Source of the DNA: Aureimonas sp. AU4
GTDB lineage: Bacteria > Pseudomonadota > Alphaproteobacteria > Rhizobiales > Rhizobiaceae
Length of the DNA: 64,000 nucleotides
Direction: 5' to 3'
Assembly: GCF_001463765.1 (NCBI RefSeq)
Contig: NZ_BBWK01000021.1
Location: 1 to 64,000 of the forward strand
Positions 1 through 64,000 of the stretch are shown here, one piece after another. A program made the translations under genes and the position numbers. The stretch's first letter is position 1; each line of letters begins with the position of its first letter. Below the pieces are notes generated by a model. That model saw only the letters and a program-made list of their open reading frames with translations, made no database searches and was not told the origin of the DNA.

Positions 1-228
1 GGCGTCCTCGGCCCGCAGGCGGTCGAGCCGTTGCGCCGCCGCGCGCCCCGCCGCCGCGTCGAGAAAGGTGACGGCGCCGAAGTCGGCGAGGCGCTCCGCG
101 GCATCCAGCGCCGCCTCCATCGCTTCGGTGGCCGAGATCCGGCCGTCGCGCACGGCGGACCCGAGCGCGGTGGCATCGCCGCCGGCGAGGGGCTCGTCGG
201 CGGATAAGGGCATGAGCGGAGACGGCAT
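1..228 (-). CDS. Amidase-family protein, N-terminal fragment cut by window edge
   Basis: Only the first 76 codons are present; the reading frame is open to base 1, so the gene continues outside the window. The visible part starts at an ATG at 228 and reads as a mostly helical N-terminus (DATALGSAVRDGRISATEAM, then a run with VTFLDAAAGRAAA). This is typical of the start of amidase-signature enzymes, which hydrolyse C-N bonds with a Ser-Ser-Lys triad that would lie further downstream. It follows the BMP-type binding protein by 17 nt on the same strand. It is therefore probably the third gene of a deaminase/transport/amidase operon acting on a nucleobase or ureide. The substrate cannot be read from this fragment. 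Confidence 0.6.
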   Translation of the reverse strand, partial: MPSPLMPLSADEPLAGGDATALGSAVRDGRISATEAMEAALDAAERLADFGAVTFLDAAAGRAAAQRLDRLRAEDA

Positions 229-245
229 GGCTGGGCGGAGGACGG

Positions 246-1235
246 TCAGCCCGGCTCGCTCGTGTTCATCGGCACCTCGAACGTGCCGGCCTTGATCGCG
301 GCGCGGCGCTCCTCCATCGGACCGACGGCCTCGGCGGGCACCTGCGCGGCGTCGAACTGGATGTCGTTGCCGCCCGTCTTCATCAGGCTGAAGGGCGTGT
401 AGTTCTTGCCCGTCGGCTGGCCGGCCGCCGCGTCCGCCACGGCCGCGTCGAGGATCGGGCGGAAGTTCCAGATGGCGTTGGCGAACACCGTGCCGGGATA
501 GCGCGGCGTGTAGTCGATGAGCGACCCGATCGCCTTGACGCCGCGCTCCTTGGCCGCGTCCGCCGTGCCGATGCGCTCGCCGAACAGGATGTCGGCGCCG
601 GCATCGATCTGGGCGAGTCCGGCTTCGCGCGCCTTCGGCGGATCGAAGAACGTGCCGATGAAGCCGACGAGGTGCTTGGCGTCGGGCCGCACCGCCGTGA
701 CGCCCGCCTGGAAGCCGTTGATCAGCATGTTGACCTCGGGGATCGGGATGGCGCCGACCGAGCCGAAGACGCCGCTCTTGCTCATCTTTCCGGCCAGCAT
801 GCCGGCGAGATAGGCCGCTTCGAAGTTCCACGTGCCGAAGGTTCCGAAGTTCTCGCCCGCCGGCTCGCCCGACGAGCCCATCAGGAAGGCGGTGTCGGCG
901 TATTCGCCCGCCACCTGCCGCGCCTCGCTCTCCACGGCATAGGACTCGCCGACGATGAGCTTGGCGCCGCCTTCGGCGTATTCGCGCATGGCGCGGCCGT
1001 AGTCGGGTCCGCGCACGCCTTCCGAGAAGACGTACTCGATCTTGCCGTCCTTGGCCGCGTTCAGGAGCGCCTGGTGAAGGCAGGAGTTCCAGGCGTTCTC
1101 GACCGGCGAGGCATGGATGCCCGCGACCTTGAGGGGCGCCTGCGCAAAGGCGCGGGGCATGGAAAGCGCCAGGCCGACGCCCGCCGACCCCAGAAGAAAT
1201 CCGCGTCGCCCGATCGATCCCGTCGTCATCGCCAT
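246..1235 (-). CDS. BMP-family ABC transporter substrate-binding protein (PnrA-like)
   Basis: A periplasmic binding protein of the basic-membrane-protein/PnrA family (329 aa), whose members typically deliver nucleosides or nucleobases to an ABC importer. The N-terminus carries twin arginines (IGRRGFLLG) followed by a hydrophobic stretch and an AFA-Q cleavage site near residue 32, so export by Tat or Sec is expected. Family features include the early AGIHASPVENAWN block and, later, GFIGTFFDPPKAREA. The start at 1235 is preferred over an ATG at 1253 because GAGGGG lies 5 nt upstream of it. It lies between a CodA-like deaminase and an amidase. No permease or ATPase is adjacent inside the window; these may lie beyond base 1. 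Confidence 0.85.
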   Translation of the reverse strand: MAMTTGSIGRRGFLLGSAGVGLALSMPRAFAQAPLKVAGIHASPVENAWNSCLHQALLNAAKDGKIEYVFSEGVRGPDYGRAMREYAEGGAKLIVGESYAVESEARQVAGEYADTAFLMGSSGEPAGENFGTFGTWNFEAAYLAGMLAGKMSKSGVFGSVGAIPIPEVNMLINGFQAGVTAVRPDAKHLVGFIGTFFDPPKAREAGLAQIDAGADILFGERIGTADAAKERGVKAIGSLIDYTPRYPGTVFANAIWNFRPILDAAVADAAAGQPTGKNYTPFSLMKTGGNDIQFDAAQVPAEAVGPMEERRAAIKAGTFEVPMNTSEPG

Positions 1236-1250
1236 CTCAGCCCCTCGTCC

Positions 1251-1273
1251 CATGCCCTCGGATGAAGGGCATG
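1251..1273 (-). repeat. Intercistronic hairpin upstream of the BMP gene
   Basis: Perfect 8-bp inverted repeat (CATGCCCT, 7-nt loop, AGGGCATG) in the 98-nt gap between the deaminase and the BMP gene, ending just before the latter's ribosome-binding site. It is not followed by a T-run on the minus strand, so a terminator is unlikely. mRNA stabilisation or translational tuning of the binding protein is possible. Confidence 0.45.
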
Positions 1274-1333
1274 TGACGGATTGCCTCTATTCGTGTCAAT
1301 CGGCAAGGCTGCCGGGGAAATGGACAGGAACAA

Positions 1334-2626
1334 TCAGCCGGCGGCGCGCGGCACGTAGCTCGACGGGTCCACGACGCTCTCGCGGCCAGGGATCGACAGT
1401 CGGCTCGTCTGCGGCTCGGCGCGGGCCAGAACCTTCCCCTCGCGCACCACGAGGAGGCGGCGCGCCTTGAGGCGGATCGCCTCGATCGGATCGGCGGCCT
1501 GGAGGAGCACGAAGCTCGCGGCCGAGCCGACCGCAAGCCCGTAGTCCGTCAGGCCGATCGCGCGCGCCCCGTTCACGGTCACCGCGTCGAAGGCCGCGCG
1601 AAGCCCCTCGCGCGAGGTCATCGGCGCGATGTGGACGGCCATGTGGGCGACCTCCAGCATGTCGCCGGAGCCGAGCGCGTACCAGGGGTCCATGACGCAG
1701 TCGTGCCCGAAGACGACGTTGACGCCGGCCGCCATGAGTTCGGGCACGCGCGTCATGCCGCGGCGCTTGGGGTAGGTGTCGTGGCGGCCCTGCAGCGTGA
1801 TGTTGATCAGCGGGTTGGCGACGACATGAAGCCCGGCCTCGCCGATCAGGGCGATCAGCTTCGAGGCGTAATAGTTGTCCATGGAATGCATGGACGTGAG
1901 GTGCGAGCCCACCACGCGCCCCTGCAGGCCGTGGCGCACCGTCTCGGCGGCAAGCGTTTCCACATGGCGCGAGAGCGGGTCGTCGCTCTCGTCGCAGTGG
2001 AGGTCCACCGGCAGGCCGCGCTCGGCGGCGAGCCGGCACAGGGCCTCCACCGAGGCCGCGCCGTCGGCCATGGTGCGCTCGAAGTGCGGGATGCCGCCCA
2101 CCACGTCGAGCCCCATGTCGAGCGAGCGCGCGAGAAGCGCCACCGCGCCGGGGCTGCGGTAGTAGCCGTCCTGCGGAAAGGCGACGAGCTGGAGCTCGAG
2201 ATAGGGCCGCACGCGCTCGCGCAGCTCGATCATCGCCTCCGCCGTGCGAAGCGTCGGATCGCTGACGTCGACATGGCTGCGGATCGACAGCAACCCCTGC
2301 GAGACCGCGAGGTCGCAGTAGCGCAAGCCCCGCTCTACCATGGCCTCGACGGTGAGAAGCGGCTTCAGCTCGCCCCAGAGCGCGATGCCCTCGAGAAGCG
2401 TGCCCGAGCGGTTCATGCGCGGCAGGCCGAGCGAGAGCGTCGCGTCCATGTGGAAGTGCGGGTCGACGAAGGGCGGCGACAGGAGGCGCCCGTGCGCCTC
2501 GACGCGCTCGCCCGCCTCGCCCTCGATCCGGGGCGCGATCGCGGCGATGCGGCCGTCCTTCACGGCCACGTCCATGCCGGTGCGGCCGTCGGGCAGCGTC
2601 GCGCCCGCAACGAGAAGATCGAACAT
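1334..2626 (-). CDS. Cytosine-deaminase-type amidohydrolase (CodA-like)
   Basis: A 430-aa metal-dependent amidohydrolase. Metal and catalytic residues are in CodA-like positions: H57 and H59 (DPHFHMD), H210 and E213 (LHCDES), H242 (SHLTS) and D309 (FGHDC). Each sits four residues before its counterpart in E. coli cytosine deaminase as I recall it (61/63/214/217/246/313). A Q152 in FPQDG also fits the CodA substrate glutamine. The residue after the metal aspartate is Cys where CodA has Asp314, so the ring substrate may not be cytosine itself; isoguanine, creatinine-like or triazine rings are alternatives. The ATG at 2626 has AAGGGG upstream. It is the first gene of the operon with the BMP protein and amidase, divergent from a GntR regulator. 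Confidence 0.85.
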   Translation of the reverse strand: MFDLLVAGATLPDGRTGMDVAVKDGRIAAIAPRIEGEAGERVEAHGRLLSPPFVDPHFHMDATLSLGLPRMNRSGTLLEGIALWGELKPLLTVEAMVERGLRYCDLAVSQGLLSIRSHVDVSDPTLRTAEAMIELRERVRPYLELQLVAFPQDGYYRSPGAVALLARSLDMGLDVVGGIPHFERTMADGAASVEALCRLAAERGLPVDLHCDESDDPLSRHVETLAAETVRHGLQGRVVGSHLTSMHSMDNYYASKLIALIGEAGLHVVANPLINITLQGRHDTYPKRRGMTRVPELMAAGVNVVFGHDCVMDPWYALGSGDMLEVAHMAVHIAPMTSREGLRAAFDAVTVNGARAIGLTDYGLAVGSAASFVLLQAADPIEAIRLKARRLLVVREGKVLARAEPQTSRLSIPGRESVVDPSSYVPRAAG

Positions 2627-2797
2627 CGCAGCCCCTTGGTGGTCACTCGCGGCAGCCCCGGCAGAGGGGGTGACCCGCGTGGGAAAATCGGGCGGATGTC
2701 CACAGGAGCGGGCGGCCGAGGTCAAGCCCCTCGCCGGCGGATCCCCGGTGGAGCTGCGACCGGGCCGCGCCGCGGACACGCGGTGCCCGTTGCGCCG

Positions 2798-2825
2798 CCC
2801 CCCGCAAGCGGCGTATCGCGGGGGG
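2798..2825. repeat. GC-rich inverted repeat in the divergent intergenic region
   Basis: CCCCCCGC, a 12-nt loop, then GCGGGGGG: an 8-bp perfect stem in the 240-bp gap between the divergent deaminase and GntR genes, about 40 nt before the GntR start. There is no T-run. It may be part of the regulator's 5' leader. I could not pick a convincing sigma-70 promoter in this gap; a TTGACC on the minus strand at 2720-2725 is the best -35 candidate but lacks a good -10. Confidence 0.3.
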
Positions 2826-2866
2826 GCCATCCCATCCGCCCCGCCCACCGCCACGGTTTCCCCTCG

Positions 2867-3661
2867 ATGACCGCTCCTCCCGACGACGGCGCCGAGCCCA
2901 GAGTCGCCCCCGGGCCCGGCGGCGGCCTGATCGAGCGCCTGCGCGAGCGCTTGGCCGCGCCGGACTTCGCGGAGCCGCTCTATGCTCGCCTATCGCGCGA
3001 GCTCGCGCAGGAGATCGCGGCGGGGCGCCTGTCCATCGGCGAGACGCTGCCGGGCGAGCGGGTGCTCGCCGAGGGTCTGGCCCTGTCGCGCGTCACGGTG
3101 CGCAAGGCGATCGACGGGCTGGTGGAGGCCGGACGCCTCGCGCGCCGGCCCGGCGCGGGCACGGCGGTGGCGGGCCGGGTGGAGAAGTCGCTGACGCGCC
3201 TCACCGGCTTTTCCGAAGACATGGCCGCGCGCGGCCTCGAGCCCGGCTGCGTCTGGCTCCTGAAGGAGCGCGCCAACGCCGACATCGACGAGGCGCGCGC
3301 GCTCGGGCTCCCGCTCGGCGCCGCGATCCTGCGCCTGCACCGGATCCGCACCGCGAGCGGCGCGCCGATCGCCTGGGAGCGGACCGCCGTGCCGGGCTGG
3401 GTGCTCGGCGACCCGGACGCCGTCGACCAGTCGCTCTACAAAGTTCTGGAGGCCGTGGGCGCGGCGCCCGTGCGGGCCGTGCAGCGCCTGCGCGCCGAGG
3501 CCGCGACGCGGGTCGACGCCACGCACCTGCGCTGCAAGCCGGGCTCGCCCCTCCTGGTCATGGAACGACGCTGCTTCGAGCGCGAGGGGCGCATCGTGGA
3601 GAGCACGGAGTCGCGCTATCTCGGTGAGGCCTACGACTTCGTCACCGAGATTTTGCGATAA
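2867..3661 (+). CDS. GntR/HutC-family transcriptional regulator (UTRA domain)
   Basis: A 264-aa repressor with an N-terminal winged helix (PLYARLSRELAQEIAAGRL, then GERVLAEGLALSRVTVRKAI) and a C-terminal UTRA ligand-binding domain beginning near LTGFSEDMAARG. This is the HutC/NagR/FarR architecture, in which a sugar phosphate or small metabolite releases the protein from DNA. The start ATG at 2867 is the first methionine before the GGGLIERLRERL stretch; no strong Shine-Dalgarno is visible. The gene directly precedes nanE on the same strand, with perfect inverted repeats in the 76-nt gap. It probably controls the downstream amino-sugar operon and may respond to ManNAc-6-P or GlcNAc-6-P. The divergent deaminase operon could also be a target. 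Confidence 0.88.
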   Translation: MTAPPDDGAEPRVAPGPGGGLIERLRERLAAPDFAEPLYARLSRELAQEIAAGRLSIGETLPGERVLAEGLALSRVTVRKAIDGLVEAGRLARRPGAGTAVAGRVEKSLTRLTGFSEDMAARGLEPGCVWLLKERANADIDEARALGLPLGAAILRLHRIRTASGAPIAWERTAVPGWVLGDPDAVDQSLYKVLEAVGAAPVRAVQRLRAEAATRVDATHLRCKPGSPLLVMERRCFEREGRIVESTESRYLGEAYDFVTEILR

Positions 3662-3662
3662 G

Positions 3663-3701
3663 ACCGGTACGATACCGGTTGCATTCTCCAACCGTTCGGT
3701 T
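3663..3701. promoter_or_regulatory. Two adjacent palindromes upstream of nanE (probable GntR operator)
   Basis: At 3663-3679, ACCGGTACGATACCGGT has perfect 7-bp arms around a 3-nt centre. At 3690-3701, AACCGTTCGGTT has 5-bp arms with a 2-nt centre. They lie right after the HutC-type regulator's stop codon and before nanE. A possible -35 (TTGCAT, 3679-3684) abuts the first palindrome, but no good -10 is evident. Binding of the neighbouring regulator is inferred. Confidence 0.55.
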
Positions 3702-3737
3702 AGCGTCCGGAAACCGATCGCGGACATCTGGACCCCC

Positions 3738-4421
3738 GTGCGCCTCTCCGATCTCGACCGCAAGCTGATCGTCTCCTGCCAGCCCGTGCCGGGCGGTCCG
3801 CTGGACAGGCCGGAGATCGTCGCCGCCTTCGCCCTCGCCGCTCTCGACGGGGGCGCGAGCGGCCTGCGGATCGAGTCGGTGCGCTATGTCGAGGCCGTGC
3901 GCGCCGTGACGCGAGCGCCGATCATCGGGCTCGTCAAGCGCGACCTCGACGATTCCCCCGTTCGCATCACGCCGACCTTGGAGGAAGCCGCGGCGCTGGC
4001 GCGGGCCGGCGCCGACATCGTCGCCTTCGACGCGACGCGCCGCCCCCGGCCCGCCGGCGTGCGGGAACTCGTCGAGGCCGTTCAGCGCGAGGGCGCGCTC
4101 GCCATGGCCGACTGCTCCGACGAGGAGGACGCGAGGCAGGCGCTGGCGGCGGGCGCCGACGTCGTCGGTTCGACGCTTTCGGGCTATACGGGCGGTCCCG
4201 AGCCGGTGGACCCCGACATCGCGCTGATCTCGCGCCTGCGGCGCCTGACGCCCCATGTCGTCGCGGAAGGGCGCATCCGCACGCCCGACCAGGCGGCCGA
4301 GGCCCTGGCGGCGGGCGCCTTCTGCGTCGTGGTGGGCTCCGCCATCACGCGCCCCGAACACGCCACGAGCTGGTTCGTGTCGGCCATGGGCGCGGTCGCG
4401 CCGCAGCCCGCGACGGCGTGA
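3738..4421 (+). CDS. nanE: N-acetylmannosamine-6-phosphate 2-epimerase (NanE)
   Basis: Converts ManNAc-6-P to GlcNAc-6-P in the cytoplasm. The 227-aa TIM barrel matches NanE throughout: IVSCQPVPGGPLDRPEIVAA near the start, IIGLVKRDLDDSPVRIT with the catalytic Lys at about 67, ADIVAFDATRRPRP, STLSGYT, and AEGRIRTPDQAAEAL with the catalytic Glu at about 177. The start is taken as GTG at 3738 because homology begins there. An upstream in-frame ATG at 3624 lies inside the regulator and would run through the operator. The stop overlaps the kinase start by 4 nt (GTGA), implying translational coupling. No sialate lyase (NanA) or GlcNAc-6-P deacetylase is present here, so the locus is only part of a sialate/ManNAc pathway. 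Confidence 0.93.
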   Translation: MRLSDLDRKLIVSCQPVPGGPLDRPEIVAAFALAALDGGASGLRIESVRYVEAVRAVTRAPIIGLVKRDLDDSPVRITPTLEEAAALARAGADIVAFDATRRPRPAGVRELVEAVQREGALAMADCSDEEDARQALAAGADVVGSTLSGYTGGPEPVDPDIALISRLRRLTPHVVAEGRIRTPDQAAEALAAGAFCVVVGSAITRPEHATSWFVSAMGAVAPQPATA

Positions 4422-5299
4422 ACGCCGTGGCCGGGGTCCTCGCGCTCGACGTCGGCGGCACGAAGATCGCGGCAGCGCTCGTGGAGGGCGGCCGGATCGT
4501 CGAGCGCCGCGCCTTTGCGACCCCGCGCGAACGAGGCGCCGAGGTCTGGCTCGACGCCATCGCCGACGCCGCCCATCCCTGGCGCGGACGCGCGCGGGCC
4601 GTGGGCGCGGCCCTGACCGGACTGGTGGACGACGGGCGCTGGTCGGCCCTCAACCCGCGCACGCTGCCCGTGCCGGACGGTCTCCCGGTCGAGGCCGAGT
4701 TGTCGCGCCGCCTCGGGCTCCCGGTCCGCGCCTGGAACGACGCACAGGCCGCCGCCTGGGGCGAGGCGCGCTTCGGCGCGGGGCGAGGCGCGGATGAGGC
4801 CACGGTCGCGTTCCTCACCATCTCCACCGGCATCGGCGGCGGCATCGTCTCGGGCGGACGGCTCCTCAGCGGACTGGCGGGCCATTTCGGGCAGTGGCGC
4901 GAGGGCGGCGACCCGAGCGCGCCGCCCGCCGAGGACGCGGTCTCCGGCCGCTGGATCGCCGCCGAGGCGGCGTCCGCCGGCTTCGATGCCGACGCGCGCG
5001 CCGTGTTCGATGCCGCACACGGGGGCGAGGCGTGGGCCGAGGCGATCCTCGAGCGCTCGGCCCGCCGGGCCGCCGCCCTTCTCCTCAACGTCCAGCTCGC
5101 GCTCGACCCCAACCGCATCGTCATCGGCGGCGGGATCGGGCTCGCGCCCGGCTATCTCGACCGCCTGGATGCCGCGCTCGGCGGCCAGCCCGCCCGGCTG
5201 CGGCCACGCCTCGTTCCGGCCGAGCTCGGCGCGGACGCGGGGCTGATCGGCGCCGCCGACCTCGCTCTCACCGCCATCTCCACCGCCGAAAGGGTCTGA
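4418..5299 (+). CDS. nanK: ROK-family kinase, probable N-acetylmannosamine kinase (NanK), zinc motif absent
   Basis: A 293-aa ROK sugar kinase, expected to phosphorylate ManNAc at C6 for the upstream epimerase. It shows the ATP-binding ALDVGGTKIAAALV (about residue 9), the catalytic pair N107-D108 (AWNDAQAAAWGEA) and the GIGGGIVSGG loop. The usual ROK zinc motif (GHxxx...CxCGxxGCxE) is missing: after AGHFGQW (His156) the chain runs REGGDPSAPPAEDAVSGRW with no cysteines and is shorter than in E. coli NanK. Other zinc-free ROK kinases are known in the superfamily, so activity is still plausible, but the substrate is less certain. The GTG start overlaps the nanE stop. Confidence 0.82.
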   Translation: MNAVAGVLALDVGGTKIAAALVEGGRIVERRAFATPRERGAEVWLDAIADAAHPWRGRARAVGAALTGLVDDGRWSALNPRTLPVPDGLPVEAELSRRLGLPVRAWNDAQAAAWGEARFGAGRGADEATVAFLTISTGIGGGIVSGGRLLSGLAGHFGQWREGGDPSAPPAEDAVSGRWIAAEAASAGFDADARAVFDAAHGGEAWAEAILERSARRAAALLLNVQLALDPNRIVIGGGIGLAPGYLDRLDAALGGQPARLRPRLVPAELGADAGLIGAADLALTAISTAERV

Positions 5300-5302
5300 T
5301 CC

Positions 5303-6634
5303 ATGCCGAACCGCGCCCGACGCAGTGCCTTTCTTCTCGCCGCAACGCTGGCGAGCTTCCTGTCGGCCGGCGCCGCCGACGCCAAGGTCACGGTCCTCGG
5401 CTGGCCCGGCGGTCCCGAGGAGGCGGCGTTGCGGGCCGCGGCCGACGCCTACAATGCCAAGTCCGATACGGCCGAGGCCGACAAGGTCGACCTCCTGTTC
5501 TTCAACCGCGAGGGCTTCTGGGACAAGCTGCAGGCGGACCTGGCCGCCGGCACCACGGCCTTCGACGCCAACCTGCTGGCCACCTACTCGATCGGCCGCT
5601 ACGCGCCCTTCATGGAGCCGGTCGAGCTCGACCCCTCCGCCGCGAAGGTCGTCGGCGAGCCGGTGCTGAAGACCATGCAGTTCGAGGGTCGGCAATACGG
5701 CGTGCCGACCGACCTCTCGATGCACTTCCTCTACTTCCGCAAGGACCTCGTCGACGCGCTGCTCGCCAGCGACGAGGCCAAGGCGACCTATGCGAAGATC
5801 GCCAAGGAGCGGCTCGGCCTCGACCTTCAGCCCAAGGCCCCCGCTGACTGGACCTGGGACGACTTCGCCGCCACCGCCCTCTACTTCACCAAGGCGGTGA
5901 ACCCCGACAGCCCGACGCGCTACGGCACCGTCCTCCAGATGAAGAACCTTCTCTTCAACATGATGGTGTTCCAGTCCCTGCCGCGCGCCTATGGGGGCAA
6001 CTGGGAGGACGCTTCCGGCAAGGTGAGCGTGGACTCGCCCGCCTACCGGCACGGGCTCGAGCTCTACAAGATGCTGACGGATGCCGGCGCGACGCCCAAG
6101 GACTCCCTGTCCTACGAGTTCGCCGAGGCGAACGCGGCGTTTGCGTCCGGCCAGGTCGCGGCCATGGTGCAGTGGAACGCCGCCGCGCCCGTGCTCACGG
6201 ACCCGAACCAGTCGCCGGCGGTCGCCGAGACCACCGCGACCGTTCCCCCGCCGGCCGGACCGGACGGGCGCTTCACCCATATCCACTCGCTCGGCCTCGG
6301 CTTGTCGAAGACCGCGCCCAACAAGGCGGGTGCCGCGAAGTTCCTGCGCTGGATGTCGACCGAGGAGGCGGCCCTCGCCTATGCCAAGGCCGGCGGCGCG
6401 CCGGCTTTGACGGCTGAGGTCGCGGCCAAGATCGCCACCGAGCGGCCGGACCTCGTTCCGCTCGGCGAATACGCGGTGAAGTACGGCTTCGTGATGAACG
6501 GGGCGACCTCGGCCAACGCGCTCTCGGTCTACGAGCTCCAGGCCAAGGAGTTCACCGGCTACTGGAGCGGCCAGCGCTCGCTGGACGAGGCGCTGAAGGC
6601 GACCGAGACCGGCATGGCCGACCTCCTGAAGTAG
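5303..6634 (+). CDS. Sugar ABC transporter substrate-binding protein (family 1)
   Basis: A 443-aa extracytoplasmic solute-binding protein of the sugar (CUT1) class. A Sec signal peptide (basic MPNRARR, then a hydrophobic core) ends near ADA-K at about residue 27. The mature domain starts KVTVLGWPGGPEEAALRAA and contains DFAATALYFT and FASGQVAAMVQWNAAAP, as in MalE-like proteins that bind oligosaccharides or amino sugars. The ATG at 5303 lies 3 nt after the kinase stop, with AAAGGG upstream. It is followed by a strong hairpin and two permeases. Given nanE and nanK upstream, the ligand is probably an N-acetylated amino sugar or sialoside; this is inference. Confidence 0.88.
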   Translation: MPNRARRSAFLLAATLASFLSAGAADAKVTVLGWPGGPEEAALRAAADAYNAKSDTAEADKVDLLFFNREGFWDKLQADLAAGTTAFDANLLATYSIGRYAPFMEPVELDPSAAKVVGEPVLKTMQFEGRQYGVPTDLSMHFLYFRKDLVDALLASDEAKATYAKIAKERLGLDLQPKAPADWTWDDFAATALYFTKAVNPDSPTRYGTVLQMKNLLFNMMVFQSLPRAYGGNWEDASGKVSVDSPAYRHGLELYKMLTDAGATPKDSLSYEFAEANAAFASGQVAAMVQWNAAAPVLTDPNQSPAVAETTATVPPPAGPDGRFTHIHSLGLGLSKTAPNKAGAAKFLRWMSTEEAALAYAKAGGAPALTAEVAAKIATERPDLVPLGEYAVKYGFVMNGATSANALSVYELQAKEFTGYWSGQRSLDEALKATETGMADLLK

Positions 6635-6655
6635 GCGTGCGCCTCCTCGGCAACC

Positions 6656-6679
6656 GGCGCGGCCCTTGGCGGCCGCGCC
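6656..6679 (+). repeat. Hairpin after the binding-protein gene
   Basis: GGCGCGGCC, a 6-nt loop, GGCCGCGCC: a 9-bp perfect GC stem in the 67-nt gap between binding protein and first permease, with no T-run. Its position is like the malE-malF intercistronic hairpins that protect upstream mRNA and raise binding-protein levels relative to permeases. Confidence 0.5.
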
Positions 6680-6701
6680 ACCGGACACGGGTTCTCCTCC
6701 C

Positions 6702-7577
6702 ATGACATCAGCGATGCGCGGCGGCACGTTCGGCTGGTCCGTCCTGATGGCGCCGCTCGTCCTGTTCCTGCTGGCCTTTCTCGGCTTCCCGGCGCTGGTG
6801 AACCTCGTCTACTCCGTCTCGGAGGTCACGTTCCAGACGTTGCGCGAGCCGAAGCTCTCCGGCTTCGGGAACTACGCGGCGGTTCTCCGGGACGGCGCCT
6901 TCTGGAGCGCGGCCGGCTTTTCCTTGCGCTTCGGCCTCGTCACGGCACTGATCGAGTGCGGGCTCGGCCTCTTCCTCGCGGTCTTCCTCGCCCCGCTCCT
7001 GGCCAGGCGCTCCGTCCTGATCACCGGCCTCATGCTGCCGCTCATGGTGGCCCCCGCGCTGGTCGGCCTCATGTACCGCCTCGTTCTGCACGAGTTCGTG
7101 GGACCCCTGCCCTACTATCTCCTCGAATGGACCGGCGACAGCCCGGCCTTTCTCGGCCCCGACATGGCGTTCCGCACGCTGGTCGCCGTGGAGGCGCTGC
7201 AGTGGACGCCCTTCGCCTTTCTCCTGTTCCACGTCGCCTACGGCGCGATCTCGCAGGACGTGCGCGACGCCGCCGCGATGGACGGCGCCGGTGCCTGGCA
7301 GCGCCTGCGCTTCGTCGAGCTGCCGCTCATGCTGCCGACGGTCGCGGTCGCCTTCTTCATCCGCTTCATCGACGGCGTGCGCGTGTTCGACAACGTCTAC
7401 GTGCTGACGGGCAGCGGGGCCGGTGGCTCCACGCAGTCGCTGTCGATCTACATCTACGAGAGCTTCTTCCGGCAGGGCGCGATCGGGCGGGCGGTCGCCG
7501 CCTCGGTGGTGCTGTTCGCAGCCTCGTTCCTTCTTCTCTACGCCTTGAACCGTGTCTCGCTGCGGCGGAGGACCTGA
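6702..7577 (+). CDS. Sugar ABC transporter permease (MalF-type)
   Basis: A 291-aa inner-membrane permease with six predicted membrane spans. The first is at about residues 8-30 (LMAPLVLFLLAFLGFPALV), and the last is near the C-terminus (VVLFAASFLLLYAL). The EAA loop that contacts the ATPase is visible as DVRDAAAMDGAGAWQRLRFVELP. With the next gene it should form the heteromeric channel for the preceding binding protein. The ATG at 6702 is chosen over an upstream methionine within the intercistronic hairpin; no clear Shine-Dalgarno is visible, and an ATG at 6714 is an alternative. Confidence 0.87.
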   Translation: MTSAMRGGTFGWSVLMAPLVLFLLAFLGFPALVNLVYSVSEVTFQTLREPKLSGFGNYAAVLRDGAFWSAAGFSLRFGLVTALIECGLGLFLAVFLAPLLARRSVLITGLMLPLMVAPALVGLMYRLVLHEFVGPLPYYLLEWTGDSPAFLGPDMAFRTLVAVEALQWTPFAFLLFHVAYGAISQDVRDAAAMDGAGAWQRLRFVELPLMLPTVAVAFFIRFIDGVRVFDNVYVLTGSGAGGSTQSLSIYIYESFFRQGAIGRAVAASVVLFAASFLLLYALNRVSLRRRT

Positions 7578-7584
7578 CGCCGTG

Positions 7585-8397
7585 ATGATCCTGCGCGTCG
7601 CCGTCTACCTCGTCGCCGTTCTTCTCGTGAACCTGCCGGTGATCGTGACGCTCGTCACCTCGTTCAAGTCGGCGGCCGAGATCGCGCGCAATCCGGGCCT
7701 CTGGATCGAGGCGCCGACGCTCGCCAACTACGCGCGCGTCTTCGCGGATGCCGGCCGCGTCGACATGACGGGCTACCTCCTCAACAGCCTCGCCGCTTCG
7801 CTGACGGGAACGGTGCTCGCCATCCTCCTCGCCTTTCCGGCCGCCTACGGCATCGCGCGAAGCGGGCTCGGGCGCCGGTGGCTGATGCCTCTCGTCGTGA
7901 ACCTGCGCGCCATGCCGCTCGTGATCTTCGCGATCCCGATCTACATGATGTTCCAGTGGGCGGGGCTCCTCGACACGCGTCTCGGCCTCGGGCTGGTGCT
8001 CGCCGTCGTCAACCTACCGCTGACGCTGGTGCTGCTCCTCAACGGCGTCGAGGAGGTGCCCTTCGAGATCGAGGAGGCGGCGGTCATGGACGGCGCGGGC
8101 CGCCTGTCGCGCATGCTGCGGGTGGTCGCCCCGCTCTGCCGCCCGGCCTTCGTCACCGCCTTCGTGTTCGGCTTCATCACGGCCTGGAACGAGTTCCTGT
8201 TCGGCCTGATCCTGACGACGCGCGACGCCGTGCCCGTCACGGTCGGCGCGTCCTTCTTCTTCGCGTCCGGCGGCGGCGGGGTCCAGTGGGGCGTCGCCTC
8301 GGCGGTCATGGTGTTGGCCGCCCTTCCCCCGGTGATCCTCGGCAGCGTCCTCTACCGCTATCTCGCGGGCTCGCTCGCCGGCGCGGTCAAGGGCTGA
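7585..8397 (+). CDS. Sugar ABC transporter permease (MalG-type)
   Basis: A 270-aa permease, partner of the preceding gene. It has an N-terminal span (AVYLVAVLLVNLPVIVTLV), the MalG-type SFKSAAEIARNPGLW loop, the EAA motif EIEEAAVMDGAGRLSRMLRVVAPL, and TAWNEFLFGLILT typical of CUT1 MalG proteins. The start could be GTG at 7582 or ATG at 7585; GGAGG lies 10 or 13 nt upstream respectively. No ATP-binding protein follows: the next gene is convergent. The importer must borrow an ATPase; the UgpC/MsmK-like one at 54876 is a candidate. This gene ends the plus-strand amino-sugar operon. Confidence 0.87.
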   Translation: MILRVAVYLVAVLLVNLPVIVTLVTSFKSAAEIARNPGLWIEAPTLANYARVFADAGRVDMTGYLLNSLAASLTGTVLAILLAFPAAYGIARSGLGRRWLMPLVVNLRAMPLVIFAIPIYMMFQWAGLLDTRLGLGLVLAVVNLPLTLVLLLNGVEEVPFEIEEAAVMDGAGRLSRMLRVVAPLCRPAFVTAFVFGFITAWNEFLFGLILTTRDAVPVTVGASFFFASGGGGVQWGVASAVMVLAALPPVILGSVLYRYLAGSLAGAVKG

Positions 8398-8421
8398 AGG
8401 CCAGGCCTTGGCCGGCCGAAG

Positions 8422-9138
8422 TCAGTGGGCGCCGTGCCGGCGCCGGCCGCGCTCGATCATCAGCATGTGGTCCTCCAGAGCGTTGCGGATCTCGTCCTCG
8501 TCGACAGGCGCCGCCATACGCTCCAGCATCCAGTCGCGGAACGCCTCGTGCTGGCGCACAACGGCGCGCAGGTCCTTGTCGCGGTAGCGCTCGAAGTTGA
8601 AGACGATCAGGACGTGCCGGGCGATCGTGTCCCACAGCGTTCCCACGATCGCGTTGCGGGCGGCGTTGCGGAACACGCGGTGGAAGTTGAGGTCCGCCTG
8701 GAGCGAGGCCCGCACGTCGCCGACGCGCGCCGCGCGCCGCATGTCGTCGATCGGTCCCTGGAGCATGGCGGGATCCTCCAGCCCGGCCGCCCAGTTGCCG
8801 ATCGCATCGCGCAGGAGAAGCGCCTCCACCTGGAGGCGCGCCTCCAGGATCTGCTGCGTGACCCGCGCGTCGAAGGTCGCGACCTTGTAGCCGCGATGGC
8901 TTCCCCCGATGACGATGCCCTGCGCATGAAGGACCTTCAACGCCTCGCGGATGGGAACGCGACTGACGCCGAGGCGCTCCGAGAACGAGGTCTCGATGAT
9001 CCGCTCGCCGGGCTTCAGGTTGTTGGTGGCGATGGCCTCCGCGATGGAGTCGGCGATGGAGTCGGCGAGCGCGAGGCGGAGCGGCTGGCGGAGCGTACCC
9101 GAAGGGGAGCTGTCGTCTTCCGGCTCGTGGTCTGCCAT
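8422..9138 (-). CDS. GntR-family regulator with FCD domain, probable regulator of the 9-38 kb island
   Basis: A 238-aa FadR/VanR-type regulator. The winged helix is at about residues 20-85 (LADSIADSIAEAIATNNLKP, then ETSFSERLGVSRVPIREALK). An all-helical FCD domain follows, with ligand and metal candidates D-x3-H (DLNFHRVF) and later His residues (VRQHEAF, EDHMLM). A short in-frame duplication encodes DSIADSIA. The ATG at 9138 has GGGAGAG upstream. A sigma-70-like promoter at 9186-9215 carries AATGTAGACGAT, a 9/12 match to the palindrome AATGTATACATT at the island's divergent promoter. Autoregulation and control of the island are therefore likely. The effector is unknown. Confidence 0.87.
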   Translation of the reverse strand: MADHEPEDDSSPSGTLRQPLRLALADSIADSIAEAIATNNLKPGERIIETSFSERLGVSRVPIREALKVLHAQGIVIGGSHRGYKVATFDARVTQQILEARLQVEALLLRDAIGNWAAGLEDPAMLQGPIDDMRRAARVGDVRASLQADLNFHRVFRNAARNAIVGTLWDTIARHVLIVFNFERYRDKDLRAVVRQHEAFRDWMLERMAAPVDEDEIRNALEDHMLMIERGRRRHGAH

Positions 9139-9185
9139 GCCATCTCTCCCGCGCCGGCGCGACGCACAATTCGCTATCGCACGAT

Positions 9186-9215
9186 GTTATAATGTAGACG
9201 ATATGGCTGCCTCAA
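9186..9215 (-). promoter_or_regulatory. Promoter of the FCD-GntR gene with embedded operator-like site
   Basis: Minus-strand -35 TTGAGG (9210-9215), 18-nt spacer and -10 TATAAC (9186-9191). AATGTAGACGAT at 9191-9202 starts at the edge of the -10 and resembles the sites at 22380 and 38073. Transcription would begin near 9179, giving a leader of about 40 nt. Confidence 0.5.
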
Positions 9216-9285
9216 GACACGGATGCTTGCGCGGCTGCCCGCCGGCGGCCGGCGCGCGACGCGCCGGTTGCGATGCCGCCACCTC

Positions 9286-10965
9286 TCAGCCGAGCGATGC
9301 CTCGCGCCGATCGACGCCGCCCTTCTGCGAGCGCGCGACGACGCGCACCCCCGCCCCAGAGCCGCTCGAGCGCACCAGCCATTCCACCGGCTTGGCGACG
9401 GCGCTCCACTGCTGGCCCCAGGGCGACCAGGGGTAGAGCCGCTCGTTGCGCCCGGCCAGATGCCCGAGTTCGACCCGGGCCGGGTTCATCACGACCTCTC
9501 CGCCCTCGACCTCCAGCGCGACCTCGACGGGTTTGGCCGCCTTGTTGGCGACCGCGACGTCGGAGAGGTTGGTCGGCAGGTAGCCGTGGTTGGCCACCAC
9601 GGCGCGTATCTTGAAGAGATCGGCGCCCATCGGCTCGACTTCCAGCGTGTCGACGCGAACGCGCGGGGCGGCTGCGGCATGACGCAGGTTGAACAGGGCG
9701 TTGGCGCGCGCGATGCCCTCCAGAAGCGCGGGCGGCGGGTTGCGGTAGCTCCAGATGTTGACCATGCCGCCGATCTCGATGGCGCCGAGCTGCGGATGCT
9801 CGAAGGGGCGCCAGTCACGCCAGGCGCGTTCGCCCATGTGCTCGCGCACGTAGGTGTAGACCTTCTGCTGTACCTCCTCGTTGCGCGGGTAGAGGTTGTA
9901 GTAGCCCACCTTCTCGACGCCCGCCTCGCGCTCGAGGTCCCAGAGTTCGGTGCCGAAGGAGATGATGCCCATCTCCTCGTAGGTCCAGTCCATCAGCCCG
10001 CCGCGCCGGACCTGGGTCTTGTCGGGCGTGAAGTCCTCGTAGATCGAGACCGTGGGGTAGCCGGTGAGCTCGGTGCCGACCTTGCCGATCTCCTTGTAGA
10101 GCGTGATGTCGCGCGCGCTCATGGCGCTGTCGGGCCTGGTCATCGAGGGGCGCATGATGATGCCCCCGTGCGTGTGGTAGGCGCACATGCCGCAGATGTT
10201 GGGATGGTCGAGGATGAAGCGCGCCATGGCGGCGGCTTCCGGCTCCGACAGCGGATGCTCGCCCGCGCCGTATTCCTGCGGCGACCAGTTGGTCGGAAAG
10301 TTGCGGTTCATGTTGCCGTCGAAGGGCTTCTCGATGGCGACGTTCGCGCCGTCGTAGTCGCGGATCGTGCCTTCGGGGTAGAGGCGGAAGTAATCGCCGC
10401 CCTCCTCGCCGGGCGCGCGCTGCACCATGATGTCGGGATTGCGGGCGCTCTTCTTCCACTCGCCTTTGGGATCGGGCACGCGCATCCAGACCAGGAAGCC
10501 GTCGCCGTCGACGTCTTCCGGAATGAGCCCGGCATGACGGTCGGCGCCCGGCATGAAGCGGCCGTTGCCGCACCAGTTGTAGTAGGGCGGCTGGAGCGAG
10601 AGCTCGGCGCCGTCCGGGTTGATGCGCGGCAGGACATAGAAGACCTGCGTGTCCAGAAGGCGCGTCGCCTCCTCGTCCCGGCCGTAGTTCGTCAGGAGGT
10701 GCCAGATGGCGTAGAGCGCCGTCGCGCTGGTCGCGTGCTCCTCGGCGTGGATCTGGGCGTCGATGTAGTAGCCGGGCTTTTCCGCGGCGGGCCCCGTGTT
10801 GGGGTTGGTCATCTCCATCACCCAGACCTCGCGCCCCCCGAACGAGCGCGCGAGCGAGCGCAGCGTGGCGAGCCTGGGGTAGCGGGCGGCGAGCGCCTGG
10901 AGGCAGGCGGTCATCTCGTCGTAGCTGTAGTAGCGGTCGAAGCGGATGTCGGGCTCAGCGGTCAT
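9286..10965 (-). CDS. M14-family zinc carboxypeptidase
   Basis: A 559-aa carboxypeptidase-A-like metallopeptidase, expected to remove a C-terminal residue from a peptide or acylated amino acid. Zinc ligands H73 and E76 are in QIHAEEHATS, the third His in CAYHTHGG, and the catalytic Glu in SFGTELWD. Arg/Asn residues for carboxylate binding are suggested by NMNRNFPTNW. Residues from about 440 look like a beta-sandwich accessory domain (VRVDTLEVEPMGADLFKI, then VAVANKAAKPVEVALEV). There is no signal peptide, so it acts in the cytoplasm on imported substrate. It is the last gene of the left arm, 19 nt after the DppF-like ATPase gene. It belongs functionally with the M32 carboxypeptidase of the opposite arm. 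Confidence 0.88.
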   Translation of the reverse strand: MTAEPDIRFDRYYSYDEMTACLQALAARYPRLATLRSLARSFGGREVWVMEMTNPNTGPAAEKPGYYIDAQIHAEEHATSATALYAIWHLLTNYGRDEEATRLLDTQVFYVLPRINPDGAELSLQPPYYNWCGNGRFMPGADRHAGLIPEDVDGDGFLVWMRVPDPKGEWKKSARNPDIMVQRAPGEEGGDYFRLYPEGTIRDYDGANVAIEKPFDGNMNRNFPTNWSPQEYGAGEHPLSEPEAAAMARFILDHPNICGMCAYHTHGGIIMRPSMTRPDSAMSARDITLYKEIGKVGTELTGYPTVSIYEDFTPDKTQVRRGGLMDWTYEEMGIISFGTELWDLEREAGVEKVGYYNLYPRNEEVQQKVYTYVREHMGERAWRDWRPFEHPQLGAIEIGGMVNIWSYRNPPPALLEGIARANALFNLRHAAAAPRVRVDTLEVEPMGADLFKIRAVVANHGYLPTNLSDVAVANKAAKPVEVALEVEGGEVVMNPARVELGHLAGRNERLYPWSPWGQQWSAVAKPVEWLVRSSGSGAGVRVVARSQKGGVDRREASLG

Positions 10966-10984
10966 GAAGGGTCTCGAAAAAAGG

Positions 10985-13007
<2,023 letters not shown>

Positions 13008-13011
<4 letters not shown>

Positions 13012-14408
13012 CGGAAGGCTCCCTGATGATCTGGCGTCAGATACTGGCCGCTCGCGGGAGCGGCGCATAGCTCGCCGGCGGCATAGACCGGCCGCCCGGC
13101 GAGGAAGGTCGCCGCGACCCGCCCCCGGAAGCGCCGGTCGGCATAGAGGTGCGCGACGTCGCGCGCCTTGGTGCGCATCGCGCCGAGCGGGAAGCGCGTC
13201 TCGCCCGCAAGGTCCACCAGCGTCAGGTCGGCATCGAAGCCCGGCTCGACGCGGCCCTTCGTGGGCAGGGCGAAGCGCCGGGCCGGCTCGGCACTCAAGA
13301 GCCGCGCGACGTCGGGAAGCGAGAGCCGCCCCTCGGCCACAGCGTCGAGCAGCGTCGGCACGAGGATTTCGAGGCCCGGCGTGCCGGGCGGGGCGCTTGT
13401 GAAATCGCCGTTCGCCCGTTCCTTGTCGGCGAGGCTGAAGGCGGCGTGATCGGTGGTGACGAAGCCGATTGTTCCGTCCGCCAACGCCTCCCACAGCGCC
13501 GCGCGGTCCGAGGGGCCACGGATCGGCGGGTTGACGCGGCCGAAGACGCCGGCCCGCGCGACGTCCTCCCCGCCCGTGAAGAGGAGGTAGTGCGGGCAGG
13601 TCTCGGCGGTGAAGTCCGAGGTCCCGCGAAAGGCGCGCAGGACGCGCACCGTCGCGGCCGAGGTCACGTGGGCGATGTGGAGCTTCGCCCCCGCCTCCAT
13701 GTTCATCGCGAGCAGCCGGGCGACCGCGACGCTCTCGCACAGCGCGGGGCGCATCCGCTCGTGGGTCGCGGCACTTTGCGGGTCGAGCCCCTGCGCGGCC
13801 GCCGCGAAGTGATCGAGAAGCTGCGCGCTCTCGGCGTGGACGATCACCGGCAGTCCGGTGCGCGCGCAGGCCCGCAGCGCCTCGAACTCCTCGCCCTCGT
13901 CCGGCCGGGCCAGCCCCGCGAACTCGGTCTCGCGGCCCGCCGGCATGGCGGTGGTGAAGATCTTGAAGGCGATCGCGCCGGCCTTCCGGATCGCTTCGAT
14001 GCTCGCGTCGTCCAGGCTGCCGGGTGCGGCGATCATCGCGAAATGGGCGAGCGCCCGTCCTTGGAAATGCTCGGCGCGCACGCGTATCCGCTCGCCGGAA
14101 TTGCAGCAGGGCTGCGTGATCGGCATCTCGAACAGCGCCGTGATGCCGCCCGCAATGGCGGCCGCCGTCTCGCTCTCCACCGTGCCGCGCTCGGGAAAGG
14201 CCGGCGCGCGCACGTGGACGTGGATGTCGATCGCGCCCGGCAGGACGTGGAGGCCGGCGGCGTCGAAGGTCTCGCGCGCGTCGGCCGCCTCGCCCGGCGC
14301 AAGGAGCAGGGCGACGCGCCCGTCCCGGATCGCGATGTCGGCCGCCCGCACGCCCGCCTCGCCGACGACCTCCGCCCCCCGGACGACGATGTCGAACGGC
14401 CCGCTCAA
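13008..14408 (-). CDS. Cyclic amidohydrolase of the dihydroorotase/allantoinase/hydantoinase group
   Basis: A 466-aa amidohydrolase expected to open a cyclic ureide or imide ring. Binuclear metal ligands are visible: HVH in [11 protein letters not shown], a lysine for carbamylation in [10 protein letters not shown], His in VIVHAES, His in LHIAHVTS, and Asp in VTTDHAAFS. The [21 protein letters not shown] block is allantoinase-like. No ATG exists near the conserved N-terminus ([13 protein letters not shown]); the start is read as TTG at 14408, overlapping the preceding stop as TTGA. Between the 476-aa unknown protein and the DppD ATPase, it probably acts on the imported compound or an intermediate. 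Allantoin itself is possible, but a PuuE-type protein is also present in the other arm. Confidence 0.88.
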
Positions 14409-15835
14409 TGGAGACCGAGCTCGCGCAGGGCGGCGGCGACGCCGTCGAGATGGGTGAGGTGCATCGAGGCGTAGTTGGGCGCCAGCACCACGCCGTGCCC
14501 GCCCGCGCGATAGGTCGCGAGAACCGAGCGGTAGGCGATGTCGGGCGTGCATTGGGCGGTTTCCGCGCGCGTGCGCGGCGCGTCGACGCCGAGCCCCATA
14601 TAGACCTTGGCCCGGCCCTCCACCCCGCGCAACGCATCGGCGCACTGCCCGAAGACGTAGGTGTCGGGGTCCATTCCGGTCTCGACGAGCTTGTCGAACG
14701 GCGCCTCCTTCAACCCGAGCAGCCGGTACAGGACGGCGGTCGCCTCGCCCGGCTCGAAGTCGCGCAAGATCGTCTTGCGGAAGAAGCCGAGCTCCTTGGC
14801 GAACACCTCGCCTGCCTGGTGCTGGTAGGTGATGGGCTTCACCCAGTCGGCGTAGAGCGTCTGCTCGGCCCAAGGCCACTGCGCCTTGCGGAAGATGTTG
14901 AAGTGGTTGCGGTTCCAGACGTTGAGCCCGAACGGGAGGGTTGGGCGGCACCATTTCACGAGGCCGTAGAGTTCGCGGTCGAGGTCCTTGTTGCGCTCCA
15001 GCCAGAAGCGCTCCCAGATCAGGGCTTCGGGGTGGGCGAGGAGCGTGCGCAGGAAGGTGACGAAGGTGCCGTCGGCAAAGCTCTTGCCGGCCGCCGCTTC
15101 CTGGCAGAAGTCGTAGAGGCGCAGGAGCGCCTCGCGGCAGCGTTCCGCGTCGACGCCACGCTCCGCCGCCTCGCGCCGCGAATGGGTGGAGAAGTCGCCC
15201 GGCGCCCCGCCCTGGATCAGCGTGTCGAGCGGCGAGTTGCGCTCGTTGCACCACATCAGGCCGTCGATCGGGTAGCGGCGCACCTGGTCCTCCACCATCG
15301 AGAGGATCCAGTTGCGGTAGCCGGGATGGCTGGTGGAGGGCTCGGGCCCGAGCCGGCCGAAGAGGTCGACCTCCATCGCCTGCGGCAGGTTCGGAATGTC
15401 GACCGTGCCGGCCGAGCCGTGGCCGGAATACTTGAAGAAGGGCTCCATCAGCTCGACGAAGACCTTCATGCCGCGCCGATGCGCCTCGGGCAGCACCATG
15501 GCGAGGATGTCGCGTCCCTCGAACTCGGGATCGCGCGTGCGGTAGTCCGCCATGAACGTGTCGCGATAATAGGCGGGATCGGGCTGGAAATAGGCCCCGC
15601 CCCGCAGCGCGTAGGGCTCGGGGATGCCGTGGTCGGGCCAGCCGTCCAGCGCGTGGCTGATCGAGCGGCCGGTCTTGAGGCCGAGCCAGGACACGGTGCC
15701 CAGCATCAGGACGTTGACGCCGACGCGGGTCTGCAGCGTGTCGAGCACCGCATCCACGCCCTCGTCGAGGAACGAGATGGGGCTGACCTGGATGCCGACG
15801 AACTTCTCGGCCGGATCGGGACGAGGCGCGCTCAT
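14405..15835 (-). CDS. Conserved protein of unknown function, probable TIM-barrel (glycoside-hydrolase-like)
   Basis: A 476-aa cytoplasmic protein that I do not recognise. The pattern suggests a beta/alpha barrel: an early strand [15 protein letters not shown], then [26 protein letters not shown], and [19 protein letters not shown] at about residue 200, where glycosidases often place an acid residue (here E and N in CNERN). Later come [26 protein letters not shown], and [12 protein letters not shown] near the C-terminus. These resemble clan-A glycoside hydrolases or DUF families annotated as such. There is no signal peptide. It overlaps its neighbours by 4 nt on both sides, so it is co-translated with the aminotransferase and cyclic amidohydrolase. 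A hydrolase or lyase acting on the island's substrate is inferred only from context. Confidence 0.75.
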
Positions 15836-17013
15836 GCGGCCTGCGCCTTCAGGCCCTGAATGAAGCCTTCCATACGCGCGATCGCCTCGCGGATGCGCTC
15901 GATCGGCTGGAGAAACGAGACGCGGACGTAGCGGTCGCTCTCGTCGCCGAAGAGCGCGCCCGGAAACAGCAGCACCCCCGTCTCGCGCAGCAGGCGCTCG
16001 CAGAAGACCGGGGCCGACAGCCCCGTCGAGGAGACGTTGGTGTAGAGGTAGAAGGCCCCGCCGGGATGGCCGAACGAGAGGCCCATGCGCCGGAACGCCT
16101 CGGTCAGCGCCGCGCGCCGCTCGGCATAGGCCGCGATCATCGCCTCGATCGGCTCGGACGGACCTTGAAGGGCCGCGAGCGCGGCGTGCTGCGAGATCGT
16201 GCAGGCGTTGATCGAGAGCGTGTGGCGCGGCTCGGTCATCTTCGCGACGAAGTCGGCGGGCGCCGCGAGATAGCCGACGCGCCAGCCCGTCATGGCATAG
16301 GTCTTGGAGAAGCCGTTCAGCGTGACCGTGCGCTCCTTCATTCCGGGCAGCGTCGCGATCGAGAGGTGTTCGTTCCCCTCGTAGATGATCTGAGCGTAGA
16401 TCTCGTCGGAGACGACGATGATGTCGTGCCGCTGCGCGATCTCGGCGATCTGCCGGATGGCGTCCGGCGGCGTCACGGCGCCTGTCGGGTTGTTGGGCGA
16501 GACCAGCACGAACAGGCGGGTGCGCGGCGTGATGCGCCGCTCGATCTCGGCGGGGTCGAGCGCGAAGTCGTTCTCCTCCACGGTCGGCACCGGCACGGGC
16601 ACGCCGCCCGCCAGCCGCACCGCCGTGTCGTAGGTCGTGAAGCGCGGCGAGGTGACGAGAACCTCGTCGCCCGGTGAGACGAGGCCGAGCATCAGGAGCG
16701 TGATGGACTCCTGGACGCCCGCCGTCACCACGATCTCGTCGGCCCCATAGCGGAGCCCGTAGAGGTCGGCCAGGTGCTCGGCGATCGCCGCGCGCAGCGC
16801 CGGCATCCCGGTGGGCGCGGTGTAGTGGTGCTGATTGTCGCGGATCGCCCGGATCGCGGCCTCCGCGATATGAGGCGGGGTGTGGAAGTCGGGGTCGCCG
16901 CGGCCCATGGCGATGACGTCGGGCTGCGTCGCCGCGATGGCGAGCATCTTGGTGCGGAAGGACTCGTCCTCCTCGCGGATGCGGGGGGCGATGCGGTCGA
17001 AGAGCGTGCTCAT
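15832..17013 (-). CDS. PLP-dependent aminotransferase (class I/II, fold type I)
   Basis: A 393-aa aspartate-aminotransferase-like enzyme. The PLP lysine is in LNGFSKTYAMTGWRVGYLA; other family marks are MGRGDPDFHTPPHI near the N-terminus, NNPTGAVT for the PLP-ring asparagine, SDEIYAQI for the Asp that contacts the pyridine nitrogen, and a C-terminal carboxylate-binding arginine (YVRVSFLQP). It would deaminate an amino acid released from the imported substrate. A clear paralogue occurs in the right arm (24034-25224), so the system has two aminotransferases. It sits 5 nt after the prolidase-type amidohydrolase gene and overlaps the 476-aa unknown gene. Confidence 0.9.
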   Translation of the reverse strand: MSTLFDRIAPRIREEDESFRTKMLAIAATQPDVIAMGRGDPDFHTPPHIAEAAIRAIRDNQHHYTAPTGMPALRAAIAEHLADLYGLRYGADEIVVTAGVQESITLLMLGLVSPGDEVLVTSPRFTTYDTAVRLAGGVPVPVPTVEENDFALDPAEIERRITPRTRLFVLVSPNNPTGAVTPPDAIRQIAEIAQRHDIIVVSDEIYAQIIYEGNEHLSIATLPGMKERTVTLNGFSKTYAMTGWRVGYLAAPADFVAKMTEPRHTLSINACTISQHAALAALQGPSEPIEAMIAAYAERRAALTEAFRRMGLSFGHPGGAFYLYTNVSSTGLSAPVFCERLLRETGVLLFPGALFGDESDRYVRVSFLQPIERIREAIARMEGFIQGLKAQAA

Positions 17014-17018
17014 GGCGT

Positions 17019-18251
17019 TCAGTGCATCCGCTGGCCGGCGATGAAGGTCATCGCGACGTTTCGCAAGGCGAAGAGATCCTGGTCGGGCTTGCCCGGCACG
17101 ACGATGAGGTCGGCGGCCTTGCCGGCCTCGAGCGTGCCGACCTCGTGATCCATGCGGCAGACGCGCGCCCCGCGCTGCGTGATGGCGCGAAGCGCGTCCA
17201 GCGGCGAGCGGCAGACGCCGACGCGCACCATGAAGTCGAGCTCGGGCGCGATCTGGTCGTGCTCGACGGCGGGGCTTCCGGCATCCGTGCCGAAGGCGAT
17301 CGGCACGCCGGCTTCCGCCGCCGCCTTGAGGCCGGCGAAGCGCTTGGGATCGGCGACCGCCTTCTTGCGCTCATTGATCTTCCATTCGGGAATGGCGAAG
17401 CGCCGCGCGATCGCCTCGTCGGCCTGCAGCACGAGGGCCGAGAAGGTGGTGACGATCGGCAGCTTGCGGTCGAGAAGGACCTGGATCGTCTCGTCCGACA
17501 TGGAGCCGCCGTGCTCGACGCAGTCGATGCCGAACTCGGCGACGCGCCGGATACACGCGTCGTAGGTCGCGTGGGCGGTGATCGGCAGCTTGTTGCGGTG
17601 CGCCTCGTCGATCACCGCGTGAAGCTCCTCGTCGGTGAACTCCAGCGTGTCGTGGCAGGCCATGATCTTGATGAGGTCGGCGCCGCCGCGCACCTGCTCG
17701 CGCACGGCGCGGCGCATCTCGTCGGCCCCCGACGCCTCGCGGCAGACCCAGTAGGTGTGGCCGCCGGTCTGGATGATGCTGCTGCCCGACACCTTGAGCC
17801 GGGGCCCGGGCACGATGCCTTGCGCGACCGCCTGCTTGGTGAAGAGGTTGGCGTCGTGGACGCCGAGGTCGCGCACGAGCGTGACGCCCGCGCGCAGCGA
17901 CTTGAGCATGTTGCCGGCTGCCTTGTAGGCGCGGATCTCCGGCGCGTCGTGCATCGACTGGAAGGACAGTTCGTGGATGCCGTCCCAGGACAGGTGGGCG
18001 TGGCTGTTCACGAGGCCCGGCATGATCGTCTGGCCGCCGGTGTCCTCGGGCTGGAGAGCGCCCGTGTCTCCCAGCCCCGAGCGCTCGCCGACCCGCGCGA
18101 TGCGCCCGCCCCGGATCTCCACGAAGCCGTCCTCGATCACCGTGTCGTCGTGGCACGGGATCACGCGTCCGAGGAGGATGCGGTCGGGCGCGTGGCGCTC
18201 GAACATCGGCTTGATGATCGTCTGGTAGTGCCAGCTTGCGGGTTCGGGCAT
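17019..18251 (-). CDS. Amidohydrolase, prolidase/imidazolonepropionase-like
   Basis: A 410-aa binuclear amidohydrolase. Motifs are HAH in VNSHAHLSWDG, a carbamylated-lysine candidate in ADLIKIMACHD, His in ITAHATYD, His in CVEHGGSM, and the metal Asp in FGTDAGSPAVEH. This set matches the Xaa-Pro/Xaa-Arg dipeptidase group (annotated 'metal-dependent hydrolase family' or 'imidazolonepropionase-like'), which cleaves N-acyl or dipeptide bonds. The ATG at 18251 is taken as start; an internal ATG (FERHAP) about 15 codons later is an alternative. There is no export signal. It probably acts with the M14, M32 and M24 proteins on an imported peptide-like compound. Confidence 0.87.
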   Translation of the reverse strand: MPEPASWHYQTIIKPMFERHAPDRILLGRVIPCHDDTVIEDGFVEIRGGRIARVGERSGLGDTGALQPEDTGGQTIMPGLVNSHAHLSWDGIHELSFQSMHDAPEIRAYKAAGNMLKSLRAGVTLVRDLGVHDANLFTKQAVAQGIVPGPRLKVSGSSIIQTGGHTYWVCREASGADEMRRAVREQVRGGADLIKIMACHDTLEFTDEELHAVIDEAHRNKLPITAHATYDACIRRVAEFGIDCVEHGGSMSDETIQVLLDRKLPIVTTFSALVLQADEAIARRFAIPEWKINERKKAVADPKRFAGLKAAAEAGVPIAFGTDAGSPAVEHDQIAPELDFMVRVGVCRSPLDALRAITQRGARVCRMDHEVGTLEAGKAADLIVVPGKPDQDLFALRNVAMTFIAGQRMH

Positions 18252-18290
18252 GGGACCGGGCCTTCGGGTTCGGATAGGACGAGATGGACG

Positions 18291-19460
18291 TCAGGCGAGC
18301 GCGACGACGCGGCGCTCGATCGGATGCGCGGCGAGGAAGCGGCTCGGCACCTCGGTGCCCGCCTCGCCCGCGATCAGCGTGTTGATGGTGCGGAAGCCGT
18401 CGCGGCCGGGGCGGTAGACGCCGGGCTCGGACGAGAAGACCATGGCGGGCTCGACCGGGGTCGGATCGCCCGGCGCGAGCCAGGGGCCCTCGTGACCCTC
18501 GACGCCCATGGCATGGCCGATGCGATGCCGGATCGCCTCGCCGAGCCCCGCCTCGCGCAAGGGCTCCATGGCGCGCCGGTTCACCTCATGGCACGGCGTG
18601 CCGGGTTTGAGCGCCTCCTGCGCGGCCCGGTCGCTCCGCTCCATGGCGCGCGCGACGCGCACCTGCTCGGCCGTGAGATCGCCGAGAAACAGCGTCGCGC
18701 CGCTTTCGGCGTGGTAGCCGCCGAGGCACGCGCCGATCCCGGCGATCAGCGTTTCGCCGGCCTCCGGGCGCCTCAGCGAGGTGGCGCCGTGCGGCAGCGC
18801 CGCGCGCGGGCCGGAATGGACGGAGGCCGTGATCGCGAGCCGCGTTCCGGCAAAGCGCGCGCCGTGCGATGCTTCCAGAGCCTGCCGCGCATGGCCCGTG
18901 CAGTCGGCGAGAAGGTCGAGTTCGGTCCCGCCGTCCCGGACGATCGCGCCGGCCTGGGTCAGGAGGCGTTCGAGGCAGAGGTCGGCAAAGCGCGCGGCCT
19001 CACGTACCAGCGCCAGTTCCTGCTCTGTTTTGCGGGCGCGAAGGGGCGCGGCGAGGTCGACGAGGCGCAGCTCCCGAACCTCGCCCCCGCAGGCATGCAG
19101 CAGGCTCGCATCCAGCGCGTCCACCGCGAGGCGCAAACCCGCGGCGCGCCGGCCCATCCAGAGCTCGGCCGGCACCTCGCCGGGATATTCCTCGTAGGTC
19201 TCGACCCGGAAGAGCGCCGCTTGGGCCGCGTTCTCGCGCTCGAGATCGGGCACAAGGAGTTCGGGCTGATCGGCATCCAGCCGCACGAGGACGCCGGTGG
19301 GCCGCTCGTTGGCGTGGAAGTCCCAGCCCGTGAGGTAGCGCACGTTGCCGGGCCGCAGGAACAGGGCGGCGTCGAGCCGCTCGGCCGCGATCCGTGCGCG
19401 CAGGCGATCGAGGACGCCGCGCCGGAACGCATCCCCGAGCGGCTCCAGCGCAGCGCTCAC
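18291..19460 (-). CDS. M24 (creatinase/aminopeptidase P)-family protein lacking canonical metal ligands
   Basis: A 389-aa protein with an N-terminal creatinase-type domain (FLRPGNVRYLTGWDFHANERP) and a C-terminal pita-bread domain (VHSGPRAALPHGATS, then GHAMGVEGHEGPWLAPGDP and FSSEPGVYRPGRDGFR). In metal-dependent M24 peptidases the segment VDIGAxxxGYxxDxTRT supplies two Asp ligands. Here it reads AGIGACLGGYHAESGATLF, with Gly and Glu/Ser in those places. This resembles creatinase, which works without metal through a His. A C-N hydrolase or lyase other than a true prolidase is plausible. The GTG start at 19460 overlaps the upstream stop (GTGA) and has GAGGAG before it; upstream codons in this frame are not part of the gene. 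Confidence 0.85.
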   Translation of the reverse strand: MSAALEPLGDAFRRGVLDRLRARIAAERLDAALFLRPGNVRYLTGWDFHANERPTGVLVRLDADQPELLVPDLERENAAQAALFRVETYEEYPGEVPAELWMGRRAAGLRLAVDALDASLLHACGGEVRELRLVDLAAPLRARKTEQELALVREAARFADLCLERLLTQAGAIVRDGGTELDLLADCTGHARQALEASHGARFAGTRLAITASVHSGPRAALPHGATSLRRPEAGETLIAGIGACLGGYHAESGATLFLGDLTAEQVRVARAMERSDRAAQEALKPGTPCHEVNRRAMEPLREAGLGEAIRHRIGHAMGVEGHEGPWLAPGDPTPVEPAMVFSSEPGVYRPGRDGFRTINTLIAGEAGTEVPSRFLAAHPIERRVVALA

Positions 19461-20539
19461 AGCCGCTCCTCGCGATAGGGGCCGATCTCCTCCAGCGTGG
19501 AGGCGACGCCGAGCTCGCGGCCGAGCGCCTTCAGATCGGCCAGCACCTCGTCGTCGAGCGGCACGCCGGCGCCCGACTTTCGCTCGACGCGCCGCGCCTC
19601 CTGCTCGCCCGGCAGGAGAACTTCCGTGAAGCCCGGGCGCGTGGCACGGCTCTTCACCATGTCGGCGAAGCGGTCCATGCGCTCGCGAAATGCGGGCAGC
19701 GGCATGAACCATTCAATGTCGATCGCGGTCAGCGAATGCGAGACGTCGAGGCGGCCCTGGTCGCTGTAGGGCATGAGGCCGAAGCCCCCGCCCCCGATCA
19801 CGCCGGTCAGGACGTCGGTCATGAAGGCGAGGCCGTAACCCTTGTACTCGCCGATCGCGAGCAGCGCGCCCTTCATGGCGGCGTCGGGGTCGTCGGTCTC
19901 GTGGCCGTCGGGCGTCAGCGCCCAGTCGCGCGGCATGCGCTGTCCCTCGCGCGAGCGCCAGAGCATCATGCCCTTGCCCGCCGTCGTCAGCGCGAAGTCC
20001 ATGACCACCGGAAAGCCGAGGCCGGTCGGGGCGGCGATGCCCCAGGGATTGGTGCCGACCGCCCCCTCGCGCGCACCCCAGGGCGCCATCTCGGGGCCGG
20101 CATTGGTGTAGGCGACGCCGATGCAGCCGGCTTCCTCCGCCTGGCAGGCGTGGACCGCCGACGAGCCGTAATGGGTCGAGTTGCGCACGATCACCGTGCC
20201 GATGCCGTTGGCCTTGGCCTTTTCGATCGCGAGCCGCATCGCCTTGGCGGCGGCCACGGTGCCGAGCCCGTTATTGGCGTCGAGAAGGGCGAGCGAGGGC
20301 GCGTCCTTCACGGTGTCGAGCGGCGCGCGCGGGTTCACCAGCCCCTGCCCGATGCGCTCCTGGTAGCGGCGCAGGCGCCGGACGCCCTGCCCGTGGCCGG
20401 GATGGAAGCGCAGCTCCGAGAAGACCAGCGCGCCCGCGAAGATCGCGGCGTCCTCCGCCGTCAGGCCGAGCGCCTCGAAGCCTTCCGCCATGAAGCGCTC
20501 CAGGCTCGCGCGCTCGACCGTGGTCATCGTGATCGCCAT
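19457..20539 (-). CDS. LDH2-family (malate/L-lactate/ureidoglycolate-type) NAD(P)-dependent dehydrogenase
   Basis: A 360-aa dehydrogenase of the Ldh2/MDH2 superfamily, which includes ureidoglycolate dehydrogenase (AllD), L-sulfolactate dehydrogenase and piperideine-2-carboxylate reductase. Visible family marks are the catalytic His region (ELRFHPGHGQGVRRL), nucleotide contacts (VIVRNSTHYGSSA), GAVGTNPWGIAAPTG and DFALTTAGKGMM, and GYGLAFMTDVLTGVIGGGGF. It would oxidise a 2-hydroxy acid or reduce a 2-keto or imino acid. With AllA- and PuuE-like genes in the other arm, a ureidoglycolate-like substrate is a tempting but unproven guess. It starts 6 nt after the downstream DUF4438 gene. Confidence 0.88.
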   Translation of the reverse strand: MAITMTTVERASLERFMAEGFEALGLTAEDAAIFAGALVFSELRFHPGHGQGVRRLRRYQERIGQGLVNPRAPLDTVKDAPSLALLDANNGLGTVAAAKAMRLAIEKAKANGIGTVIVRNSTHYGSSAVHACQAEEAGCIGVAYTNAGPEMAPWGAREGAVGTNPWGIAAPTGLGFPVVMDFALTTAGKGMMLWRSREGQRMPRDWALTPDGHETDDPDAAMKGALLAIGEYKGYGLAFMTDVLTGVIGGGGFGLMPYSDQGRLDVSHSLTAIDIEWFMPLPAFRERMDRFADMVKSRATRPGFTEVLLPGEQEARRVERKSGAGVPLDDEVLADLKALGRELGVASTLEEIGPYREERL

Positions 20540-20545
20540 GGCGGG

Positions 20546-21427
20546 TCAGGGCTCCAGGTCGAGAAGGGTGCGGATGTTGGTGCCGGCGGCCTCGAAGGCG
20601 CCGAGCCGCTCGTCGGGGGCGGTGAGGAGAATCGTGAGGCCCGGCCCGTAGCCCGCGCGCGGGCCGTCGCCCTGCCCGACCACGCCGATGCCCATGGCGC
20701 CCCGCAGGTAGCCGTGGTTGTAGCGGCTGTCGGTGTCGGCCACCGCGACGACGTCGCCAAGCCGCAGATCGTCGAGGCCGAAGCGCTCCAGCTCCGCTTT
20801 GTCGCTCGACTGGATGTGGAGGCTTCCCCCTTCCGAGGTGAGACCCGCGCCCGCGCCTACCAGATGGGGCGGCACGGTCGCCGTGACGCCGACCTCCAAC
20901 CGCCCGTCGTTGCCGAGCCGCGTCGGCAGCGCCGACAGGAGGCGCGGCGACAGCCCCTTGAGCTGGATCTCGGGATGGTCGGCCAGTTTCAGGCCCGTGC
21001 CGAGAGCGCGCACCACGATCGCGTCGCCGACCGCCATCAGGAGGCGGCTCTCGCGCGGAAAGTGGACGATGAGCTGCTCGGCGAAGCGCCCGGACTTGCC
21101 GGTGACGACGCCGCGCGTTCCCGCCGCCCGCCCCGTCATCACGACCGCCTCGTTGCCGACGCAGGCGAACACGTTGAGGCCGCGGTTCTTCAGGTCGTCC
21201 GCGCCCCGGATCGAGACGCCGGGATGGATGCAGTCCGCCGCCCAGCCGAAGGCGCGGTCGCCCACCGACACGTTGTAGACGATGCCGCCGAAGGTCGGCA
21301 GCAGGAAGGGCCTCCCCTCGGCCGAAAGCCGGTAGGGCTCGGCCGGCAGGCCCGGGAAGCTCGAATGGACGATCTGGCCGCCTGCCGAGACACAGACGAG
21401 ATCGGCCTCGTTGGTCCGCACGCTCAT
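20546..21427 (-). CDS. DUF4438-family protein, copy 2
   Basis: A 293-aa protein that resembles DUF4438 (a family with a Thermotoga structural-genomics member and, to my knowledge, no assigned function). The diagnostic core is LPTFGGIVYNVSVGDRAFGW, followed by HPGVSI, VFACVGNEAVVMTGRAAG and GVVTGKSGR. It is clearly paralogous to the neighbouring upstream gene: both have a YNV/FNA-VGDRAFGWA block, P-GVSI, C-GNEAVV-G-A-G--G-VTG, and an N/E-GYG/GHGPGILTL-type C-terminal segment. No signal peptide or membrane span is visible. The start ATG at 21427 overlaps the first copy's stop by 4 nt. The pair probably forms a heteromer; no catalytic residues can be assigned. Confidence 0.8.
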   Translation of the reverse strand: MSVRTNEADLVCVSAGGQIVHSSFPGLPAEPYRLSAEGRPFLLPTFGGIVYNVSVGDRAFGWAADCIHPGVSIRGADDLKNRGLNVFACVGNEAVVMTGRAAGTRGVVTGKSGRFAEQLIVHFPRESRLLMAVGDAIVVRALGTGLKLADHPEIQLKGLSPRLLSALPTRLGNDGRLEVGVTATVPPHLVGAGAGLTSEGGSLHIQSSDKAELERFGLDDLRLGDVVAVADTDSRYNHGYLRGAMGIGVVGQGDGPRAGYGPGLTILLTAPDERLGAFEAAGTNIRTLLDLEP

Positions 21428-22347
21428 GCCTGTTCTCCGATGCCCAGAAGCGAGGCGATGTTGGCGCCCGGATCGATGCGGAAATCGAGCTCGCCGCCGA
21501 CCGCGCTCATCAGGGTGAGGATGCCGGGGCCATGGCCCGTCATCACCGAGTCGCCGTGGATGCAGAGCGCGATCGTGACCGCGCCCTCGCGATACGAGCG
21601 GCCGAAGCGGTGGTCGGCGTGGCGGATGCCGATGAGGTCGCCAAGGCGCATCCGGTCGACGCCGAGTTCCGCCATCAGCGCGCGGTCGCCGCTCATGAGG
21701 TCCTGGTCGACATATTCCGAGTTGAGCTCCGCGCCCGAGCCCATGATGCGGATCGGCAGTTCCATGGCGACCGGCACGACCAGCGTCCCGTCGTCCCGGC
21801 GCTCCAGCCCCAGCGCGTCGAGAAGGCGCGGGCTGGTCTTCTTCACGTCGATGCCGGGCAGCCCGTCGAAGGCAAGGCCCCGGCCGTGGGCGCGGATCTG
21901 GATCGCATCGCCGATGTTCAGCCGCTCCAGGATGTCGGGCTCGAAGTCCACGAGAAGGCGTGCGTGCTCGCCGGTGACCGTGCCGGTCGCGCCCTTGGCG
22001 AGCCCAGAGGTCACCACCGCCTCGTTGCCGATGCAGCTGAGATAATGGAGCGCGAAGTCGGCGCGCTCGTCGGGATGCGCGATCGAGACGCCGGGCTCGA
22101 CATGGTCGCCGGCCCATCCGAAGGCGCGGTCGCCGACGCGGGCGTTGAAGGCGATGCCGAACATGCCGGGCAGCATCTCGCCCCGTCCGTCGGGATGGTG
22201 GACGTAGCCGCCGGGCCTGAGCGCGGGCTGCGAGACGAAGCCGCAGACCGCCATCTCGACCAGCGCGTCGCGGTTCGACGCCACGCCCGGCCCCGCCGTT
22301 CCGCCCGAACCCCCGCTCGGAAAACTTGAGATCCCCTCGCTTGACAA
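21424..22347 (-). CDS. DUF4438-family protein, copy 1, first gene of the left arm
   Basis: A 307-aa DUF4438-like protein and the first gene transcribed from the divergent promoter. Its core is GMFGIAFNARVGDRAFGWAG, with HVEPGVSIAHPDERADF, SCIGNEAVVTSGLAKGATG and VTGEHARLLVDF. Compared with copy 2 it has a different N-terminus (MAVCGFVSQPALRPGGYVHH). The start is uncertain: TTG at 22347 lies next to a GAGGGG that would be internal, and GTG at 22284 is the main alternative. Being promoter-proximal and duplicated suggests a central role in the pathway. Function is unknown; a small-molecule enzyme or carrier acting on the imported compound is the best contextual guess. Confidence 0.78.
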   Translation of the reverse strand: MSSEGISSFPSGGSGGTAGPGVASNRDALVEMAVCGFVSQPALRPGGYVHHPDGRGEMLPGMFGIAFNARVGDRAFGWAGDHVEPGVSIAHPDERADFALHYLSCIGNEAVVTSGLAKGATGTVTGEHARLLVDFEPDILERLNIGDAIQIRAHGRGLAFDGLPGIDVKKTSPRLLDALGLERRDDGTLVVPVAMELPIRIMGSGAELNSEYVDQDLMSGDRALMAELGVDRMRLGDLIGIRHADHRFGRSYREGAVTIALCIHGDSVMTGHGPGILTLMSAVGGELDFRIDPGANIASLLGIGEQA

Positions 22348-22394
22348 CGTCCCCGATCCCTCGTCACTATCACCGTCAAAATGTATACATTCAA
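22341..22394. promoter_or_regulatory. Divergent promoter region with AATGTATACATT operator
   Basis: A perfect 12-bp palindrome AATGTATACATT occupies 22380-22391, the form expected for an FCD-type GntR regulator. On the minus strand it overlaps a -35 TTGAAT (22389-22394) with 17-nt spacing to -10 GATAGT (22366-22371). On the plus strand a consensus -35 TTGACA (22341-22346) precedes a weak -10 CACTAT (22365-22370), putting the operator near the start of the right-arm transcript. A regulator bound here could control both arms. Confidence 0.65.
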
Positions 22395-22452
22395 ACAGTG
22401 ATCACACGCAGCCGAGGTCGTCAAGCGGTCTTGGCAAGGGATCGAAAAGGCT

Positions 22453-22481
22453 CCGGAAGCCCCTCGCTGGGGACCTTCCGG
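22453..22481 (+). repeat. Leader hairpin before the right-arm operon
   Basis: CCGGAAG-CCCC, a 5-nt loop, GGGG-AC-CTTCCGG: an 11-bp stem with a 2-nt bulge, ending just before GGAAAAGAG and the ATG at 22505. It would form in the 5' leader of the right-arm transcript. It has no T-run. Confidence 0.4.
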
Positions 22482-22504
22482 GCCGGAAAAGAGCCGAGCC
22501 TTCC

Positions 22505-24037
22505 ATGAGTTACGCCGAGCTGCTCGACACGATGGGACAGGTGAACGACCTGCTCAACGCCGAGTCCATCCTGAAGTGGGACGCCCGCACGATGATGCCC
22601 TCGGGCGGGACCGAGACGCGCGGCAAGCAGATCGCGACGCTCGCGGTCTTCGCCCGCGACCTCCTGGTCGCGGACCGCACGCGCCGGCTTCTGGACGGGG
22701 CGGAGCGCGAGACGGCGGGAGCAAGCGAGGACAGCGTCGAGCGAACGATCGTCGCCCAGGTGCGCGAGGCGGTGGACTACCATCTCGCCATTCCCGCCGA
22801 CCTCCAGCGTCGTCGGGCGGAGCTCGGAACCGTCGGCCAGCGCATCTGGGCCGAGGCGCGCGCCCGGTCCGACTTCCAGCTCTTCCTCCCGGTCCTAGAG
22901 GAGACGGTCGAGATCAACCGCGCCATGGCCGAGGCGATCGGCTACAGCGAGCACCCCTACGACGCGCTGATGCACCGCTTCGAGCCGGGCGAGACGGTCT
23001 CGACGCTCCGACCGCTCTATGCGCGGCTGCGCGAGGTGCTGGTGCCGCTCGTGTCGGCGATCGCGCAAGTCGAGCCGCCGCGCTTCGACTTCCTGGAGCG
23101 CCACTATCCGGTGGAGCAGCAGCACGCCTTTGCGCTCAAGCTCGCCGAGAGCGTCGGCTACGACTTGGGGCGCGGCCGGCTCGACGAGACGGTGCATCCG
23201 TTCGAGGTGTCGTTCACGCGCAACGACGTGCGCATCACCACGCGCTTCTACCCCGACTACATGCCCGCCAGCCTCTTCGGCGCGCTGCACGAGGCGGGCC
23301 ACGGGCTCTACGAGCAGGGCGTCGACGAGGCCTACACGCGCACCCCGCTCGCGACCGACCTCGTCGGCCTTTATGCGGTGGGCGGCGTCTCGTTCGGGGC
23401 GCACGAGTCGCAGTCGCGCCTGTGGGAGAACCATGTCGGGCGCTCGCGCCCCTTCTGGCAGCGCCACTTCCCGCAAGCGCAGGCGACCTATCCCGAGCAG
23501 CTCGGCGACGTGTCGGCGGAGGAATTCTACCGCGCGGTGAACCGCTGCCGGCCGGGCCTTATCCGCGTCGAGGCGGACGAGCTGACCTACGACCTCCACA
23601 TCATGCTGCGCACCGAGATCGAGGCCGCGCTGATCGACGGCTCGCTCAAACCCCGCGACCTGCCCGAAGCCTGGAACGCGGCGGTCAAGCGCGATCTCGG
23701 GCTCGACGTGCCGAGCGACCGGCTCGGCTGCCTGCAGGACGTCCACTGGTCGTCGGGCCAGATCGGCACGTTCTGCAACTACACGATCGGCAACGTCATG
23801 GCCGGCCAGCTCTTCGAGGCGGCGCAGGCGGACGGCGCGGTCGCGGCGGGTCTCGAGCGCGCCGACTACGAGCCGCTGCGCCGCTTCATGGGTGAGCACG
23901 TCCACCGGCACGGGCGGCGCTACGGGCGCGACGAGCTCCTGCGCCGCGCGACCGGCCGGGCGCTCGATCCCGAGCCGTACCTGAAGCACCTCTCCGCCAA
24001 GTATCGCGAACTCTATGCCCTGGGAGACGCCGCGTGA
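22505..24037 (+). CDS. M32-family metallocarboxypeptidase (Taq carboxypeptidase type)
   Basis: A 510-aa helical carboxypeptidase that trims C-terminal residues with a divalent metal. The HExxH motif is in FGALHEAGHGLYEQG at about residues 260-275, and the third ligand Glu lies in GAHESQSRLWEN about 30 residues later. Other family marks are ILKWDARTMMP near the N-terminus, TRFYPDYMPASLF, and the C-terminal TFCNYTIGNVMAGQLF. The length is normal for the family. It is the first gene of the right arm, has no export signal, and its stop overlaps the next aminotransferase start. With the M14 enzyme of the left arm, it indicates that a peptide-like substrate is processed in the cytoplasm. Confidence 0.93.
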   Translation: MSYAELLDTMGQVNDLLNAESILKWDARTMMPSGGTETRGKQIATLAVFARDLLVADRTRRLLDGAERETAGASEDSVERTIVAQVREAVDYHLAIPADLQRRRAELGTVGQRIWAEARARSDFQLFLPVLEETVEINRAMAEAIGYSEHPYDALMHRFEPGETVSTLRPLYARLREVLVPLVSAIAQVEPPRFDFLERHYPVEQQHAFALKLAESVGYDLGRGRLDETVHPFEVSFTRNDVRITTRFYPDYMPASLFGALHEAGHGLYEQGVDEAYTRTPLATDLVGLYAVGGVSFGAHESQSRLWENHVGRSRPFWQRHFPQAQATYPEQLGDVSAEEFYRAVNRCRPGLIRVEADELTYDLHIMLRTEIEAALIDGSLKPRDLPEAWNAAVKRDLGLDVPSDRLGCLQDVHWSSGQIGTFCNYTIGNVMAGQLFEAAQADGAVAAGLERADYEPLRRFMGEHVHRHGRRYGRDELLRRATGRALDPEPYLKHLSAKYRELYALGDAA

Positions 24038-25224
24038 GCCTCGCCGACCGCCTCGCCCGCCGCGTCAAGCTCAAGGACGCCCATCTCGTCACGCGCATGG
24101 CCGACATCGCGGCCACCCTGCCCGACGTGATCCGGCTCGGCCGGGGCGATCCCGACCTCGACACGCCCGCCCATATCGTGAAGGCGGGCCAGGACGCGCT
24201 CGGGCGCGGCGAGACGCATTACGGTCACCCGCTCGGCCTGCCACCCTTACGCGAGGCGATCGCGGACGACATCCGCCGGCGCGGCGGGGCGGACTACGGC
24301 GCCGACCAGATCGTGGTGACGCCGGGCGGCCAGCACGCCATGTTCGTGATCGCGCTGGCGTTGCTCGACCCGGGCGACGAGATCGTCGTGCCCTGCCCCG
24401 GCTACAATCCCTATTCCCAGGCGGCCGAGCTGGCCGACGCCACCGTCGTCTCCGTGCCGATGACCATGGAGACGAACTTCACGCTGACGGCCGAGATGGT
24501 GCGCGCCCATCTGACGCCGCGCTCCAAGATCCTCGTCCTCATCAACCCCAACAATCCGACCGGCACCGTGACGCCGCCGGACGAGGTGGCCCGCATCGCG
24601 GAACTCGCGATCGAGCATGACCTCATCGTCGTCTCCGACGAGATCTACGCCCGCCTCACCTTCGGCAACCAGCGCATCCAGCCGGTGGCGGCGCTGCCCG
24701 GCATGGCGGAGCGCACGATCACGCTCTCGGGCTTCTCGAAGGCCTATGCCATGACTGGCTGGCGCATCGGCTACTTCGCGGCGCCCCGTGCGCTCGTGCC
24801 GGCCATGAGCGAGATCAACCACGCCTTCGCGATCTCCACCGCCTCGGTCTCGCAGCACGCCGCGCTCGCCGCCCTCACCGGGCCGCAGGACTGCGTGGAG
24901 GACATGCGCCGCACCTATGACGAGCGGCGCCAGGCGCTGTGCGAGGGTCTGCGCTCGCTCGGCATCCCCTATGCCGAGCCGCAGGGCGGCTTCTACGTCT
25001 ATGCCGACGTGTCGGTGACGGGGCTGCCGGCCACGCTCTTCTGCGAGCGGCTGCTGCGCGAGGGCCGCGTCCTGGTCTTTCCCGGTCAGATCTACGGCGA
25101 CCACACCGACGACTTCGTGCGCATGTCGCTGACCCAGCCCGTGCCCCGCATCCGAGAGGCGGTCGCGCGCATGCGCGCGGTGATCGCCGCGATCCGCTCC
25201 GAAACCCGCGCTCCGGCCGCCTGA
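24034..25224 (+). CDS. PLP-dependent aminotransferase (class I/II), right-arm paralogue
   Basis: A 396-aa fold-type-I aminotransferase. The PLP lysine is in LSGFSKAYAMTGWRIGYF; other marks are LGRGDPDLDTPAHIV, NNPTGTVTPP, SDEIYARL and the arginine in FVRMSLTQPVPRIREAV. It is collinear with the left-arm enzyme at 15832-17013 (same GRGDPD, NNPTG, SDEIYA and GFSKxYAMTGWR blocks), so the two arose by duplication and may take different amino acids or opposite steps. The start ATG overlaps the carboxypeptidase stop by 4 nt. Confidence 0.9.
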   Translation: MSLADRLARRVKLKDAHLVTRMADIAATLPDVIRLGRGDPDLDTPAHIVKAGQDALGRGETHYGHPLGLPPLREAIADDIRRRGGADYGADQIVVTPGGQHAMFVIALALLDPGDEIVVPCPGYNPYSQAAELADATVVSVPMTMETNFTLTAEMVRAHLTPRSKILVLINPNNPTGTVTPPDEVARIAELAIEHDLIVVSDEIYARLTFGNQRIQPVAALPGMAERTITLSGFSKAYAMTGWRIGYFAAPRALVPAMSEINHAFAISTASVSQHAALAALTGPQDCVEDMRRTYDERRQALCEGLRSLGIPYAEPQGGFYVYADVSVTGLPATLFCERLLREGRVLVFPGQIYGDHTDDFVRMSLTQPVPRIREAVARMRAVIAAIRSETRAPAA

Positions 25225-25238
25225 AGAGGGTTCCCAAC

Positions 25239-25718
25239 GTGAAGTCCGACAATCCCAACGTCCGGTCGATCAAGCACATGGCCTTTGCCGTGCGCGACGC
25301 GGCCGAGGCCCTGAAGGCCTACGCGCAATTCCTCCACGTGCCCGCCGACACGGCGCTCACGGACTATCCGAAGTCGAAGAACCGCGTCGCGCTCTTCAAC
25401 CTGGGCGGCATCGAGTACCAGCTCTGCCAGTCGCTTGAGAAGGGCGGCCGCTTCGACCAATGGATCGAGGAGCGGGGCGCCGAGGGGCTCCACCACATCT
25501 GCTACGAGGTCGATTCCATCGACGCGGCCCTCGACCATGCGCAGGCGCAAGGGGCCAGCCTTCGCCTGTGCAAGGCGTGCGGCGTGAAGGGCTCGCACCC
25601 CCATCCCGAGGGCTACGTCGCCTTCCTCGACAACGACGCCGGCGGCGTCGAGATCGAGTTCATGCAGGTCTACACCCCCGAAGAGCTCGAGAAGTACAAT
25701 GCTTACAAAGGCATCTGA
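25239..25718 (+). CDS. VOC-superfamily protein (methylmalonyl-CoA epimerase/glyoxalase-like)
   Basis: A 159-aa vicinal-oxygen-chelate protein with two beta-alpha-beta-beta-beta repeats. The first begins VRSIKHMAFAVRDAAEALKA (metal His). The second is GLHHICYEVDSIDAALDHAQ, with HPHPEGYVAFLDNDAGGVEIEFMQ supplying the terminal Glu. The layout is that of methylmalonyl-CoA epimerase and similar isomerases, which act on alpha-acidic protons. The start is GTG at 25239 with AGAGGG 8 nt before it; the long in-frame stretch upstream is antisense-like reading of the aminotransferase. It overlaps the next gene by 20 nt. A racemase or epimerase of an acyl or amino intermediate is inferred. Confidence 0.85.
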   Translation: MKSDNPNVRSIKHMAFAVRDAAEALKAYAQFLHVPADTALTDYPKSKNRVALFNLGGIEYQLCQSLEKGGRFDQWIEERGAEGLHHICYEVDSIDAALDHAQAQGASLRLCKACGVKGSHPHPEGYVAFLDNDAGGVEIEFMQVYTPEELEKYNAYKGI

Positions 25719-26715
25719 GGCCCCCGCGCAGGCCCGCACCGTCACGGTCGGCACGGCCAGCGCCGCGCCCGGCGAGGTGGTGCGCGGCGTCATCCCCGTC
25801 ACCGAGCTCGCCGGCGGCACCAAGGTCGAGATCCCGCTCGTCGTCGTCAACGGCGTGAAGCCCGGCCCCGTCTTCTGGGTCGACGGCGCGATCCACGGCG
25901 ACGAGCCGGAGGGGCCGCTCGCCTGCCAGATCGCGCTTCGCGAGGTGGACCCGCAGCGTCTGGCCGGCACGCTGGTCATGGTGCCGGTGCTGAACGTCCT
26001 CGCCTTCGAGGCCGCCAATCGCGGCAACCCGGGCGACACCTTCTCCTTCGACATGAACCGCATCTATCCAGGCCGGGCCGACGGCTACCTGTCGGAGCGC
26101 GTCGCCTGGGCGCATTCGCAGTGGATGAGCGAGGTCGCCGACTTCGAGATCTCGATCCACTCGGGCGGCGCCCACTCCTATCTCGCCAAGGCGATCTTCG
26201 TCGACGAGACGCCGGCCTCGGTGGAACTGGCGCTCGCCATGGGCGAGGGCTGGGGCAACATCATGTCGAACTTCCTGCCCAAGGGCTCGCCCATGGCGCA
26301 GATGAAGGCGATCGGGAAGACCGGCATCACCGTGGAGCTGGGCGGCCGCTCGGCCACCGGCCCGGAGGCCTTCGCGCATGTGGGACGCGAGCTCGCCAAC
26401 TCGATCCTCAACATCCTGCGGCACTACAAGATGTATCCGGGCGAGGCCGTGTATCCCTCGCCCCGCTACAAGGGCCAGCAGGAGGCGCTACTGGCTCCCG
26501 CGTCCGGCATCTTCATTCCCGAGCCCGGCACGAAGTTCCTGACCCTGATGAAGAAGGGCGACCCGATCGCCACGATCCGCAACGTCTTCGGCGACGAGAT
26601 GGGCAAGCTCGTGGCCCCCGCCGACGGGCTGATCTTCGGCCTTCGCGCGCTGCCCAACGTCAATACGGGCGACTGGTGCTGCTTCTACTGCAAGGTCGAG
26701 GGAACGCGCGACTGA
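25699..26715 (+). CDS. AstE/AspA-type (M14 subfamily) deacylase
   Basis: A 338-aa member of the succinylglutamate desuccinylase/aspartoacylase family, zinc enzymes that remove an acyl group from an N-acyl amino acid. Zinc ligands are H and E in DGAIHGDEPEGPLAC, and a third His in FEISIHSGGAHS. The catalytic Glu is in TGITVELGG. The C-terminal third (LLAPASGIFIPEPGTK, then KLVAPADGLIFGLRA) is the lipoyl-like beta domain common in this family. The ATG at 25699 overlaps the VOC gene by 20 nt. Ectoine deacetylase DoeB belongs here, but no other ectoine gene is nearby. An acylated or peptide-like intermediate is therefore more likely. Confidence 0.88.
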   Translation: MLTKASEAPAQARTVTVGTASAAPGEVVRGVIPVTELAGGTKVEIPLVVVNGVKPGPVFWVDGAIHGDEPEGPLACQIALREVDPQRLAGTLVMVPVLNVLAFEAANRGNPGDTFSFDMNRIYPGRADGYLSERVAWAHSQWMSEVADFEISIHSGGAHSYLAKAIFVDETPASVELALAMGEGWGNIMSNFLPKGSPMAQMKAIGKTGITVELGGRSATGPEAFAHVGRELANSILNILRHYKMYPGEAVYPSPRYKGQQEALLAPASGIFIPEPGTKFLTLMKKGDPIATIRNVFGDEMGKLVAPADGLIFGLRALPNVNTGDWCCFYCKVEGTRD

Positions 26716-27662
26716 TGGACGGGGCGGGCGGCACGGCACCTTCGATGCGCGACTTCGTCGGCTATGCCGACCGCCCGCCGAGCTTACGTTGGCCGGGCGG
26801 GGCGGGCCTCGCCGTCAACTTCGTGCTCAACTACGAGGAGGGCGCGGAATACTCGGTCGACGACGGCGACGGGCGCTCCGAAACGGCGCTGATCGAGATC
26901 GCGCAGCCGCGCGTACCGGTGGGCGAGCGCGACCTCGCCTCCGAGAGCATGTACGAATACGGCAGCCGCGTCGGCTTCTGGCGCCTCCACCGCATGTTCC
27001 GCGAGCGCGACCTGCCGCTGACCGTCTTCGCCGCGGCACTGGCCTTGGAGCGCAACCCGCAGGTGGCGGCGGCGGTGCGCGAGAGCGGCTGGGACGTCGC
27101 CTGCCACGGGCGGCGTTGGATCGAGCACTATCTGATCGACGAGGCGACCGAGCGGCGCGACATCGCCGAGGCTTATGACAGCGTCGCGCGCACGACGGGC
27201 CGCCCGCCGGAAGGGTGGTACTGCCGCTACAGCCGCTCGCCTCGGACGCGCCGCCTCCTCGTCGAGCACGGCGGCTTCGCCTACGATTCCGACGCCTATA
27301 ACGACGAGATCCCCTACTGGACCGAGGTATCGGGCAGGCCCCACCTCGTCGTGCCCTACTCGCTCGTCACCAACGACGCGAAGTTCCTGCAAGGGGGATG
27401 GGTGACGGGGCGCGACTACGGCGAGTTCCTGATCGAGAGCTTCGACACGCTGCTGGCCGACAGCCGTCACGCGCCGCGCATGATGTCGGTCGGCCTTCAC
27501 CCGCGCGTCGTCGGCCATCCCGGGCGCGCCTCGGGCCTCGCGCTGTTTCTCGACCATGTGGCGCGCTCGCAGGGCGCCTGGGTCGCGCGGCGCGGCGAGA
27601 TCGCCGCCCACTGGCGCGCCGCCATGCCCCATCGCCGCCCCGCGGAAAGGGCCGTCTCGTGA
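26715..27662 (+). CDS. puuE: PuuE-type allantoinase / polysaccharide deacetylase family protein
   Basis: A 315-aa NodB-fold protein closely resembling PuuE, the metal-independent allantoinase: DFVGYADRPPSLRWPGGAGL, then VNFVLNYEEGAEYSVDDGDG, YEYGSRVGFWRLHRMF, VACHGRRWIEHYL, and YDSDAYNDEIPYW. PuuE opens allantoin to allantoate, or a related cyclic ureide. The ATG at 26715 overlaps the previous stop (TGATG); in-frame codons upstream belong to another frame of the deacylase gene. The neighbouring AllA-like gene supports a ureide theme, but allantoate amidohydrolase is missing. The real ring substrate may differ from allantoin. Confidence 0.85.
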   Translation: MDGAGGTAPSMRDFVGYADRPPSLRWPGGAGLAVNFVLNYEEGAEYSVDDGDGRSETALIEIAQPRVPVGERDLASESMYEYGSRVGFWRLHRMFRERDLPLTVFAAALALERNPQVAAAVRESGWDVACHGRRWIEHYLIDEATERRDIAEAYDSVARTTGRPPEGWYCRYSRSPRTRRLLVEHGGFAYDSDAYNDEIPYWTEVSGRPHLVVPYSLVTNDAKFLQGGWVTGRDYGEFLIESFDTLLADSRHAPRMMSVGLHPRVVGHPGRASGLALFLDHVARSQGAWVARRGEIAAHWRAAMPHRRPAERAVS

Positions 27663-28153
27663 TGCGCCCTGTTGCCTGCGCGCCGCTGACCGAAGACGCC
27701 TTCCGGCCCTTCGGCACCCTGATCGCGCCGCCCGGCGCGGTGGGCGAACGGCGTCGCTTCGACGCGCTTCTCCACCCGGCGCCGTCGGAGCCTGGTCTTG
27801 CCCCCGTCTTCCACACCAACCTCGTCGCGCCCGTCACCCTGCCGCACGAGATCGCGGCTCTGGAACGCCACCCGCACGCGGCTCAAGGCTTCGTGCCGCT
27901 GGATGCCGGGCGCTTCCTCGTCGTCGTGGCGCCCTCGACCGCTAGCGGCGAACCGGACCTGTCCGCCGTTCGCTCCTTCGTCGCGCCGGGCGGCGTCGGC
28001 GTCGTCTACGGGCGCGGCGTCTGGCATGCCGGCGCGCGCGCCCTCGACCGCGCGGCGAGCTTCGCGGTCCTCATGTGGCGCGGCCTTCCCGACGACGACG
28101 TGTTCCTGTCCGTTCCCCCCATCCGCATCGAACCGGAGCCCGCCTTCGCATGA
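27662..28153 (+). CDS. allA: Ureidoglycolate lyase family protein (AllA)
   Basis: A 163-aa cupin-like protein of the ureidoglycolate lyase family, which splits ureidoglycolate into glyoxylate and urea. It matches E. coli AllA in LTEDAFRPFGTLI, IAALERHPHAAQGFVPLD, FLVVVAP, DLSAVRSFVAPGGVGVVY and GVWHAGARAL. The ATG at 27662 overlaps the preceding stop. Together with PuuE it would form the ends of an allantoin pathway, but the middle step (AllC or allantoicase) is absent in this window. It may therefore cleave a related hemiaminal. It overlaps the epimerase gene by 4 nt. Confidence 0.88.
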   Translation: MRPVACAPLTEDAFRPFGTLIAPPGAVGERRRFDALLHPAPSEPGLAPVFHTNLVAPVTLPHEIAALERHPHAAQGFVPLDAGRFLVVVAPSTASGEPDLSAVRSFVAPGGVGVVYGRGVWHAGARALDRAASFAVLMWRGLPDDDVFLSVPPIRIEPEPAFA

Positions 28154-29061
28154 GCGGCACGCTCCTTCTCACCGGCGCGGGCGGCTTCGTCGGCGCGCAT
28201 CTGGCGGAAGGTCTCACGGCGCTCGGCTGGCGCGTGAGCGCGCTCGACCGCGCCTTCGACGCAGCGACCCGCCGCCGGCTCGGCGCCGCGCGCCTCGTGG
28301 AGGGCGAGGTTTCGGCCTCCGCGATGGAGGGGGCGGGCCACGGCTTCGACGTGCTCATCCACGCCGCCGCCCTGACGACGCCGCCCGAAGGCCTCGGTCT
28401 TTCGGTCGCGGCCTTCGTGCGGCTCAACCTCGACCCGCTCTTGTCGGCGATTGAATTCGCCTCGCGCGGCGGCGCCCGCCGCCTTCTGTTCCTGTCCTCG
28501 TCCGGCGTCTTCGAGGCGGGGGGCGAGCGGGAGCGGCCCCTCGACGAGAGCGCGGCGCCGGACGCCGCCCATCCCTACGGCGTCGCCAAGCGCATGGGCG
28601 AGCTGGCGATGGAGACGCTGCTTCCCGCCGCCGTGAGGGGACTGACGCTGCGGCTCGGCCCCGTCTTCGGCCCGCACGAGGCCGCGCGCGAGAGCCGCGC
28701 GCGCCTGTCGCCGGTGGCGACGTGGATCGCGGAAGCGTCCGCCGGTCGCTCGCCCCTGGTCGAGAACGCGCTCTCGCGCCGCGACTGGACCTTCGCGCCG
28801 GACCTGGCGCCCGCGATCGACCGGCTCGTCCGGCGGGAGGCGACGGGCCTCCTGCACCTCACCTCCGGCGAGGCGATGGACGATGCCGCGCTGGCCGGGC
28901 GCATCGCGCGGCATCACGGGCTGGGTGCCCGGATCGCGGAGCCGCCCCTTGGCTCCCCGCGCCGACCCATGGTCTCGCGGCGCGGCGAGCTCGCGGACTT
29001 TCCCTGGACGCCGATCGAGGCGGGCCTCGCCTCGCTTCTCCCACGAAAGGCCGCCGCATGA
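28150..29061 (+). CDS. NAD-dependent epimerase/dehydratase family protein (extended SDR)
   Basis: A 303-aa extended short-chain dehydrogenase. It has the nucleotide-binding TGAGGFVGAHLAEGL at residues 8-22, an acidic D-R after strand 2 (SALDRAFD), HAAALTTPP, the active serines FLSSSGVFEAGG, and YxxxK in HPYGVAKRMGEL. Substrate-region features (LTLRLGPVFGPHE) resemble UDP-sugar epimerases and uronate dehydrogenases. It would oxidise or epimerise a sugar-like or hydroxylated intermediate. ATGA overlaps link it to AllA upstream and the Gfo/Idh gene downstream. Confidence 0.87.
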   Translation: MSGTLLLTGAGGFVGAHLAEGLTALGWRVSALDRAFDAATRRRLGAARLVEGEVSASAMEGAGHGFDVLIHAAALTTPPEGLGLSVAAFVRLNLDPLLSAIEFASRGGARRLLFLSSSGVFEAGGERERPLDESAAPDAAHPYGVAKRMGELAMETLLPAAVRGLTLRLGPVFGPHEAARESRARLSPVATWIAEASAGRSPLVENALSRRDWTFAPDLAPAIDRLVRREATGLLHLTSGEAMDDAALAGRIARHHGLGARIAEPPLGSPRRPMVSRRGELADFPWTPIEAGLASLLPRKAAA

Positions 29062-30122
29062 CCGGGACGCCGCTTCGCATCGTCCTCGTCGGCCTCGGCG
29101 CGCGCTCGCGCTATTGGCTCGACGTCATCGAGGCCGACCCTGAGGCCCGTGTCGTCGCGCTGATGGATCCGGTTGCCGAGCGCCGCGCGGCCGCCGGCGA
29201 GCGCTGCCCCGGCGCCCTGCTTCTCGCCTCGCTGGACGAGATCGCTGGTGTCGAGGCCGACGCGGTGCTGCTCGCGACCCCGCCCGGCGGACGCGCGGCG
29301 CAGATCGAGGCCGCCTGCCGCGCCGGTTTGGCCATCCTGGCCGAGAAGCCGCTCGCCGACACGCTGGCGGAGGCCGCGCGGCACGTGGCGACGGCCGAGG
29401 CGGCGGGCGTGCCGCTGATGGTCGGGCTGAACTTCCGCTATCTCGCGGTGACGGAAGCCACGCGCCGGCTCTTCGCGTCCGAGGTGGGCCCGCCGGCCTT
29501 CTCGCGCTTCACCTACGAGCGCTGGCGCGACGGCCGGCAGGCCCATCTCAACAAGTACCCGCTCGAGATGGCGCAGCCCATGCTGTGGGAGCAGTCGATC
29601 CACCATCTCGACCTCCTGCGCCATGTCTATAGCGTGGAGCCGGTGCGCATCTATGCCCGGACCTTCAACCCGCCCTGGTCGATGTACCGCGACGATGCCA
29701 ACGTCTCGGCGCTCGTCACCTTCCGGAACGGGGTCGAGGTGAACTACCAGGGCACTTGGGCCGCGAACTGGCGCCGCCCCGCCTTCGAGTGGCGCCACGA
29801 GTGCGAGCGGGGCGTCGTGCTCCAGCGCGACCAGTTCGGTGAGCTCAGCTTCGCGCGGCGCGACGACGAGCGCGAGACCGCGGTTTCCCTGCCGCCCTAC
29901 CGGCAGTGGATCGACGACGCGGCGGCCCTTCTCGTCGCCTTCCGCCGCGCGCTCGCCGGCGAGACCCCCCTGCCCTGTTCGGGCGCCGACCACCTGCGCT
30001 CGCTGCGCATGGTGGAAGCCTGCATCCTGTCCTCGACGAGCGGACAGGCGATCGCGATGGACGATCCCCGGCTCCTCCCGCCGGCGACCGCCCGCATGCC
30101 CCATGCCACCCCGACAGCTTGA
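29058..30122 (+). CDS. Gfo/Idh/MocA-family oxidoreductase, first copy
   Basis: A 354-aa NAD(P)-dependent oxidoreductase. It has a Rossmann domain (IVLVGLGARSRYWLDVI, then VDAVLLATPPG and LAILAEKPLADTL with the catalytic EKP) and a C-terminal sheet domain with GLNFRYLAVTEATR and the conserved SIHHLDLLRHV. Family members act on sugars, inositols or bile-acid-like alcohols. It overlaps the epimerase gene (ATGA) and precedes the first binding protein by 16 nt. A second family member lies at 35313. The two may carry out successive oxidation and reduction of a polyol or sugar part of the substrate. Confidence 0.88.
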   Translation: MTGTPLRIVLVGLGARSRYWLDVIEADPEARVVALMDPVAERRAAAGERCPGALLLASLDEIAGVEADAVLLATPPGGRAAQIEAACRAGLAILAEKPLADTLAEAARHVATAEAAGVPLMVGLNFRYLAVTEATRRLFASEVGPPAFSRFTYERWRDGRQAHLNKYPLEMAQPMLWEQSIHHLDLLRHVYSVEPVRIYARTFNPPWSMYRDDANVSALVTFRNGVEVNYQGTWAANWRRPAFEWRHECERGVVLQRDQFGELSFARRDDERETAVSLPPYRQWIDDAAALLVAFRRALAGETPLPCSGADHLRSLRMVEACILSSTSGQAIAMDDPRLLPPATARMPHATPTA

Positions 30123-30138
30123 GAAAGGACGCCCGACC

Positions 30139-31698
30139 ATGACATCCAGCCGTCTCCTCCTGGCAGCGCTTGCCGCAGGCGCCCTCGCCGCTCCGCCGGG
30201 CGCGCACGCCGCGCCGGCCGACGACACGATCGTCGTCGGCATCTCGGCCGACGCCTCGACCTTCGACCCCGATGCGATCGCCTCGCGCGACAACTCCAAC
30301 ATCGCCAAGCACATCTTCGGAACGCTCTACGAGGTCGATCCCGAGGGGAAGATCGTGCCGGACCTCGCCGAGTCCTACACGGAGGCCGCCGACGGCCTGT
30401 CCTACACCTACAAGCTGAAGCCGGGTCTCACCTGCGAGGACGGCGAGGCTCTGACGGCCGAGGACGCGGCCTATTCCTTCAACCGCGCCGCCGACCCGAA
30501 GAACGCCTTCACCGGCAACACGCCGGGCTTCGTCTTCACCTCGATCGACTTCAAGAGCGCCGAGGCCGTCTCCGACAGCGAGGTGAAGGTCAATATCGGA
30601 ACGAAGAATCCGGTGTCCTTCGGTCTGATCGCCGAGGTCTTCATCCACTGCAAGGACAGCTACGAGAAGATGAGCCTGGCCGACGCGGCGGCCAAGCCGG
30701 TCGCCTCGGGTCCCTATCGCCTGGTGAGCTGGGATCGCGGCAGTCAGGTGAAGCTGGAGCGCTGGAAGCCCGACGGCGCGAAGTTCAAGACCATCACCTG
30801 GCGCATCATTCCCGAGGCCTCAACGCGTTCGGCCGAGTTGATCGCCGGCAACGTCGACATCATCACCAACGTCGCGCCCGACCAGATCGGCGCGATCGAC
30901 GCCTCGGGCGCGGCCGAGGTCAAGAAGGTCCAGGGCACGCGCCGCATCTATGCTGGCTTCAACCAGCGCGCCGACTTCGCCTCGACGCCGGGCGGCGCCG
31001 CCGTGCAGAAGCCCGAGGTGCGCCGGGCCCTGCAATACGCGATCGACGTGCCGGCGATCTGCAAGCAGCTCCTGAACTTCGAGTGCACGCGCGCCACCGG
31101 CCTCGTGAACCCGCCCAATGACAACAAGTCGCTGGCGCCATACCCCTACGACCCCGACACGGCCGAGAAGATGCTGGACGAGGCCGGCTATCCCAGAGGG
31201 GCCGACGGCACACGCTTCGAGCTGAAGTTCCAGGCGCCGCGCGGCCGTTACCTCAACGACGCCAACGTCGCGCTCGCGATCGGCCAGTATCTCAGCGACA
31301 TCGGCGTCAAGACCGACGTCGAGCTCATGGAATGGGCCTCGGTCTACGTGCCGCTGATCTCCAAGCACGATGCGGGCCCGCTGTTCCTGCTCGGCTCGGG
31401 CGGCGGCACCTGGAGCCCGCTCTACGACATGACCGACCTCGCGACGCCGGAATCGGGCACGAACTACACGAACTGGTCGGATCCGCGCTGGTACTCGGGC
31501 TGGCCCGAGATCGCCGCCGCCAAGACCGACGAGGAGCGGCGCCCGATCATCGATCGCATGCTCAAGGTCTTCTACGACGACGGGCCCTGGCTGCTTCTCT
31601 ACTTCCAGCCCGACTTCTACGGCGTCTCCAAGCGCGTCGACTTCACGCCGCGCCGCGACGAGAAGGTCTACCTCTTCGACGTCGGCCTCGCGAAGTAG
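30139..31698 (+). CDS. Peptide-type ABC transporter substrate-binding protein (family 5), copy 1
   Basis: A 519-aa DppA/OppA-class binding protein with a Sec signal ending near AHA-A (residue 25). The mature protein begins DDTIVVGISADASTFDPDAI and has the family blocks IAKHIFGTLYEVDPEG, LKPGLTCEDGEALTAEDAAY, RAADPKNAFTGN, RRALQYAIDVPAICKQLL, and PYPYDPDTAEKMLDEAGYPR. It delivers the island's substrate to DppBC (33369, 34357), presumably powered by DppDF (10985, 11986). The ATG at 30139 has AAAGGA upstream. A paralogue follows directly. Confidence 0.92.
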   Translation: MTSSRLLLAALAAGALAAPPGAHAAPADDTIVVGISADASTFDPDAIASRDNSNIAKHIFGTLYEVDPEGKIVPDLAESYTEAADGLSYTYKLKPGLTCEDGEALTAEDAAYSFNRAADPKNAFTGNTPGFVFTSIDFKSAEAVSDSEVKVNIGTKNPVSFGLIAEVFIHCKDSYEKMSLADAAAKPVASGPYRLVSWDRGSQVKLERWKPDGAKFKTITWRIIPEASTRSAELIAGNVDIITNVAPDQIGAIDASGAAEVKKVQGTRRIYAGFNQRADFASTPGGAAVQKPEVRRALQYAIDVPAICKQLLNFECTRATGLVNPPNDNKSLAPYPYDPDTAEKMLDEAGYPRGADGTRFELKFQAPRGRYLNDANVALAIGQYLSDIGVKTDVELMEWASVYVPLISKHDAGPLFLLGSGGGTWSPLYDMTDLATPESGTNYTNWSDPRWYSGWPEIAAAKTDEERRPIIDRMLKVFYDDGPWLLLYFQPDFYGVSKRVDFTPRRDEKVYLFDVGLAK

Positions 31699-31708
31699 CC
31701 GTCCCCTG

Positions 31709-31738
31709 CGCGCGGGGGATGGGGAGGTCCCCCGCGCG
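31709..31738 (+). repeat. Strong hairpin between the tandem binding-protein genes
   Basis: CGCGCGGGGGA, an 8-nt loop, TCCCCCGCGCG: an 11-bp perfect stem starting 10 nt after the stop of the first binding protein. No T-run follows. It probably stabilises the upstream message, as intercistronic hairpins do in other binding-protein operons; partial attenuation is the alternative. Confidence 0.55.
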
Positions 31739-31786
31739 TCCCGACCAGCAGACGTCTCGCCCCCTTCTGACCAAGGATTGACGACC

Positions 31787-33334
31787 GTGCGCAGCCTTCT
31801 TCCCGCATCCCTTCTGATCCTCCCCCTCCTCGCGGCGTCCGCCCTCGCGGCTCCGCCCGACGACACGCTGGTGGTCGGCCTGTCGGCCGACGCCTCCTCC
31901 TTCGATCCCGCGCAGATCGCCTCGCGCGACAACGCCAACATCGCCAAGCACATCTTCGCGACCCTGTTCACCGTGAACTTCGAGGGCGAGATCAAGCCCT
32001 ATCTCGCCGAGTCCACCGAGGTCAGCGCCGACGGGCGCGCCTACACGTTCACGATCAAGCCCGGCCTCACCTGCGAGGACGGGGAACCGCTGACGGCCGA
32101 CGACGTCGCCTATTCGTTCAACCGTCCGGCCGACAAGTCCAAGAACTTCACCGGCAACTCCGCCGGCTTCGTCTACACGACGCTCGGCTTCCAGTCGGCC
32201 GAGGCGCTGGACGAGCGCCGCGTGCGCATCAACCTCGCCGCCAAGACGACGCTCGCGCTCGGCATGATGGCGCAGGTCTACGTCCATTGCCGCGACAGCT
32301 ACGAGAAGATGACCCTCGACGAGGCGGCGATCCATCCCGTCGCCTCGGGCTCCTACCGACTCGCGCGCTGGGATCGCGGCTCGCAGATCGTCCTGGAGAA
32401 GCGCCAGGAGCCCGCGAACTTCCGCCAGATCGTCTGGCGCGTGATCCCCGAGGCCTCGACGCGCACGGCCGAACTCATCGCCGGCAATGTCGACCTCATC
32501 ACCAATGTCGCGCCCGACCAGATCGGCGCGATCGACGGCTCGGGCACGGCGAGCGTCGCCAAGGTCGACGGCACGCGGCGCATGCAGGTCGGCTTCAACC
32601 TGTCGGAGGCGGCGAAAAGCCTGCCGGGCGGCAAGGAGATCCAGGACCCCAAGGTCCGCTGGGCCCTGCAATACGCCGTGGACGTGCCGGGCATCTGCAC
32701 GCAGCTTCTCGGCACCGAATGCCGCCGCGCGACGAGCCTCGTGAACCCGCCGAACGACGACCCCTCGCTCAAGCCCGTGCCCTACGATCCCGAGAAGGCC
32801 GAGAAGCTCCTCGACGAGGCCGGCTATCCCAGAGGCCCCGACGGCGTACGCTTCCGCACCACGCTCCAGGGTCCGCGCGGGCGCTATCTCAACGACGCCA
32901 ACGTCGTGCAGGCCATCGGCCAGTACCTCACCGACATCGGCGTCGAGACCGATGTCGAGCTCCTGGAATGGGCCTCGGTCTACTCGCCCCTGCTGCGCGC
33001 CAAGAAGATGGCGCCGCTCTTCTTCCTCGGCCAGGGCGGCGTCACGTGGAACCCGCTCTACGACATGAGCCTTTTCGCGACCCCGGACGCCACGACCAAC
33101 TACCAGAGCTGGAACGACCCGCGCTGGTACGCCGACTGGAAGGTCGCGCTCGAGGCCGATACGGTGGAGGCGGCACGCCCGGCCATCAACCGCATGCTCA
33201 AGCTCTTCTACGAGGAGGGACCCTGGCTGCAGCTCTACTTCCAGCCCGACTTCTACGGCGTGTCGCACCGCATCAGCTGGCAGCCGCGGCGCGACGAGGA
33301 GATCGACCTCTTCGAGGCGAGGCTCGCCCCGTGA
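31787..33334 (+). CDS. Peptide-type ABC transporter substrate-binding protein (family 5), copy 2
   Basis: A 515-aa paralogue of the preceding protein, similar along its whole length (SRDNANIAKHIF, IKPGLTCEDGEPLTADDVAY, SYEKMTLDEAA, EASTRTAELIAGNVDLITN, RGRYLNDANVVQAIGQYL). The signal peptide MRSLLPASLLILPLLAASALA is present. Start GTG at 31787 is preferred over TTG at 31778 because AAGGA lies 9 nt before it and the signal begins there. Both copies share the rare arginine codon AGA in GYPRG, suggesting fairly recent duplication. Having two binding proteins with one permease pair would broaden the range of ligands. Confidence 0.92.
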   Translation: MRSLLPASLLILPLLAASALAAPPDDTLVVGLSADASSFDPAQIASRDNANIAKHIFATLFTVNFEGEIKPYLAESTEVSADGRAYTFTIKPGLTCEDGEPLTADDVAYSFNRPADKSKNFTGNSAGFVYTTLGFQSAEALDERRVRINLAAKTTLALGMMAQVYVHCRDSYEKMTLDEAAIHPVASGSYRLARWDRGSQIVLEKRQEPANFRQIVWRVIPEASTRTAELIAGNVDLITNVAPDQIGAIDGSGTASVAKVDGTRRMQVGFNLSEAAKSLPGGKEIQDPKVRWALQYAVDVPGICTQLLGTECRRATSLVNPPNDDPSLKPVPYDPEKAEKLLDEAGYPRGPDGVRFRTTLQGPRGRYLNDANVVQAIGQYLTDIGVETDVELLEWASVYSPLLRAKKMAPLFFLGQGGVTWNPLYDMSLFATPDATTNYQSWNDPRWYADWKVALEADTVEAARPAINRMLKLFYEEGPWLQLYFQPDFYGVSHRISWQPRRDEEIDLFEARLAP

Positions 33335-33368
33335 GGGCCGGCCGCGTCCGGCAGGGGGACAGCGCCTG

Positions 33369-34343
33369 ATGGGGACCTTCCTCGTCCGCCGCCTCCTCCA
33401 GAGCCTGATCGTGATCGTGGGCGTCACCGCGATCACCTTCGTGGCGCTCCAGATCGGGGGCGACCCGACCTACCTCTACGTCTCGGAGCGGGCGAGCGAG
33501 GCGGAGATCCAGCAGACCCGCGCCGCGCTCGGCTTCGACCGCCCGCTGCCCGAGCAGTACCTGTCCTTCGTCGGCCGCCTCGTGCAGGGCGACTTCGGCA
33601 CCTCGCTCGCCTTCAAGCGACCGGCGATCGAGCCGGTGCTGGAAGCCCTGCCCGCCACGATCGAGCTGACGCTCTTCGCCATGATCTTCGCGATCGGGCT
33701 CGCCATCCCGCTCGGCGTCTTCGCCGCGCTGAACCGTGGCACCTCGGTGGACGGCTCGATCATGACGCTCGGCATGCTCGGCCAGTCCATCCCCTCCTTC
33801 TGGCTCGGCATCATGATGATCATGATCCTCGGCCTCCAGCTGCGCTGGTTCCCGATCTCGGGCCACGTGCCCTTCCTGATGCCGCTTCTGGAAGGGCATG
33901 TCGTCGAGGCCTTCCGGCAGCTGCCGCAGGCGCTCTACTATCTCGTCATGCCGGGCGTGGCGGTGGGCTTCTATTCGCTCTCGCGCAACGCCCGGCTCGT
34001 GCGCTCCTCCATGCTGGAGGTGCTGGGCCAGGACTTCGTGCGCACGGCCCGATCCAAGGGCCTCTCGGAATGGCGCGTCGTCGTCCACCACGCCCTGCGC
34101 AACGCCTGGCTGCCGGTGGTCACCATGGTGGGCCTCGAGTTCGGCTTTCTTCTCGGCGGCGTCGTCGTGGTGGAGATGGTCTTCTCCTGGCCCGGCATCG
34201 GGCGCCTCATCTTCAACGCCATCAACCAGCGCGACATTCCCGTGGTCCAGGCGGCCGTGATCGTGCTGGCCGTGGTCTTCATCGCGCTGAACCTCGTGGT
34301 GGACCTCGTCTACGCGCGCATCGACCCGCGTGTGAAACTGTGA
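33369..34343 (+). CDS. Peptide-type ABC transporter permease, DppB-like
   Basis: A 324-aa permease with six spans. It starts MGTFLVRRLLQSLIVIVGVT (typical DppB N-terminus with a first span) and contains GFDRPLPEQYLSFVGRLVQGDFGTS. The EAA loop is ...LGQDFVRTARSKGLSEWRVVVHHALRNAWLP, and the C-terminus is DLVYARIDPRVKL. It pairs with the DppC-like gene 13 nt downstream. The ATPases expected to energise it are encoded in the opposite arm. Confidence 0.93.
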   Translation: MGTFLVRRLLQSLIVIVGVTAITFVALQIGGDPTYLYVSERASEAEIQQTRAALGFDRPLPEQYLSFVGRLVQGDFGTSLAFKRPAIEPVLEALPATIELTLFAMIFAIGLAIPLGVFAALNRGTSVDGSIMTLGMLGQSIPSFWLGIMMIMILGLQLRWFPISGHVPFLMPLLEGHVVEAFRQLPQALYYLVMPGVAVGFYSLSRNARLVRSSMLEVLGQDFVRTARSKGLSEWRVVVHHALRNAWLPVVTMVGLEFGFLLGGVVVVEMVFSWPGIGRLIFNAINQRDIPVVQAAVIVLAVVFIALNLVVDLVYARIDPRVKL

Positions 34344-34356
34344 AGGGGTTCCAGTC

Positions 34357-35301
34357 ATGACCGTCGAGGCCCTCCCCCCGGCGACCGTCGAGGCGCAGGC
34401 GCCCGCGCCCTCGCTCCTGCCGCCGCCCACCCGCCGGCAGGCGATGCGGCGCGCGGTGCGCTCCATGGTCGGCGCCCGCTGGCCGCTGGTCGCCGTCGCG
34501 ATCCTCGCCGTGGTGGTCTTCGCCGCCCTGTTCGGGCCGCAGGTCTCGCCCTTCGATCCGAACCGGCAGAACATCATGTTGCGCCTCGCCGACCCGATGA
34601 CCGAGGCGCGGCGCGGCGGGACCTATCTCCTGGGCACCGACGGGCTCGGCCGGGACGTCCTGTCGCGTCTTCTCTACGGCGCGCGGGTCTCGCTCCTGGT
34701 CGGCATCTGCGCGATCCTGGTGGGCGGCACGATCGGCACCGTCGCGGGGCTGCTCGCCGGCTATTTCGGCGGCTGGGTGGACGACGTCGTGATGCGGCTC
34801 GGCGACATCCAGCTCGCCTTTCCCTTCATTCTCCTCGCCATCATGTTCCTGGTGGTGCTGGGGCCGGGCGTCGTCAACATCATCATCGTGCTCGGTATCG
34901 GACAATGGGTGACCTATGCCCGCATCGTGCGGGCGCAGACGCTCTCCTTGCGCGAGAAGGAATATGTCGAGGCGGCGCGCGCGCTCGGCGACCGCACGGT
35001 CTCGGTGATCTTCCGCACGATCCTGCCCAACATCGTCGCCCCGCTCACCGTGATCGCCTCGTTCAACGTGGCGAGCGTCATCCTGTCGGAGGCCTCGCTC
35101 TCGTTTCTCGGGCTCGGCGTGCCGCCGTCCGTTCCGACCTGGGGCTCGATGCTGGCCGAGAGCCGCGACCAGCTTCTCGCCAACAAGTGGTGGCTCGCCT
35201 TCTATCCCGGCATGGCGATCGTCCTGACCGTCCTGTCCTTCAACATCCTGGGCGACTGGTTGCGGGACTTCCTCGACCCCCGCCTCAAGACCACCGGCTG
35301 A
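34357..35301 (+). CDS. Peptide-type ABC transporter permease, DppC-like
   Basis: A 314-aa permease. It has a proline/alanine-rich cytoplasmic N-terminus (about residues 1-30), a first span at WPLVAVAILAVVVFAALF, the periplasmic signature YLLGTDGLGRDVLSRLLYGAR, the EAA loop LREKEYVEAARALGDRTVSVIFRTILPN, and a C-terminal FNILGDWLRDFLDPRLK, all typical of DppC/OppC. It completes the membrane part of the island's importer. The next gene, a Gfo/Idh oxidoreductase, follows after 11 nt in the same operon. Confidence 0.93.
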   Translation: MTVEALPPATVEAQAPAPSLLPPPTRRQAMRRAVRSMVGARWPLVAVAILAVVVFAALFGPQVSPFDPNRQNIMLRLADPMTEARRGGTYLLGTDGLGRDVLSRLLYGARVSLLVGICAILVGGTIGTVAGLLAGYFGGWVDDVVMRLGDIQLAFPFILLAIMFLVVLGPGVVNIIIVLGIGQWVTYARIVRAQTLSLREKEYVEAARALGDRTVSVIFRTILPNIVAPLTVIASFNVASVILSEASLSFLGLGVPPSVPTWGSMLAESRDQLLANKWWLAFYPGMAIVLTVLSFNILGDWLRDFLDPRLKTTG

Positions 35302-35312
35302 CGGGAGACCCC

Positions 35313-36389
35313 ATGCGCATCGGCATCATCGGCGCGAGCTTTGCACGCGCCGCCTATCTTCCCGCGCTCCGGCACGTCGAGGGCGCCGAGGTCGTCGCGC
35401 TCGCATCGAGCCGGCTGGAGAGCGCGACGGAGGCCGCCCGGGCCTTCGCGATCCCCCGCGCGACCGACGACTGGCGCGCCATGCTGGCCGAGGAGCGGCT
35501 GGACCTCGCGCTCATCGCCACGCCCGCCGACCTCCACGCGCCGATGACACTGGAGGCGCTGGCGCGCGGCGCCCACGTCCTGTGCGAGAAGCCGACGGCG
35601 CTGGACGCGCAAGAGGCCGAAGCCATGCTGGCGGCGCAGCGGGCGGCCGGGCGGCTCGGCATGATCGACCACGAGCTGCGCTTCAATCCCAACCGGCGCC
35701 ACCTCGCCCGCCTCATCCGGGAGGGCGAGCTCGGCGAGATCCGCCACGTCAACATAGCCAACATCGGTTCCTCCTGGGCTGATCCCGCAAGCCGGCCGAA
35801 GGGCGACTGGTGGTCGCTGAAGAGCCACGGCGGCGGGCGCCTCGGCGCCAACGGTTCGCATCAGGTCGACCTCCTGCGCTGGTGGCTCGGGCCCGTGCGC
35901 TCGGTTGTCGGCCAGGCGCTGACGCTCGTTCCCGATCGCGTCGACAAGCGGACCGGCGAGGCGTGGCGGGCCGATGCCGACGACCTCTCTCACCTCACGC
36001 TGGAGATGGCGAACGGCGCGCTCGCGCAGGTCTTCATGAGCGGCGTCGCGGCGTCCAACATGGGCAACCGGACCGAGGTCTTCGGCTCGCGCGGAACGGC
36101 GACGCTCGACAACGAGACCGAACGCCTTCTGATCTCTCGCGGCGGCGGCCCGTTCCAGGACGAGACGCAGGACGACCCCAACGCGGGACTGGCAGGGCTC
36201 AACAAAGGCATCTGGAACGTGTCGGTGGTGGCGGCGCTGCGCGAGCTGACGGCGGCGATCCGCGAGGGCCGCCCGTTGCGCGAGGGCGCCACCTTCGCGG
36301 ACGGCGTGGCGAACCAGCGCGTGCTCGACGCCGTCCACCGCTCCACGGTCGAGCGGCGATGGATCGATTTGGCCGAGGAGCCCCGATGA
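35313..36389 (+). CDS. Gfo/Idh/MocA-family oxidoreductase, second copy
   Basis: A 358-aa NAD(P)-dependent oxidoreductase. It has N-terminal MRIGIIGASFARAAYLPAL, LIATPADLHAPMTLEAL, the catalytic HVLCEKPTALD, and a C-terminal domain with GGGRLGANGSHQVDLLRWWLG (His near the active site). It is only distantly similar to the 29058 protein, so the two are not a recent duplication. The ATG at 35313 is preceded by GGGAGA. The stop overlaps the SDR start. It probably handles a polyol or sugar-derived part of the substrate. Confidence 0.88.
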   Translation: MRIGIIGASFARAAYLPALRHVEGAEVVALASSRLESATEAARAFAIPRATDDWRAMLAEERLDLALIATPADLHAPMTLEALARGAHVLCEKPTALDAQEAEAMLAAQRAAGRLGMIDHELRFNPNRRHLARLIREGELGEIRHVNIANIGSSWADPASRPKGDWWSLKSHGGGRLGANGSHQVDLLRWWLGPVRSVVGQALTLVPDRVDKRTGEAWRADADDLSHLTLEMANGALAQVFMSGVAASNMGNRTEVFGSRGTATLDNETERLLISRGGGPFQDETQDDPNAGLAGLNKGIWNVSVVAALRELTAAIREGRPLREGATFADGVANQRVLDAVHRSTVERRWIDLAEEPR

Positions 36390-37120
36390 GCGCGACCCGA
36401 CACGAGCCGCAGACCGTTCTCCTGACGGGCGCCGCGCAGGGCCTGGGCGCCGCGATCGCGCGCGACCTGGCCGAAGCGGGCGCGAGGCTCCTGCTGATCG
36501 ACCGCGACGCCGAGGGTCTCGACGCGGTCGCGCGCGACTGCGGGTCCGGAGCACGCTTCGCGGTGGCCGACCTGTCGGATGCCGAGAGCACGCTCCGTGC
36601 CCTGCGCGAGTTCGGGAATGCGGTCGGCGAGACCGACACGCTGATCCACAACGCCGCGATCCTCAACCCGGTCGCCTTCGAGCGGGAAACGCTGGAGGGC
36701 TTCCGGCGCACGCTCGACGTCGGGCTCCAGGCCGCCTTTCTCCTGACGCAGGCCGTATGGCCGGGCATGGCGCGGCGCGGCGGCGGGATGCTGGTCTATG
36801 TCTCGTCGCGCTCGGGCATCATGGGTTTTGGCGACGAGGCCGCCTATTGCGCGGCCAAGCACGGGTTGGAAGGCTTCTCGAAGTCGATGGCCGAGGCCGG
36901 CGCGCCGCACGGCATCGCCTCGGTCACGATCACGCCCGGCATGCCGATGCACACCCCCATGTCGGAGCGCAACTACGCGCCCGAGATGAAAGGGCGCTGG
37001 GTGGAGCCGGCGCGCCTCGCGCCGGCCTTCCGCCACCTCTCGGCCGAGCGTCCGCAGGCGCTCAGCGGGCAGAGGCTCGACGCCTGGGCCCTGTCGCAGG
37101 AGCTCGCCGGCGCGGCTTAG
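36386..37120 (+). CDS. Short-chain dehydrogenase/reductase (SDR)
   Basis: A 244-aa classical SDR. It has TGAAQGLGAAIARDLAEAG (nucleotide binding) at about residue 14, acidic LLIDRDAEG (NAD preference), HNAAILNP (NAG-like), the active-site Ser in LVYVSSRSGIMG, and YCAAKHG for the Tyr-Lys pair. It follows the Gfo/Idh gene with a 4-nt overlap and is the last gene of the right arm. Its stop TAG and the stop TAA of the convergent aldolase gene share two bases (TTAG, 37117-37120), so no room exists for a separate terminator. Confidence 0.88.
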   Translation: MSATRHEPQTVLLTGAAQGLGAAIARDLAEAGARLLLIDRDAEGLDAVARDCGSGARFAVADLSDAESTLRALREFGNAVGETDTLIHNAAILNPVAFERETLEGFRRTLDVGLQAAFLLTQAVWPGMARRGGGMLVYVSSRSGIMGFGDEAAYCAAKHGLEGFSKSMAEAGAPHGIASVTITPGMPMHTPMSERNYAPEMKGRWVEPARLAPAFRHLSAERPQALSGQRLDAWALSQELAGAA

Positions 37121-38052
37121 GCGCCGATCTCGGCGAGGCGCCGCTCCTGCGCGGCGAGCAGGCGCTCGACGTCGGCGACGTCGGCAGCAGAGAGCGCCGG
37201 GCTAGGCGCGCGCAGCTTGGCCGAGCCGATCACGCCGCGCTTGGCGAGAACGTACTTGCGCACGGCCAGACCCAGACCTTGCTGCTGCTCGTAGCGCGCG
37301 AGCGGCAGGTAGGCGGCAAACAGCCGGTGCGCCGCCTCGCGCTCGCCGGACGCGAACAGGCGGCAGACGCCGACCATCATCTCCGGGAAGCAGAAGCCGG
37401 TCATCGCGCCGTCCGCGCCGCGCTCCATCTCCTCGGGCAGGAACAGGCCGCCATTGCCGCACAGGATCGAGATGCGGCGCATGCGTCCCGCATCGGACGC
37501 GGCGCGAAGGGCGCCGATCTTGGCCAGACCCGGCCAGTCCTCGTGCTTCAGCATCACGCAAGTCGGCACGTCGCGCACGATGCGCTCGATGACGCCGGGC
37601 GAGATCTGGACGTTGGTGGTGAGCGGATAGTCCTGCAGCACGAAGGGCGTGTCGCCCAGCGCCTCGCCCACAGAGCGGTAGAAACCGTGGATCTGGTCGT
37701 CGGTGCGCAGCGTCCAGGGCGGCAGCACCATGACGCCGGCCGCGCCCGCGCCCATCACCGCGTCGGCCAGCTCGCGCATCGGGGCGAGACCCGGTGCCGA
37801 GACGCCGACAACGACCGGCAGGCGACCCTGGAGCCGGTGCAGCACCCGCTCCACCACCTCGCGCGATTCGGCCGCCGTGAGCTTGGGCGCCTCGCCGAGC
37901 TGCCCCAGGACCGTCAGCCCGTCGACCCCGGCCTCCTCGTAGAAGTCCACCATGCGGTCGATCGAGGCGATGTCCACCGCGCCGGACTCGGTGAACGGCG
38001 TCACCGCGATCACGTAGACGCCCTTGGCCTGCTCGTTCAATGCTGCGGTCAT
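37117..38052 (-). CDS. Dihydrodipicolinate synthase (DapA)/N-acetylneuraminate lyase family aldolase
   Basis: A 311-aa (beta/alpha)8 class-I aldolase or hydro-lyase. It has VIAVTPFTESGAVDIASIDR, GLTVLGQLGEAPKLTAAES in place of the usual GTTGE loop, the catalytic tyrosine in FVLQDYPLTTN, and the Schiff-base lysine in CVMLKHEDWPG. The GQLGE variation means it is neither a housekeeping DapA nor a standard NanA. A pyruvate- or keto-acid-releasing lyase for the island's intermediate is plausible. The ATG at 38052 is preceded by GGAGGG. An operator-like TGTATACA lies 23-30 nt upstream, matching the island's divergent promoter, so it is probably coregulated. Confidence 0.88.
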   Translation of the reverse strand: MTAALNEQAKGVYVIAVTPFTESGAVDIASIDRMVDFYEEAGVDGLTVLGQLGEAPKLTAAESREVVERVLHRLQGRLPVVVGVSAPGLAPMRELADAVMGAGAAGVMVLPPWTLRTDDQIHGFYRSVGEALGDTPFVLQDYPLTTNVQISPGVIERIVRDVPTCVMLKHEDWPGLAKIGALRAASDAGRMRRISILCGNGGLFLPEEMERGADGAMTGFCFPEMMVGVCRLFASGEREAAHRLFAAYLPLARYEQQQGLGLAVRKYVLAKRGVIGSAKLRAPSPALSAADVADVERLLAAQERRLAEIGA

Positions 38053-38072
38053 TCAGCCCTCCGCAAGTGATA

Positions 38073-38084
38073 AATGTATACAAG
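38073..38084. promoter_or_regulatory. Operator-like site before the aldolase gene
   Basis: AATGTATACAAG contains a perfect 8-bp palindrome (TGTATACA) and matches 10 of 12 positions of the AATGTATACATT operator at 22380-22391. It lies just upstream of the aldolase ribosome-binding site, where a repressor would block initiation. The same FCD-GntR protein is inferred to bind. Confidence 0.55.
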
Positions 38085-38192
38085 TTACGGAGGGAAGACG
38101 GCCTTGTCCAGCGCCGCCGCTGCCGTCCGCCGGCCTATCAGTTCCGGGCGGCTCGCGAAACGGCCACTCGCCAAAGGCGGCCCGTCGCGCCG

Positions 38193-38987
38193 TCAGGCGG
38201 ATGGCGCGCGGGAGGGTTCGACCGGACCGCGATCGAACGCACAGTCGAACAGCGTGTCGCTGCCGAGCGGCGTCACGCGGCATCGCGGTCGCAGCGCCTC
38301 CGAAAGGTGCGAGACGGGATCGAGGAGGAGCCCCGGCGCGCCCGAGCCGATGATGATCGGGGCGACCGTCACATGGAGCCGGTCGACGAGCCCCGCCTGG
38401 AGGAAGTGGCGGATCGTCGCCGCCCCGCCCTCGACGAGGATCGTGCGCAGCCCACGATCGGCGAGCGCCGCCAGAAGCGCGCGCGGGCAGAGCCGCCCGT
38501 CCGCCTCGCGCGGCAGGCGGAGGCTCGCGCCGTCCTCCGTCGCCGCGCAGTCCTCGGCGCGAACGAGGATCGCCCCACCCACCCCCGCCACACACTTGGC
38601 GCCGGCCGGCACGCGCCCGCTCGGGTCGATCACGACGCGCGCGGGCGAGGGTCCCTCGACCTCGCGCACGGTCAGGCGAGGGTCGTCCGCCACGACGCAG
38701 CCCGCCCCCACGATCACCGCATCGGCGAGCGCGCGCAGACGGTGGAGATGGGCAAAGCCGTCCGGCCCGGAGATGGGCGCGGCGTCGCCGTCCACCGTGG
38801 CCACGCGCCCGTCGAGGCTCTGGCCGACCTGCGCCACCACGAAGGAGGTCGCCCTTCGCCGCGCGATCGGCTCGTAGAGCGCCCAGGCCGGGTCCCACGC
38901 GTGCTCGGCGCCCGGCCCCTCGCCGCGCCGCAGAGCGAGAAGGTCGCGCCACACGGCATCGCGGACCTGAAACGGCGTGCCGGTCAC
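38193..38987 (-). CDS. RibD C-terminal-domain (pyrimidine reductase) protein
   Basis: A 264-aa stand-alone reductase of the RibD_C/DHFR-like fold. It resembles the NADPH-dependent step that reduces the ribosyl group of the GTP cyclohydrolase II product. The core is VAQVGQSLDGRVATVDGD, then ISGPDGFAHLHRLRALADAVIVGAG, VADDPRLTVRE, RTILVEGGAATIRHFLQAGL, and VAPIIIGSGAPGLLL. The deaminase half of RibD is absent; about 45 N-terminal residues are unrelated. The GTG at 38987 overlaps the preceding stop (GTGA). As the last gene of an operon headed by GTP cyclohydrolase II, it suggests a specialised GTP-derived pathway rather than riboflavin supply. Confidence 0.87.
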   Translation of the reverse strand: MTGTPFQVRDAVWRDLLALRRGEGPGAEHAWDPAWALYEPIARRRATSFVVAQVGQSLDGRVATVDGDAAPISGPDGFAHLHRLRALADAVIVGAGCVVADDPRLTVREVEGPSPARVVIDPSGRVPAGAKCVAGVGGAILVRAEDCAATEDGASLRLPREADGRLCPRALLAALADRGLRTILVEGGAATIRHFLQAGLVDRLHVTVAPIIIGSGAPGLLLDPVSHLSEALRPRCRVTPLGSDTLFDCAFDRGPVEPSRAPSA

Positions 38988-40645
38988 GAGGCCCCCGCCG
39001 GGCTCTCGCTCATCGCGCGCACGAAGCGCTCGCGGAACTCGCTCATGGGAAAGCTCGGCACGTCGCCGGCCGGCACCATGCCGCTGGTCAGCCCCAGCGC
39101 GTCGAGACGGGCGAGAACCGCCGGGTCGCCCGACAGGATATGGAAGGGAACATCGCGCGAGGCGCCCGGGCCCGTCACGATCTCGGCCGGCTGGTGGTCG
39201 CCGAGCACCAGGGTCACGGCGTTCCGGCCGCCGCGCGCCACGAACGAGCCGACGGCCTCCAAGGCGTAGTCGATGGTCAGCGCATAGTTCCGGCGGACCT
39301 TGGCGGGATCGCGCCAGAGGACGTCGGGCGCCTCGCCCGAGCGGGCCTGCGCGTCGAAGACGCGCCCGTCGCCGACCTCCTCCCACGGCACCATCCGGGG
39401 AACCGGGGTCCAGGGCGCATGGCTGGAGATCAGGGCCGCCTCGACCATCACGGGCGCGGGCGAGGCCGCCAGGACGTCGCCGATCCGCCGGAGGGTGAAC
39501 TGGTCGGGCATGGTCACCCAGTTGAACGGCAGGCCCCGGTAACCGAGATTCCAGGCCGCCCGCACCTCGTCGTAGCCGAACCATTCGGCCTCCGGCCAGG
39601 GCATGGTGATCGCCGGCATGACGGCGACCGTGCGCCATCCCGCCGTGTGAAACAAGCGGTTGAGGCTCTCGCGCCCGCTCGCGATCAGGCCGGCGTAGCG
39701 CGCCTGATTGTCGACCCAGAGGCCCGACAGGAGCGTGCCGTGGGCGAGCCAGCTCTGGCCGCCCGAGACGGGTGAGCGCATCCAGCCGCTGCGCGCGCCG
39801 ATCCCGGCGGCGGCAAGGTCCCGCTCGACCGTTCGCAGGCGGCGGACGGTGGGTCCCGCGTAATCCGGCGCCTCGACCGCGCTGCGGCCGTAGGACTCCA
39901 CGAAGAGCACGAGGACGTCGTGCCCGGCCAGCGCCGAAAGAAGGCCCGGGGGCGGCGCCTCGCGCAGGGGATCGTCGAGCAGTTCCCGCTCGAAGGCGGC
40001 GCGCGCCGCCAGCGAGCGCCCCATCCCGCTGGCCTTGGCGACGAGATAGGGCTCGAGATCGGCCGACAGCGGCGGGCGTCCCGCACTTGCGGGTGCCAGG
40101 AGGAGCAGGATGGACGTCACGGCCCCGAGGCCGAGGCCGCCGGCGGCGAGAAGCCGCCGCGCCCGCCCGTCCAGCCGGCGCAGGCCCGTCAGGCCCCAGG
40201 CGGCGGCGGCGAGCGCGAGGAGGAAGAGAAGGACGGCTCCGCCCAGAACCAGCGCCGCCCGCCCCATGCCGAGCGTGCCCGACAGGAGTTGCCAGCCGGC
40301 CGCCGCGATCGGGCCGTCGGTCACGGGGTCGAAGGGTCGCGAAAAGGCGAGAAGCGTTCCCCAGTCGGCAAGCTTCAGGAGCGTCGTCACGCCCGACACG
40401 GCAAGGAGCAGCGCGGCCAGGAGCGCGAAGGCGCGCCCGCGCCCGAGCGCCAGGAGACCCACGGCCCAGAACCATTCCACGGGAACGCGCCCCCATTCCG
40501 CCGCGCCCGGCCGCTCCGGCAGGGCGAGCGCGGCCAGAAGCAGCGCGAGCCCGACCGCCGCGCGCGCGGCCGACCGGGCGTCGGTGCCCCGCCGCACCGC
40601 CGATGCGGGTCGCATCGCCTCTCCCACCGCCGGCTCGCCCCTCAC
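38984..40645 (-). CDS. Membrane-anchored alkaline-phosphatase-superfamily protein (sulfatase/LTA-synthase-like)
   Basis: A 553-aa inner-membrane protein. Residues about 25-190 hold four or five hydrophobic spans (including ALVLGGAVLLFLLALAAAAW). From about 240 a periplasmic catalytic domain follows, with HDVLVLFVESYGRSAVE, a nucleophile candidate in RSPVSGGQSWLAHGTLLSG, and the metal-binding VTLVLGDHQPAE near the end. This layout matches LtaS/EptA/OpgB-type phosphotransferases, which move phosphoglycerol or phosphoethanolamine between lipids and glycans. The GTG start at 40645 overlaps the FkbM stop; an ATG at 40615 is an alternative. It probably modifies an envelope lipid or glycan. Confidence 0.82.
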   Translation of the reverse strand: MRGEPAVGEAMRPASAVRRGTDARSAARAAVGLALLLAALALPERPGAAEWGRVPVEWFWAVGLLALGRGRAFALLAALLLAVSGVTTLLKLADWGTLLAFSRPFDPVTDGPIAAAGWQLLSGTLGMGRAALVLGGAVLLFLLALAAAAWGLTGLRRLDGRARRLLAAGGLGLGAVTSILLLLAPASAGRPPLSADLEPYLVAKASGMGRSLAARAAFERELLDDPLREAPPPGLLSALAGHDVLVLFVESYGRSAVEAPDYAGPTVRRLRTVERDLAAAGIGARSGWMRSPVSGGQSWLAHGTLLSGLWVDNQARYAGLIASGRESLNRLFHTAGWRTVAVMPAITMPWPEAEWFGYDEVRAAWNLGYRGLPFNWVTMPDQFTLRRIGDVLAASPAPVMVEAALISSHAPWTPVPRMVPWEEVGDGRVFDAQARSGEAPDVLWRDPAKVRRNYALTIDYALEAVGSFVARGGRNAVTLVLGDHQPAEIVTGPGASRDVPFHILSGDPAVLARLDALGLTSGMVPAGDVPSFPMSEFRERFVRAMSESPAGAS

Positions 40646-41421
40646 CGGTGCGGTGCCTCAAGGCGCGCGTAGACATCGCCGGACCGGCTGTTGCGGCCCG
40701 CTTCCTCGGCGAGAGCGGCGCGGAAGGCGGCGGGCGGCAGCCACTCGGCTCGGCGAAAGCGGAGGCTCTCGCCGACGACGAGGTTGAAGCGATAGGGTCC
40801 GAGCGCGGCGAGGTGCTCAAGGCACCGCTCGGCGATGTCGAGCGTGGCCGGCGTGTATTCGAAGGCGAGCAAGCGCAAGGGGCGCGACAGGCCGGCCAGC
40901 ACCTCCGCCTCGTGCCCTTCCACGTCGATCTTGCAGAAGGCCGGCTCGCCGTATTCGGCGATCAGGTCGTCCAGCGTCGCGATCTCGACCTCGGCCCGCT
41001 CGTTCCACTCGACGCCGCGAAACCCCGCGTCCTCGCCGACCCGCCGTCGCCAGTCGGCCGAGAGCGTCGAGACGGTGGGATGGCGCGGCGAGATGGCGAG
41101 CACCGCCCGCCCCGGCCTTGCGCCCACCGCGCGGCGGTCGAGGCGGATCGGCCCGCCCGCGACGCGGCGCTCCAGATAGGCGGCCAGGCGCGGCTGCGGC
41201 TCGAAGGCGACGACGCGCGCGCCCGCGCGGGCCAGCGCCTGAGACCGGTTGCCGACATGGGCGCCGATGTCGAAGGCGAGGTCGCCGGGTGCGACCATCG
41301 TGCGGAAGAAGCGCTCCAGCGCACGCCGCCGCCAGAACTGCCCGCGATAAACGAGGATCGAGCGCCAGAGGCCGAGCGTGGCAGGCTCGACGCCGAGGCG
41401 GCTGAGAACGGCGGCGCTCAC
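40642..41421 (-). CDS. FkbM-family SAM-dependent methyltransferase
   Basis: A 259-aa methyltransferase. The SAM motif is DLAFDIGAHVGNRSQALAR, with the adenosine acid in VVAFEPQPRLAAYL, and the FkbM signature CKIDVEGHEAEVLAGL, followed by FEYTPATLDIA. FkbM enzymes O-methylate sugars or polyketides. The start is GTG at 41421, overlapping the CDP-alcohol transferase stop (GTGA). In-frame methionines further upstream lie in the antisense of that gene and are rejected. It is expected to methylate the cluster's glycan or small-molecule product. Confidence 0.88.
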   Translation of the reverse strand: MSAAVLSRLGVEPATLGLWRSILVYRGQFWRRRALERFFRTMVAPGDLAFDIGAHVGNRSQALARAGARVVAFEPQPRLAAYLERRVAGGPIRLDRRAVGARPGRAVLAISPRHPTVSTLSADWRRRVGEDAGFRGVEWNERAEVEIATLDDLIAEYGEPAFCKIDVEGHEAEVLAGLSRPLRLLAFEYTPATLDIAERCLEHLAALGPYRFNLVVGESLRFRRAEWLPPAAFRAALAEEAGRNSRSGDVYARLEAPHR

Positions 41422-42206
41422 GCGGACCCTCGCAGGAGCGCCGCGATGTCCACCTCGAAGGACCACGCGAGCGCGAGAAACGCGGCGGCCGCCAGCCCGT
41501 TCGAGGTGGCGGGAGGAACCAGCGGCACGAGGACGAGGCAGAGAAGCGCGATCTGGAGCACGCACACGGCCTTTCGCCGGAACGAGGGCGCGAGCGGGCG
41601 GCGCAGCCTTTCGTCCACGCTTGCCCAGAGGCAGAAGCCGTAGCGCATCAGGCCGATCAGCATCACGAAGGCCCCGGCCTTGCCGCTCGCATAGGCGAGT
41701 GCGCACAGGACCAGGATCAGGAAGGCGTCGGTCTCCATGTCGAACCGCTCGCCGAAGCGCGAGACGAGGCCGGTGCGCCGGGCGAGCATGCCGTCCACGC
41801 CGTCCAGCGCCAAGGCGACGAGCGTCGCCCCCACCAGCCCAAGGAGAAGGGGCTCGCCGCCGGCCCCCTCCAGGCGCTCGTATTCCCAGACGAAGGTGCC
41901 GATCACCGCCGCCATGCCGCCGCGCAGCACCGTGACGGCATTGGCCGGACCGAAGCGATGGTGCGGGTGGGCGTCGAGGAAGCGGAAGACGAGAAAGCCG
42001 ATCGGAAGAAAGAGAAGGAGCGCGAGCGGAGCGGTCGACCAGGAAGTGCCGAGACCCGCGACGAGGCCGAGGCTGGCGGCGAGAACCAGCAAGGCCGTCG
42101 CGCCAAGACTCGCGAGCGCGCCGGCCAGCGGCGAGGAGCCCAGCCGCAGGGGCGGGAGGACGAGCGCGCCCCGCCGGACCGTCGCATGGAAGGGATCGGC
42201 CACCAT
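41418..42206 (-). CDS. CDP-alcohol phosphatidyltransferase family membrane protein
   Basis: A 262-aa integral membrane enzyme that transfers a phosphatidyl (or similar) group from a CDP-linked donor to an alcohol. The catalytic motif is complete: DGMLARRTGLVSRFGERFD followed by METD fits DGxxARx8GxxxDxxxD. Several hydrophobic spans surround it. The start may be ATG at 42206 or TTG at 42215; the latter overlaps the cyclohydrolase stop as TTGA, like other junctions in this window. Its presence next to a GTP cyclohydrolase gene is unusual and points to a lipid-linked product or a dedicated phospholipid. Confidence 0.9.
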   Translation of the reverse strand: MVADPFHATVRRGALVLPPLRLGSSPLAGALASLGATALLVLAASLGLVAGLGTSWSTAPLALLLFLPIGFLVFRFLDAHPHHRFGPANAVTVLRGGMAAVIGTFVWEYERLEGAGGEPLLLGLVGATLVALALDGVDGMLARRTGLVSRFGERFDMETDAFLILVLCALAYASGKAGAFVMLIGLMRYGFCLWASVDERLRRPLAPSFRRKAVCVLQIALLCLVLVPLVPPATSNGLAAAAFLALAWSFEVDIAALLRGSA

Positions 42207-42211
42207 GGCCG

Positions 42212-43339
42212 TCAACCGTGCTTGGCGGCGATCGCCGGCCAGTCGAGGAGATGGCCCGCGCGCCGCGCCTTGGTCACGAGATAGTTCCGGTTCTCCGCCG
42301 TGACGGCGCCCAGCACCGCCGTGCGGGCTTGCACCTCGATCCCGGCCTCCCGCAGCGCGGCGATCTTAGCGGGATTGTTGGTGAGGAGTTCCACCGAGCC
42401 GATGCCGAGGCCCCGCAGCATGGCGACCGCCGCGCCGTAGCGGCGCCCGTCCGCCTCGAAGCCAAGCTCGGCGTCGGCGTCGATCGTGTCGAAGCCCTCG
42501 TGCTGGAGACCGTAGGCCCGCATCTTCGCCGCGAGCCCCGTGCCGCGTCCCTCCTGGTCGAGATAAAGGAGAACCCCGCCGCCGCGCTGGGCGATGAGTT
42601 GCAGGCCCTCGCGCAGCTGGTCGCCGCAGTCGCATTTCAGCGAGGCAAAGAGATCGCCCGTGATGCAGGAGGAGTGGATGCGCACCGGCACGGGCCGGGA
42701 CGCGTCGGGCTCGCCCACCACGATGGCGAGCTGGTCGCGCTGGGCGAGGCCGCCCCGGAAGACGACGAAGCGCGTCTCGGCGGCGATGTCGCGCAGGGGT
42801 ACGCGGGTGCGGGCGATCTCGCTGAAGCGCGCATCAAGACCCATCGCCTCGCGCAGATCCGACACGCCGAGCGACAGGCAGCCCGCAAAGGCCTCGTCGC
42901 GCGCCGTGGCCGGCCGGCACAGGAACACGGGCAGGATCAGCGCCAGACGGGCGAGATCGGACAGGCACGACCATTCGGGTGCCGGCCGCCATTCCGCATC
43001 GGTTTTCGCCTTCGTACCGAAGGCGACGCGCGACAGCGCATCGAAGTCGGCCGACCCGACCGCGAGCGCGACGGGCCCGAGCGTCGACAGCCCGAGCGCC
43101 CGGGCGCGGTGCGCGGTGAGGAACAGGCTGACGGAGCCGGGGTCGGAGCAGAGGAAGCGCAGCAAGTCGTCCGGCGCCGCGCAGTCCAGCGCCAGGACCG
43201 CGACGGTTCCCGTCTCCGCTTCCAGAAGAACGGGCCGCCCGTACCGAAGCTCGGAAACGGCGCGTTCGCTGTTGATCCTCGCCGTTTCGAGACGACGGTC
43301 GGCCGGGTCGAACAGGATGTCCGTGCTGCCCTTGCCCAT
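42212..43339 (-). CDS. GTP cyclohydrolase II with degenerate RibB-like N-terminal domain
   Basis: A 375-aa RibBA-shaped protein. The C-terminal GTP cyclohydrolase II domain (from about 195) looks active: zinc cysteines C225, C236 and C238 (SSCITGDLFASLKCDCGDQL), the YLDQEGRGTGLAAKMRAYGLQ catalytic segment, and LLTNNPAKIAALR. It would open GTP to the diaminopyrimidine. The N-terminal half aligns loosely with DHBP synthase (AVSELRYGRPVLLEA, then SVSLFLTAHRARALGL). The acidic metal/substrate loop DDEDRENE is replaced by AETGTVAVLA, so that activity should be lost. The ATG at 43339 has GGAG 9 nt before it. It heads the minus-strand operon. Confidence 0.9.
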   Translation of the reverse strand: MGKGSTDILFDPADRRLETARINSERAVSELRYGRPVLLEAETGTVAVLALDCAAPDDLLRFLCSDPGSVSLFLTAHRARALGLSTLGPVALAVGSADFDALSRVAFGTKAKTDAEWRPAPEWSCLSDLARLALILPVFLCRPATARDEAFAGCLSLGVSDLREAMGLDARFSEIARTRVPLRDIAAETRFVVFRGGLAQRDQLAIVVGEPDASRPVPVRIHSSCITGDLFASLKCDCGDQLREGLQLIAQRGGGVLLYLDQEGRGTGLAAKMRAYGLQHEGFDTIDADAELGFEADGRRYGAAVAMLRGLGIGSVELLTNNPAKIAALREAGIEVQARTAVLGAVTAENRNYLVTKARRAGHLLDWPAIAAKHG

Positions 43340-43419
43340 GAACTGCTACTCCTGCACCCGAACCGCGCCGCCCAGTGCGAATGGTTCTCGCGGCTGAGTT
43401 ATGACAGCTAGACGACGCG

Positions 43420-43442
43420 GGCGGCTTATCCAGATAGCCGCC
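43420..43442. promoter_or_regulatory. Inverted repeat in the divergent promoter region of the GTP-derived cluster
   Basis: GGCGGCT, a 9-nt spacer, AGCCGCC: 7-bp perfect arms in the 213-bp gap between the cyclohydrolase and MDR genes. The AT-richer centre and the absence of a T-run suit an operator or the foot of two promoters rather than a terminator. No convincing -35/-10 pair could be placed. Confidence 0.35.
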
Positions 43443-43552
43443 TAAACGACTTCGCGAGCGGGAGACGTTCGGTCGCAGGGCGCCCTACGGTCGATCCCGC
43501 CGAATGCGGAACGCCGCCGGTTCTTCGCGGCGAGAAGCGGCACAAGTGGAGG

Positions 43553-44554
43553 ATGGGAATCATCGCCACGCAGGACGGGGACAAGGACGGCGCGACGGCG
43601 CTCTGGATCACCGCCGCGGGACGGGCCGAACTGCGTCGCGGCGGCGCGGGCTTGCCCGGGACGGCGGACTGCCGGGTCCGCACGCTGTTCGGTGCCGTCA
43701 GCCGGGGCACGGAACGCCTCGTCTTCGCGGGCCTCGTTCCTCCGTCCGAACACGAGCGGATGCGCGCCCCGCTTCAGGAGGGCGCCTTCACGTTTCCCGT
43801 GAAATACGGCTACAGCGCCGTCGGCGTGGTGGAGAGCGGCCCCGAGCCGCTGCGCGGCCGCACGGTCTTCTGCCTCCATCCCCATCAGGACCGCTTCCGC
43901 GCGCCGCCCGAGATGCTTCACGTGGTACCGGACGAGGTGCCGCCCGAACGCGCCGTTCTCGCGCCCTTCATGGAAACGGCGCTGAACACGCTCTGGGACG
44001 CCCGGGTCGAGCCCGGCGACCGCGTGGGGGTGATCGGCGCGGGCCTCGTCGGATGCCTCGTCGCCACGCTCGCCGCGCGCGTTCCCGGCACAGAGGTCGT
44101 CCTGGTGGATCCGAGCGCGGCGCGGCGGGCCTATCTCTCCGGCTGGCCCTGCGCGGCGGTGGCGCCCGAGGACGCGCCGTCCGACTGCGACGTGGTGATC
44201 CACGCCTCCGGCCACCCGTCCGGGGTCACGGTGGCGCTCGGCTGCGCCGGCTTCGAGGCGCGCGTCGTGGAGGCGAGCTGGTTCGGCGCGGCCCCGGTGG
44301 AGATGCCGCTTGGCGGCGCCTTCCACGCGCGGCGCCTCGAGATCGTCTCCTCGCAGGTCAGCCACGTGCCGGCGCACCGCCGGGCGCGCTGGACGACGCG
44401 GCGCCGCCTGGAAAAGGCGCTGTCGCTTCTGGCCGACCCCGCCCTCGACCAACTCTTTTCGGGCGAGACGCCGTTCGAGCGGCTCGACCGCGACTACGCT
44501 TCGATTCTCGCCGACCCCGGCACCCTGTGCCACCGCATCCGCTACCCCGCCTGA
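43553..44554 (+). CDS. MDR-superfamily (zinc-type alcohol) dehydrogenase-like protein
   Basis: A 333-aa medium-chain dehydrogenase. It has a GroES-like N-terminus with VRTLFGAVSRGTERLVFAG (the SRGTE variant, not the zinc-binding GxCGTD), KYGYSAVGVVESG, and a Rossmann fold RVGVIGAGLVGCLVATLAAR at about 155-175 with an acidic VLVDPS after strand 2. The SRGTE group includes BchC-like enzymes without catalytic zinc. GGAGG directly abuts the ATG at 43553, unusually close, so the start may be slightly off. It leads the plus-strand operon of the cluster and would oxidise or reduce an intermediate. Confidence 0.84.
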   Translation: MGIIATQDGDKDGATALWITAAGRAELRRGGAGLPGTADCRVRTLFGAVSRGTERLVFAGLVPPSEHERMRAPLQEGAFTFPVKYGYSAVGVVESGPEPLRGRTVFCLHPHQDRFRAPPEMLHVVPDEVPPERAVLAPFMETALNTLWDARVEPGDRVGVIGAGLVGCLVATLAARVPGTEVVLVDPSAARRAYLSGWPCAAVAPEDAPSDCDVVIHASGHPSGVTVALGCAGFEARVVEASWFGAAPVEMPLGGAFHARRLEIVSSQVSHVPAHRRARWTTRRRLEKALSLLADPALDQLFSGETPFERLDRDYASILADPGTLCHRIRYPA

Positions 44555-44601
44555 CGGGCGGGCTTCCTCATCCCTCCCCTCTCCCGACCCGAGGCCCAAG
44601 C

Positions 44602-45000
44602 ATGTACGCCGTCGAAGTCCGTGACCACATGATGATCGCCCACAGCCTCGCGCGGCCCGTCTTCGGGCCGGCGCAGGGCATGCACGGGGCGACCTTCGTG
44701 GTGGATGCCGCCTTCTTCACCTCCGACGTCGACGAGGACGGCCTCGGCGTCGACATCGGCCTCGCGACCACGGTCCTTCGCGAGGTGATCGCTCCCCTAA
44801 ACTACCAGAACCTCGACGAACTGCCCGTCTTCAAGGGCCGCGTCACGACAACGGAGGTGCTGGCGCGCCACGTCTTCGACGCGCTGGCCGGGCGCATCGC
44901 CCAGGGCGACTTCGGCCCCGGCGGCCGGCGCATCGAGCGCGTGCGCGTCACGCTGCACGAGAGCCATGTCGCGCGGGCCTGGTACGAGGCCGCGCTTTGA
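44602..45000 (+). CDS. QueD/6-pyruvoyl-tetrahydropterin-synthase homologue with altered active site
   Basis: A 132-aa T-fold protein collinear with E. coli QueD. H14 (IAHSL) and H28 (MHGATF) match two zinc ligands, but the third (the second His of HGH) is A30. The catalytic Cys is A24, and the catalytic Asp-His pair (LDHxxLN) reads LNYQNLDEL (N67, Y68). The TTTEVLARHVFDAL segment and the late Glu (LHESHVARAWYE) are kept. Ordinary PTPS or CPH4 synthase chemistry is therefore unlikely; a new reaction or a binding role is possible. The ATG at 44602 lies between the MDR gene and the glycosyltransferase gene, which it overlaps by TTGA. Confidence 0.87.
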   Translation: MYAVEVRDHMMIAHSLARPVFGPAQGMHGATFVVDAAFFTSDVDEDGLGVDIGLATTVLREVIAPLNYQNLDELPVFKGRVTTTEVLARHVFDALAGRIAQGDFGPGGRRIERVRVTLHESHVARAWYEAAL

Positions 45001-46058
45001 GCGAGCCGAAGGGCCGCCGCCTCGTCTTCGCCATTCCCGGCGACCTTTCCGCCCCCAGCGGGGGCTACGGCTACGACCGGCGCATGATCGGTGAACTCGG
45101 CCGCCTCGGCTGGGCGGTCGACGTGCTTGCGCTGCCGGCCGCCTTTCCGTTTCCGGCCGAGGCGGACCTGCGCGCGAGCGACGAGGCGTTCGCGGCCCTG
45201 CCGGACGGGACGCTCGTCCTTGTCGACGGCCTCGCCTTCGGTGCCCTGCCGCGTCTGGCGAGCGCCGAGGCGAGCCGCCTGCGTCTCGTCGCGCTCGTGC
45301 ACCATCCGCTCGCGCTGGAGGAAGGCCTTGCGCCGGAGGCCGCCGAGCGGCTGCGCTCGAGCGAGCGGGAGGCGCTGCGCCACGCGCGCGCCGTCGTCTC
45401 GACCAGCCAAACGACGCGCGCCCGCCTTGCGGCCGAGTTCGGCGTGGGCGTGGAGCGCATCACTGTCGTGCCGCCGGGCACCGAGCCCGTGGCCGCAGCC
45501 GCGCCTCGCGGCGGGAGCGCCGAGCCCCTGATCCTCTGCGTCGCCGCGCTGATCGAGCGCAAGGACCACGCGGTGCTGGTCGATGCGCTCGGCCCCTTGC
45601 GCGGCCGCCCGTGGCGCTGCCGGATCGTGGGCAGCGACACGGCCGACCCGGCGACCGCGCGCCGGCTGCGCGAGCGGATCGCAAACGCCGGCCTTGCCGG
45701 GCGCATCGAGGTTCCCGGCGCGGTCGCTGATATCGAGGCGGAATACCGGCGCGCCGACCTCTTCGCCCTGCCCTCGCGCTTCGAGGGCTACGGCATGGCC
45801 TTTGCCGAGGCCATGGCGCACGCCCTGCCCGTGGTCGGCTGCGCGGGCGGCGCGGTGCCCGAGGTCGTGCCGCCCGAGGCCGGTCTTCTCGTGCCGCCGC
45901 GTGACGCGCCGGCCTTTTCGAGCGCGCTCGCGCGTCTTCTCGACGACGCGCCGCTTCGCGCGCGCCTGTCGGCCGGCGCCCTGGCCGCCTCGCGCGCTCT
46001 GCCGGGCTGGGCGGCCTCGGCCGCGATCCTGTCCCGAACCCTGGAGGCGATCCGATGA
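44997..46058 (+). CDS. GT4-family glycosyltransferase
   Basis: A 353-aa GT-B glycosyltransferase of the GT4 type, retaining, using a nucleotide sugar. It has an acceptor-side N-terminal domain (FAIPGDLSAPSGGYGYDRRM), then VALVHHPLALEEG, and VVPPGTEPV at the hinge. The donor-binding EX7E motif is in SRFEGYGMAFAEAMAHALPV, followed by GAVPEVVPPEAGLLVPP. The start is TTG at 44997, overlapping the QueD-like stop. It would attach a sugar to the cluster's pterin-like or lipid product, as pteridine glycosyltransferases do in cyanobacteria; that parallel is only suggestive. Confidence 0.9.
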   Translation: MSEPKGRRLVFAIPGDLSAPSGGYGYDRRMIGELGRLGWAVDVLALPAAFPFPAEADLRASDEAFAALPDGTLVLVDGLAFGALPRLASAEASRLRLVALVHHPLALEEGLAPEAAERLRSSEREALRHARAVVSTSQTTRARLAAEFGVGVERITVVPPGTEPVAAAAPRGGSAEPLILCVAALIERKDHAVLVDALGPLRGRPWRCRIVGSDTADPATARRLRERIANAGLAGRIEVPGAVADIEAEYRRADLFALPSRFEGYGMAFAEAMAHALPVVGCAGGAVPEVVPPEAGLLVPPRDAPAFSSALARLLDDAPLRARLSAGALAASRALPGWAASAAILSRTLEAIR

Positions 46059-46837
46059 GCGGCTTCGACACGCGCTGGCTCGACCTGCGCGAGCGCGCCG
46101 ACCACGCGGCCCGCGACGGGGCGCTCCTCCGAGCCGCCGCCGCCTATCTCGCGGCGGGCGGCGAGGCGCCGCTCGCGGTCGACCTCGGCTCGGGCACGGG
46201 CTCCACGCTGCGCGCCTTCGGCTCCCTTGCGGAAGCCGCGCGCTGGCGCCTCGTCGACAACGACCCGCGCCTTCTGGAGGCCGCCGCGTCGCGCCTGTCC
46301 GGGTTCGGGGCGGTGGAGCGTGTCGAGGCCGATCTGACGCGCCTGTCCGCGTCCGAGATCGAGGGCGCGCGGCTGGTCACCGCCTCGGCGCTCTTCGACC
46401 TCGCCTCGCGTTCCTTCGTGGAAGAACTCGCCGCCCTGCTGGCCGAGCGACGCGTCGCGCTCTACGCCGCGCTCAACTACGACGGCGCGATGCGCTGGGA
46501 CCCGCCGCTCCCAGCGGACGACGAGGTCGTCGCGGCCTTCAACCGGCACCAGACCGGCGACAAGGGCTTCGGCCCGGCGCTCGGGTACGGGGCGACGGAA
46601 GCGCTGCGCGAGGCCTTCGCGCGTCAGGGCTTCGAAGTGCGCCTCGCCCGCAGCCCCTGGCGTCTCGGGCCGGGCGACGAGGCCCTTCATGCGCTGTTCC
46701 TGGAGGGCGTCGTGGCGGCGGTGGCCGAAACCGGCGCGGTCGAGCCGGCACGGCTCGCGGACTGGGCGGCGCGACGGCGCGCGGCGGGGCCGTTCTGCGA
46801 GGTCGGCCACTGGGACGTCCTCGCCCTGCCGCGCTGA
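46055..46837 (+). CDS. Class I SAM-dependent methyltransferase
   Basis: A 260-aa methyltransferase. Motif I is AVDLGSGTGSTLRAFG at about residues 41-56, the acidic residue after strand 2 is in WRLVDNDPRLL, and VEADLT and ALYAALNYDG mark strands 3 and 5. The C-terminal half (FNRHQTGDKGFGPALGYGA, then RLARSPWRLGPGD) resembles small-molecule methyltransferases. ATGA overlap with the glycosyltransferase gene ties it to the QueD/GT operon. Its stop lies 3 nt from the convergent UPF0104 gene. Confidence 0.88.
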   Translation: MSGFDTRWLDLRERADHAARDGALLRAAAAYLAAGGEAPLAVDLGSGTGSTLRAFGSLAEAARWRLVDNDPRLLEAAASRLSGFGAVERVEADLTRLSASEIEGARLVTASALFDLASRSFVEELAALLAERRVALYAALNYDGAMRWDPPLPADDEVVAAFNRHQTGDKGFGPALGYGATEALREAFARQGFEVRLARSPWRLGPGDEALHALFLEGVVAAVAETGAVEPARLADWAARRRAAGPFCEVGHWDVLALPR

Positions 46838-46840
46838 GCG

Positions 46841-47944
46841 TCAGGCCGTCGCGCGGCGGCGTCGACGCGCGACGGCGAAGCGCAGGAGAACGAGAAGTCC
46901 GGGCATCGCGCCGAGGAGCGAGGCCAGCCCGTAGACGAGGCTCGCCGCCACGGCCTCCTGGGCGCCGAGACCCGCCACCGGCAGGATCGCGGCGGCCGCG
47001 CCCTCGCGCACGCCCCAGCCGCCGACCGAGACTGGCAGCAGCATGGACAGGAGCACGAGCGGCACCAGAAGCAGCGCGGCCCCGAGACCCAGCGGTGCGC
47101 CGACCGCCGCGCCCGCCAGCGCGAAGGCCGCGAGATAGGCGCCCACCACGGCGAGCGAGCTCGCGAGCTGCACGAGCGGCGCCCCGCGCCGGAAGAACGC
47201 CTCGCCGAGCGCCGGGCCCATCGTAGCGATGAACCCCGCCGCCCGGCCCCTTGCGCGGGTCAGAGCGAGGCCGAGCAGGACGGCGAGGAGCAGGACACCC
47301 GCGAGAACAAGCGGCGTCCATCGCCCCGGCAGGTCCCGCCCGTAGACGAGCGGTGCGAGAAGGACGCCCGCCAGCGCCGCGCCCAGAAGCACGACCTGCC
47401 CCGACAACCGCTCCAGCACCACCGCCTGCGCGGCGCGAGCCGTGCGCCGTTCCCCGCCGCGCTCGCGCGACGAGCGCAGGACGCGTACCGCGTCGCCCGC
47501 GACGCCGCCCGGCAGGACCTGGTTGAGGAGACTGGCGAGATAGTATTCCGCGACCGCCCGGCCGAGCGGCAGCGCCTGGCCGAGGCGCCCCGCCGTGAAG
47601 CGCCAGCGCAGCGCGGAAACGAGGACCTGGACCTGCACGGCGAGAAGGGCGAGCGCGAGGGGCACGGGCTCGATGCCGGCAAGCCGGCGCGCGACGCCGC
47701 TCCCGTCGACGAGCCGGACGGTCGCCGCGAGCACGAGGAGCCCGGCGGCAAGCTGCGCAACCGGCAGGAAGGGGTGCAGGCGGCGCAGGGCGCCGGGCAG
47801 GGTCGGACCTGGGTTCAAGCCATCCTCGGATGAGGCGCCTTCGCCGCATCGTCGCGCTCCGGCCTCCGCGGCGCGATATAGCGCAGTGCCGCGCGCCGTC
47901 GCGGGTCGCGGCACCGGCGATGGCAACTGGCTCCGGAGCGTCAT
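46841..47944 (-). CDS. UPF0104/lysylphosphatidylglycerol-synthase-type integral membrane protein
   Basis: An integral membrane protein of the LPG_synthase_TM/UPF0104 family, up to 367 aa. Eight or so hydrophobic spans are seen after residue 55, with the family segment YYLASLLNQVLPGGVAGDAVRVL and a late VGGWGVREGAAAA motif. Such proteins act as flippase-like partners in lipid modification or hopanoid/glycolipid export. The start is uncertain: ATG at 47944 has GGGAC nearby, but the first 42 residues look non-coding. TTG at 47818 with GAGG 5 nt before it would remove them. It fits a lipid-linked product for the cluster. Confidence 0.8.
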   Translation of the reverse strand: MTLRSQLPSPVPRPATARGTALYRAAEAGARRCGEGASSEDGLNPGPTLPGALRRLHPFLPVAQLAAGLLVLAATVRLVDGSGVARRLAGIEPVPLALALLAVQVQVLVSALRWRFTAGRLGQALPLGRAVAEYYLASLLNQVLPGGVAGDAVRVLRSSRERGGERRTARAAQAVVLERLSGQVVLLGAALAGVLLAPLVYGRDLPGRWTPLVLAGVLLLAVLLGLALTRARGRAAGFIATMGPALGEAFFRRGAPLVQLASSLAVVGAYLAAFALAGAAVGAPLGLGAALLLVPLVLLSMLLPVSVGGWGVREGAAAAILPVAGLGAQEAVAASLVYGLASLLGAMPGLLVLLRFAVARRRRRATA

Positions 47945-48014
47945 GTCGTCCCAGTCTCGTGCTCACGCGGTTCGCGGGGGCGGCGGCGCGGCGCCGGCGC
48001 CCCATATCGACGCC

Positions 48015-48377
48015 ATGACCGAACTCACCGTCTGGCACGACGGATCGTGCCCGCTGTGCCGCCGCGAGATCGCGCTGATGCGCCGCCTCGACCGGCGCGG
48101 GGCGATCCGCTTCATCGATGCCGCCGCTGAAGGGCCCGCCGACTGTCCGCTCGACAGGGCCGAGCTTCTCGCGCGCTTCCATGCCCGCGAGAACGGCCGC
48201 ATCCTCAGCGGCGCGGCGGCGTTCGCCGCTATGTGGCGGGCCGTGCCCGTCCTGCGGCCGCTCGGCCTTCTGTTCCGGGCGCCGCTGCCGCTCGCCGTCC
48301 TGGAGCGGCTTTTTCGCGGCTTTCTGCGCGTGCGACCGAGGCTGCAAGGGCTTGCCCGTCGATGGGAGCGCGCATGA
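48015..48377 (+). CDS. DCC-family thiol-disulfide oxidoreductase (DUF393)
   Basis: A 120-aa thioredoxin-fold protein of the DUF393/DCC family. It begins MTELTVWHDGSCPLCRREIA with the redox CxxC at residues 12-15 and the DCC-type W-H-D-G leader. The helix-rich remainder (PLGLLFRAPLPLAVLERLF) is typical. The ATG at 48015 starts 70 nt from the divergent UPF0104 start. It overlaps the DUF427 gene by ATGA, so they form an operon. The physiological substrate is unknown for the family. Confidence 0.88.
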   Translation: MTELTVWHDGSCPLCRREIALMRRLDRRGAIRFIDAAAEGPADCPLDRAELLARFHARENGRILSGAAAFAAMWRAVPVLRPLGLLFRAPLPLAVLERLFRGFLRVRPRLQGLARRWERA

Positions 48378-48868
48378 GGCCCGTGCCCGATCCCGTGCCG
48401 CCGGGCGGGGAGAGCGTCTGGCGCTACCCGAGGCCCGCCATTGCCGAGCGGTGCGACGCCCATGTCGTGATCGAGCATCGCGGCCTGCGGATCGCCGACA
48501 GCCGACGCACCGTGCGAACGCTCGAGACCAGCCATCCGCCGAGCTACTACATCCCGGTGGAGGACATCGCGGAGGGCGTGCTGCGGCGGGCCACGGGCGC
48601 CTCCTTGTGCGAATGGAAGGGGGCCGCCGTCTACTGGGACGTGGTGGCGGGCGGCGACGTCCTGCCGGGCGTCGGCTGGAGCTATCCCGAACCGACGGCG
48701 GCGTTCCGCATCCTGCGCGACCACGTCGCCTTCTATGCACGCCCCTTCGACCGCTGCCTCGTCGATGGCGAGGTCGTCACGCCGCAGCCCGGCCCCTTCT
48801 ACGGCGGCTGGATCACGAGCCGTCTTGCCGGACCGTTCAAGGGCGGCCCCGGCACGATGGGCTGGTGA
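48374..48868 (+). CDS. DUF427 domain-containing protein
   Basis: A 164-aa protein with the DUF427 fold: HVVIEHRGLRIADSRRTVRT, ETSHPPSYYIPVEDI, CEWKGAAVYWDVVAGG and VGWSYPEPTAAFRILRDHVAFY are diagnostic. The biochemical role of DUF427 is not established. It is cotranslated with the DCC protein (ATGA overlap) and precedes a catalase-like gene by 124 nt, suggesting a small redox-related set. No signal peptide is visible. Confidence 0.9.
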   Translation: MRPVPDPVPPGGESVWRYPRPAIAERCDAHVVIEHRGLRIADSRRTVRTLETSHPPSYYIPVEDIAEGVLRRATGASLCEWKGAAVYWDVVAGGDVLPGVGWSYPEPTAAFRILRDHVAFYARPFDRCLVDGEVVTPQPGPFYGGWITSRLAGPFKGGPGTMGW

Positions 48869-48992
48869 AGGGCGGGCCGGGCCCGATATCCGCCCGCGCC
48901 CGGGAACGAATAGGCCGCGCCAAAGATTGGCGGGCGATACACCCATCGTCCCGGCGGGCCTCCCGGCTCCCGCGACCGACCAAGGCGCTCCC

Positions 48993-50084
48993 ATGCCCAA
49001 GCCACCGCTTCGCTACACGCCCGCCATCGAGGTCACGGAAGGTGACGAGGAGGCGACGGCGCAGGGGCTGATCGAGGCCTTTCGCGGCATCGTCGCCAAG
49101 ACGCACGAGGATCTCGGCACCGCCCAGCGTGGCGTCCATGCCAAGAGCCACGCGCTCCTGGAAGGCGAGCTGCGGGTCCACGACGATCTCGCCGACGAGC
49201 AGGCGCAGGGCATCTTCGAGCGGGGGCGGCGCTATCCCGTCCTGATCCGCATGTCCGCCATTCCCGGCGATCCGATCCGCGACAGCGTCTCGCTCCCGCG
49301 CGGCTTCTCGGTGAAGGTCATCGGCGTCGACGGCGAGCGCCTGCCGGGCTCGGAGGACGAGACCACGCAGGACTTCCTGATGGCGACCGGTCCCGCCTTC
49401 CAGGCCGCGCGGCCCGAAGGCTTCCTTTCGAACGTGCGGCTTCTCGCCAAGACCACCGACCGCGCGGAATGGGCCAAGGAGGCGCTCTCCAAGGTGCTTC
49501 AGCCGATCGAGCGCGCGCTGGAAGCGGTCCACCTGGAGAGCGCGACGCTCAAGGGCTTCGGCGGCTATCCCGCGACCAACCCGATCGGCGACCGCTACTA
49601 CACGCAGGCCCCGCTACGCTTTGGCGACTACATCGCCAAGTTCGACATCGTGCCCGAGTCCGACAACTTCCGCGCCCTGACCGACAAGCCGATCGACGAG
49701 AGCCGGGGCGAGAACGCCATCCGGGAGAACCTCCTCGACGTCTTCACGCGCGAGGGCGGCGCCTGGACGCTGCGCGCCCAGCTCTGCCGCGACGCCGAGG
49801 CGAACCCGGTCGAGGACGCCTCGATCCCTTGGCCCGAGGACGACAACCCCTACATCCCGCTCGCCACGATCACCGTTCCCGCGCAGACCAGCTGGTCCGA
49901 GGAGCGATCCGAGGCGATCGACGGGCGCACCGCCTTCCGCCCCTGGCACGGGATCGAGGCGCACCGGCCGCTGGGCGCCGTCATGCGGGCGCGCCGGGTC
50001 GTCTACCCCGCGATCCAGGACTATCGCAGCGGCCTCAACGGCTGCCCCCTGCACGAGCCGAGCCGCGCGCCCGCGCTGGACTGA
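48993..50084 (+). CDS. Catalase-family (catalase-related) haem protein
   Basis: A 363-aa protein of the shortened catalase-like family, smaller than true catalases (about 480 aa or more). The distal haem side is seen in TAQRGVHAKSHALLEGELRV with the essential His at about 49, then PVLIRMSAIPGDPIRDSVS and RGFSVKVIGVDGERLPG. The proximal tyrosine is probably in RRVVYPAIQDYRSGLNG. GFGGYPATNPIGDRYYTQAP is typical of this subgroup. Expected roles are peroxide reduction or lipid-peroxide chemistry in the cytoplasm. The ATG at 48993 lacks a strong Shine-Dalgarno. It is convergent with uxuA, with only 3 nt between. Confidence 0.87.
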   Translation: MPKPPLRYTPAIEVTEGDEEATAQGLIEAFRGIVAKTHEDLGTAQRGVHAKSHALLEGELRVHDDLADEQAQGIFERGRRYPVLIRMSAIPGDPIRDSVSLPRGFSVKVIGVDGERLPGSEDETTQDFLMATGPAFQAARPEGFLSNVRLLAKTTDRAEWAKEALSKVLQPIERALEAVHLESATLKGFGGYPATNPIGDRYYTQAPLRFGDYIAKFDIVPESDNFRALTDKPIDESRGENAIRENLLDVFTREGGAWTLRAQLCRDAEANPVEDASIPWPEDDNPYIPLATITVPAQTSWSEERSEAIDGRTAFRPWHGIEAHRPLGAVMRARRVVYPAIQDYRSGLNGCPLHEPSRAPALD

Positions 50085-50087
50085 ACC

Positions 50088-51299
50088 TCAAGGCCCCGGC
50101 CGCGCCCAGGTCCCTTCCGGCGGATGGCCGAGCGCGTGGAGGACGCCGCGTAGTTCGGCCAGACCCCGCATGCGCCCCGTCGCCGGATAGCCGGGCGTGA
50201 CCTCCTTGGCGAGGTCGTCCAGCATCCGGTGGCCGTGGTCGGAGCGGAAGACGATCGTCTGCCCCCGCTCGCGCCGCCGGTCCTCGGCGACGAGCTCGCG
50301 TAGCACCGCGACCATGTCGGTGTCGCCGTCGAGATGGGCCGACTCGTGGAACGTGCGCGGGTCCGCCTCGCGCCGCGTGTTGCGCAGGTGCGCGAAGTGG
50401 ATGCGGTCTGAAAACCGCCGCGCGATGGCCGGCAGGTCGTTCTCCGGCCGCACCCCGAGGCTCCCCGTGCACAGGCACATGCCGTTGGCGCTTGAGGGCA
50501 CGGCCTCGAACAGCGCGGCGTAGTCCTCGGCGGTCGAGGCGACGCGCGGCAGGCCGAAGAGCGGGCGCGGCGGATCGTCGGGATGGAGCGTCAGCTTGAC
50601 GCCGAGCGCCTCGGCGGCCGGCGCGACCGCTTGGAGGAACTCCACGAGGTGGCGGCGAAGGCGCGCGGCGTCGACGCCACCGTACTGCGCGAGCCTGTCG
50701 CGGAAGCCGGGAATGGTCATCGGCTCGGTGGTCGAGCCCGGCAAGGCGCTCGCGATGTTGCGCGTGAGGTCTGCGACCTCGCGCTCGCCCATCGCCTCGA
50801 AGCGGGTCCGCGCCCGCGCGCGTTCGCCATCCGTATAGTCCCGCTCGGCCCCCGGCCGCTCGAGGATGTGGAGCTCGAAGGCCGCGAAGGTCTCGATGTC
50901 GAAGCGCATCGCCGTCGCGCCCGTCTCGATCACGTGGTCGAGCTCGGTGCGGCACCAGTCGACGACCGGCATGAAGTTGTAGCAGACGACACCGATGCCG
51001 GCCTTCGCGACGCTCTCCAGGCTGGCGATCCAGCTCTCGATCTCGCCCCGCGCCTCGGCCCCCGTGCGCTTCACGGCGTCCGGGATGGGGATGCTTTCCA
51101 CCACGCTCCAGCGCAGCGGCACGCGGCCGGGCGGCGTCGTCTCGATGAGGTCGCGCCGCGCCTCGACGGCCGCCTGCGTCCAGACCGCGCCGATCGGCAC
51201 CTCGTGAAGCGCGGAGACGACGTCGGTCGCGCCGACCTGCCGAACCTCGTCGAGCGTCACCGGTGCCTCCGGTCCGAACCATCTCCAGCCTTGGCGCAT
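50088..51299 (-). CDS. uxuA: D-mannonate dehydratase (UxuA)
   Basis: Dehydrates D-mannonate to 2-keto-3-deoxygluconate in the hexuronate pathway. The 403-aa protein starts MRQGWRWFGPEAPVTLDEVR and shows family blocks VVSALHEVPIGAVW, WSVVESIPIPDAVK, GVVCYNFMPVVDW, LTLHPDDPPRPLFGLPR, CLCTGSLGVRPENDL, IHFAHLRNTRRE, FHESAHLDGDTDM and FRSDHGHRM. These include the His, Cys and Asp metal ligands. It is transcribed after the FCD-GntR gene on the same strand (43-nt gap), divergent from uxaC. Together with UxaC and UxuB it gives glucuronate to KDG; KDG kinase and aldolase are not in the window. Confidence 0.96.
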   Translation of the reverse strand: MRQGWRWFGPEAPVTLDEVRQVGATDVVSALHEVPIGAVWTQAAVEARRDLIETTPPGRVPLRWSVVESIPIPDAVKRTGAEARGEIESWIASLESVAKAGIGVVCYNFMPVVDWCRTELDHVIETGATAMRFDIETFAAFELHILERPGAERDYTDGERARARTRFEAMGEREVADLTRNIASALPGSTTEPMTIPGFRDRLAQYGGVDAARLRRHLVEFLQAVAPAAEALGVKLTLHPDDPPRPLFGLPRVASTAEDYAALFEAVPSSANGMCLCTGSLGVRPENDLPAIARRFSDRIHFAHLRNTRREADPRTFHESAHLDGDTDMVAVLRELVAEDRRRERGQTIVFRSDHGHRMLDDLAKEVTPGYPATGRMRGLAELRGVLHALGHPPEGTWARPGP

Positions 51300-51342
51300 G
51301 CGTCGTCGTCTCCCGTCCGGCGCGCGGCGCGCCGGGATCGTT

Positions 51343-52059
51343 TCAGCTAAAATACTGGGGGTAGCGCCCCTTCAGCTCGTCGACGTCGGGAATGACGGCG
51401 TCGAGGTGATGCATCATGGCGGCTCGCGCGCCCGGCAGGTCGCCCGCGGCGATGCGGGCGCGAATGACCTCGTGCTCCCCGATCACGTGGTCCATGCGGC
51501 CGAGCACCGGCAGCGTCAGGCGCCGGGCACGGTCGATCTGGACTTTGGTCTGGGCGAGCAGGGTCCAGATGCCGGGATGGCCGGCAAGATCGGCGATCGC
51601 GGCGTGGAAGCCCTCGTCGGCCTCGTGGAAGTCGTCGTTGTCGCCGGCGGCAGCCGCCGCCTTCTGGCGTGCGATCGCCGCGTCGATGCGGCTCATGCGC
51701 GCCGGCGCGCCGCGCTCGGCCGCCTTCTCGACGGTCACCCCCTCCAGCGCCTTGCGCACCAGCACCGCCTCGGGGATCGCGTTCACCGGCACGCGCGAGA
51801 CGAAGGTCCCGCTCTGGGGCCGCACGTCCACCAGCCCGATCTCGGCAAGCCGGATCAGCGCCTCGCGCACCGGCGTGCGGCTGACGCCGAAGCGCTCCAC
51901 GAGGCTCCGGTCCGCGAGCGGCGTTCCGGGCGGCAGTTTCAGGGCGACGATCTCGTTGCGCAGCGCGTCGAAGATCTGCGTCGCCGACGTCACGCGCCGC
52001 AGAACGACCGGCGCGGCGGGCGCCGGGTCGTCGTCGGATCGGGGTGCGCTCTGCGACAT
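51343..52059 (-). CDS. GntR-family regulator with FCD domain (UxuR/ExuR-like)
   Basis: A 238-aa FadR/FCD-type regulator. The winged helix spans about residues 22-90 (ATQIFDALRNEIVALKLPPG, then RSLVERFGVSRTPVREALIR), followed by an FCD domain with DDFHEADEGFHAAIADLAGH and IGEHEVIRARIAAGD (His and Asp metal/effector residues). The ATG at 52059 is preferred over 52089 because the likely promoter -10 (52091-52096) would start transcription downstream of 52089. It sits between uxuA and the divergent uxaC operon and is the obvious regulator of hexuronate use; the effector may be mannonate, fructuronate or glucuronate. Confidence 0.87.
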   Translation of the reverse strand: MSQSAPRSDDDPAPAAPVVLRRVTSATQIFDALRNEIVALKLPPGTPLADRSLVERFGVSRTPVREALIRLAEIGLVDVRPQSGTFVSRVPVNAIPEAVLVRKALEGVTVEKAAERGAPARMSRIDAAIARQKAAAAAGDNDDFHEADEGFHAAIADLAGHPGIWTLLAQTKVQIDRARRLTLPVLGRMDHVIGEHEVIRARIAAGDLPGARAAMMHHLDAVIPDVDELKGRYPQYFS

Positions 52060-52082
52060 GAGGGGTCCGCTGCCAATCTCGT

Positions 52083-52119
52083 TTGACATTCTAATATACC
52101 AGTTGCTACATCGTGCCAA
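52083..52119. promoter_or_regulatory. Overlapping divergent promoters of the hexuronate locus
   Basis: Plus strand: consensus -35 TTGACA (52083-52088) with a weak -10 TACATC (52107-52112). Minus strand: -35 TTGGCA (52114-52119), 17-nt spacer, -10 TATTAG (52091-52096). The AT-rich CTAATATACC at 52091-52100 falls in both promoters and is the likely site for the FCD regulator. Confidence 0.5.
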
Positions 52120-52169
52120 GGTCGCATCCCGGCGGGAAGACGGGACGCAGACCTTCGGGGGGACTTCGC

Positions 52170-53570
52170 ATGGCGCTTCATCCGGACCGGCTCCTGCCCA
52201 TCGAGCCTGAGGCAAGAGCCGTCGCGCGCCGGCTCTTCGCCGAGGTCGCGTCGTTGCCGATCGTCTCGCCGCACGGCCATACCGAGCCGGTCTGGTATGC
52301 CGAGAACCCGCGCTTTCCCGATCCCGCCGCGTTGTTCGTGGTGCCCGACCACTACATCTTCCGCATGCTCTACAGCCAAGGCGTGCCGCTGGAGGCGCTC
52401 GGCGTGCCGCGCGCGGACGGCGGCTCCGTGGAAACCGACGGACGCGCCATCTGGCGGCTCTTCGCCCGGCACTACGCGCTGTTTCGCGGCACGCCCTCGC
52501 GCCTGTGGTTCGAGCATTCGATGCAGGATGTCTTCGGCATCGAGGAGCGCCTGTCGGAAGCCAATGCCGACGCGCTCTACGACCGCATCGCCGAGGCGCT
52601 GGCGAGCGACGCCATGCGGCCGCGCGAGCTCATGGAGCGCTTCCGCATCGAGGTGATCGCGACCACCGACGCCGCTACCGACGACCTCCGGCATCACGAC
52701 GCGATCCGCCGAAGCGGCTGGAACGGTCGGGTCGTTCCGACCTACCGCCCCGACGCGGTGGTGGACCCCGACAGGCCCGGCTTCGCGGAGGCGCTGGCCG
52801 GCTTCACGGCCCTGGCCGGCGAGCCCGACACGTGGGAGGGCTATCTGGCCGCGCATCGCGCGCGCCGGGCCTATTTCCGAGAGCGCGGGGCGACCGCGAG
52901 CGACCACGGCCACCCGAGCGCGCGCACGGCCGATCTCGGATCCGCCGAGGCGGCCCGCCTCTTCGACCGGGTCCGCGCGGGCACGGCGGATGCGGGCGAG
53001 CGCGAGCTCTTCCGCGCCCAGATGCTCACCGAGATGGCGCGCATGAGCCGTGACGACGGGCTCGTCATGCAGATCCATCCCGGCTCGCGGCGCAACCACA
53101 ACCCCGCCGTCTTCCAGCGCTTCGGCTTCGACAAGGGCGCCGACATTCCGGGCCCGACCGACTATGTGGAGGCGCTGCGCCCGCTGCTCGCGGCGGTCGG
53201 CAACGACCCTTCCGTGACCGTGATCCTCTTCACGCTGGACGAGACCGCCTTCGGCCGCGAGCTCGCCCCGCTCGCCGGCCACTACCCCGCCCTGCGGCTC
53301 GGGCCGCCCTGGTGGTTCTTCGACAGCCCGGAAGGCATGCGGCGCTTCCGCGAGACGACCACCGAGACGGCGGGCTTCCGCAACACGGTCGGCTTCAACG
53401 ACGACACGCGCGCCTTCCTGTCGATCCCCGCGCGCCACGACATGGCGCGGCGCGTCGACTGCGCCTATCTCGCCCGCCTCGTCGCCGACGGGCGCCTCGA
53501 CGAGGACGAGGCGCACGAGACCGCGCACGAGCTTGCCTACGGCCTTGCCAAGCAGGCCTACCGACTTTGA
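52170..53570 (+). CDS. uxaC: Glucuronate/galacturonate isomerase (UxaC)
   Basis: Isomerises D-glucuronate to D-fructuronate (and galacturonate to tagaturonate). The 466-aa enzyme has the UxaC signature: LPIVSPHGHTEPVWYAENPRF (metal HxH), FVVPDHYIFRMLYSQGV, EHSMQDVFGIEERLSEANAD, EVIATTDAATDDLRHHDAI, MQIHPGSRRNHNP, and GPPWWFFDSPEGMRRFRETT. The ATG at 52170 has a run of G (GGGGGGA) upstream; an earlier in-frame ATG at 52113 overlaps the promoter and is rejected. It is the first gene of the plus-strand hexuronate operon. Confidence 0.96.
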   Translation: MALHPDRLLPIEPEARAVARRLFAEVASLPIVSPHGHTEPVWYAENPRFPDPAALFVVPDHYIFRMLYSQGVPLEALGVPRADGGSVETDGRAIWRLFARHYALFRGTPSRLWFEHSMQDVFGIEERLSEANADALYDRIAEALASDAMRPRELMERFRIEVIATTDAATDDLRHHDAIRRSGWNGRVVPTYRPDAVVDPDRPGFAEALAGFTALAGEPDTWEGYLAAHRARRAYFRERGATASDHGHPSARTADLGSAEAARLFDRVRAGTADAGERELFRAQMLTEMARMSRDDGLVMQIHPGSRRNHNPAVFQRFGFDKGADIPGPTDYVEALRPLLAAVGNDPSVTVILFTLDETAFGRELAPLAGHYPALRLGPPWWFFDSPEGMRRFRETTTETAGFRNTVGFNDDTRAFLSIPARHDMARRVDCAYLARLVADGRLDEDEAHETAHELAYGLAKQAYRL

Positions 53571-53619
53571 CCTCAAGGGAGCCGGCCCCTTTGCCGGTGC
53601 GATCTGGGAGGATTTGCCA

Positions 53620-54798
53620 ATGACCATCACCCGCAGGCGCTTCATGGCGACGACCGCAGCGGCCGCTGCCGGCGTCACCGTCTTCGGCGGCCGCGCCTTC
53701 GCCGCGCTCCAGGCGCCCTCCAGCCCCGTCACGATCACGGTCGCGGACGTGGCGGGTAACCTTGCCCTCACGCAGGCCGCGATGGAACGCTACACGGCGG
53801 CCAAACCCGAATGGGCGAGCCGCATCGCCTTCACCAAGGCGCCCGCGCCCGAGCTACCGGGCAAGCTGCGGGCGCAGCAGGCGGCGGGCCGGGTCGACAT
53901 CGACCTCGTGCTCACCGGCACCGACGCGCTCTCGGCCGGTCTCGACCAGGGCATCTGGACGGACCTGTCGCCCTACATGGCGGATCTGCCCAACCTCGAG
54001 GGCATCTACATTCCCCAGGCCTTCAAGATGCAGGGCATGGCGAAGAATCACGGGGTGGTCGTCTCCTACTACCCGTCCGGGCCCCTGATCGAGTACATGC
54101 CCGACCGCGTGCCGACGCCGCCCAAGACCGCCGAAGAGCTGCTGGCCTGGACCAAGGCGAACCCCAACAAGTTCATCTACGCGCGCCCCGCCAACTCCGG
54201 CCCGGGCCGCACCTTCCTGATGGGCCTGCCCTACCTCCTGGGCGACAGCGACCCGCGCGATCCCGAGAAGGGCTGGGAGAAGACCTGGGCCTTCCTCGAG
54301 GCGCTGGGGCAGAATGTCGAGTACTACGCGTCCGGCACGACGCAGACCATGCGCGAGTTCGGCGAGGGCACGCGCGACATCGTCGTCTCCACCACGGGCT
54401 GGGACATCAACCCACGCGTGCTCGGCACCGTGCCGGCCGAGGCCGAGGTCGGAACGCTCCAGGGTTTCCACTGGGTGACGGACGCCCACTACATGGTGGT
54501 GCCCAAGGGCGTCGCCCCGGAGAAGCTCGCCGTTCTCCTCGACCTCATGAACTTCATGCTGACGCCCGAGTCCCAGGCCTACGCCTATGACGAGGGCTAC
54601 TTCTATCCCGGCCCGGCGGTGAAGGACGTGCCCCTGTCCATGGCGCCCGAGTCGAGCCAGGCGGCGATCAAGGAGTTCGGCCGGCCGCAATACGACGAGT
54701 GGATCGCCGGCAATCCGATGGAGATCCCGCTCGACGCCGACAAGCTCGTCGCCGCCTTCCGCATCTGGGACGAGCGGATCGGCGCCAAGAAGGGCTGA
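53620..54798 (+). CDS. ABC transporter substrate-binding protein (family 1) of the hexuronate locus
   Basis: A 392-aa binding protein with a Tat-type signal (MTITRRRFMATTAAAAAG, cleavage near AFA-A at about residue 29). The mature domain starts VTITVADVAGNLALTQAAM, with IDLVLTGTDALSAGLDQGIW, and WVTDAHYMVVPKGVAPEKL. It resembles proteins for small anions or sugars that work with FbpB/PotB-type permeases. Located after uxaC and before its ATPase and permeases, it most likely binds hexuronates or oligo-uronides. The ATG at 53620 has GGGAGG upstream. A stable hairpin follows its stop. Confidence 0.87.
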   Translation: MTITRRRFMATTAAAAAGVTVFGGRAFAALQAPSSPVTITVADVAGNLALTQAAMERYTAAKPEWASRIAFTKAPAPELPGKLRAQQAAGRVDIDLVLTGTDALSAGLDQGIWTDLSPYMADLPNLEGIYIPQAFKMQGMAKNHGVVVSYYPSGPLIEYMPDRVPTPPKTAEELLAWTKANPNKFIYARPANSGPGRTFLMGLPYLLGDSDPRDPEKGWEKTWAFLEALGQNVEYYASGTTQTMREFGEGTRDIVVSTTGWDINPRVLGTVPAEAEVGTLQGFHWVTDAHYMVVPKGVAPEKLAVLLDLMNFMLTPESQAYAYDEGYFYPGPAVKDVPLSMAPESSQAAIKEFGRPQYDEWIAGNPMEIPLDADKLVAAFRIWDERIGAKKG

Positions 54799-54813
54799 CG
54801 CCCTTCCCCCATC

Positions 54814-54842
54814 GCGGCGGCCGCACCCGCACCGGCCGCCGC
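54814..54842 (+). repeat. Hairpin after the hexuronate-locus binding-protein gene
   Basis: GCGGCGGCC, an 11-nt loop, GGCCGCCGC: a 9-bp perfect stem in the 77-nt gap before the ATPase gene, without a T-run. It occupies the same position as the hairpins after other binding-protein genes in this window. Confidence 0.5.
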
Positions 54843-54875
54843 CCTTCCCTGCCCGCCGTCCGGAGGCCGTTCGCG

Positions 54876-55976
54876 ATGAATGCCCATTCCTCACCGACCC
54901 AGCCCGCCGGGCGCGCCGCCTCGCCCCATGCCGACGGAGGCCGCCTGGAACTCGTCGGCCTGCGCCGGGCCTTCGGCTCCTACACGGCGCTGGACGGGAT
55001 CGACCTCGCCGTCGAGGGCGGCGAGTTCATCGCCCTCCTCGGGCCGTCGGGCTGCGGCAAGTCCACGGCGCTCAACTGCATCGCCGGCCTCCTGCCCCTG
55101 ACGGGCGGCGAGATCCGCCTTGACGGACGCCCGATCCACGAGCTGGAGCCCGAGAAGCGCGGCTTCGGCATGGTGTTCCAGAGCTACGCGCTGTTTCCGC
55201 ACATGACGATCCGGAAGAACGTGGGCTTCGGCCTCGCCATGCAGGGCGTGCCGCACGCCGAGGCCGACGCGCGGATCGACGCCGCGCTCGACCTCGTGCG
55301 CCTGCGCAACCAGGCCGACAAGCTGCCGGGGCAGCTCTCGGGCGGCCAGCAGCAGCGCGTCGCGATCGCCCGCGCCATCGTGATCCGCCCGCCCGTCGTC
55401 CTGATGGACGAGCCGCTCTCCAACCTCGACGCCAAGCTGCGCCTGGAGATGCGCGCCGAGATCCGCGCCATCCATGAGGCGATCGGCTCCACCACCATCT
55501 ACGTCACGCACGACCAGGACGAGGCGCTGTCGCTGGCCGACCGCATCGTCGTCATGGCGAACGGCGTGATCCGGCAGGTCGGCGCGCCCGAGGATCTCTA
55601 CGAGCGTCCCGCGCATGGCGACGTCGCCGACTTCATGGGCTTTCGCACGCGCATCCCCGCGCGCGTCCTCGACGCGGACGGCACGGTCGAGGCGGCGGGC
55701 GCGCGGCTGACGCTGCCGCCCGCGCGCGGCCATGCGCCGGGCTCGGCCGTCTCGATCTCGGTGCGCCCGGAAGACCTGGTCGCCGGCGCCGCGGAGGGCC
55801 TGCCCGCCGAGGTGCGCTCGATCGAGTATCGCGGCCGCGCCTGGTTCGGCTCGGCGGCGCTCGCCGACGGCACGCTCGTCTTCTTCCGCTCCGAAGGCCA
55901 TCTGGCGCACGGGCGCCGCGTCGCCCTGAGCTTCGATCCCGCGCGCACGCTCGTCTTTCCCGCCGAGGCCGCATGA
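54876..55976 (+). CDS. ABC transporter ATPase (PotA/UgpC-like, with TOBE domain)
   Basis: A 366-aa ATP-binding protein. It has Walker A LLGPSGCGKSTAL, Q-loop MVFQSYALFPHMT, signature LSGGQQQRVAIARAI, Walker B VVLMDEPLSNLD and H-loop YVTHDQDEAL, then a C-terminal TOBE/OB region (VSISVRPEDLVAGAAEG). It energises the two permeases that follow. Because the amino-sugar importer at 5303-8397 has no ATPase of its own, this MsmX-like protein could also serve it. The ATG at 54876 has GGAGG upstream; the stop overlaps the next gene by 4 nt. Confidence 0.92.
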   Translation: MNAHSSPTQPAGRAASPHADGGRLELVGLRRAFGSYTALDGIDLAVEGGEFIALLGPSGCGKSTALNCIAGLLPLTGGEIRLDGRPIHELEPEKRGFGMVFQSYALFPHMTIRKNVGFGLAMQGVPHAEADARIDAALDLVRLRNQADKLPGQLSGGQQQRVAIARAIVIRPPVVLMDEPLSNLDAKLRLEMRAEIRAIHEAIGSTTIYVTHDQDEALSLADRIVVMANGVIRQVGAPEDLYERPAHGDVADFMGFRTRIPARVLDADGTVEAAGARLTLPPARGHAPGSAVSISVRPEDLVAGAAEGLPAEVRSIEYRGRAWFGSAALADGTLVFFRSEGHLAHGRRVALSFDPARTLVFPAEAA

Positions 55977-56887
55977 GCCGCGCAGCCCTCGCCCCCCCTT
56001 CCGCGCGCGCCGCGCGTCCCTCGCTGCGGCTGCGCCTGGCGGCCCGGGGCATCGACGGCACGACGCTTCTCGTCCTGCCGGGTCTTGCGGCGGTGCTCGC
56101 GCTCTTCGTCTATCCCTTCCTCTACGGCCTCGTGGACTCGCTCACGCCCCTCGAGGGCGCCTGGTACGAGAACTACCGACGCTTCTTCTCCGACCCGTTT
56201 CTCTACGACACGATCGGCGCGACGCTCTGGCTGGCCCTGCCGGTCACGATCGTGAACCTCGCGCTCGCCGTGCCGATCGCCTTCCGCGTCCGGCTGATGC
56301 GGCGCCAGCGCCTTCTCACCACGCTCCTCGTCCTGCCGATCACGCTCGGCACGGTGCTGGTGGCCGAAGGGCTCCTGAACTTCCTCGGGCCGCGCGGCTG
56401 GTTCAACCAGTCCCTGATGCTGATCGGGCTGATCGACGCCCCGCTGCGCCTCACCAACAACTACTGGGGCGTCTTCGCCTCGCTGCTGATCACCGGCTTT
56501 CCCTTCGCCTTCCTGCTGACGCTCTCCTACGTCTCGGGCATCGATCCCGCGATCGAGCAGGCCGCCGCCACGCTCGGCGCCAACGCGCGCCGGCGCTTCA
56601 CGCGCATCTTCCTGCCGCTTCTCGTGCCGGGGCTCGCCGTCACCTTCTGCCTCGCCTTCGTGCAGGCCTTCGCCGTGTTCCCGTCGGCGGTGCTTCTCGG
56701 CGCGCCGGCGGGCCCGACGCGCGTCATCTCGATCGCCGCCTATTCGGCGGCCTTCGAGCAGTACGACCATTCGCTGGGCTCGGCGATCGCCATCATCATG
56801 GGCCTCGTGCAGCTCGCCGTGGTTCTCCTGGTGCTGGGCGTGCGCGGCCTGTTCTATCGCGGCCCGGCCGGCGGAACGAAGGGGTGA
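55973..56887 (+). CDS. ABC transporter permease, first subunit (hexuronate locus)
   Basis: A 304-aa permease. It has a basic proline-rich N-terminus, a first span TLLVLPGLAAVLALFVYPFL, then LWLALPVTIVNLALAVPIAF, and an EAA-like loop IDPAIEQAAATLGANARRRFTRIFLPLLVPG. It belongs to the PotB/FbpB-like binding-protein-dependent permeases. It pairs with the 56892 gene after a 4-nt gap and overlaps the ATPase stop (ATGA). Confidence 0.9.
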   Translation: MSRAALAPPSARAARPSLRLRLAARGIDGTTLLVLPGLAAVLALFVYPFLYGLVDSLTPLEGAWYENYRRFFSDPFLYDTIGATLWLALPVTIVNLALAVPIAFRVRLMRRQRLLTTLLVLPITLGTVLVAEGLLNFLGPRGWFNQSLMLIGLIDAPLRLTNNYWGVFASLLITGFPFAFLLTLSYVSGIDPAIEQAAATLGANARRRFTRIFLPLLVPGLAVTFCLAFVQAFAVFPSAVLLGAPAGPTRVISIAAYSAAFEQYDHSLGSAIAIIMGLVQLAVVLLVLGVRGLFYRGPAGGTKG

Positions 56888-56891
56888 CACC

Positions 56892-57737
56892 ATGATCCGC
56901 GATCAAGGCATCGGCTCGAAGCTGTGGCGCACCGCCGTCTGGGCGGTCGTCGTCCTCTTCGTCCTCAACCTTCTCGGCGTCATCGCGACCGTGGTGACGA
57001 ACTCGTTCGCCACGCGGTGGCTCGGCACCTGGCTGCCGGTGGACTGGACGACGCGCTGGTACGTCTCGGCCTGGCGCGAGTTCCAGCTGACGGAGGTCCT
57101 GTCGGTCACCTTCCGGATCGTCTTCCTGGTCACGCTCCTGTCGGGCCTCATCGGCATCACCACGGCCTACGCGCTGGCGCGGCGCGACTTTCCCGGCAAG
57201 CGCTTCGCGATCCTCCTGTTCCTCCTGCCGCTGCTCGTGCCCCCGCTCACATACGGCATCCCGCTCGCCACACTTCTCTACCAGGTGGGTCTCGGCGGAA
57301 CGTTCTGGGGCGTCGTGATCATCAACCTCGTGCCCTCGATCCCCTTCGTGGTGCTGGTGATGATCCCCTTCATCGAGCAGATCGACCCGCGCATCGAGGC
57401 GGCCGCCCGCGTCTTCGGCGCGGGCACCACCAGCCTCTTCACCCGCATCCTCCTGCCGCTTCTCCTGCCCGGCATGCTGGCGGCGCTGCTTCTCGTGCTG
57501 GTGCGCACGATCGCCATGTTCGAGCTGACCTTCCTGGTCGCCGGCCCGACCAGCCAAACGCTGGTGGTCTCGCTCTACTACGCGGTCTTCGCCTCGGGCG
57601 TGCGCGCCTCGCAGTCGATCGACGCCATGGCGGTGGTGTACATGATCACGACCCTGTTCTGGCTCGTCCTGGCCCTTCGATTCGTCAACCCGACGCAGAT
57701 CGTGGCGCGCGCCAAGCAGTCCCAGCCCGCACACTGA
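56892..57737 (+). CDS. ABC transporter permease, second subunit (hexuronate locus)
   Basis: A 281-aa permease. It has a first span WAVVVLFVLNLLGVIATVV, then LVTLLSGLIGITTAYALARRDFPGKR, LFLLPLLVPPLTYGIPLATL, and the EAA loop IDPRIEAAARVFGAGTTSLFTRILLPLLLPG. This is typical of PotC/FbpB-type second permeases. It completes the importer encoded between uxaC and uxuB. An ATG just after the preceding stop is used; the uxuB start follows 7 nt after its stop. Confidence 0.9.
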   Translation: MIRDQGIGSKLWRTAVWAVVVLFVLNLLGVIATVVTNSFATRWLGTWLPVDWTTRWYVSAWREFQLTEVLSVTFRIVFLVTLLSGLIGITTAYALARRDFPGKRFAILLFLLPLLVPPLTYGIPLATLLYQVGLGGTFWGVVIINLVPSIPFVVLVMIPFIEQIDPRIEAAARVFGAGTTSLFTRILLPLLLPGMLAALLLVLVRTIAMFELTFLVAGPTSQTLVVSLYYAVFASGVRASQSIDAMAVVYMITTLFWLVLALRFVNPTQIVARAKQSQPAH

Positions 57738-57744
57738 GGCCCCG

Positions 57745-59211
57745 ATGACCCGCCTGTCGAATACGACGCTCGACCGTCTCCCCGCCAAGGTGGCGCGGCC
57801 CGCCTTCGACCGCGCCGGCGCCCGGACCGGCATCGTGCATCTCGGCCTCGGCGCGTTCCACCGCGCCCATCAGGCGGCCTATACGGACGCGGTGCTGGCG
57901 GGTGGCGACTTGGGCTGGGGCATCTGCGGCGTGTCGCTCCGTTCGCCCGAGACGCGCGACGCGCTCCAGCCGCAGGACGGGCTCTACACGCTCGCCGTCC
58001 GCGACGGCTCGGGCGACCGGTTCCACGTGATCGGCGCGATCCTCGAGTCGCTGGTCGCGCCCGAGGACCCGGAAGCCGTGCTCGCCCGCCTGTGCGCGGC
58101 GGACACGCGCATCGTCTCCCTCACGGTCACCGAGAAGGGCTACTGCCACCTTCCCGCCACCGGCGAGCTCGACGAGGCGCATCCCGACATCCGGCACGAC
58201 CTCGCCCATCCCGGCCGCCCGAAAAGCGCGGTCGGCTTCCTGGTCGAGGCGATCGCGCGCCGCCGGGCCGCCGGCATTCCGCCCTTCACGGTCCTGTCCT
58301 GCGACAACCTTCCCGCCAACGGGCAAACGGCGGGGCGCGTCGTGGCGCGCTTCGCGGCGCTGCGCGATCCCGAGCTCGGCCGCTTCGTCCAATCCGAGGT
58401 CTCGTTCCCCTCCTCCATGGTGGACCGCATCGTGCCCGCCACCACGGACGCCGACCGGGCGCTGGTGGCCGGTGCGCTCGAACAGGAGGACCGCTGGCCC
58501 GTCATGGCCGAGCCCTTCACGCAATGGGTGATCGAGGACCGCTTTCCGGCGGGCCGTCCGGCCTGGGACGCCACCTTCGTGCGGGAGGTCGAACCCTTCG
58601 AGCTGATGAAGCTGCGCCTTCTCAACGGCTCGCACTCGACGCTCAGCTATCTCGGCTACCTCGCCGGCCACGAGACGGTGGCGGAGACGATGGGCGCCCC
58701 CGGCTTCGAGGCGCTCCTGCGGGGCCTGATGCGCGAGGAAGCCTCGCCGACGCTCGCTCCCCTGCCCGGCTTCGATCTGGCCGCCTATCGCGACCAGCTC
58801 CTCGCCCGCTTCCGGAACCCGGCGCTGCGCCACCGCACCTGGCAGATCGCCATGGACGGCTCGCAGAAGCTGCCGCAACGCCTGCTCGGCACGATCCGCG
58901 ACCGGCTGGCTGCCGGCGAGGCCTTCGATCGCCTGGCGCTCGGCGTCGCGGCCTGGATGGTCTATGTGCGCGGCACGGACGAGCGCGGCGGGCCGATCGA
59001 CGTGCGCGACCCCCTTGCCAAGGATCTGGCCGAGGCGACGCACGGGCACACCGATGCGGCCGGTCTCATGGCGGCGTGCCTCGGCTTCGAGACCGTCTTC
59101 GGCCGCGACCTGCCGGCCTCGGCCACGTTCCGTGACGCCGTGGAGCGGGCGCTCTCGGAGCTCCTGCGGGAGGGCGCGGCGCGAACCGTCGCCCGCTTCG
59201 GAACGGCCTGA
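57745..59211 (+). CDS. uxuB: Fructuronate reductase / mannitol dehydrogenase family (UxuB)
   Basis: Reduces D-fructuronate to D-mannonate with NADH, linking UxaC and UxuA. The 488-aa long-chain polyol dehydrogenase shows TGIVHLGLGAFHRAHQAAYTD (nucleotide-binding region), VSLTVTEKGYCHLP, VLSCDNLPANGQT, FPSSMVDRIVPATT, and the active-site FELMKLRLLNGSHSTLSYLG with the catalytic Lys, Asn and His. The operon order uxaC, transporter, uxuB, with uxuA divergent, makes this assignment firmer than mannitol dehydrogenase. The tail (ELLREGAARTVARF) is ordinary. Confidence 0.92.
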   Translation: MTRLSNTTLDRLPAKVARPAFDRAGARTGIVHLGLGAFHRAHQAAYTDAVLAGGDLGWGICGVSLRSPETRDALQPQDGLYTLAVRDGSGDRFHVIGAILESLVAPEDPEAVLARLCAADTRIVSLTVTEKGYCHLPATGELDEAHPDIRHDLAHPGRPKSAVGFLVEAIARRRAAGIPPFTVLSCDNLPANGQTAGRVVARFAALRDPELGRFVQSEVSFPSSMVDRIVPATTDADRALVAGALEQEDRWPVMAEPFTQWVIEDRFPAGRPAWDATFVREVEPFELMKLRLLNGSHSTLSYLGYLAGHETVAETMGAPGFEALLRGLMREEASPTLAPLPGFDLAAYRDQLLARFRNPALRHRTWQIAMDGSQKLPQRLLGTIRDRLAAGEAFDRLALGVAAWMVYVRGTDERGGPIDVRDPLAKDLAEATHGHTDAAGLMAACLGFETVFGRDLPASATFRDAVERALSELLREGAARTVARFGTA

Positions 59212-59250
59212 ACGGTCGGTTCGGGCGGGACCGCGCGACGGCGCCTCGGC

Positions 59251-61263
59251 TCAAAGGTTGTCGCGCTCGATCGTCTCGTTCCAGCGGCGGCTCCAGACGG
59301 GCTTGTCGCCCTCGAAGGCCGCGTGCTCCACGGTGAGATGGAAGCGCTCGCGGTCGCCGGTCAGGACGCAGCGCGTCTGCGTCCGCGTGCGCCAGCCCTC
59401 GCGCCCCATCTCGTAGCTTTGCTCAAGGACGTAGCGCGCCGAGAGCGGATCGTCGTCGCGGATCCGCAGCTCTCGCCGCAGCGAGTGCGACAGCTCCGTG
59501 CCGGTCTCGTCGAAGCGCAGGACGCCCTCGCCGAACAGGCCGCCGACGCCCTCCGTCACGTAGGTCGTCTCGCCCGTCACGTGGTCCTGCGTCGACCAGC
59601 GGCGCACGGAGCCGGGATCGAGCTGCGTCACCGGGGTCGCGGGTCCCCGAGCCGGCGGCGGGAAGACCGGGGAGGCATCGTCGTTGCGCCGGCGCATCGG
59701 CAGCTCCAAACGGCTGGCGCCCGTGTCCAGCGTCAGCGTCGCGGCGTGAGGCGCCGGCCAGACCAGCGGCCAGTAGCTGGTGGCGACCGCCAGGCGCACG
59801 CGGCTTCCCGCCGCAAAGCGATGGCCGCAGTCGCCGAGCGTGACACGCACGTCCACCCATTCGCCGGGCACCAGCGCCTCGGGGCTCTCGTGTCCGTCGC
59901 GGTGGGACAGGTTCAGGACCTGGTAGGAGACGCGCGTGACGGCGCCGTCCGGCAGGACCTCCGACAGCCGCACGGCGATCTGCGCCTGCGGGGCGTCGGA
60001 CCGCAGCCGGACGTGAAGCACGGGTGCGCCCAGCACCGGCAGCGGCTCGGCCAGGACCGGCGTCTCGAACACGAGCGCGCCGCCGTCGTCGAGCCGCTGG
60101 TCCACCGGCATCTCGCCGACGCAGCCCGTTCCCATCCACTCGCCGCCCGCGCGCCCGTGGCTCTGCGGCGAGCGGATCGAGCGCTCGCCGCCCCCGGCGG
60201 CTTCATCCAGCCGAAGCGAGCCGTCCGCGCCGAGCCCGAGCGGGCGCATCGCGATGCCGGGCGATGGGATAGCGGGCTCGCCCACCCAGCGCCCGGGCGT
60301 TTGGGTCCGCGTGCCGGCCGGCGCGTAGCTGTCCGACAGCCAGGCACGCAGCATGGGCTCGCGCATGATGCCGCGGTCCTCGCCCTTCAGCCAATGGTCC
60401 CACCAGCGCACCGCCTCCTGGAGGAAGCCGATGGCCGGGCCGGGCACGCCGTCCTGCGGATAGATGTGGCCCCAGGGGCCGATGATGCCGAGGCGCGGCA
60501 CCTGGAGGTTGGCGAGAAGGCGGGGCACCGCGTTGGTGTAGCTGTCGGCCCACCCGCCCACCGCGAGCACCGGACATTCGATCGCCGACCAGTCCTCCTG
60601 AACCGAGCCGTGCTTCCAGTAGTCGTCGTAGCGCTGGTGACGCATCCACAGGGCGGGAAAGAGCGGCAGATGCTCGAGCCGCTCGATCCAGCGCTCGCGC
60701 CAGGTCTCGCCGACGATCGCGGGGTCCAATGGGCGCGACTGGTAGGCGAGCATGATCGCGCCCCACCAGAGATTGTCGTTGAGGAGGCATCCGCCCATGA
60801 AGTGGATGTCGTCGCGGAAGCGGTCGTCGGTGGAGTAGGCCGAGATGATCGCCTTGAGGGCGGGCGGGCGGCGGGCGGCGACCTGGAGAGCGTTGAAGCC
60901 GCCCCAGCTCTTGCCCATCATGCCGACCGAGCCCGTGCACCAGCCTTGCGCGGCGATCCAGGCGATGACGTCGAGCGCGTCCTCCTGCTCCTGGAGGAGG
61001 TACTCGTCGTCCATCAGGCCGTCGGACTCGCCCGTGCCGCGCATGTCGACGCGCAGCGCCGCATAGCCGTTCTCGGCGAAGAAGCCGTGCATGGGCTCGT
61101 CGCGCCCGCGCGTTCCGTCGTGCTTACGATAGGGAATGTATTCGAGGATCGCGGGGACCGGTGCCTCGCTCGCCCCTGCCGGCAGCCAGAGCCGCGCGCC
61201 GAGGCGCGTGCCGTCGCGCAGGGGGACCCAAAGGTGCTCGGTGATCTCGACGGTCATGGCCAT
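59251..61263 (-). CDS. CocE/NonD (S15 X-Pro dipeptidyl-peptidase-like) serine hydrolase
   Basis: A 670-aa alpha/beta hydrolase of the CocE/S15 group, which cleaves esters, acylated amino acids or X-Pro peptides. It has HLWVPLRDGTRLGARLWLP near the start, LEYIPYRKHDGT, ALRVDMRGTGESDGL, and the nucleophile elbow GMMGKSWGGFNALQ at about residues 116-129. WADSYTNAVPRLLA and IGPWGHIYPQ carry the acid and His candidates. The C-terminal jelly roll (from about 400) has RLRSDAPQAQIAVRLSEVLP. The start could be ATG at 61263 or 61257. It is encoded downstream of a peptide-type importer on the same strand, so its substrate is probably what that importer brings in. Confidence 0.9.
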   Translation of the reverse strand: MAMTVEITEHLWVPLRDGTRLGARLWLPAGASEAPVPAILEYIPYRKHDGTRGRDEPMHGFFAENGYAALRVDMRGTGESDGLMDDEYLLQEQEDALDVIAWIAAQGWCTGSVGMMGKSWGGFNALQVAARRPPALKAIISAYSTDDRFRDDIHFMGGCLLNDNLWWGAIMLAYQSRPLDPAIVGETWRERWIERLEHLPLFPALWMRHQRYDDYWKHGSVQEDWSAIECPVLAVGGWADSYTNAVPRLLANLQVPRLGIIGPWGHIYPQDGVPGPAIGFLQEAVRWWDHWLKGEDRGIMREPMLRAWLSDSYAPAGTRTQTPGRWVGEPAIPSPGIAMRPLGLGADGSLRLDEAAGGGERSIRSPQSHGRAGGEWMGTGCVGEMPVDQRLDDGGALVFETPVLAEPLPVLGAPVLHVRLRSDAPQAQIAVRLSEVLPDGAVTRVSYQVLNLSHRDGHESPEALVPGEWVDVRVTLGDCGHRFAAGSRVRLAVATSYWPLVWPAPHAATLTLDTGASRLELPMRRRNDDASPVFPPPARGPATPVTQLDPGSVRRWSTQDHVTGETTYVTEGVGGLFGEGVLRFDETGTELSHSLRRELRIRDDDPLSARYVLEQSYEMGREGWRTRTQTRCVLTGDRERFHLTVEHAAFEGDKPVWSRRWNETIERDNL

Positions 61264-61301
61264 GGTCTCGGGAATGGATGTCGGGGCGCGGTCCCGCGCG
61301 G

Positions 61302-62906
61302 TCAGGCGAGCGCGCGGCGGGCCGTGATCTCGTCGAGCCAGTCGGTGCGCAGCTCGGGGATCGAGGCGACGAGGCGTTCGGTATAGGGCTCGAAGGGCGG
61401 CCGGAAGATATCCGCCGTCGGCCCCGTCTCGACCACGGCGCCGCGCTGCATCACCATGGTGCGGTCGGCCAGGCGCCTGACGACGCCGAGATCGTGGGTG
61501 ATGAAGAGGTAGGCGACGCCGAGCTCGTCCTGCAGCCGGCGCAGAAGGCGCAGGATCTCCTCGGCCACCAGCGGATCGAGCGCCGAGGTCACCTCGTCGC
61601 AGATGATGAGGTCGGGCCTGGCGGCCAGCGCGCGGGCAAGGCAGACGCGCTGCTTCTGGCCGCCCGACAAGGCTCCGGGCAGGCGATCCGCGAAGTCGGC
61701 GGGCAGCCCGATCTGGTCGAGAAGGCGGTCCGTCTCCGCCCGGAGCGCGGCACCCTTCAGGCCGAAGTAGAAGCGCGCGGGGCGGCCGATGATCTCGCCG
61801 ACCGTCTGGCGCGGGTTGAGCGCGACGTCGGGCAGCTGGTAGACGAGCTGGATCCGCCGCAGCTGATCCTTCGTGCGGCGGCGGTAGCCGGGCGCCAGCC
61901 GCTCGCCGGCAAAGCGCACCTCGCCCGATGCGGGGGTCAGAAGCCCCGTGACGACCCGGGCGAGCGTGGACTTGCCCGACCCCGACTCGCCAACCACCGC
62001 CAGCGTCTCGCCGCGCGCGAGGCGGCAGCCGACGCCGCCGAGCACCGTCGTGCGCCCGTAGGCGGCGGTCACGTCCGACACCTCGAGGAGCGGCGCGCCG
62101 GCCTGGTGATGGGCGCCGTCGCCGCCGAGCGACGCCTCGCGCTCGGCCACCAGCCGGCGCGTGTAGTCGGCCTTCGGCGCGCCGATGATCCCAGCCGTCT
62201 CGCCGGTCTCGACCGCTTGCCCGTGCCGCAGGACGAGGAGCCTGTCGGCCACCTGCGCGACCACCGCGAGGTCGTGGGTGATGTAGAGCGCGGCCGTGCC
62301 GTAGCGCGCGATCAGGCGCTTCAGGAGGGCCAGGACCTCGATCTGCACGGTGACGTCGAGCGCGGTGGTCGGCTCGTCCAGAACGATCACCGCCGGTCGG
62401 CAGGACATGGCCATGGCGATCATCGCGCGCTGGAGCTGGCCGCCGGAGACCTGATGGGGAAAGCGATCGCCGAACGTGTCGGGCGACGGAAGCTCCAGGG
62501 CGGTGAAGAGCTCCACCATCCAGGCTTGCGCCTCGCGGCGCGTCATGACGCCGTGGCGCACGGGCGCCTCGATGACCTGCGCCCCGATCCGGATGGCGGG
62601 ATTGAAGGCGTCCGCCGCGCTCTGGGCGACATAGGCGACCGTCACGCCCCGGATGCGCTCGCGCGCGGCCCGGCCGCCCGAGACGAGCTCGGTGCCGAGC
62701 ACGCGGACCTCGCCGCCCGTGATGCGGCAGCCGCCGCGCCCGTAGCCCAGCGCCGCGAGCCCGACCGTCGACTTGCCCGCGCCCGACTCGCCGATGAGGC
62801 CGAGCACCTCGCCGCGCCGGAGATCGAGATCGATGCCGTCGACGAGAACCGCGCCGCCGGGCGCCTCGACGCGCAGGCCCCGCATGGAGAGAACGGTGTC
62901 GCTCAT
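61302..62906 (-). CDS. Fused double ATPase of a peptide-type ABC transporter (DppD-DppF)
   Basis: A 534-aa protein with two complete nucleotide-binding domains. Domain 1 has [52 protein letters not shown] and ITHDLAVVAQ. Domain 2 has [53 protein letters not shown] (Val replaces the usual Pro) and [13 protein letters not shown]. Fusion of OppD and OppF halves is common in alphaproteobacteria. The ATG at 62906 overlaps the permease stop by 4 nt; in-frame codons upstream are within the permease antisense frame and are rejected. Confidence 0.93.
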   Translation of the reverse strand: MSDTVLSMRGLRVEAPGGAVLVDGIDLDLRRGEVLGLIGESGAGKSTVGLAALGYGRGGCRITGGEVRVLGTELVSGGRAARERIRGVTVAYVAQSAADAFNPAIRIGAQVIEAPVRHGVMTRREAQAWMVELFTALELPSPDTFGDRFPHQVSGGQLQRAMIAMAMSCRPAVIVLDEPTTALDVTVQIEVLALLKRLIARYGTAALYITHDLAVVAQVADRLLVLRHGQAVETGETAGIIGAPKADYTRRLVAEREASLGGDGAHHQAGAPLLEVSDVTAAYGRTTVLGGVGCRLARGETLAVVGESGSGKSTLARVVTGLLTPASGEVRFAGERLAPGYRRRTKDQLRRIQLVYQLPDVALNPRQTVGEIIGRPARFYFGLKGAALRAETDRLLDQIGLPADFADRLPGALSGGQKQRVCLARALAARPDLIICDEVTSALDPLVAEEILRLLRRLQDELGVAYLFITHDLGVVRRLADRTMVMQRGAVVETGPTADIFRPPFEPYTERLVASIPELRTDWLDEITARRALA

Positions 62907-63718
62907 CGTCCCTCTCCCTGGACCAGCGTGCGGCCGGCGAGCAGCCAGTCCACTACGAGGTTGACGCCCACCGTCAGGAGCGCGATCGCGGCGGCGGGAA
63001 AGAGCGGGGCGTAGAGCCCGTAGAGGATGCCCTGCTGGTTGTCGCGCACCATGCCGCCCCAGTCCGCGAAGGGGGGCTGGACGCCGAGGCCGAGGAAGGA
63101 GAGGCCCGCGACGAACAGGAAGGTGAAGCAGAAGCGCAGGCCGAACTCGGCGACCAGCGGCGCGAAGGCGTTGGGCAGGATCTCGCGGCGGATCATCCAC
63201 CAGAAGCCCTCGCCGCGTAGGCGCGCGCTCTCGGCATATTCCATCACGGCGATGCCCTCGGCCAGGACGCGCGACAGGCGGAAGACGCGCGTGGAATCGA
63301 GAAGCGCGATCGTGACGATCAGAACGGGCAGCGACGAGCCGAGCGCCTGCAGGACGACCAGCGCCGAGATCAGCACCGGCACGCACATCACCGTGTCCAC
63401 GAAGCGTGACAGCACCGTGTCGAACCAGCCGCCGACGAGCGCGGCGAGGAAGCCGAGCGGAATGCCGATCGAGAAGGACAGGAGCGAGGCGGCGAGCGAG
63501 ACGCCGATCGACATCTGGGCGCCCGCGAGCACGCGCGAGAGCATGTCGCGCCCGTTCTGGTCGAGGCCGAGCCAGTGCTCAGCCGAGGGCGGATCGAAGG
63601 GCATGCCGACCATCTGCTCCTCGCCGAAGGGGGCGAGCGCGGGTCCGAACAGGAAGGCGACGAGGTTGGCGGCCACGATGAAGAGGCCGATCCAGGCGGT
63701 CAGGGGAAGCTTCTTCAT
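62903..63718 (-). CDS. Peptide-type ABC transporter permease, DppC-like
   Basis: A 271-aa permease. It begins MKKLPLTAWIGLFIVAANLV (first span), followed by the DppC signature HWLGLDQNGRDMLSRVLAGAQ, GIPLGFLAALVGGWFDTVL, an EAA loop around GIAVMEYAESARLRGEGFWWMIRREILPN, and a C-terminal NLVVDWLLAGRTL. It follows the partial DppB-like gene with a 3-nt gap and overlaps the fused ATPase gene by 4 nt. The binding protein is expected beyond base 64000. Confidence 0.92.
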   Translation of the reverse strand: MKKLPLTAWIGLFIVAANLVAFLFGPALAPFGEEQMVGMPFDPPSAEHWLGLDQNGRDMLSRVLAGAQMSIGVSLAASLLSFSIGIPLGFLAALVGGWFDTVLSRFVDTVMCVPVLISALVVLQALGSSLPVLIVTIALLDSTRVFRLSRVLAEGIAVMEYAESARLRGEGFWWMIRREILPNAFAPLVAEFGLRFCFTFLFVAGLSFLGLGVQPPFADWGGMVRDNQQGILYGLYAPLFPAAAIALLTVGVNLVVDWLLAGRTLVQGEGR

Positions 63719-63721
63719 GGC

Positions 63722-64000
63722 TCAGCGAGGATGGCGCAGGCGCGGGTTGAGGGCGATCGCCGCGATGTCGGCCACCATGTTGAGAAGGACGTAGACGGCG
63801 GCGAACACCATGGCCGCGGCCTGCACGAGCGGAAAGTCGCGCTTGGCGACGGCGTCCACCAGGAAGCGGCCGAGGCCGTTGTAGTTGAAGACCGCCTCCA
63901 CCAGGACGACGCCGGTGATGAGGTAGGCGACGTTGAAGGCGACGACGTTGACGATCGGGGCGGCGGCGTTGGGCGTGGCGTGGCGCAGGACGACGCGCGC
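63722..64000 (-). CDS. Peptide-type ABC transporter permease, DppB-like, C-terminal fragment
   Basis: The last 92 residues of a permease cut by the window edge; the frame is open to base 64000. It reads RHATPNAAAPIVNVVAFNVA, YLITGVVLVEAVFNYNGLGR, FLVDAVAKRDFPLVQAAAMV, FAAVYVLLNMVADIAAIALN, then PRLRHPR and stop. This is the typical DppB end, with the last two spans and the post-EAA segment. It pairs with the downstream DppC-like permease and the fused ATPase. Confidence 0.88.
   Translation of the reverse strand, partial: ARVVLRHATPNAAAPIVNVVAFNVAYLITGVVLVEAVFNYNGLGRFLVDAVAKRDFPLVQAAAMVFAAVYVLLNMVADIAAIALNPRLRHPR

Follow-up and report, generated by a model that had tools for sequence, protein, structure and literature searches.

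A divergent 27-gene cluster with a split Dpp/Opp-type importer in Aureimonas sp. AU4, a candidate regulon for breakdown of a peptide-like compound

Gene content and organization

The window analyzed here, a 64,000-nucleotide stretch of the Aureimonas sp. AU4 genome, contains at positions 8422–38052 a cluster of 27 genes, defined by gene calls and Pfam matches, that consists of two back-to-back operons and a DapA-type gene. The left arm is on the minus strand (8422–22284) and the right arm on the plus strand (22505–37120), and the DapA-type gene lies after the right arm on the minus strand (37117–38052). Adjacent genes overlap by 4 bp at 11 of the 26 junctions and by 20 bp at one.

8422–9138, minus, GntR/FCD regulator, likely repressor of the cluster (PF00392, PF07729)
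9286–10965, minus, M14 carboxypeptidase-type (PF00246; nearest solved relatives carboxypeptidase T)
10985–11989, minus, ABC importer ATPase, DppF-type (PF00005, PF08352)
11986–13011, minus, ABC importer ATPase, DppD-type (PF00005, PF08352)
13008–14408, minus, AmHyd1, allantoinase/hydantoinase-type amidohydrolase (PF01979; NCBIfam allantoinase, ErtD and dihydroorotase below cut-off)
14405–15835, minus, 476-aa GHL10-like protein, possible glycosidase-like barrel (PF02638, 27.7 bits, narrowly missing the gathering score of 27.9)
15832–17013, minus, aminotransferase AT1, class I/II (PF00155)
17019–18251, minus, AmHyd2, Xaa-Pro dipeptidase/Arg-carboxypeptidase-type amidohydrolase (PF01979; solved relatives include 3mtw and 4c5y)
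18291–19460, minus, M24-fold hydrolase, three of five metal positions altered (PF00557; alignments)
19457–20539, minus, Ldh_2-type dehydrogenase (PF02615)
20546–21427, minus, DUF4438 protein a (PF14505, PF20999)
21424–22284, minus, DUF4438 protein b (PF14505, PF20999; relatives 3dcl, 3n99)
22505–24037, plus, M32 carboxypeptidase (PF02074)
24034–25224, plus, aminotransferase AT2, class I/II (PF00155)
25239–25718, plus, VOC protein, possible epimerase (PF13669; TIGR03081 below cut-off)
25699–26715, plus, AstE/AspA-type deacylase (PF24827)
26745–27662, plus, PuuE paralogue (TIGR03212 below cut-off; diverged from the canonical group)
27659–28153, plus, AllA paralogue, ureidoglycolate lyase family (PF04115; below NCBIfam cut-offs)
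28150–29061, plus, NAD-dependent epimerase-type (PF01370)
29058–30122, plus, Gfo/Idh 1 (PF01408)
30139–31698, plus, binding protein SBP1 (PF00496; hydrophobic N-terminus)
31787–33334, plus, binding protein SBP2 (PF00496; hydrophobic N-terminus)
33369–34343, plus, permease, DppB-type (PF00528, PF19300)
34357–35301, plus, permease, DppC-type (PF00528, PF12911)
35313–36389, plus, Gfo/Idh 2 (PF01408, PF22725)
36386–37120, plus, SDR dehydrogenase (PF00106)
37117–38052, minus, DapA-type lyase (PF00701; other DapA-type genes present in related clusters)

The importer set is complete and has the composition of known Dpp/Opp-type ABC importers, with two SBP_bac_5 binding proteins (PF00496), two permeases (PF00528) and two oligo_HPY ATPases (PF00005 with PF08352), but its genes are divided over two divergent operons, the ATPases being confined to the left arm and the binding proteins and permeases to the right. 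Both this split and the gene families had been proposed in a first-pass annotation of the DNA, and they are borne out by the gene calls and Pfam. The right-arm binding proteins and permeases would act with the left-arm ATPases in the uptake of a peptide-like compound; YliB (1uqw) is the only solved relative at E ≤ 1e-30. The DUF4438 pair passes PF14505 with 163.8 and 150.8 bits (gathering score 24.9), and a search for a good solved relative of the 476-aa GHL10-like protein found none. The sugar-type genes to the left of the cluster (2867–8397) are excluded from it because the corresponding stretch beyond GntR in A. jatrophae, which was not annotated by family, contains no cluster gene that could be seen except a 31% ATPase match.

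Conservation of the two arms and their putative operator

That both arms form one system, as the first-pass annotation had argued, is strongly supported. They are found together in all 40 adequately flanked loci outside the Chloroflexota (a split made from record titles, with 80 of 267 DUF4438 relatives inspected), and the order of 16 enzyme genes, a comparison that omitted GntR, the transporter genes, M14, Gfo/Idh 2, SDR and DapA, is identical in 31 of these 40 loci, from which it follows that the cluster is not a product of chance. The same three of 297 genomes of the order carry close orthologues of one marker from the left arm and one from the right. Among 15 clusters inspected further out, the importer is complete in 12 and the permeases adjoin the ATPases in four. 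Members of the Hyphomicrobiales, Rhodobacterales and Gemmatimonadota, as well as an actinomycete, share nearly the same gene order, and the GntR protein is 92% identical in A. jatrophae and 60–62% identical in two Rhizobiales clusters. The loci from Acidobacteriota and Trueperaceae each consist of one MAG contig, for which misbinning is possible, and the mixing of taxa in a quick tree of 38 rows, each with all six proteins, is no proof of transfer.

Two sites of the form WTGTATACAW accompany the cluster.

22380–22391, no strand, palindrome AATGTATACATT, putative operator between the arms, position conserved
38073–38084, no strand, palindrome-like AATGTATACAAG, 20 bp upstream of the DapA-type start codon, at the same place in A. 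jatrophae

WTGTATACAW occurs nowhere else in the 4.49-Mb genome; one copy lies between the arms and the other directly before the DapA-type gene. An operator-like site is present in 49 of 51 divergent regions, and boxes lie on both sides in 17 of the 51, as against one of 2,550 shuffles. The strict palindrome occurs in 37 of 50 divergent regions (absent from 13) compared with 16 matches in 905,890 other bases, a figure that is partly circular since the motif was derived from the same regions in which it was counted. The independent support for the putative operator is the two-site genome count together with the dapA site. The GntR protein may control both arms and dapA by binding to one type of operator.

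Could the arms instead be two unrelated operons, each serving another nutrient and placed back to back by accident? The Chloroflexota sets are smaller and rearranged, and one genome holds two Dpp-type sets, as such an origin might allow, but in that rearranged cluster (L050/L097/L160, on the same contig) the genes of both arms are nevertheless together, and arms standing apart, each with its own full transporter, were searched for and not found. Independent arms are rejected, and accidental proximity is exceedingly improbable, given the 40 of 40 loci, the same three of 297 genomes, the common palindrome that the genome otherwise has only before dapA, and the split importer parts that are adjacent in other clusters. 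In none of 12 Chloroflexota clusters does PuuE, AllA, M32 or AmHyd2 lie within 10 kb, hence their steps are not universal, and close DppD/DppF were not seen in the two such clusters inspected further out. Lone DUF4438 genes unaccompanied by this cluster occur in six of the ten Chloroflexota genomes that carry the family, and one incomplete MAG with genes of both arms (G089) has no DUF4438 gene.

Enzymes predicted to act on cyclic ureides and amides

The PuuE/AllA pair forms a lineage distinct from the purine pair that the genome also encodes. The cluster resembles the allantoin branch of purine catabolism in having overlapping PuuE- and AllA-family genes within a single operon, together with an allantoinase-type amidohydrolase (AmHyd1) and Ldh_2, and these family matches would fit a purine island in which the four enzymes degrade allantoin. 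The cluster members, however, score below the family cut-offs (PuuE domain TIGR03212, 362.7 vs 424.6 bits; AllA, 86.1 of 230; AllB, 279.5 of 357.85; AllD, 153.4 of 496.2), they have no UraD domain, and neither allantoicase nor allantoate hydrolase was found by Pfam among the 27 proteins. A separate canonical operon elsewhere in the same genome encodes AllA, allantoicase and a PuuE-UraD fusion (its other genes were assigned by eye), both types of pair are present in 11 of 15 genomes, and the PuuE groups are separated by 12 near-fixed substitutions. An allantoin pathway is therefore rejected as highly improbable. Judging by this divergence, the PuuE/AllA paralogues may act on a cyclic ureide that is not allantoin, opening its ring and splitting the ureido-hydroxyacid.

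In AmHyd1, the motifs HxH, K, H, H and D, which we take to be the metal ligands of hydantoinase-type cyclic amidohydrolases, are conserved across 47 sequences, and the protein is below the D-hydantoinase cut-off (TIGR02033, 209.4 of 393.25 bits). It shares a superfamily with ErtD of ergothioneine utilization (hydantoin-5-propionate amidohydrolase, by NCBIfam names), but reaches only 272.7 bits of the ErtD cut-off of 650. Among 52 loci AmHyd1 occurs with AstE and/or an M20 deacylase in 39, AmHyd1 and the deacylases are both absent from 11, and two are exceptions; as the 11 are all Gemmatimonadota (four) or Chloroflexota (seven), the coupling represents few independent events. The coupling of a cyclic amidohydrolase to a deacylase resembles hydantoin utilization by hydantoinase and N-carbamoylase, although no carbamoylase-family gene (TIGR01879) was seen in the window's cluster, which has AstE where others have AstE or an ArgE/DapE-type M20 enzyme. 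In the distant cluster L130, an allantoinase-type gene, a VOC gene and a truncated carbamoylase-family gene are adjacent (genes of L122–L130 were assigned by eye). AmHyd1 might open a hydantoin-like ring, perhaps after epimerization by the VOC protein, and AstE, or elsewhere the M20 enzyme, could then strip an N-carbamoyl or N-acyl group.

The five metal ligands of M24 metallopeptidases are presumably D, D, H, E and E. Aligned with 4zng, the M24 protein of the cluster has the changes D to G, D to E and E to I and retains H and one E; the D to E change is conservative, and in three of 11 aligned rows a Glu lies one position further. From its residues, the protein is unlikely to be a peptidase of the usual kind, and it may hydrolyze a non-peptide C–N bond without the usual metal pair. 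A related possibility is the catabolism of an ectoine-like cyclic amidine, in which the M24-fold protein would open the ring and AstE would deacylate the product in the manner of EutD and EutE. Like the ectoine clusters (EutD/DoeA, EutE/DoeB), this one combines an M24-fold hydrolase, an AstE-type deacylase, an aminotransferase and an importer, both enzymes match the ectoine models (TIGR02993, TIGR02994), the solved relatives of the M24 protein include DoeA and creatinase, and the step order EutD, EutE, transaminase is described in PMC5924519. Such a substrate is still quite unlikely, as the scores are far below the equivalog cut-offs (49.3 of 613 and 80.9 of 402.7), solved prolidases are nearer to the M24 protein than DoeA, and the ectoine route lacks most of the many additional enzymes encoded here.

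Proposed function of the cluster

On balance we lean toward the 27 genes being a single dedicated catabolic regulon, in which a peptide-like compound would be imported by the Dpp/Opp-type importer and dismantled by cytosolic enzymes. The cluster probably breaks down a nitrogen-rich compound, and its enzyme families suggest a peptide-like substrate that bears a hydantoin or ureide. M14, M32 and AmHyd2, judging by family, would trim amide bonds, the DUF4438 pair would catalyze an unspecified but probably core step, and the aminotransferases, Ldh_2, SDR, Gfo/Idh proteins, epimerase and DapA-type lyase would carry the skeleton into central metabolism. The first-pass annotation envisaged a complete route, its substrate combining peptide, cyclic-ureide and sugar-like parts. 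Such a route is unproven: the ureide part gains from the coupling of AmHyd1 and the divergence of PuuE/AllA, while a sugar part cannot be demonstrated from families as broad as the sugar-type ones, and the M24 protein is doubtful as a peptidase. We agree with its view that no pathway with this gene set has been described, none being found in the open PMC papers searched.

Catabolism of muropeptides from peptidoglycan, with M14, M20 and GHL10-like enzymes cutting cell-wall peptides or glycopeptides and the aminotransferase and DapA-type steps degrading diaminopimelate, would account for the SBP_bac_5 importer, M14, M32, the DapA-type lyase and the M20 dipeptidase-type gene of several related clusters, and AT1 matches LL-diaminopimelate aminotransferase models, far below cut-off. 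It is rather unlikely, as the amidase, etherase, beta-N-acetylglucosaminidase and LD-carboxypeptidase families are absent among the 27 proteins and no role is left for the hydantoinase-type, PuuE and AllA genes. Nucleoside-peptide antibiotics, an earlier suggestion for the substrate, are judged too special for the taxonomic spread of the cluster.

A more specific, and very unlikely, version of the peptide-like reading is that the regulon represents a complete bacterial pathway, the first of its kind, for arginine peptides modified (glycated) by dicarbonyls or for an equivalent imidazolone/hydantoin conjugate. The modified peptides would be imported and trimmed by the carboxypeptidases, AmHyd1 and the PuuE paralogue would open the ring, and the AllA paralogue would free a glyoxylate-type fragment from guanidine or urea. 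AllA-type chemistry is the splitting of a urea-aldehyde adduct, which is the kind this step needs. The Gfo/Idh, epimerase, SDR and DapA-type enzymes would then process sugar-derived remnants and the DUF4438 pair would perform new chemistry.

As so large a gene set has retained its order across the Hyphomicrobiales, Rhodobacterales and Gemmatimonadota and also in an actinomycete, the compound it serves is probably common in nature. With the cluster being one unit that has its own uptake pump and probably degrades a nitrogen-rich compound, its identification would uncover a new nutrient pathway, and a single importer and a single rare operator open the substrate to direct testing. The cluster also provides a physiological setting for DUF4438, a family with solved structures and no known function, for a branch of PuuE/AllA enzymes separate from purine degradation, and for a protein of M24 fold whose metal positions are altered.

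Gene Content and Layout of the Cluster

Contig C21, which begins with the window, is part of a 4.49 Mb genome in 139 contigs, and the window has a GC content of 71%. The gene content that the first-pass annotation gave for the cluster was borne out by gene calls and Pfam matches, which resolve it as follows:

8422-22284, minus strand: leftward operon, from DUF4438b (start 22284) to GntR (8422)
22505-37120, plus strand: rightward operon, from M32 (22505) to SDR (37120)
37117-38052, minus strand: DapA-type gene

The nearest named relative among the matches is Aureimonas jatrophae, with DUF4438b 97% identical and six concatenated proteins 98% identical. Among the cluster proteins, strongly hydrophobic N-termini on a simple scale are confined to DppB and both binding proteins. 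The enzymes therefore look cytosolic, and import of the compound probably comes before its breakdown.

Conservation of the Two Arms

A DUF4438b scan of genome contigs gave 267 relatives, the best 80 of which were taken as loci; the counts below use the 52 with at least 9 kb on either side of the DUF4438 gene, divided by their titles into 12 from Chloroflexota and 40 others, the latter mostly Hyphomicrobiales and Rhodobacterales together with five Gemmatimonadota, one Acidobacteriota MAG and the actinomycete Enemella. All 40 carry DUF4438a, PuuE, AllA, M32, both aminotransferases (AT1 and AT2) and Ldh_2; in each, one flank bears five or more genes of the left arm and the opposite flank five or more of the right arm. 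In 31/40 the order of the 16 compared enzyme genes is the same, and the amidohydrolase AmHyd1 and the deacylase AstE are each found in 35/40. The Chloroflexota gene set is smaller or rearranged, with Ldh_2 and AT1 in 12/12 loci, VOC, a binding protein, DppB and DppC in 11/12, AmHyd1 in 5/12, and PuuE, AllA, M32 and AmHyd2 in none of the 12 within 10 kb; in one Chloroflexota cluster (L055 with L153/L154), genes for AmHyd2, M32, SDR and a DapA-type protein are found at a greater distance.

Across 297 genomes of the order, orthologues of the left-arm GHL10-like protein (at least 64% identity) occur in three, the window's own, G089 and G183, and those of the right-arm AstE (at least 67%) in the same three. 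Two further genomes each have a relative of the former at 35%, and weaker AstE matches (at most 36% among the matches listed) in 72. G183 has a rearranged cluster on a single contig. In G089, a MAG that is fragmented and 84% complete, DUF4438 was not found; one of its contigs carries AT2-VOC-AstE-PuuE and a second PuuE-SBP-DppBC-GHL10-AmHyd2-AT1. DUF4438 was found in the window's own genome and in no other of the 240 Alphaproteobacteria drawn, so the cluster is patchy. The earlier proposal that the two arms are one system stands, with stronger support than it originally had. In two Rhizobiales genomes (loci L098 and L099), GHL10-like relatives of 32-35% identity occur without DUF4438 or other cluster genes nearby.

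The Split Importer

Reading was extended outwards in 15 clusters, and in 12 of them relatives of the window's binding protein, DppB, DppC, DppD and DppF are all present. DppB/DppC directly adjoin DppD/DppF in four of these 12:

Clusters with adjoining importer parts: Pseudooceanicola antarcticus (L146), Alexandriicola marinus (L147), Roseobacter sp. (L150), Enemella evansiae (L152)

Given this adjacency and the full sets elsewhere, the parts split in the window probably form one transporter. In the other three clusters, the contig end is reached before any permease (Acidobacteriota), or no close DppD/DppF occurs within the stretches read (two Chloroflexota).

A Shared Operator-Like Palindrome

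The inter-arm region contains a palindrome that reads ATGTATACAT in the window; most taxa have TTGTCGACAA or something close to it. A strict pattern matches 37/50 inter-arm regions vs 16 matches in 905,890 bases elsewhere in these loci, an enrichment that is partly circular as the motif was derived from those very regions, and a looser pattern matches 49/51. Support independent of motif discovery comes from WTGTATACAW, which the whole genome contains just twice, at the cluster centre and 20 bp upstream of the DapA-type gene; its reversed control pattern has zero occurrences there, and the 12-base form does not arise in window shuffles. Both positions also bear the palindrome in A. jatrophae. 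This distribution suggests a single regulon comprising dapA and the two arms. The GntR protein encoded at 8422-9138 would bind the palindrome as a putative operator. CTTGAC precedes the looser pattern in 32/51 regions and GTCAAG follows it in 34/51, with both in 17/51 and in 1/2,550 shuffled sequences; these boxes would be −35 elements belonging to a pair of facing promoters that flank a single operator.

Copies of the palindrome also lie upstream of GntR-SBP genes in L146, L150 and L152. TTGTATACAGTCGACAATC is an overlapping site in three Rhizobium/Neorhizobium loci, and in the divergent regions of L015, L016 and L018 the TTGTATACA and GTCGACAA sites overlap. One Rhizobium/Neorhizobium cluster read further out, that of R. 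straminoryzae, contains two GntR types, as if two regulators share one site.

Predicted Enzyme Functions

The genome has its own canonical purine operon elsewhere (L162, contig C43), with genes for AllA, for allantoicase and for a 478-aa fusion of PuuE-UraD type and, read by eye, for HIU hydrolase and xanthine dehydrogenase. Fifteen genomes were searched for PuuE and AllA, with a canonical PuuE cut-off of 424.6 bits. Eleven have, in addition to the cluster pair (335-374 and 60-105 bits), a canonical PuuE (461-528 bits) less than ~3.5 kb from a high-scoring AllA (173-204 bits). Two have the cluster pair only (Gemmatimonadota G743 and Acidobacteriota G537), and the two from Chloroflexota have no AllA and a PuuE match of 20.7 bits at most; some of the 15 have additional PuuE- or AllA-type genes. 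Comparison of 11 canonical with 45 cluster PuuE sequences showed 12 shared-domain positions at least 90% fixed to different residues, whereas many others are fixed alike, and the AllA groups are likewise distinct while retaining conserved His and Glu residues. Judged by sequence, the cluster pair is a separate lineage, and a cyclic ureide other than allantoin would fit as its substrate.

AmHyd1 accompanies AstE in 34/52 loci, an ArgE/DapE-type M20 in 4/52 and both in 1/52; neither AmHyd1 nor a partner is found in 11/52. AmHyd1 lacks a partner in L050 (1/52), where AstE lies just past the locus edge, and AstE lacks AmHyd1 in L029 (1/52). Independent loss events are few, since the losses cluster in Gemmatimonadota and Chloroflexota. 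The module may open a ring and then deacylate the product, with VOC a possible epimerase. Three genes stand side by side in L130: one of allantoinase type that exceeds the TIGR03178 cut-off, one for a VOC protein and a truncated one of the carbamoylase family.

The closest solved relatives of M24 are prolidases, with creatinase and ectoine hydrolase weaker. Compared with prolidase 4zng, at positions that we take to be metal ligands, M24 has D to G, D to E and E to I changes and keeps one His and one Glu. The first two hold in 49 orthologues and the third in the 11 orthologues aligned, three of them with a Glu at the next position along. M24 is predicted to act as a C-N hydrolase that lacks the usual metal pair.

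The chemical claim of the first-pass annotation, a complete route for a compound with peptide, cyclic-ureide and sugar-like parts, is a reasonable inference rather than a result. Novelty rests on the open papers searched, in which no described pathway for the cluster was found.

Spread and Neighboring Genes

In a tree of six concatenated proteins, Enemella groups with Rhodobacterales, and the Gemmatimonadota/Acidobacteriota group with other Alphaproteobacteria, which suggests, short of proof, transfer of the whole cluster. Clusters read further out include an M20 dipeptidase-type gene (six), an ABC exporter pair (five) and RidA (three). The exporter-type pair in L144 (10951-14603; PF00664 and PF00005), which lies within the cluster and is odd for a purely catabolic set, has related pairs in four further clusters.

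The predicted 537-aa protein at 38984-40597 of the window has zero Pfam matches at E 0.01. Left of the cluster, GntR/UTRA, NanE epimerase, ROK kinase and sugar-type ABC importer genes (2867-8397) look like amino-sugar (ManNAc or sialic acid) uptake, and at 246-2626 an Amidohydro_3 gene adjoins a PnrA-like (Bmp) binding protein. Another DUF4438 context is seen in Chloroflexota loci L124, L125 and L126, where lone DUF4438 genes lie near molybdenum-hydroxylase (xanthine/CO dehydrogenase-type) subunits, read by eye. The DUF4438 pairs of L128 and L129 have just an SDR and two or three Gfo/Idh-type genes in their vicinity, possibly a minimal version of the cluster.
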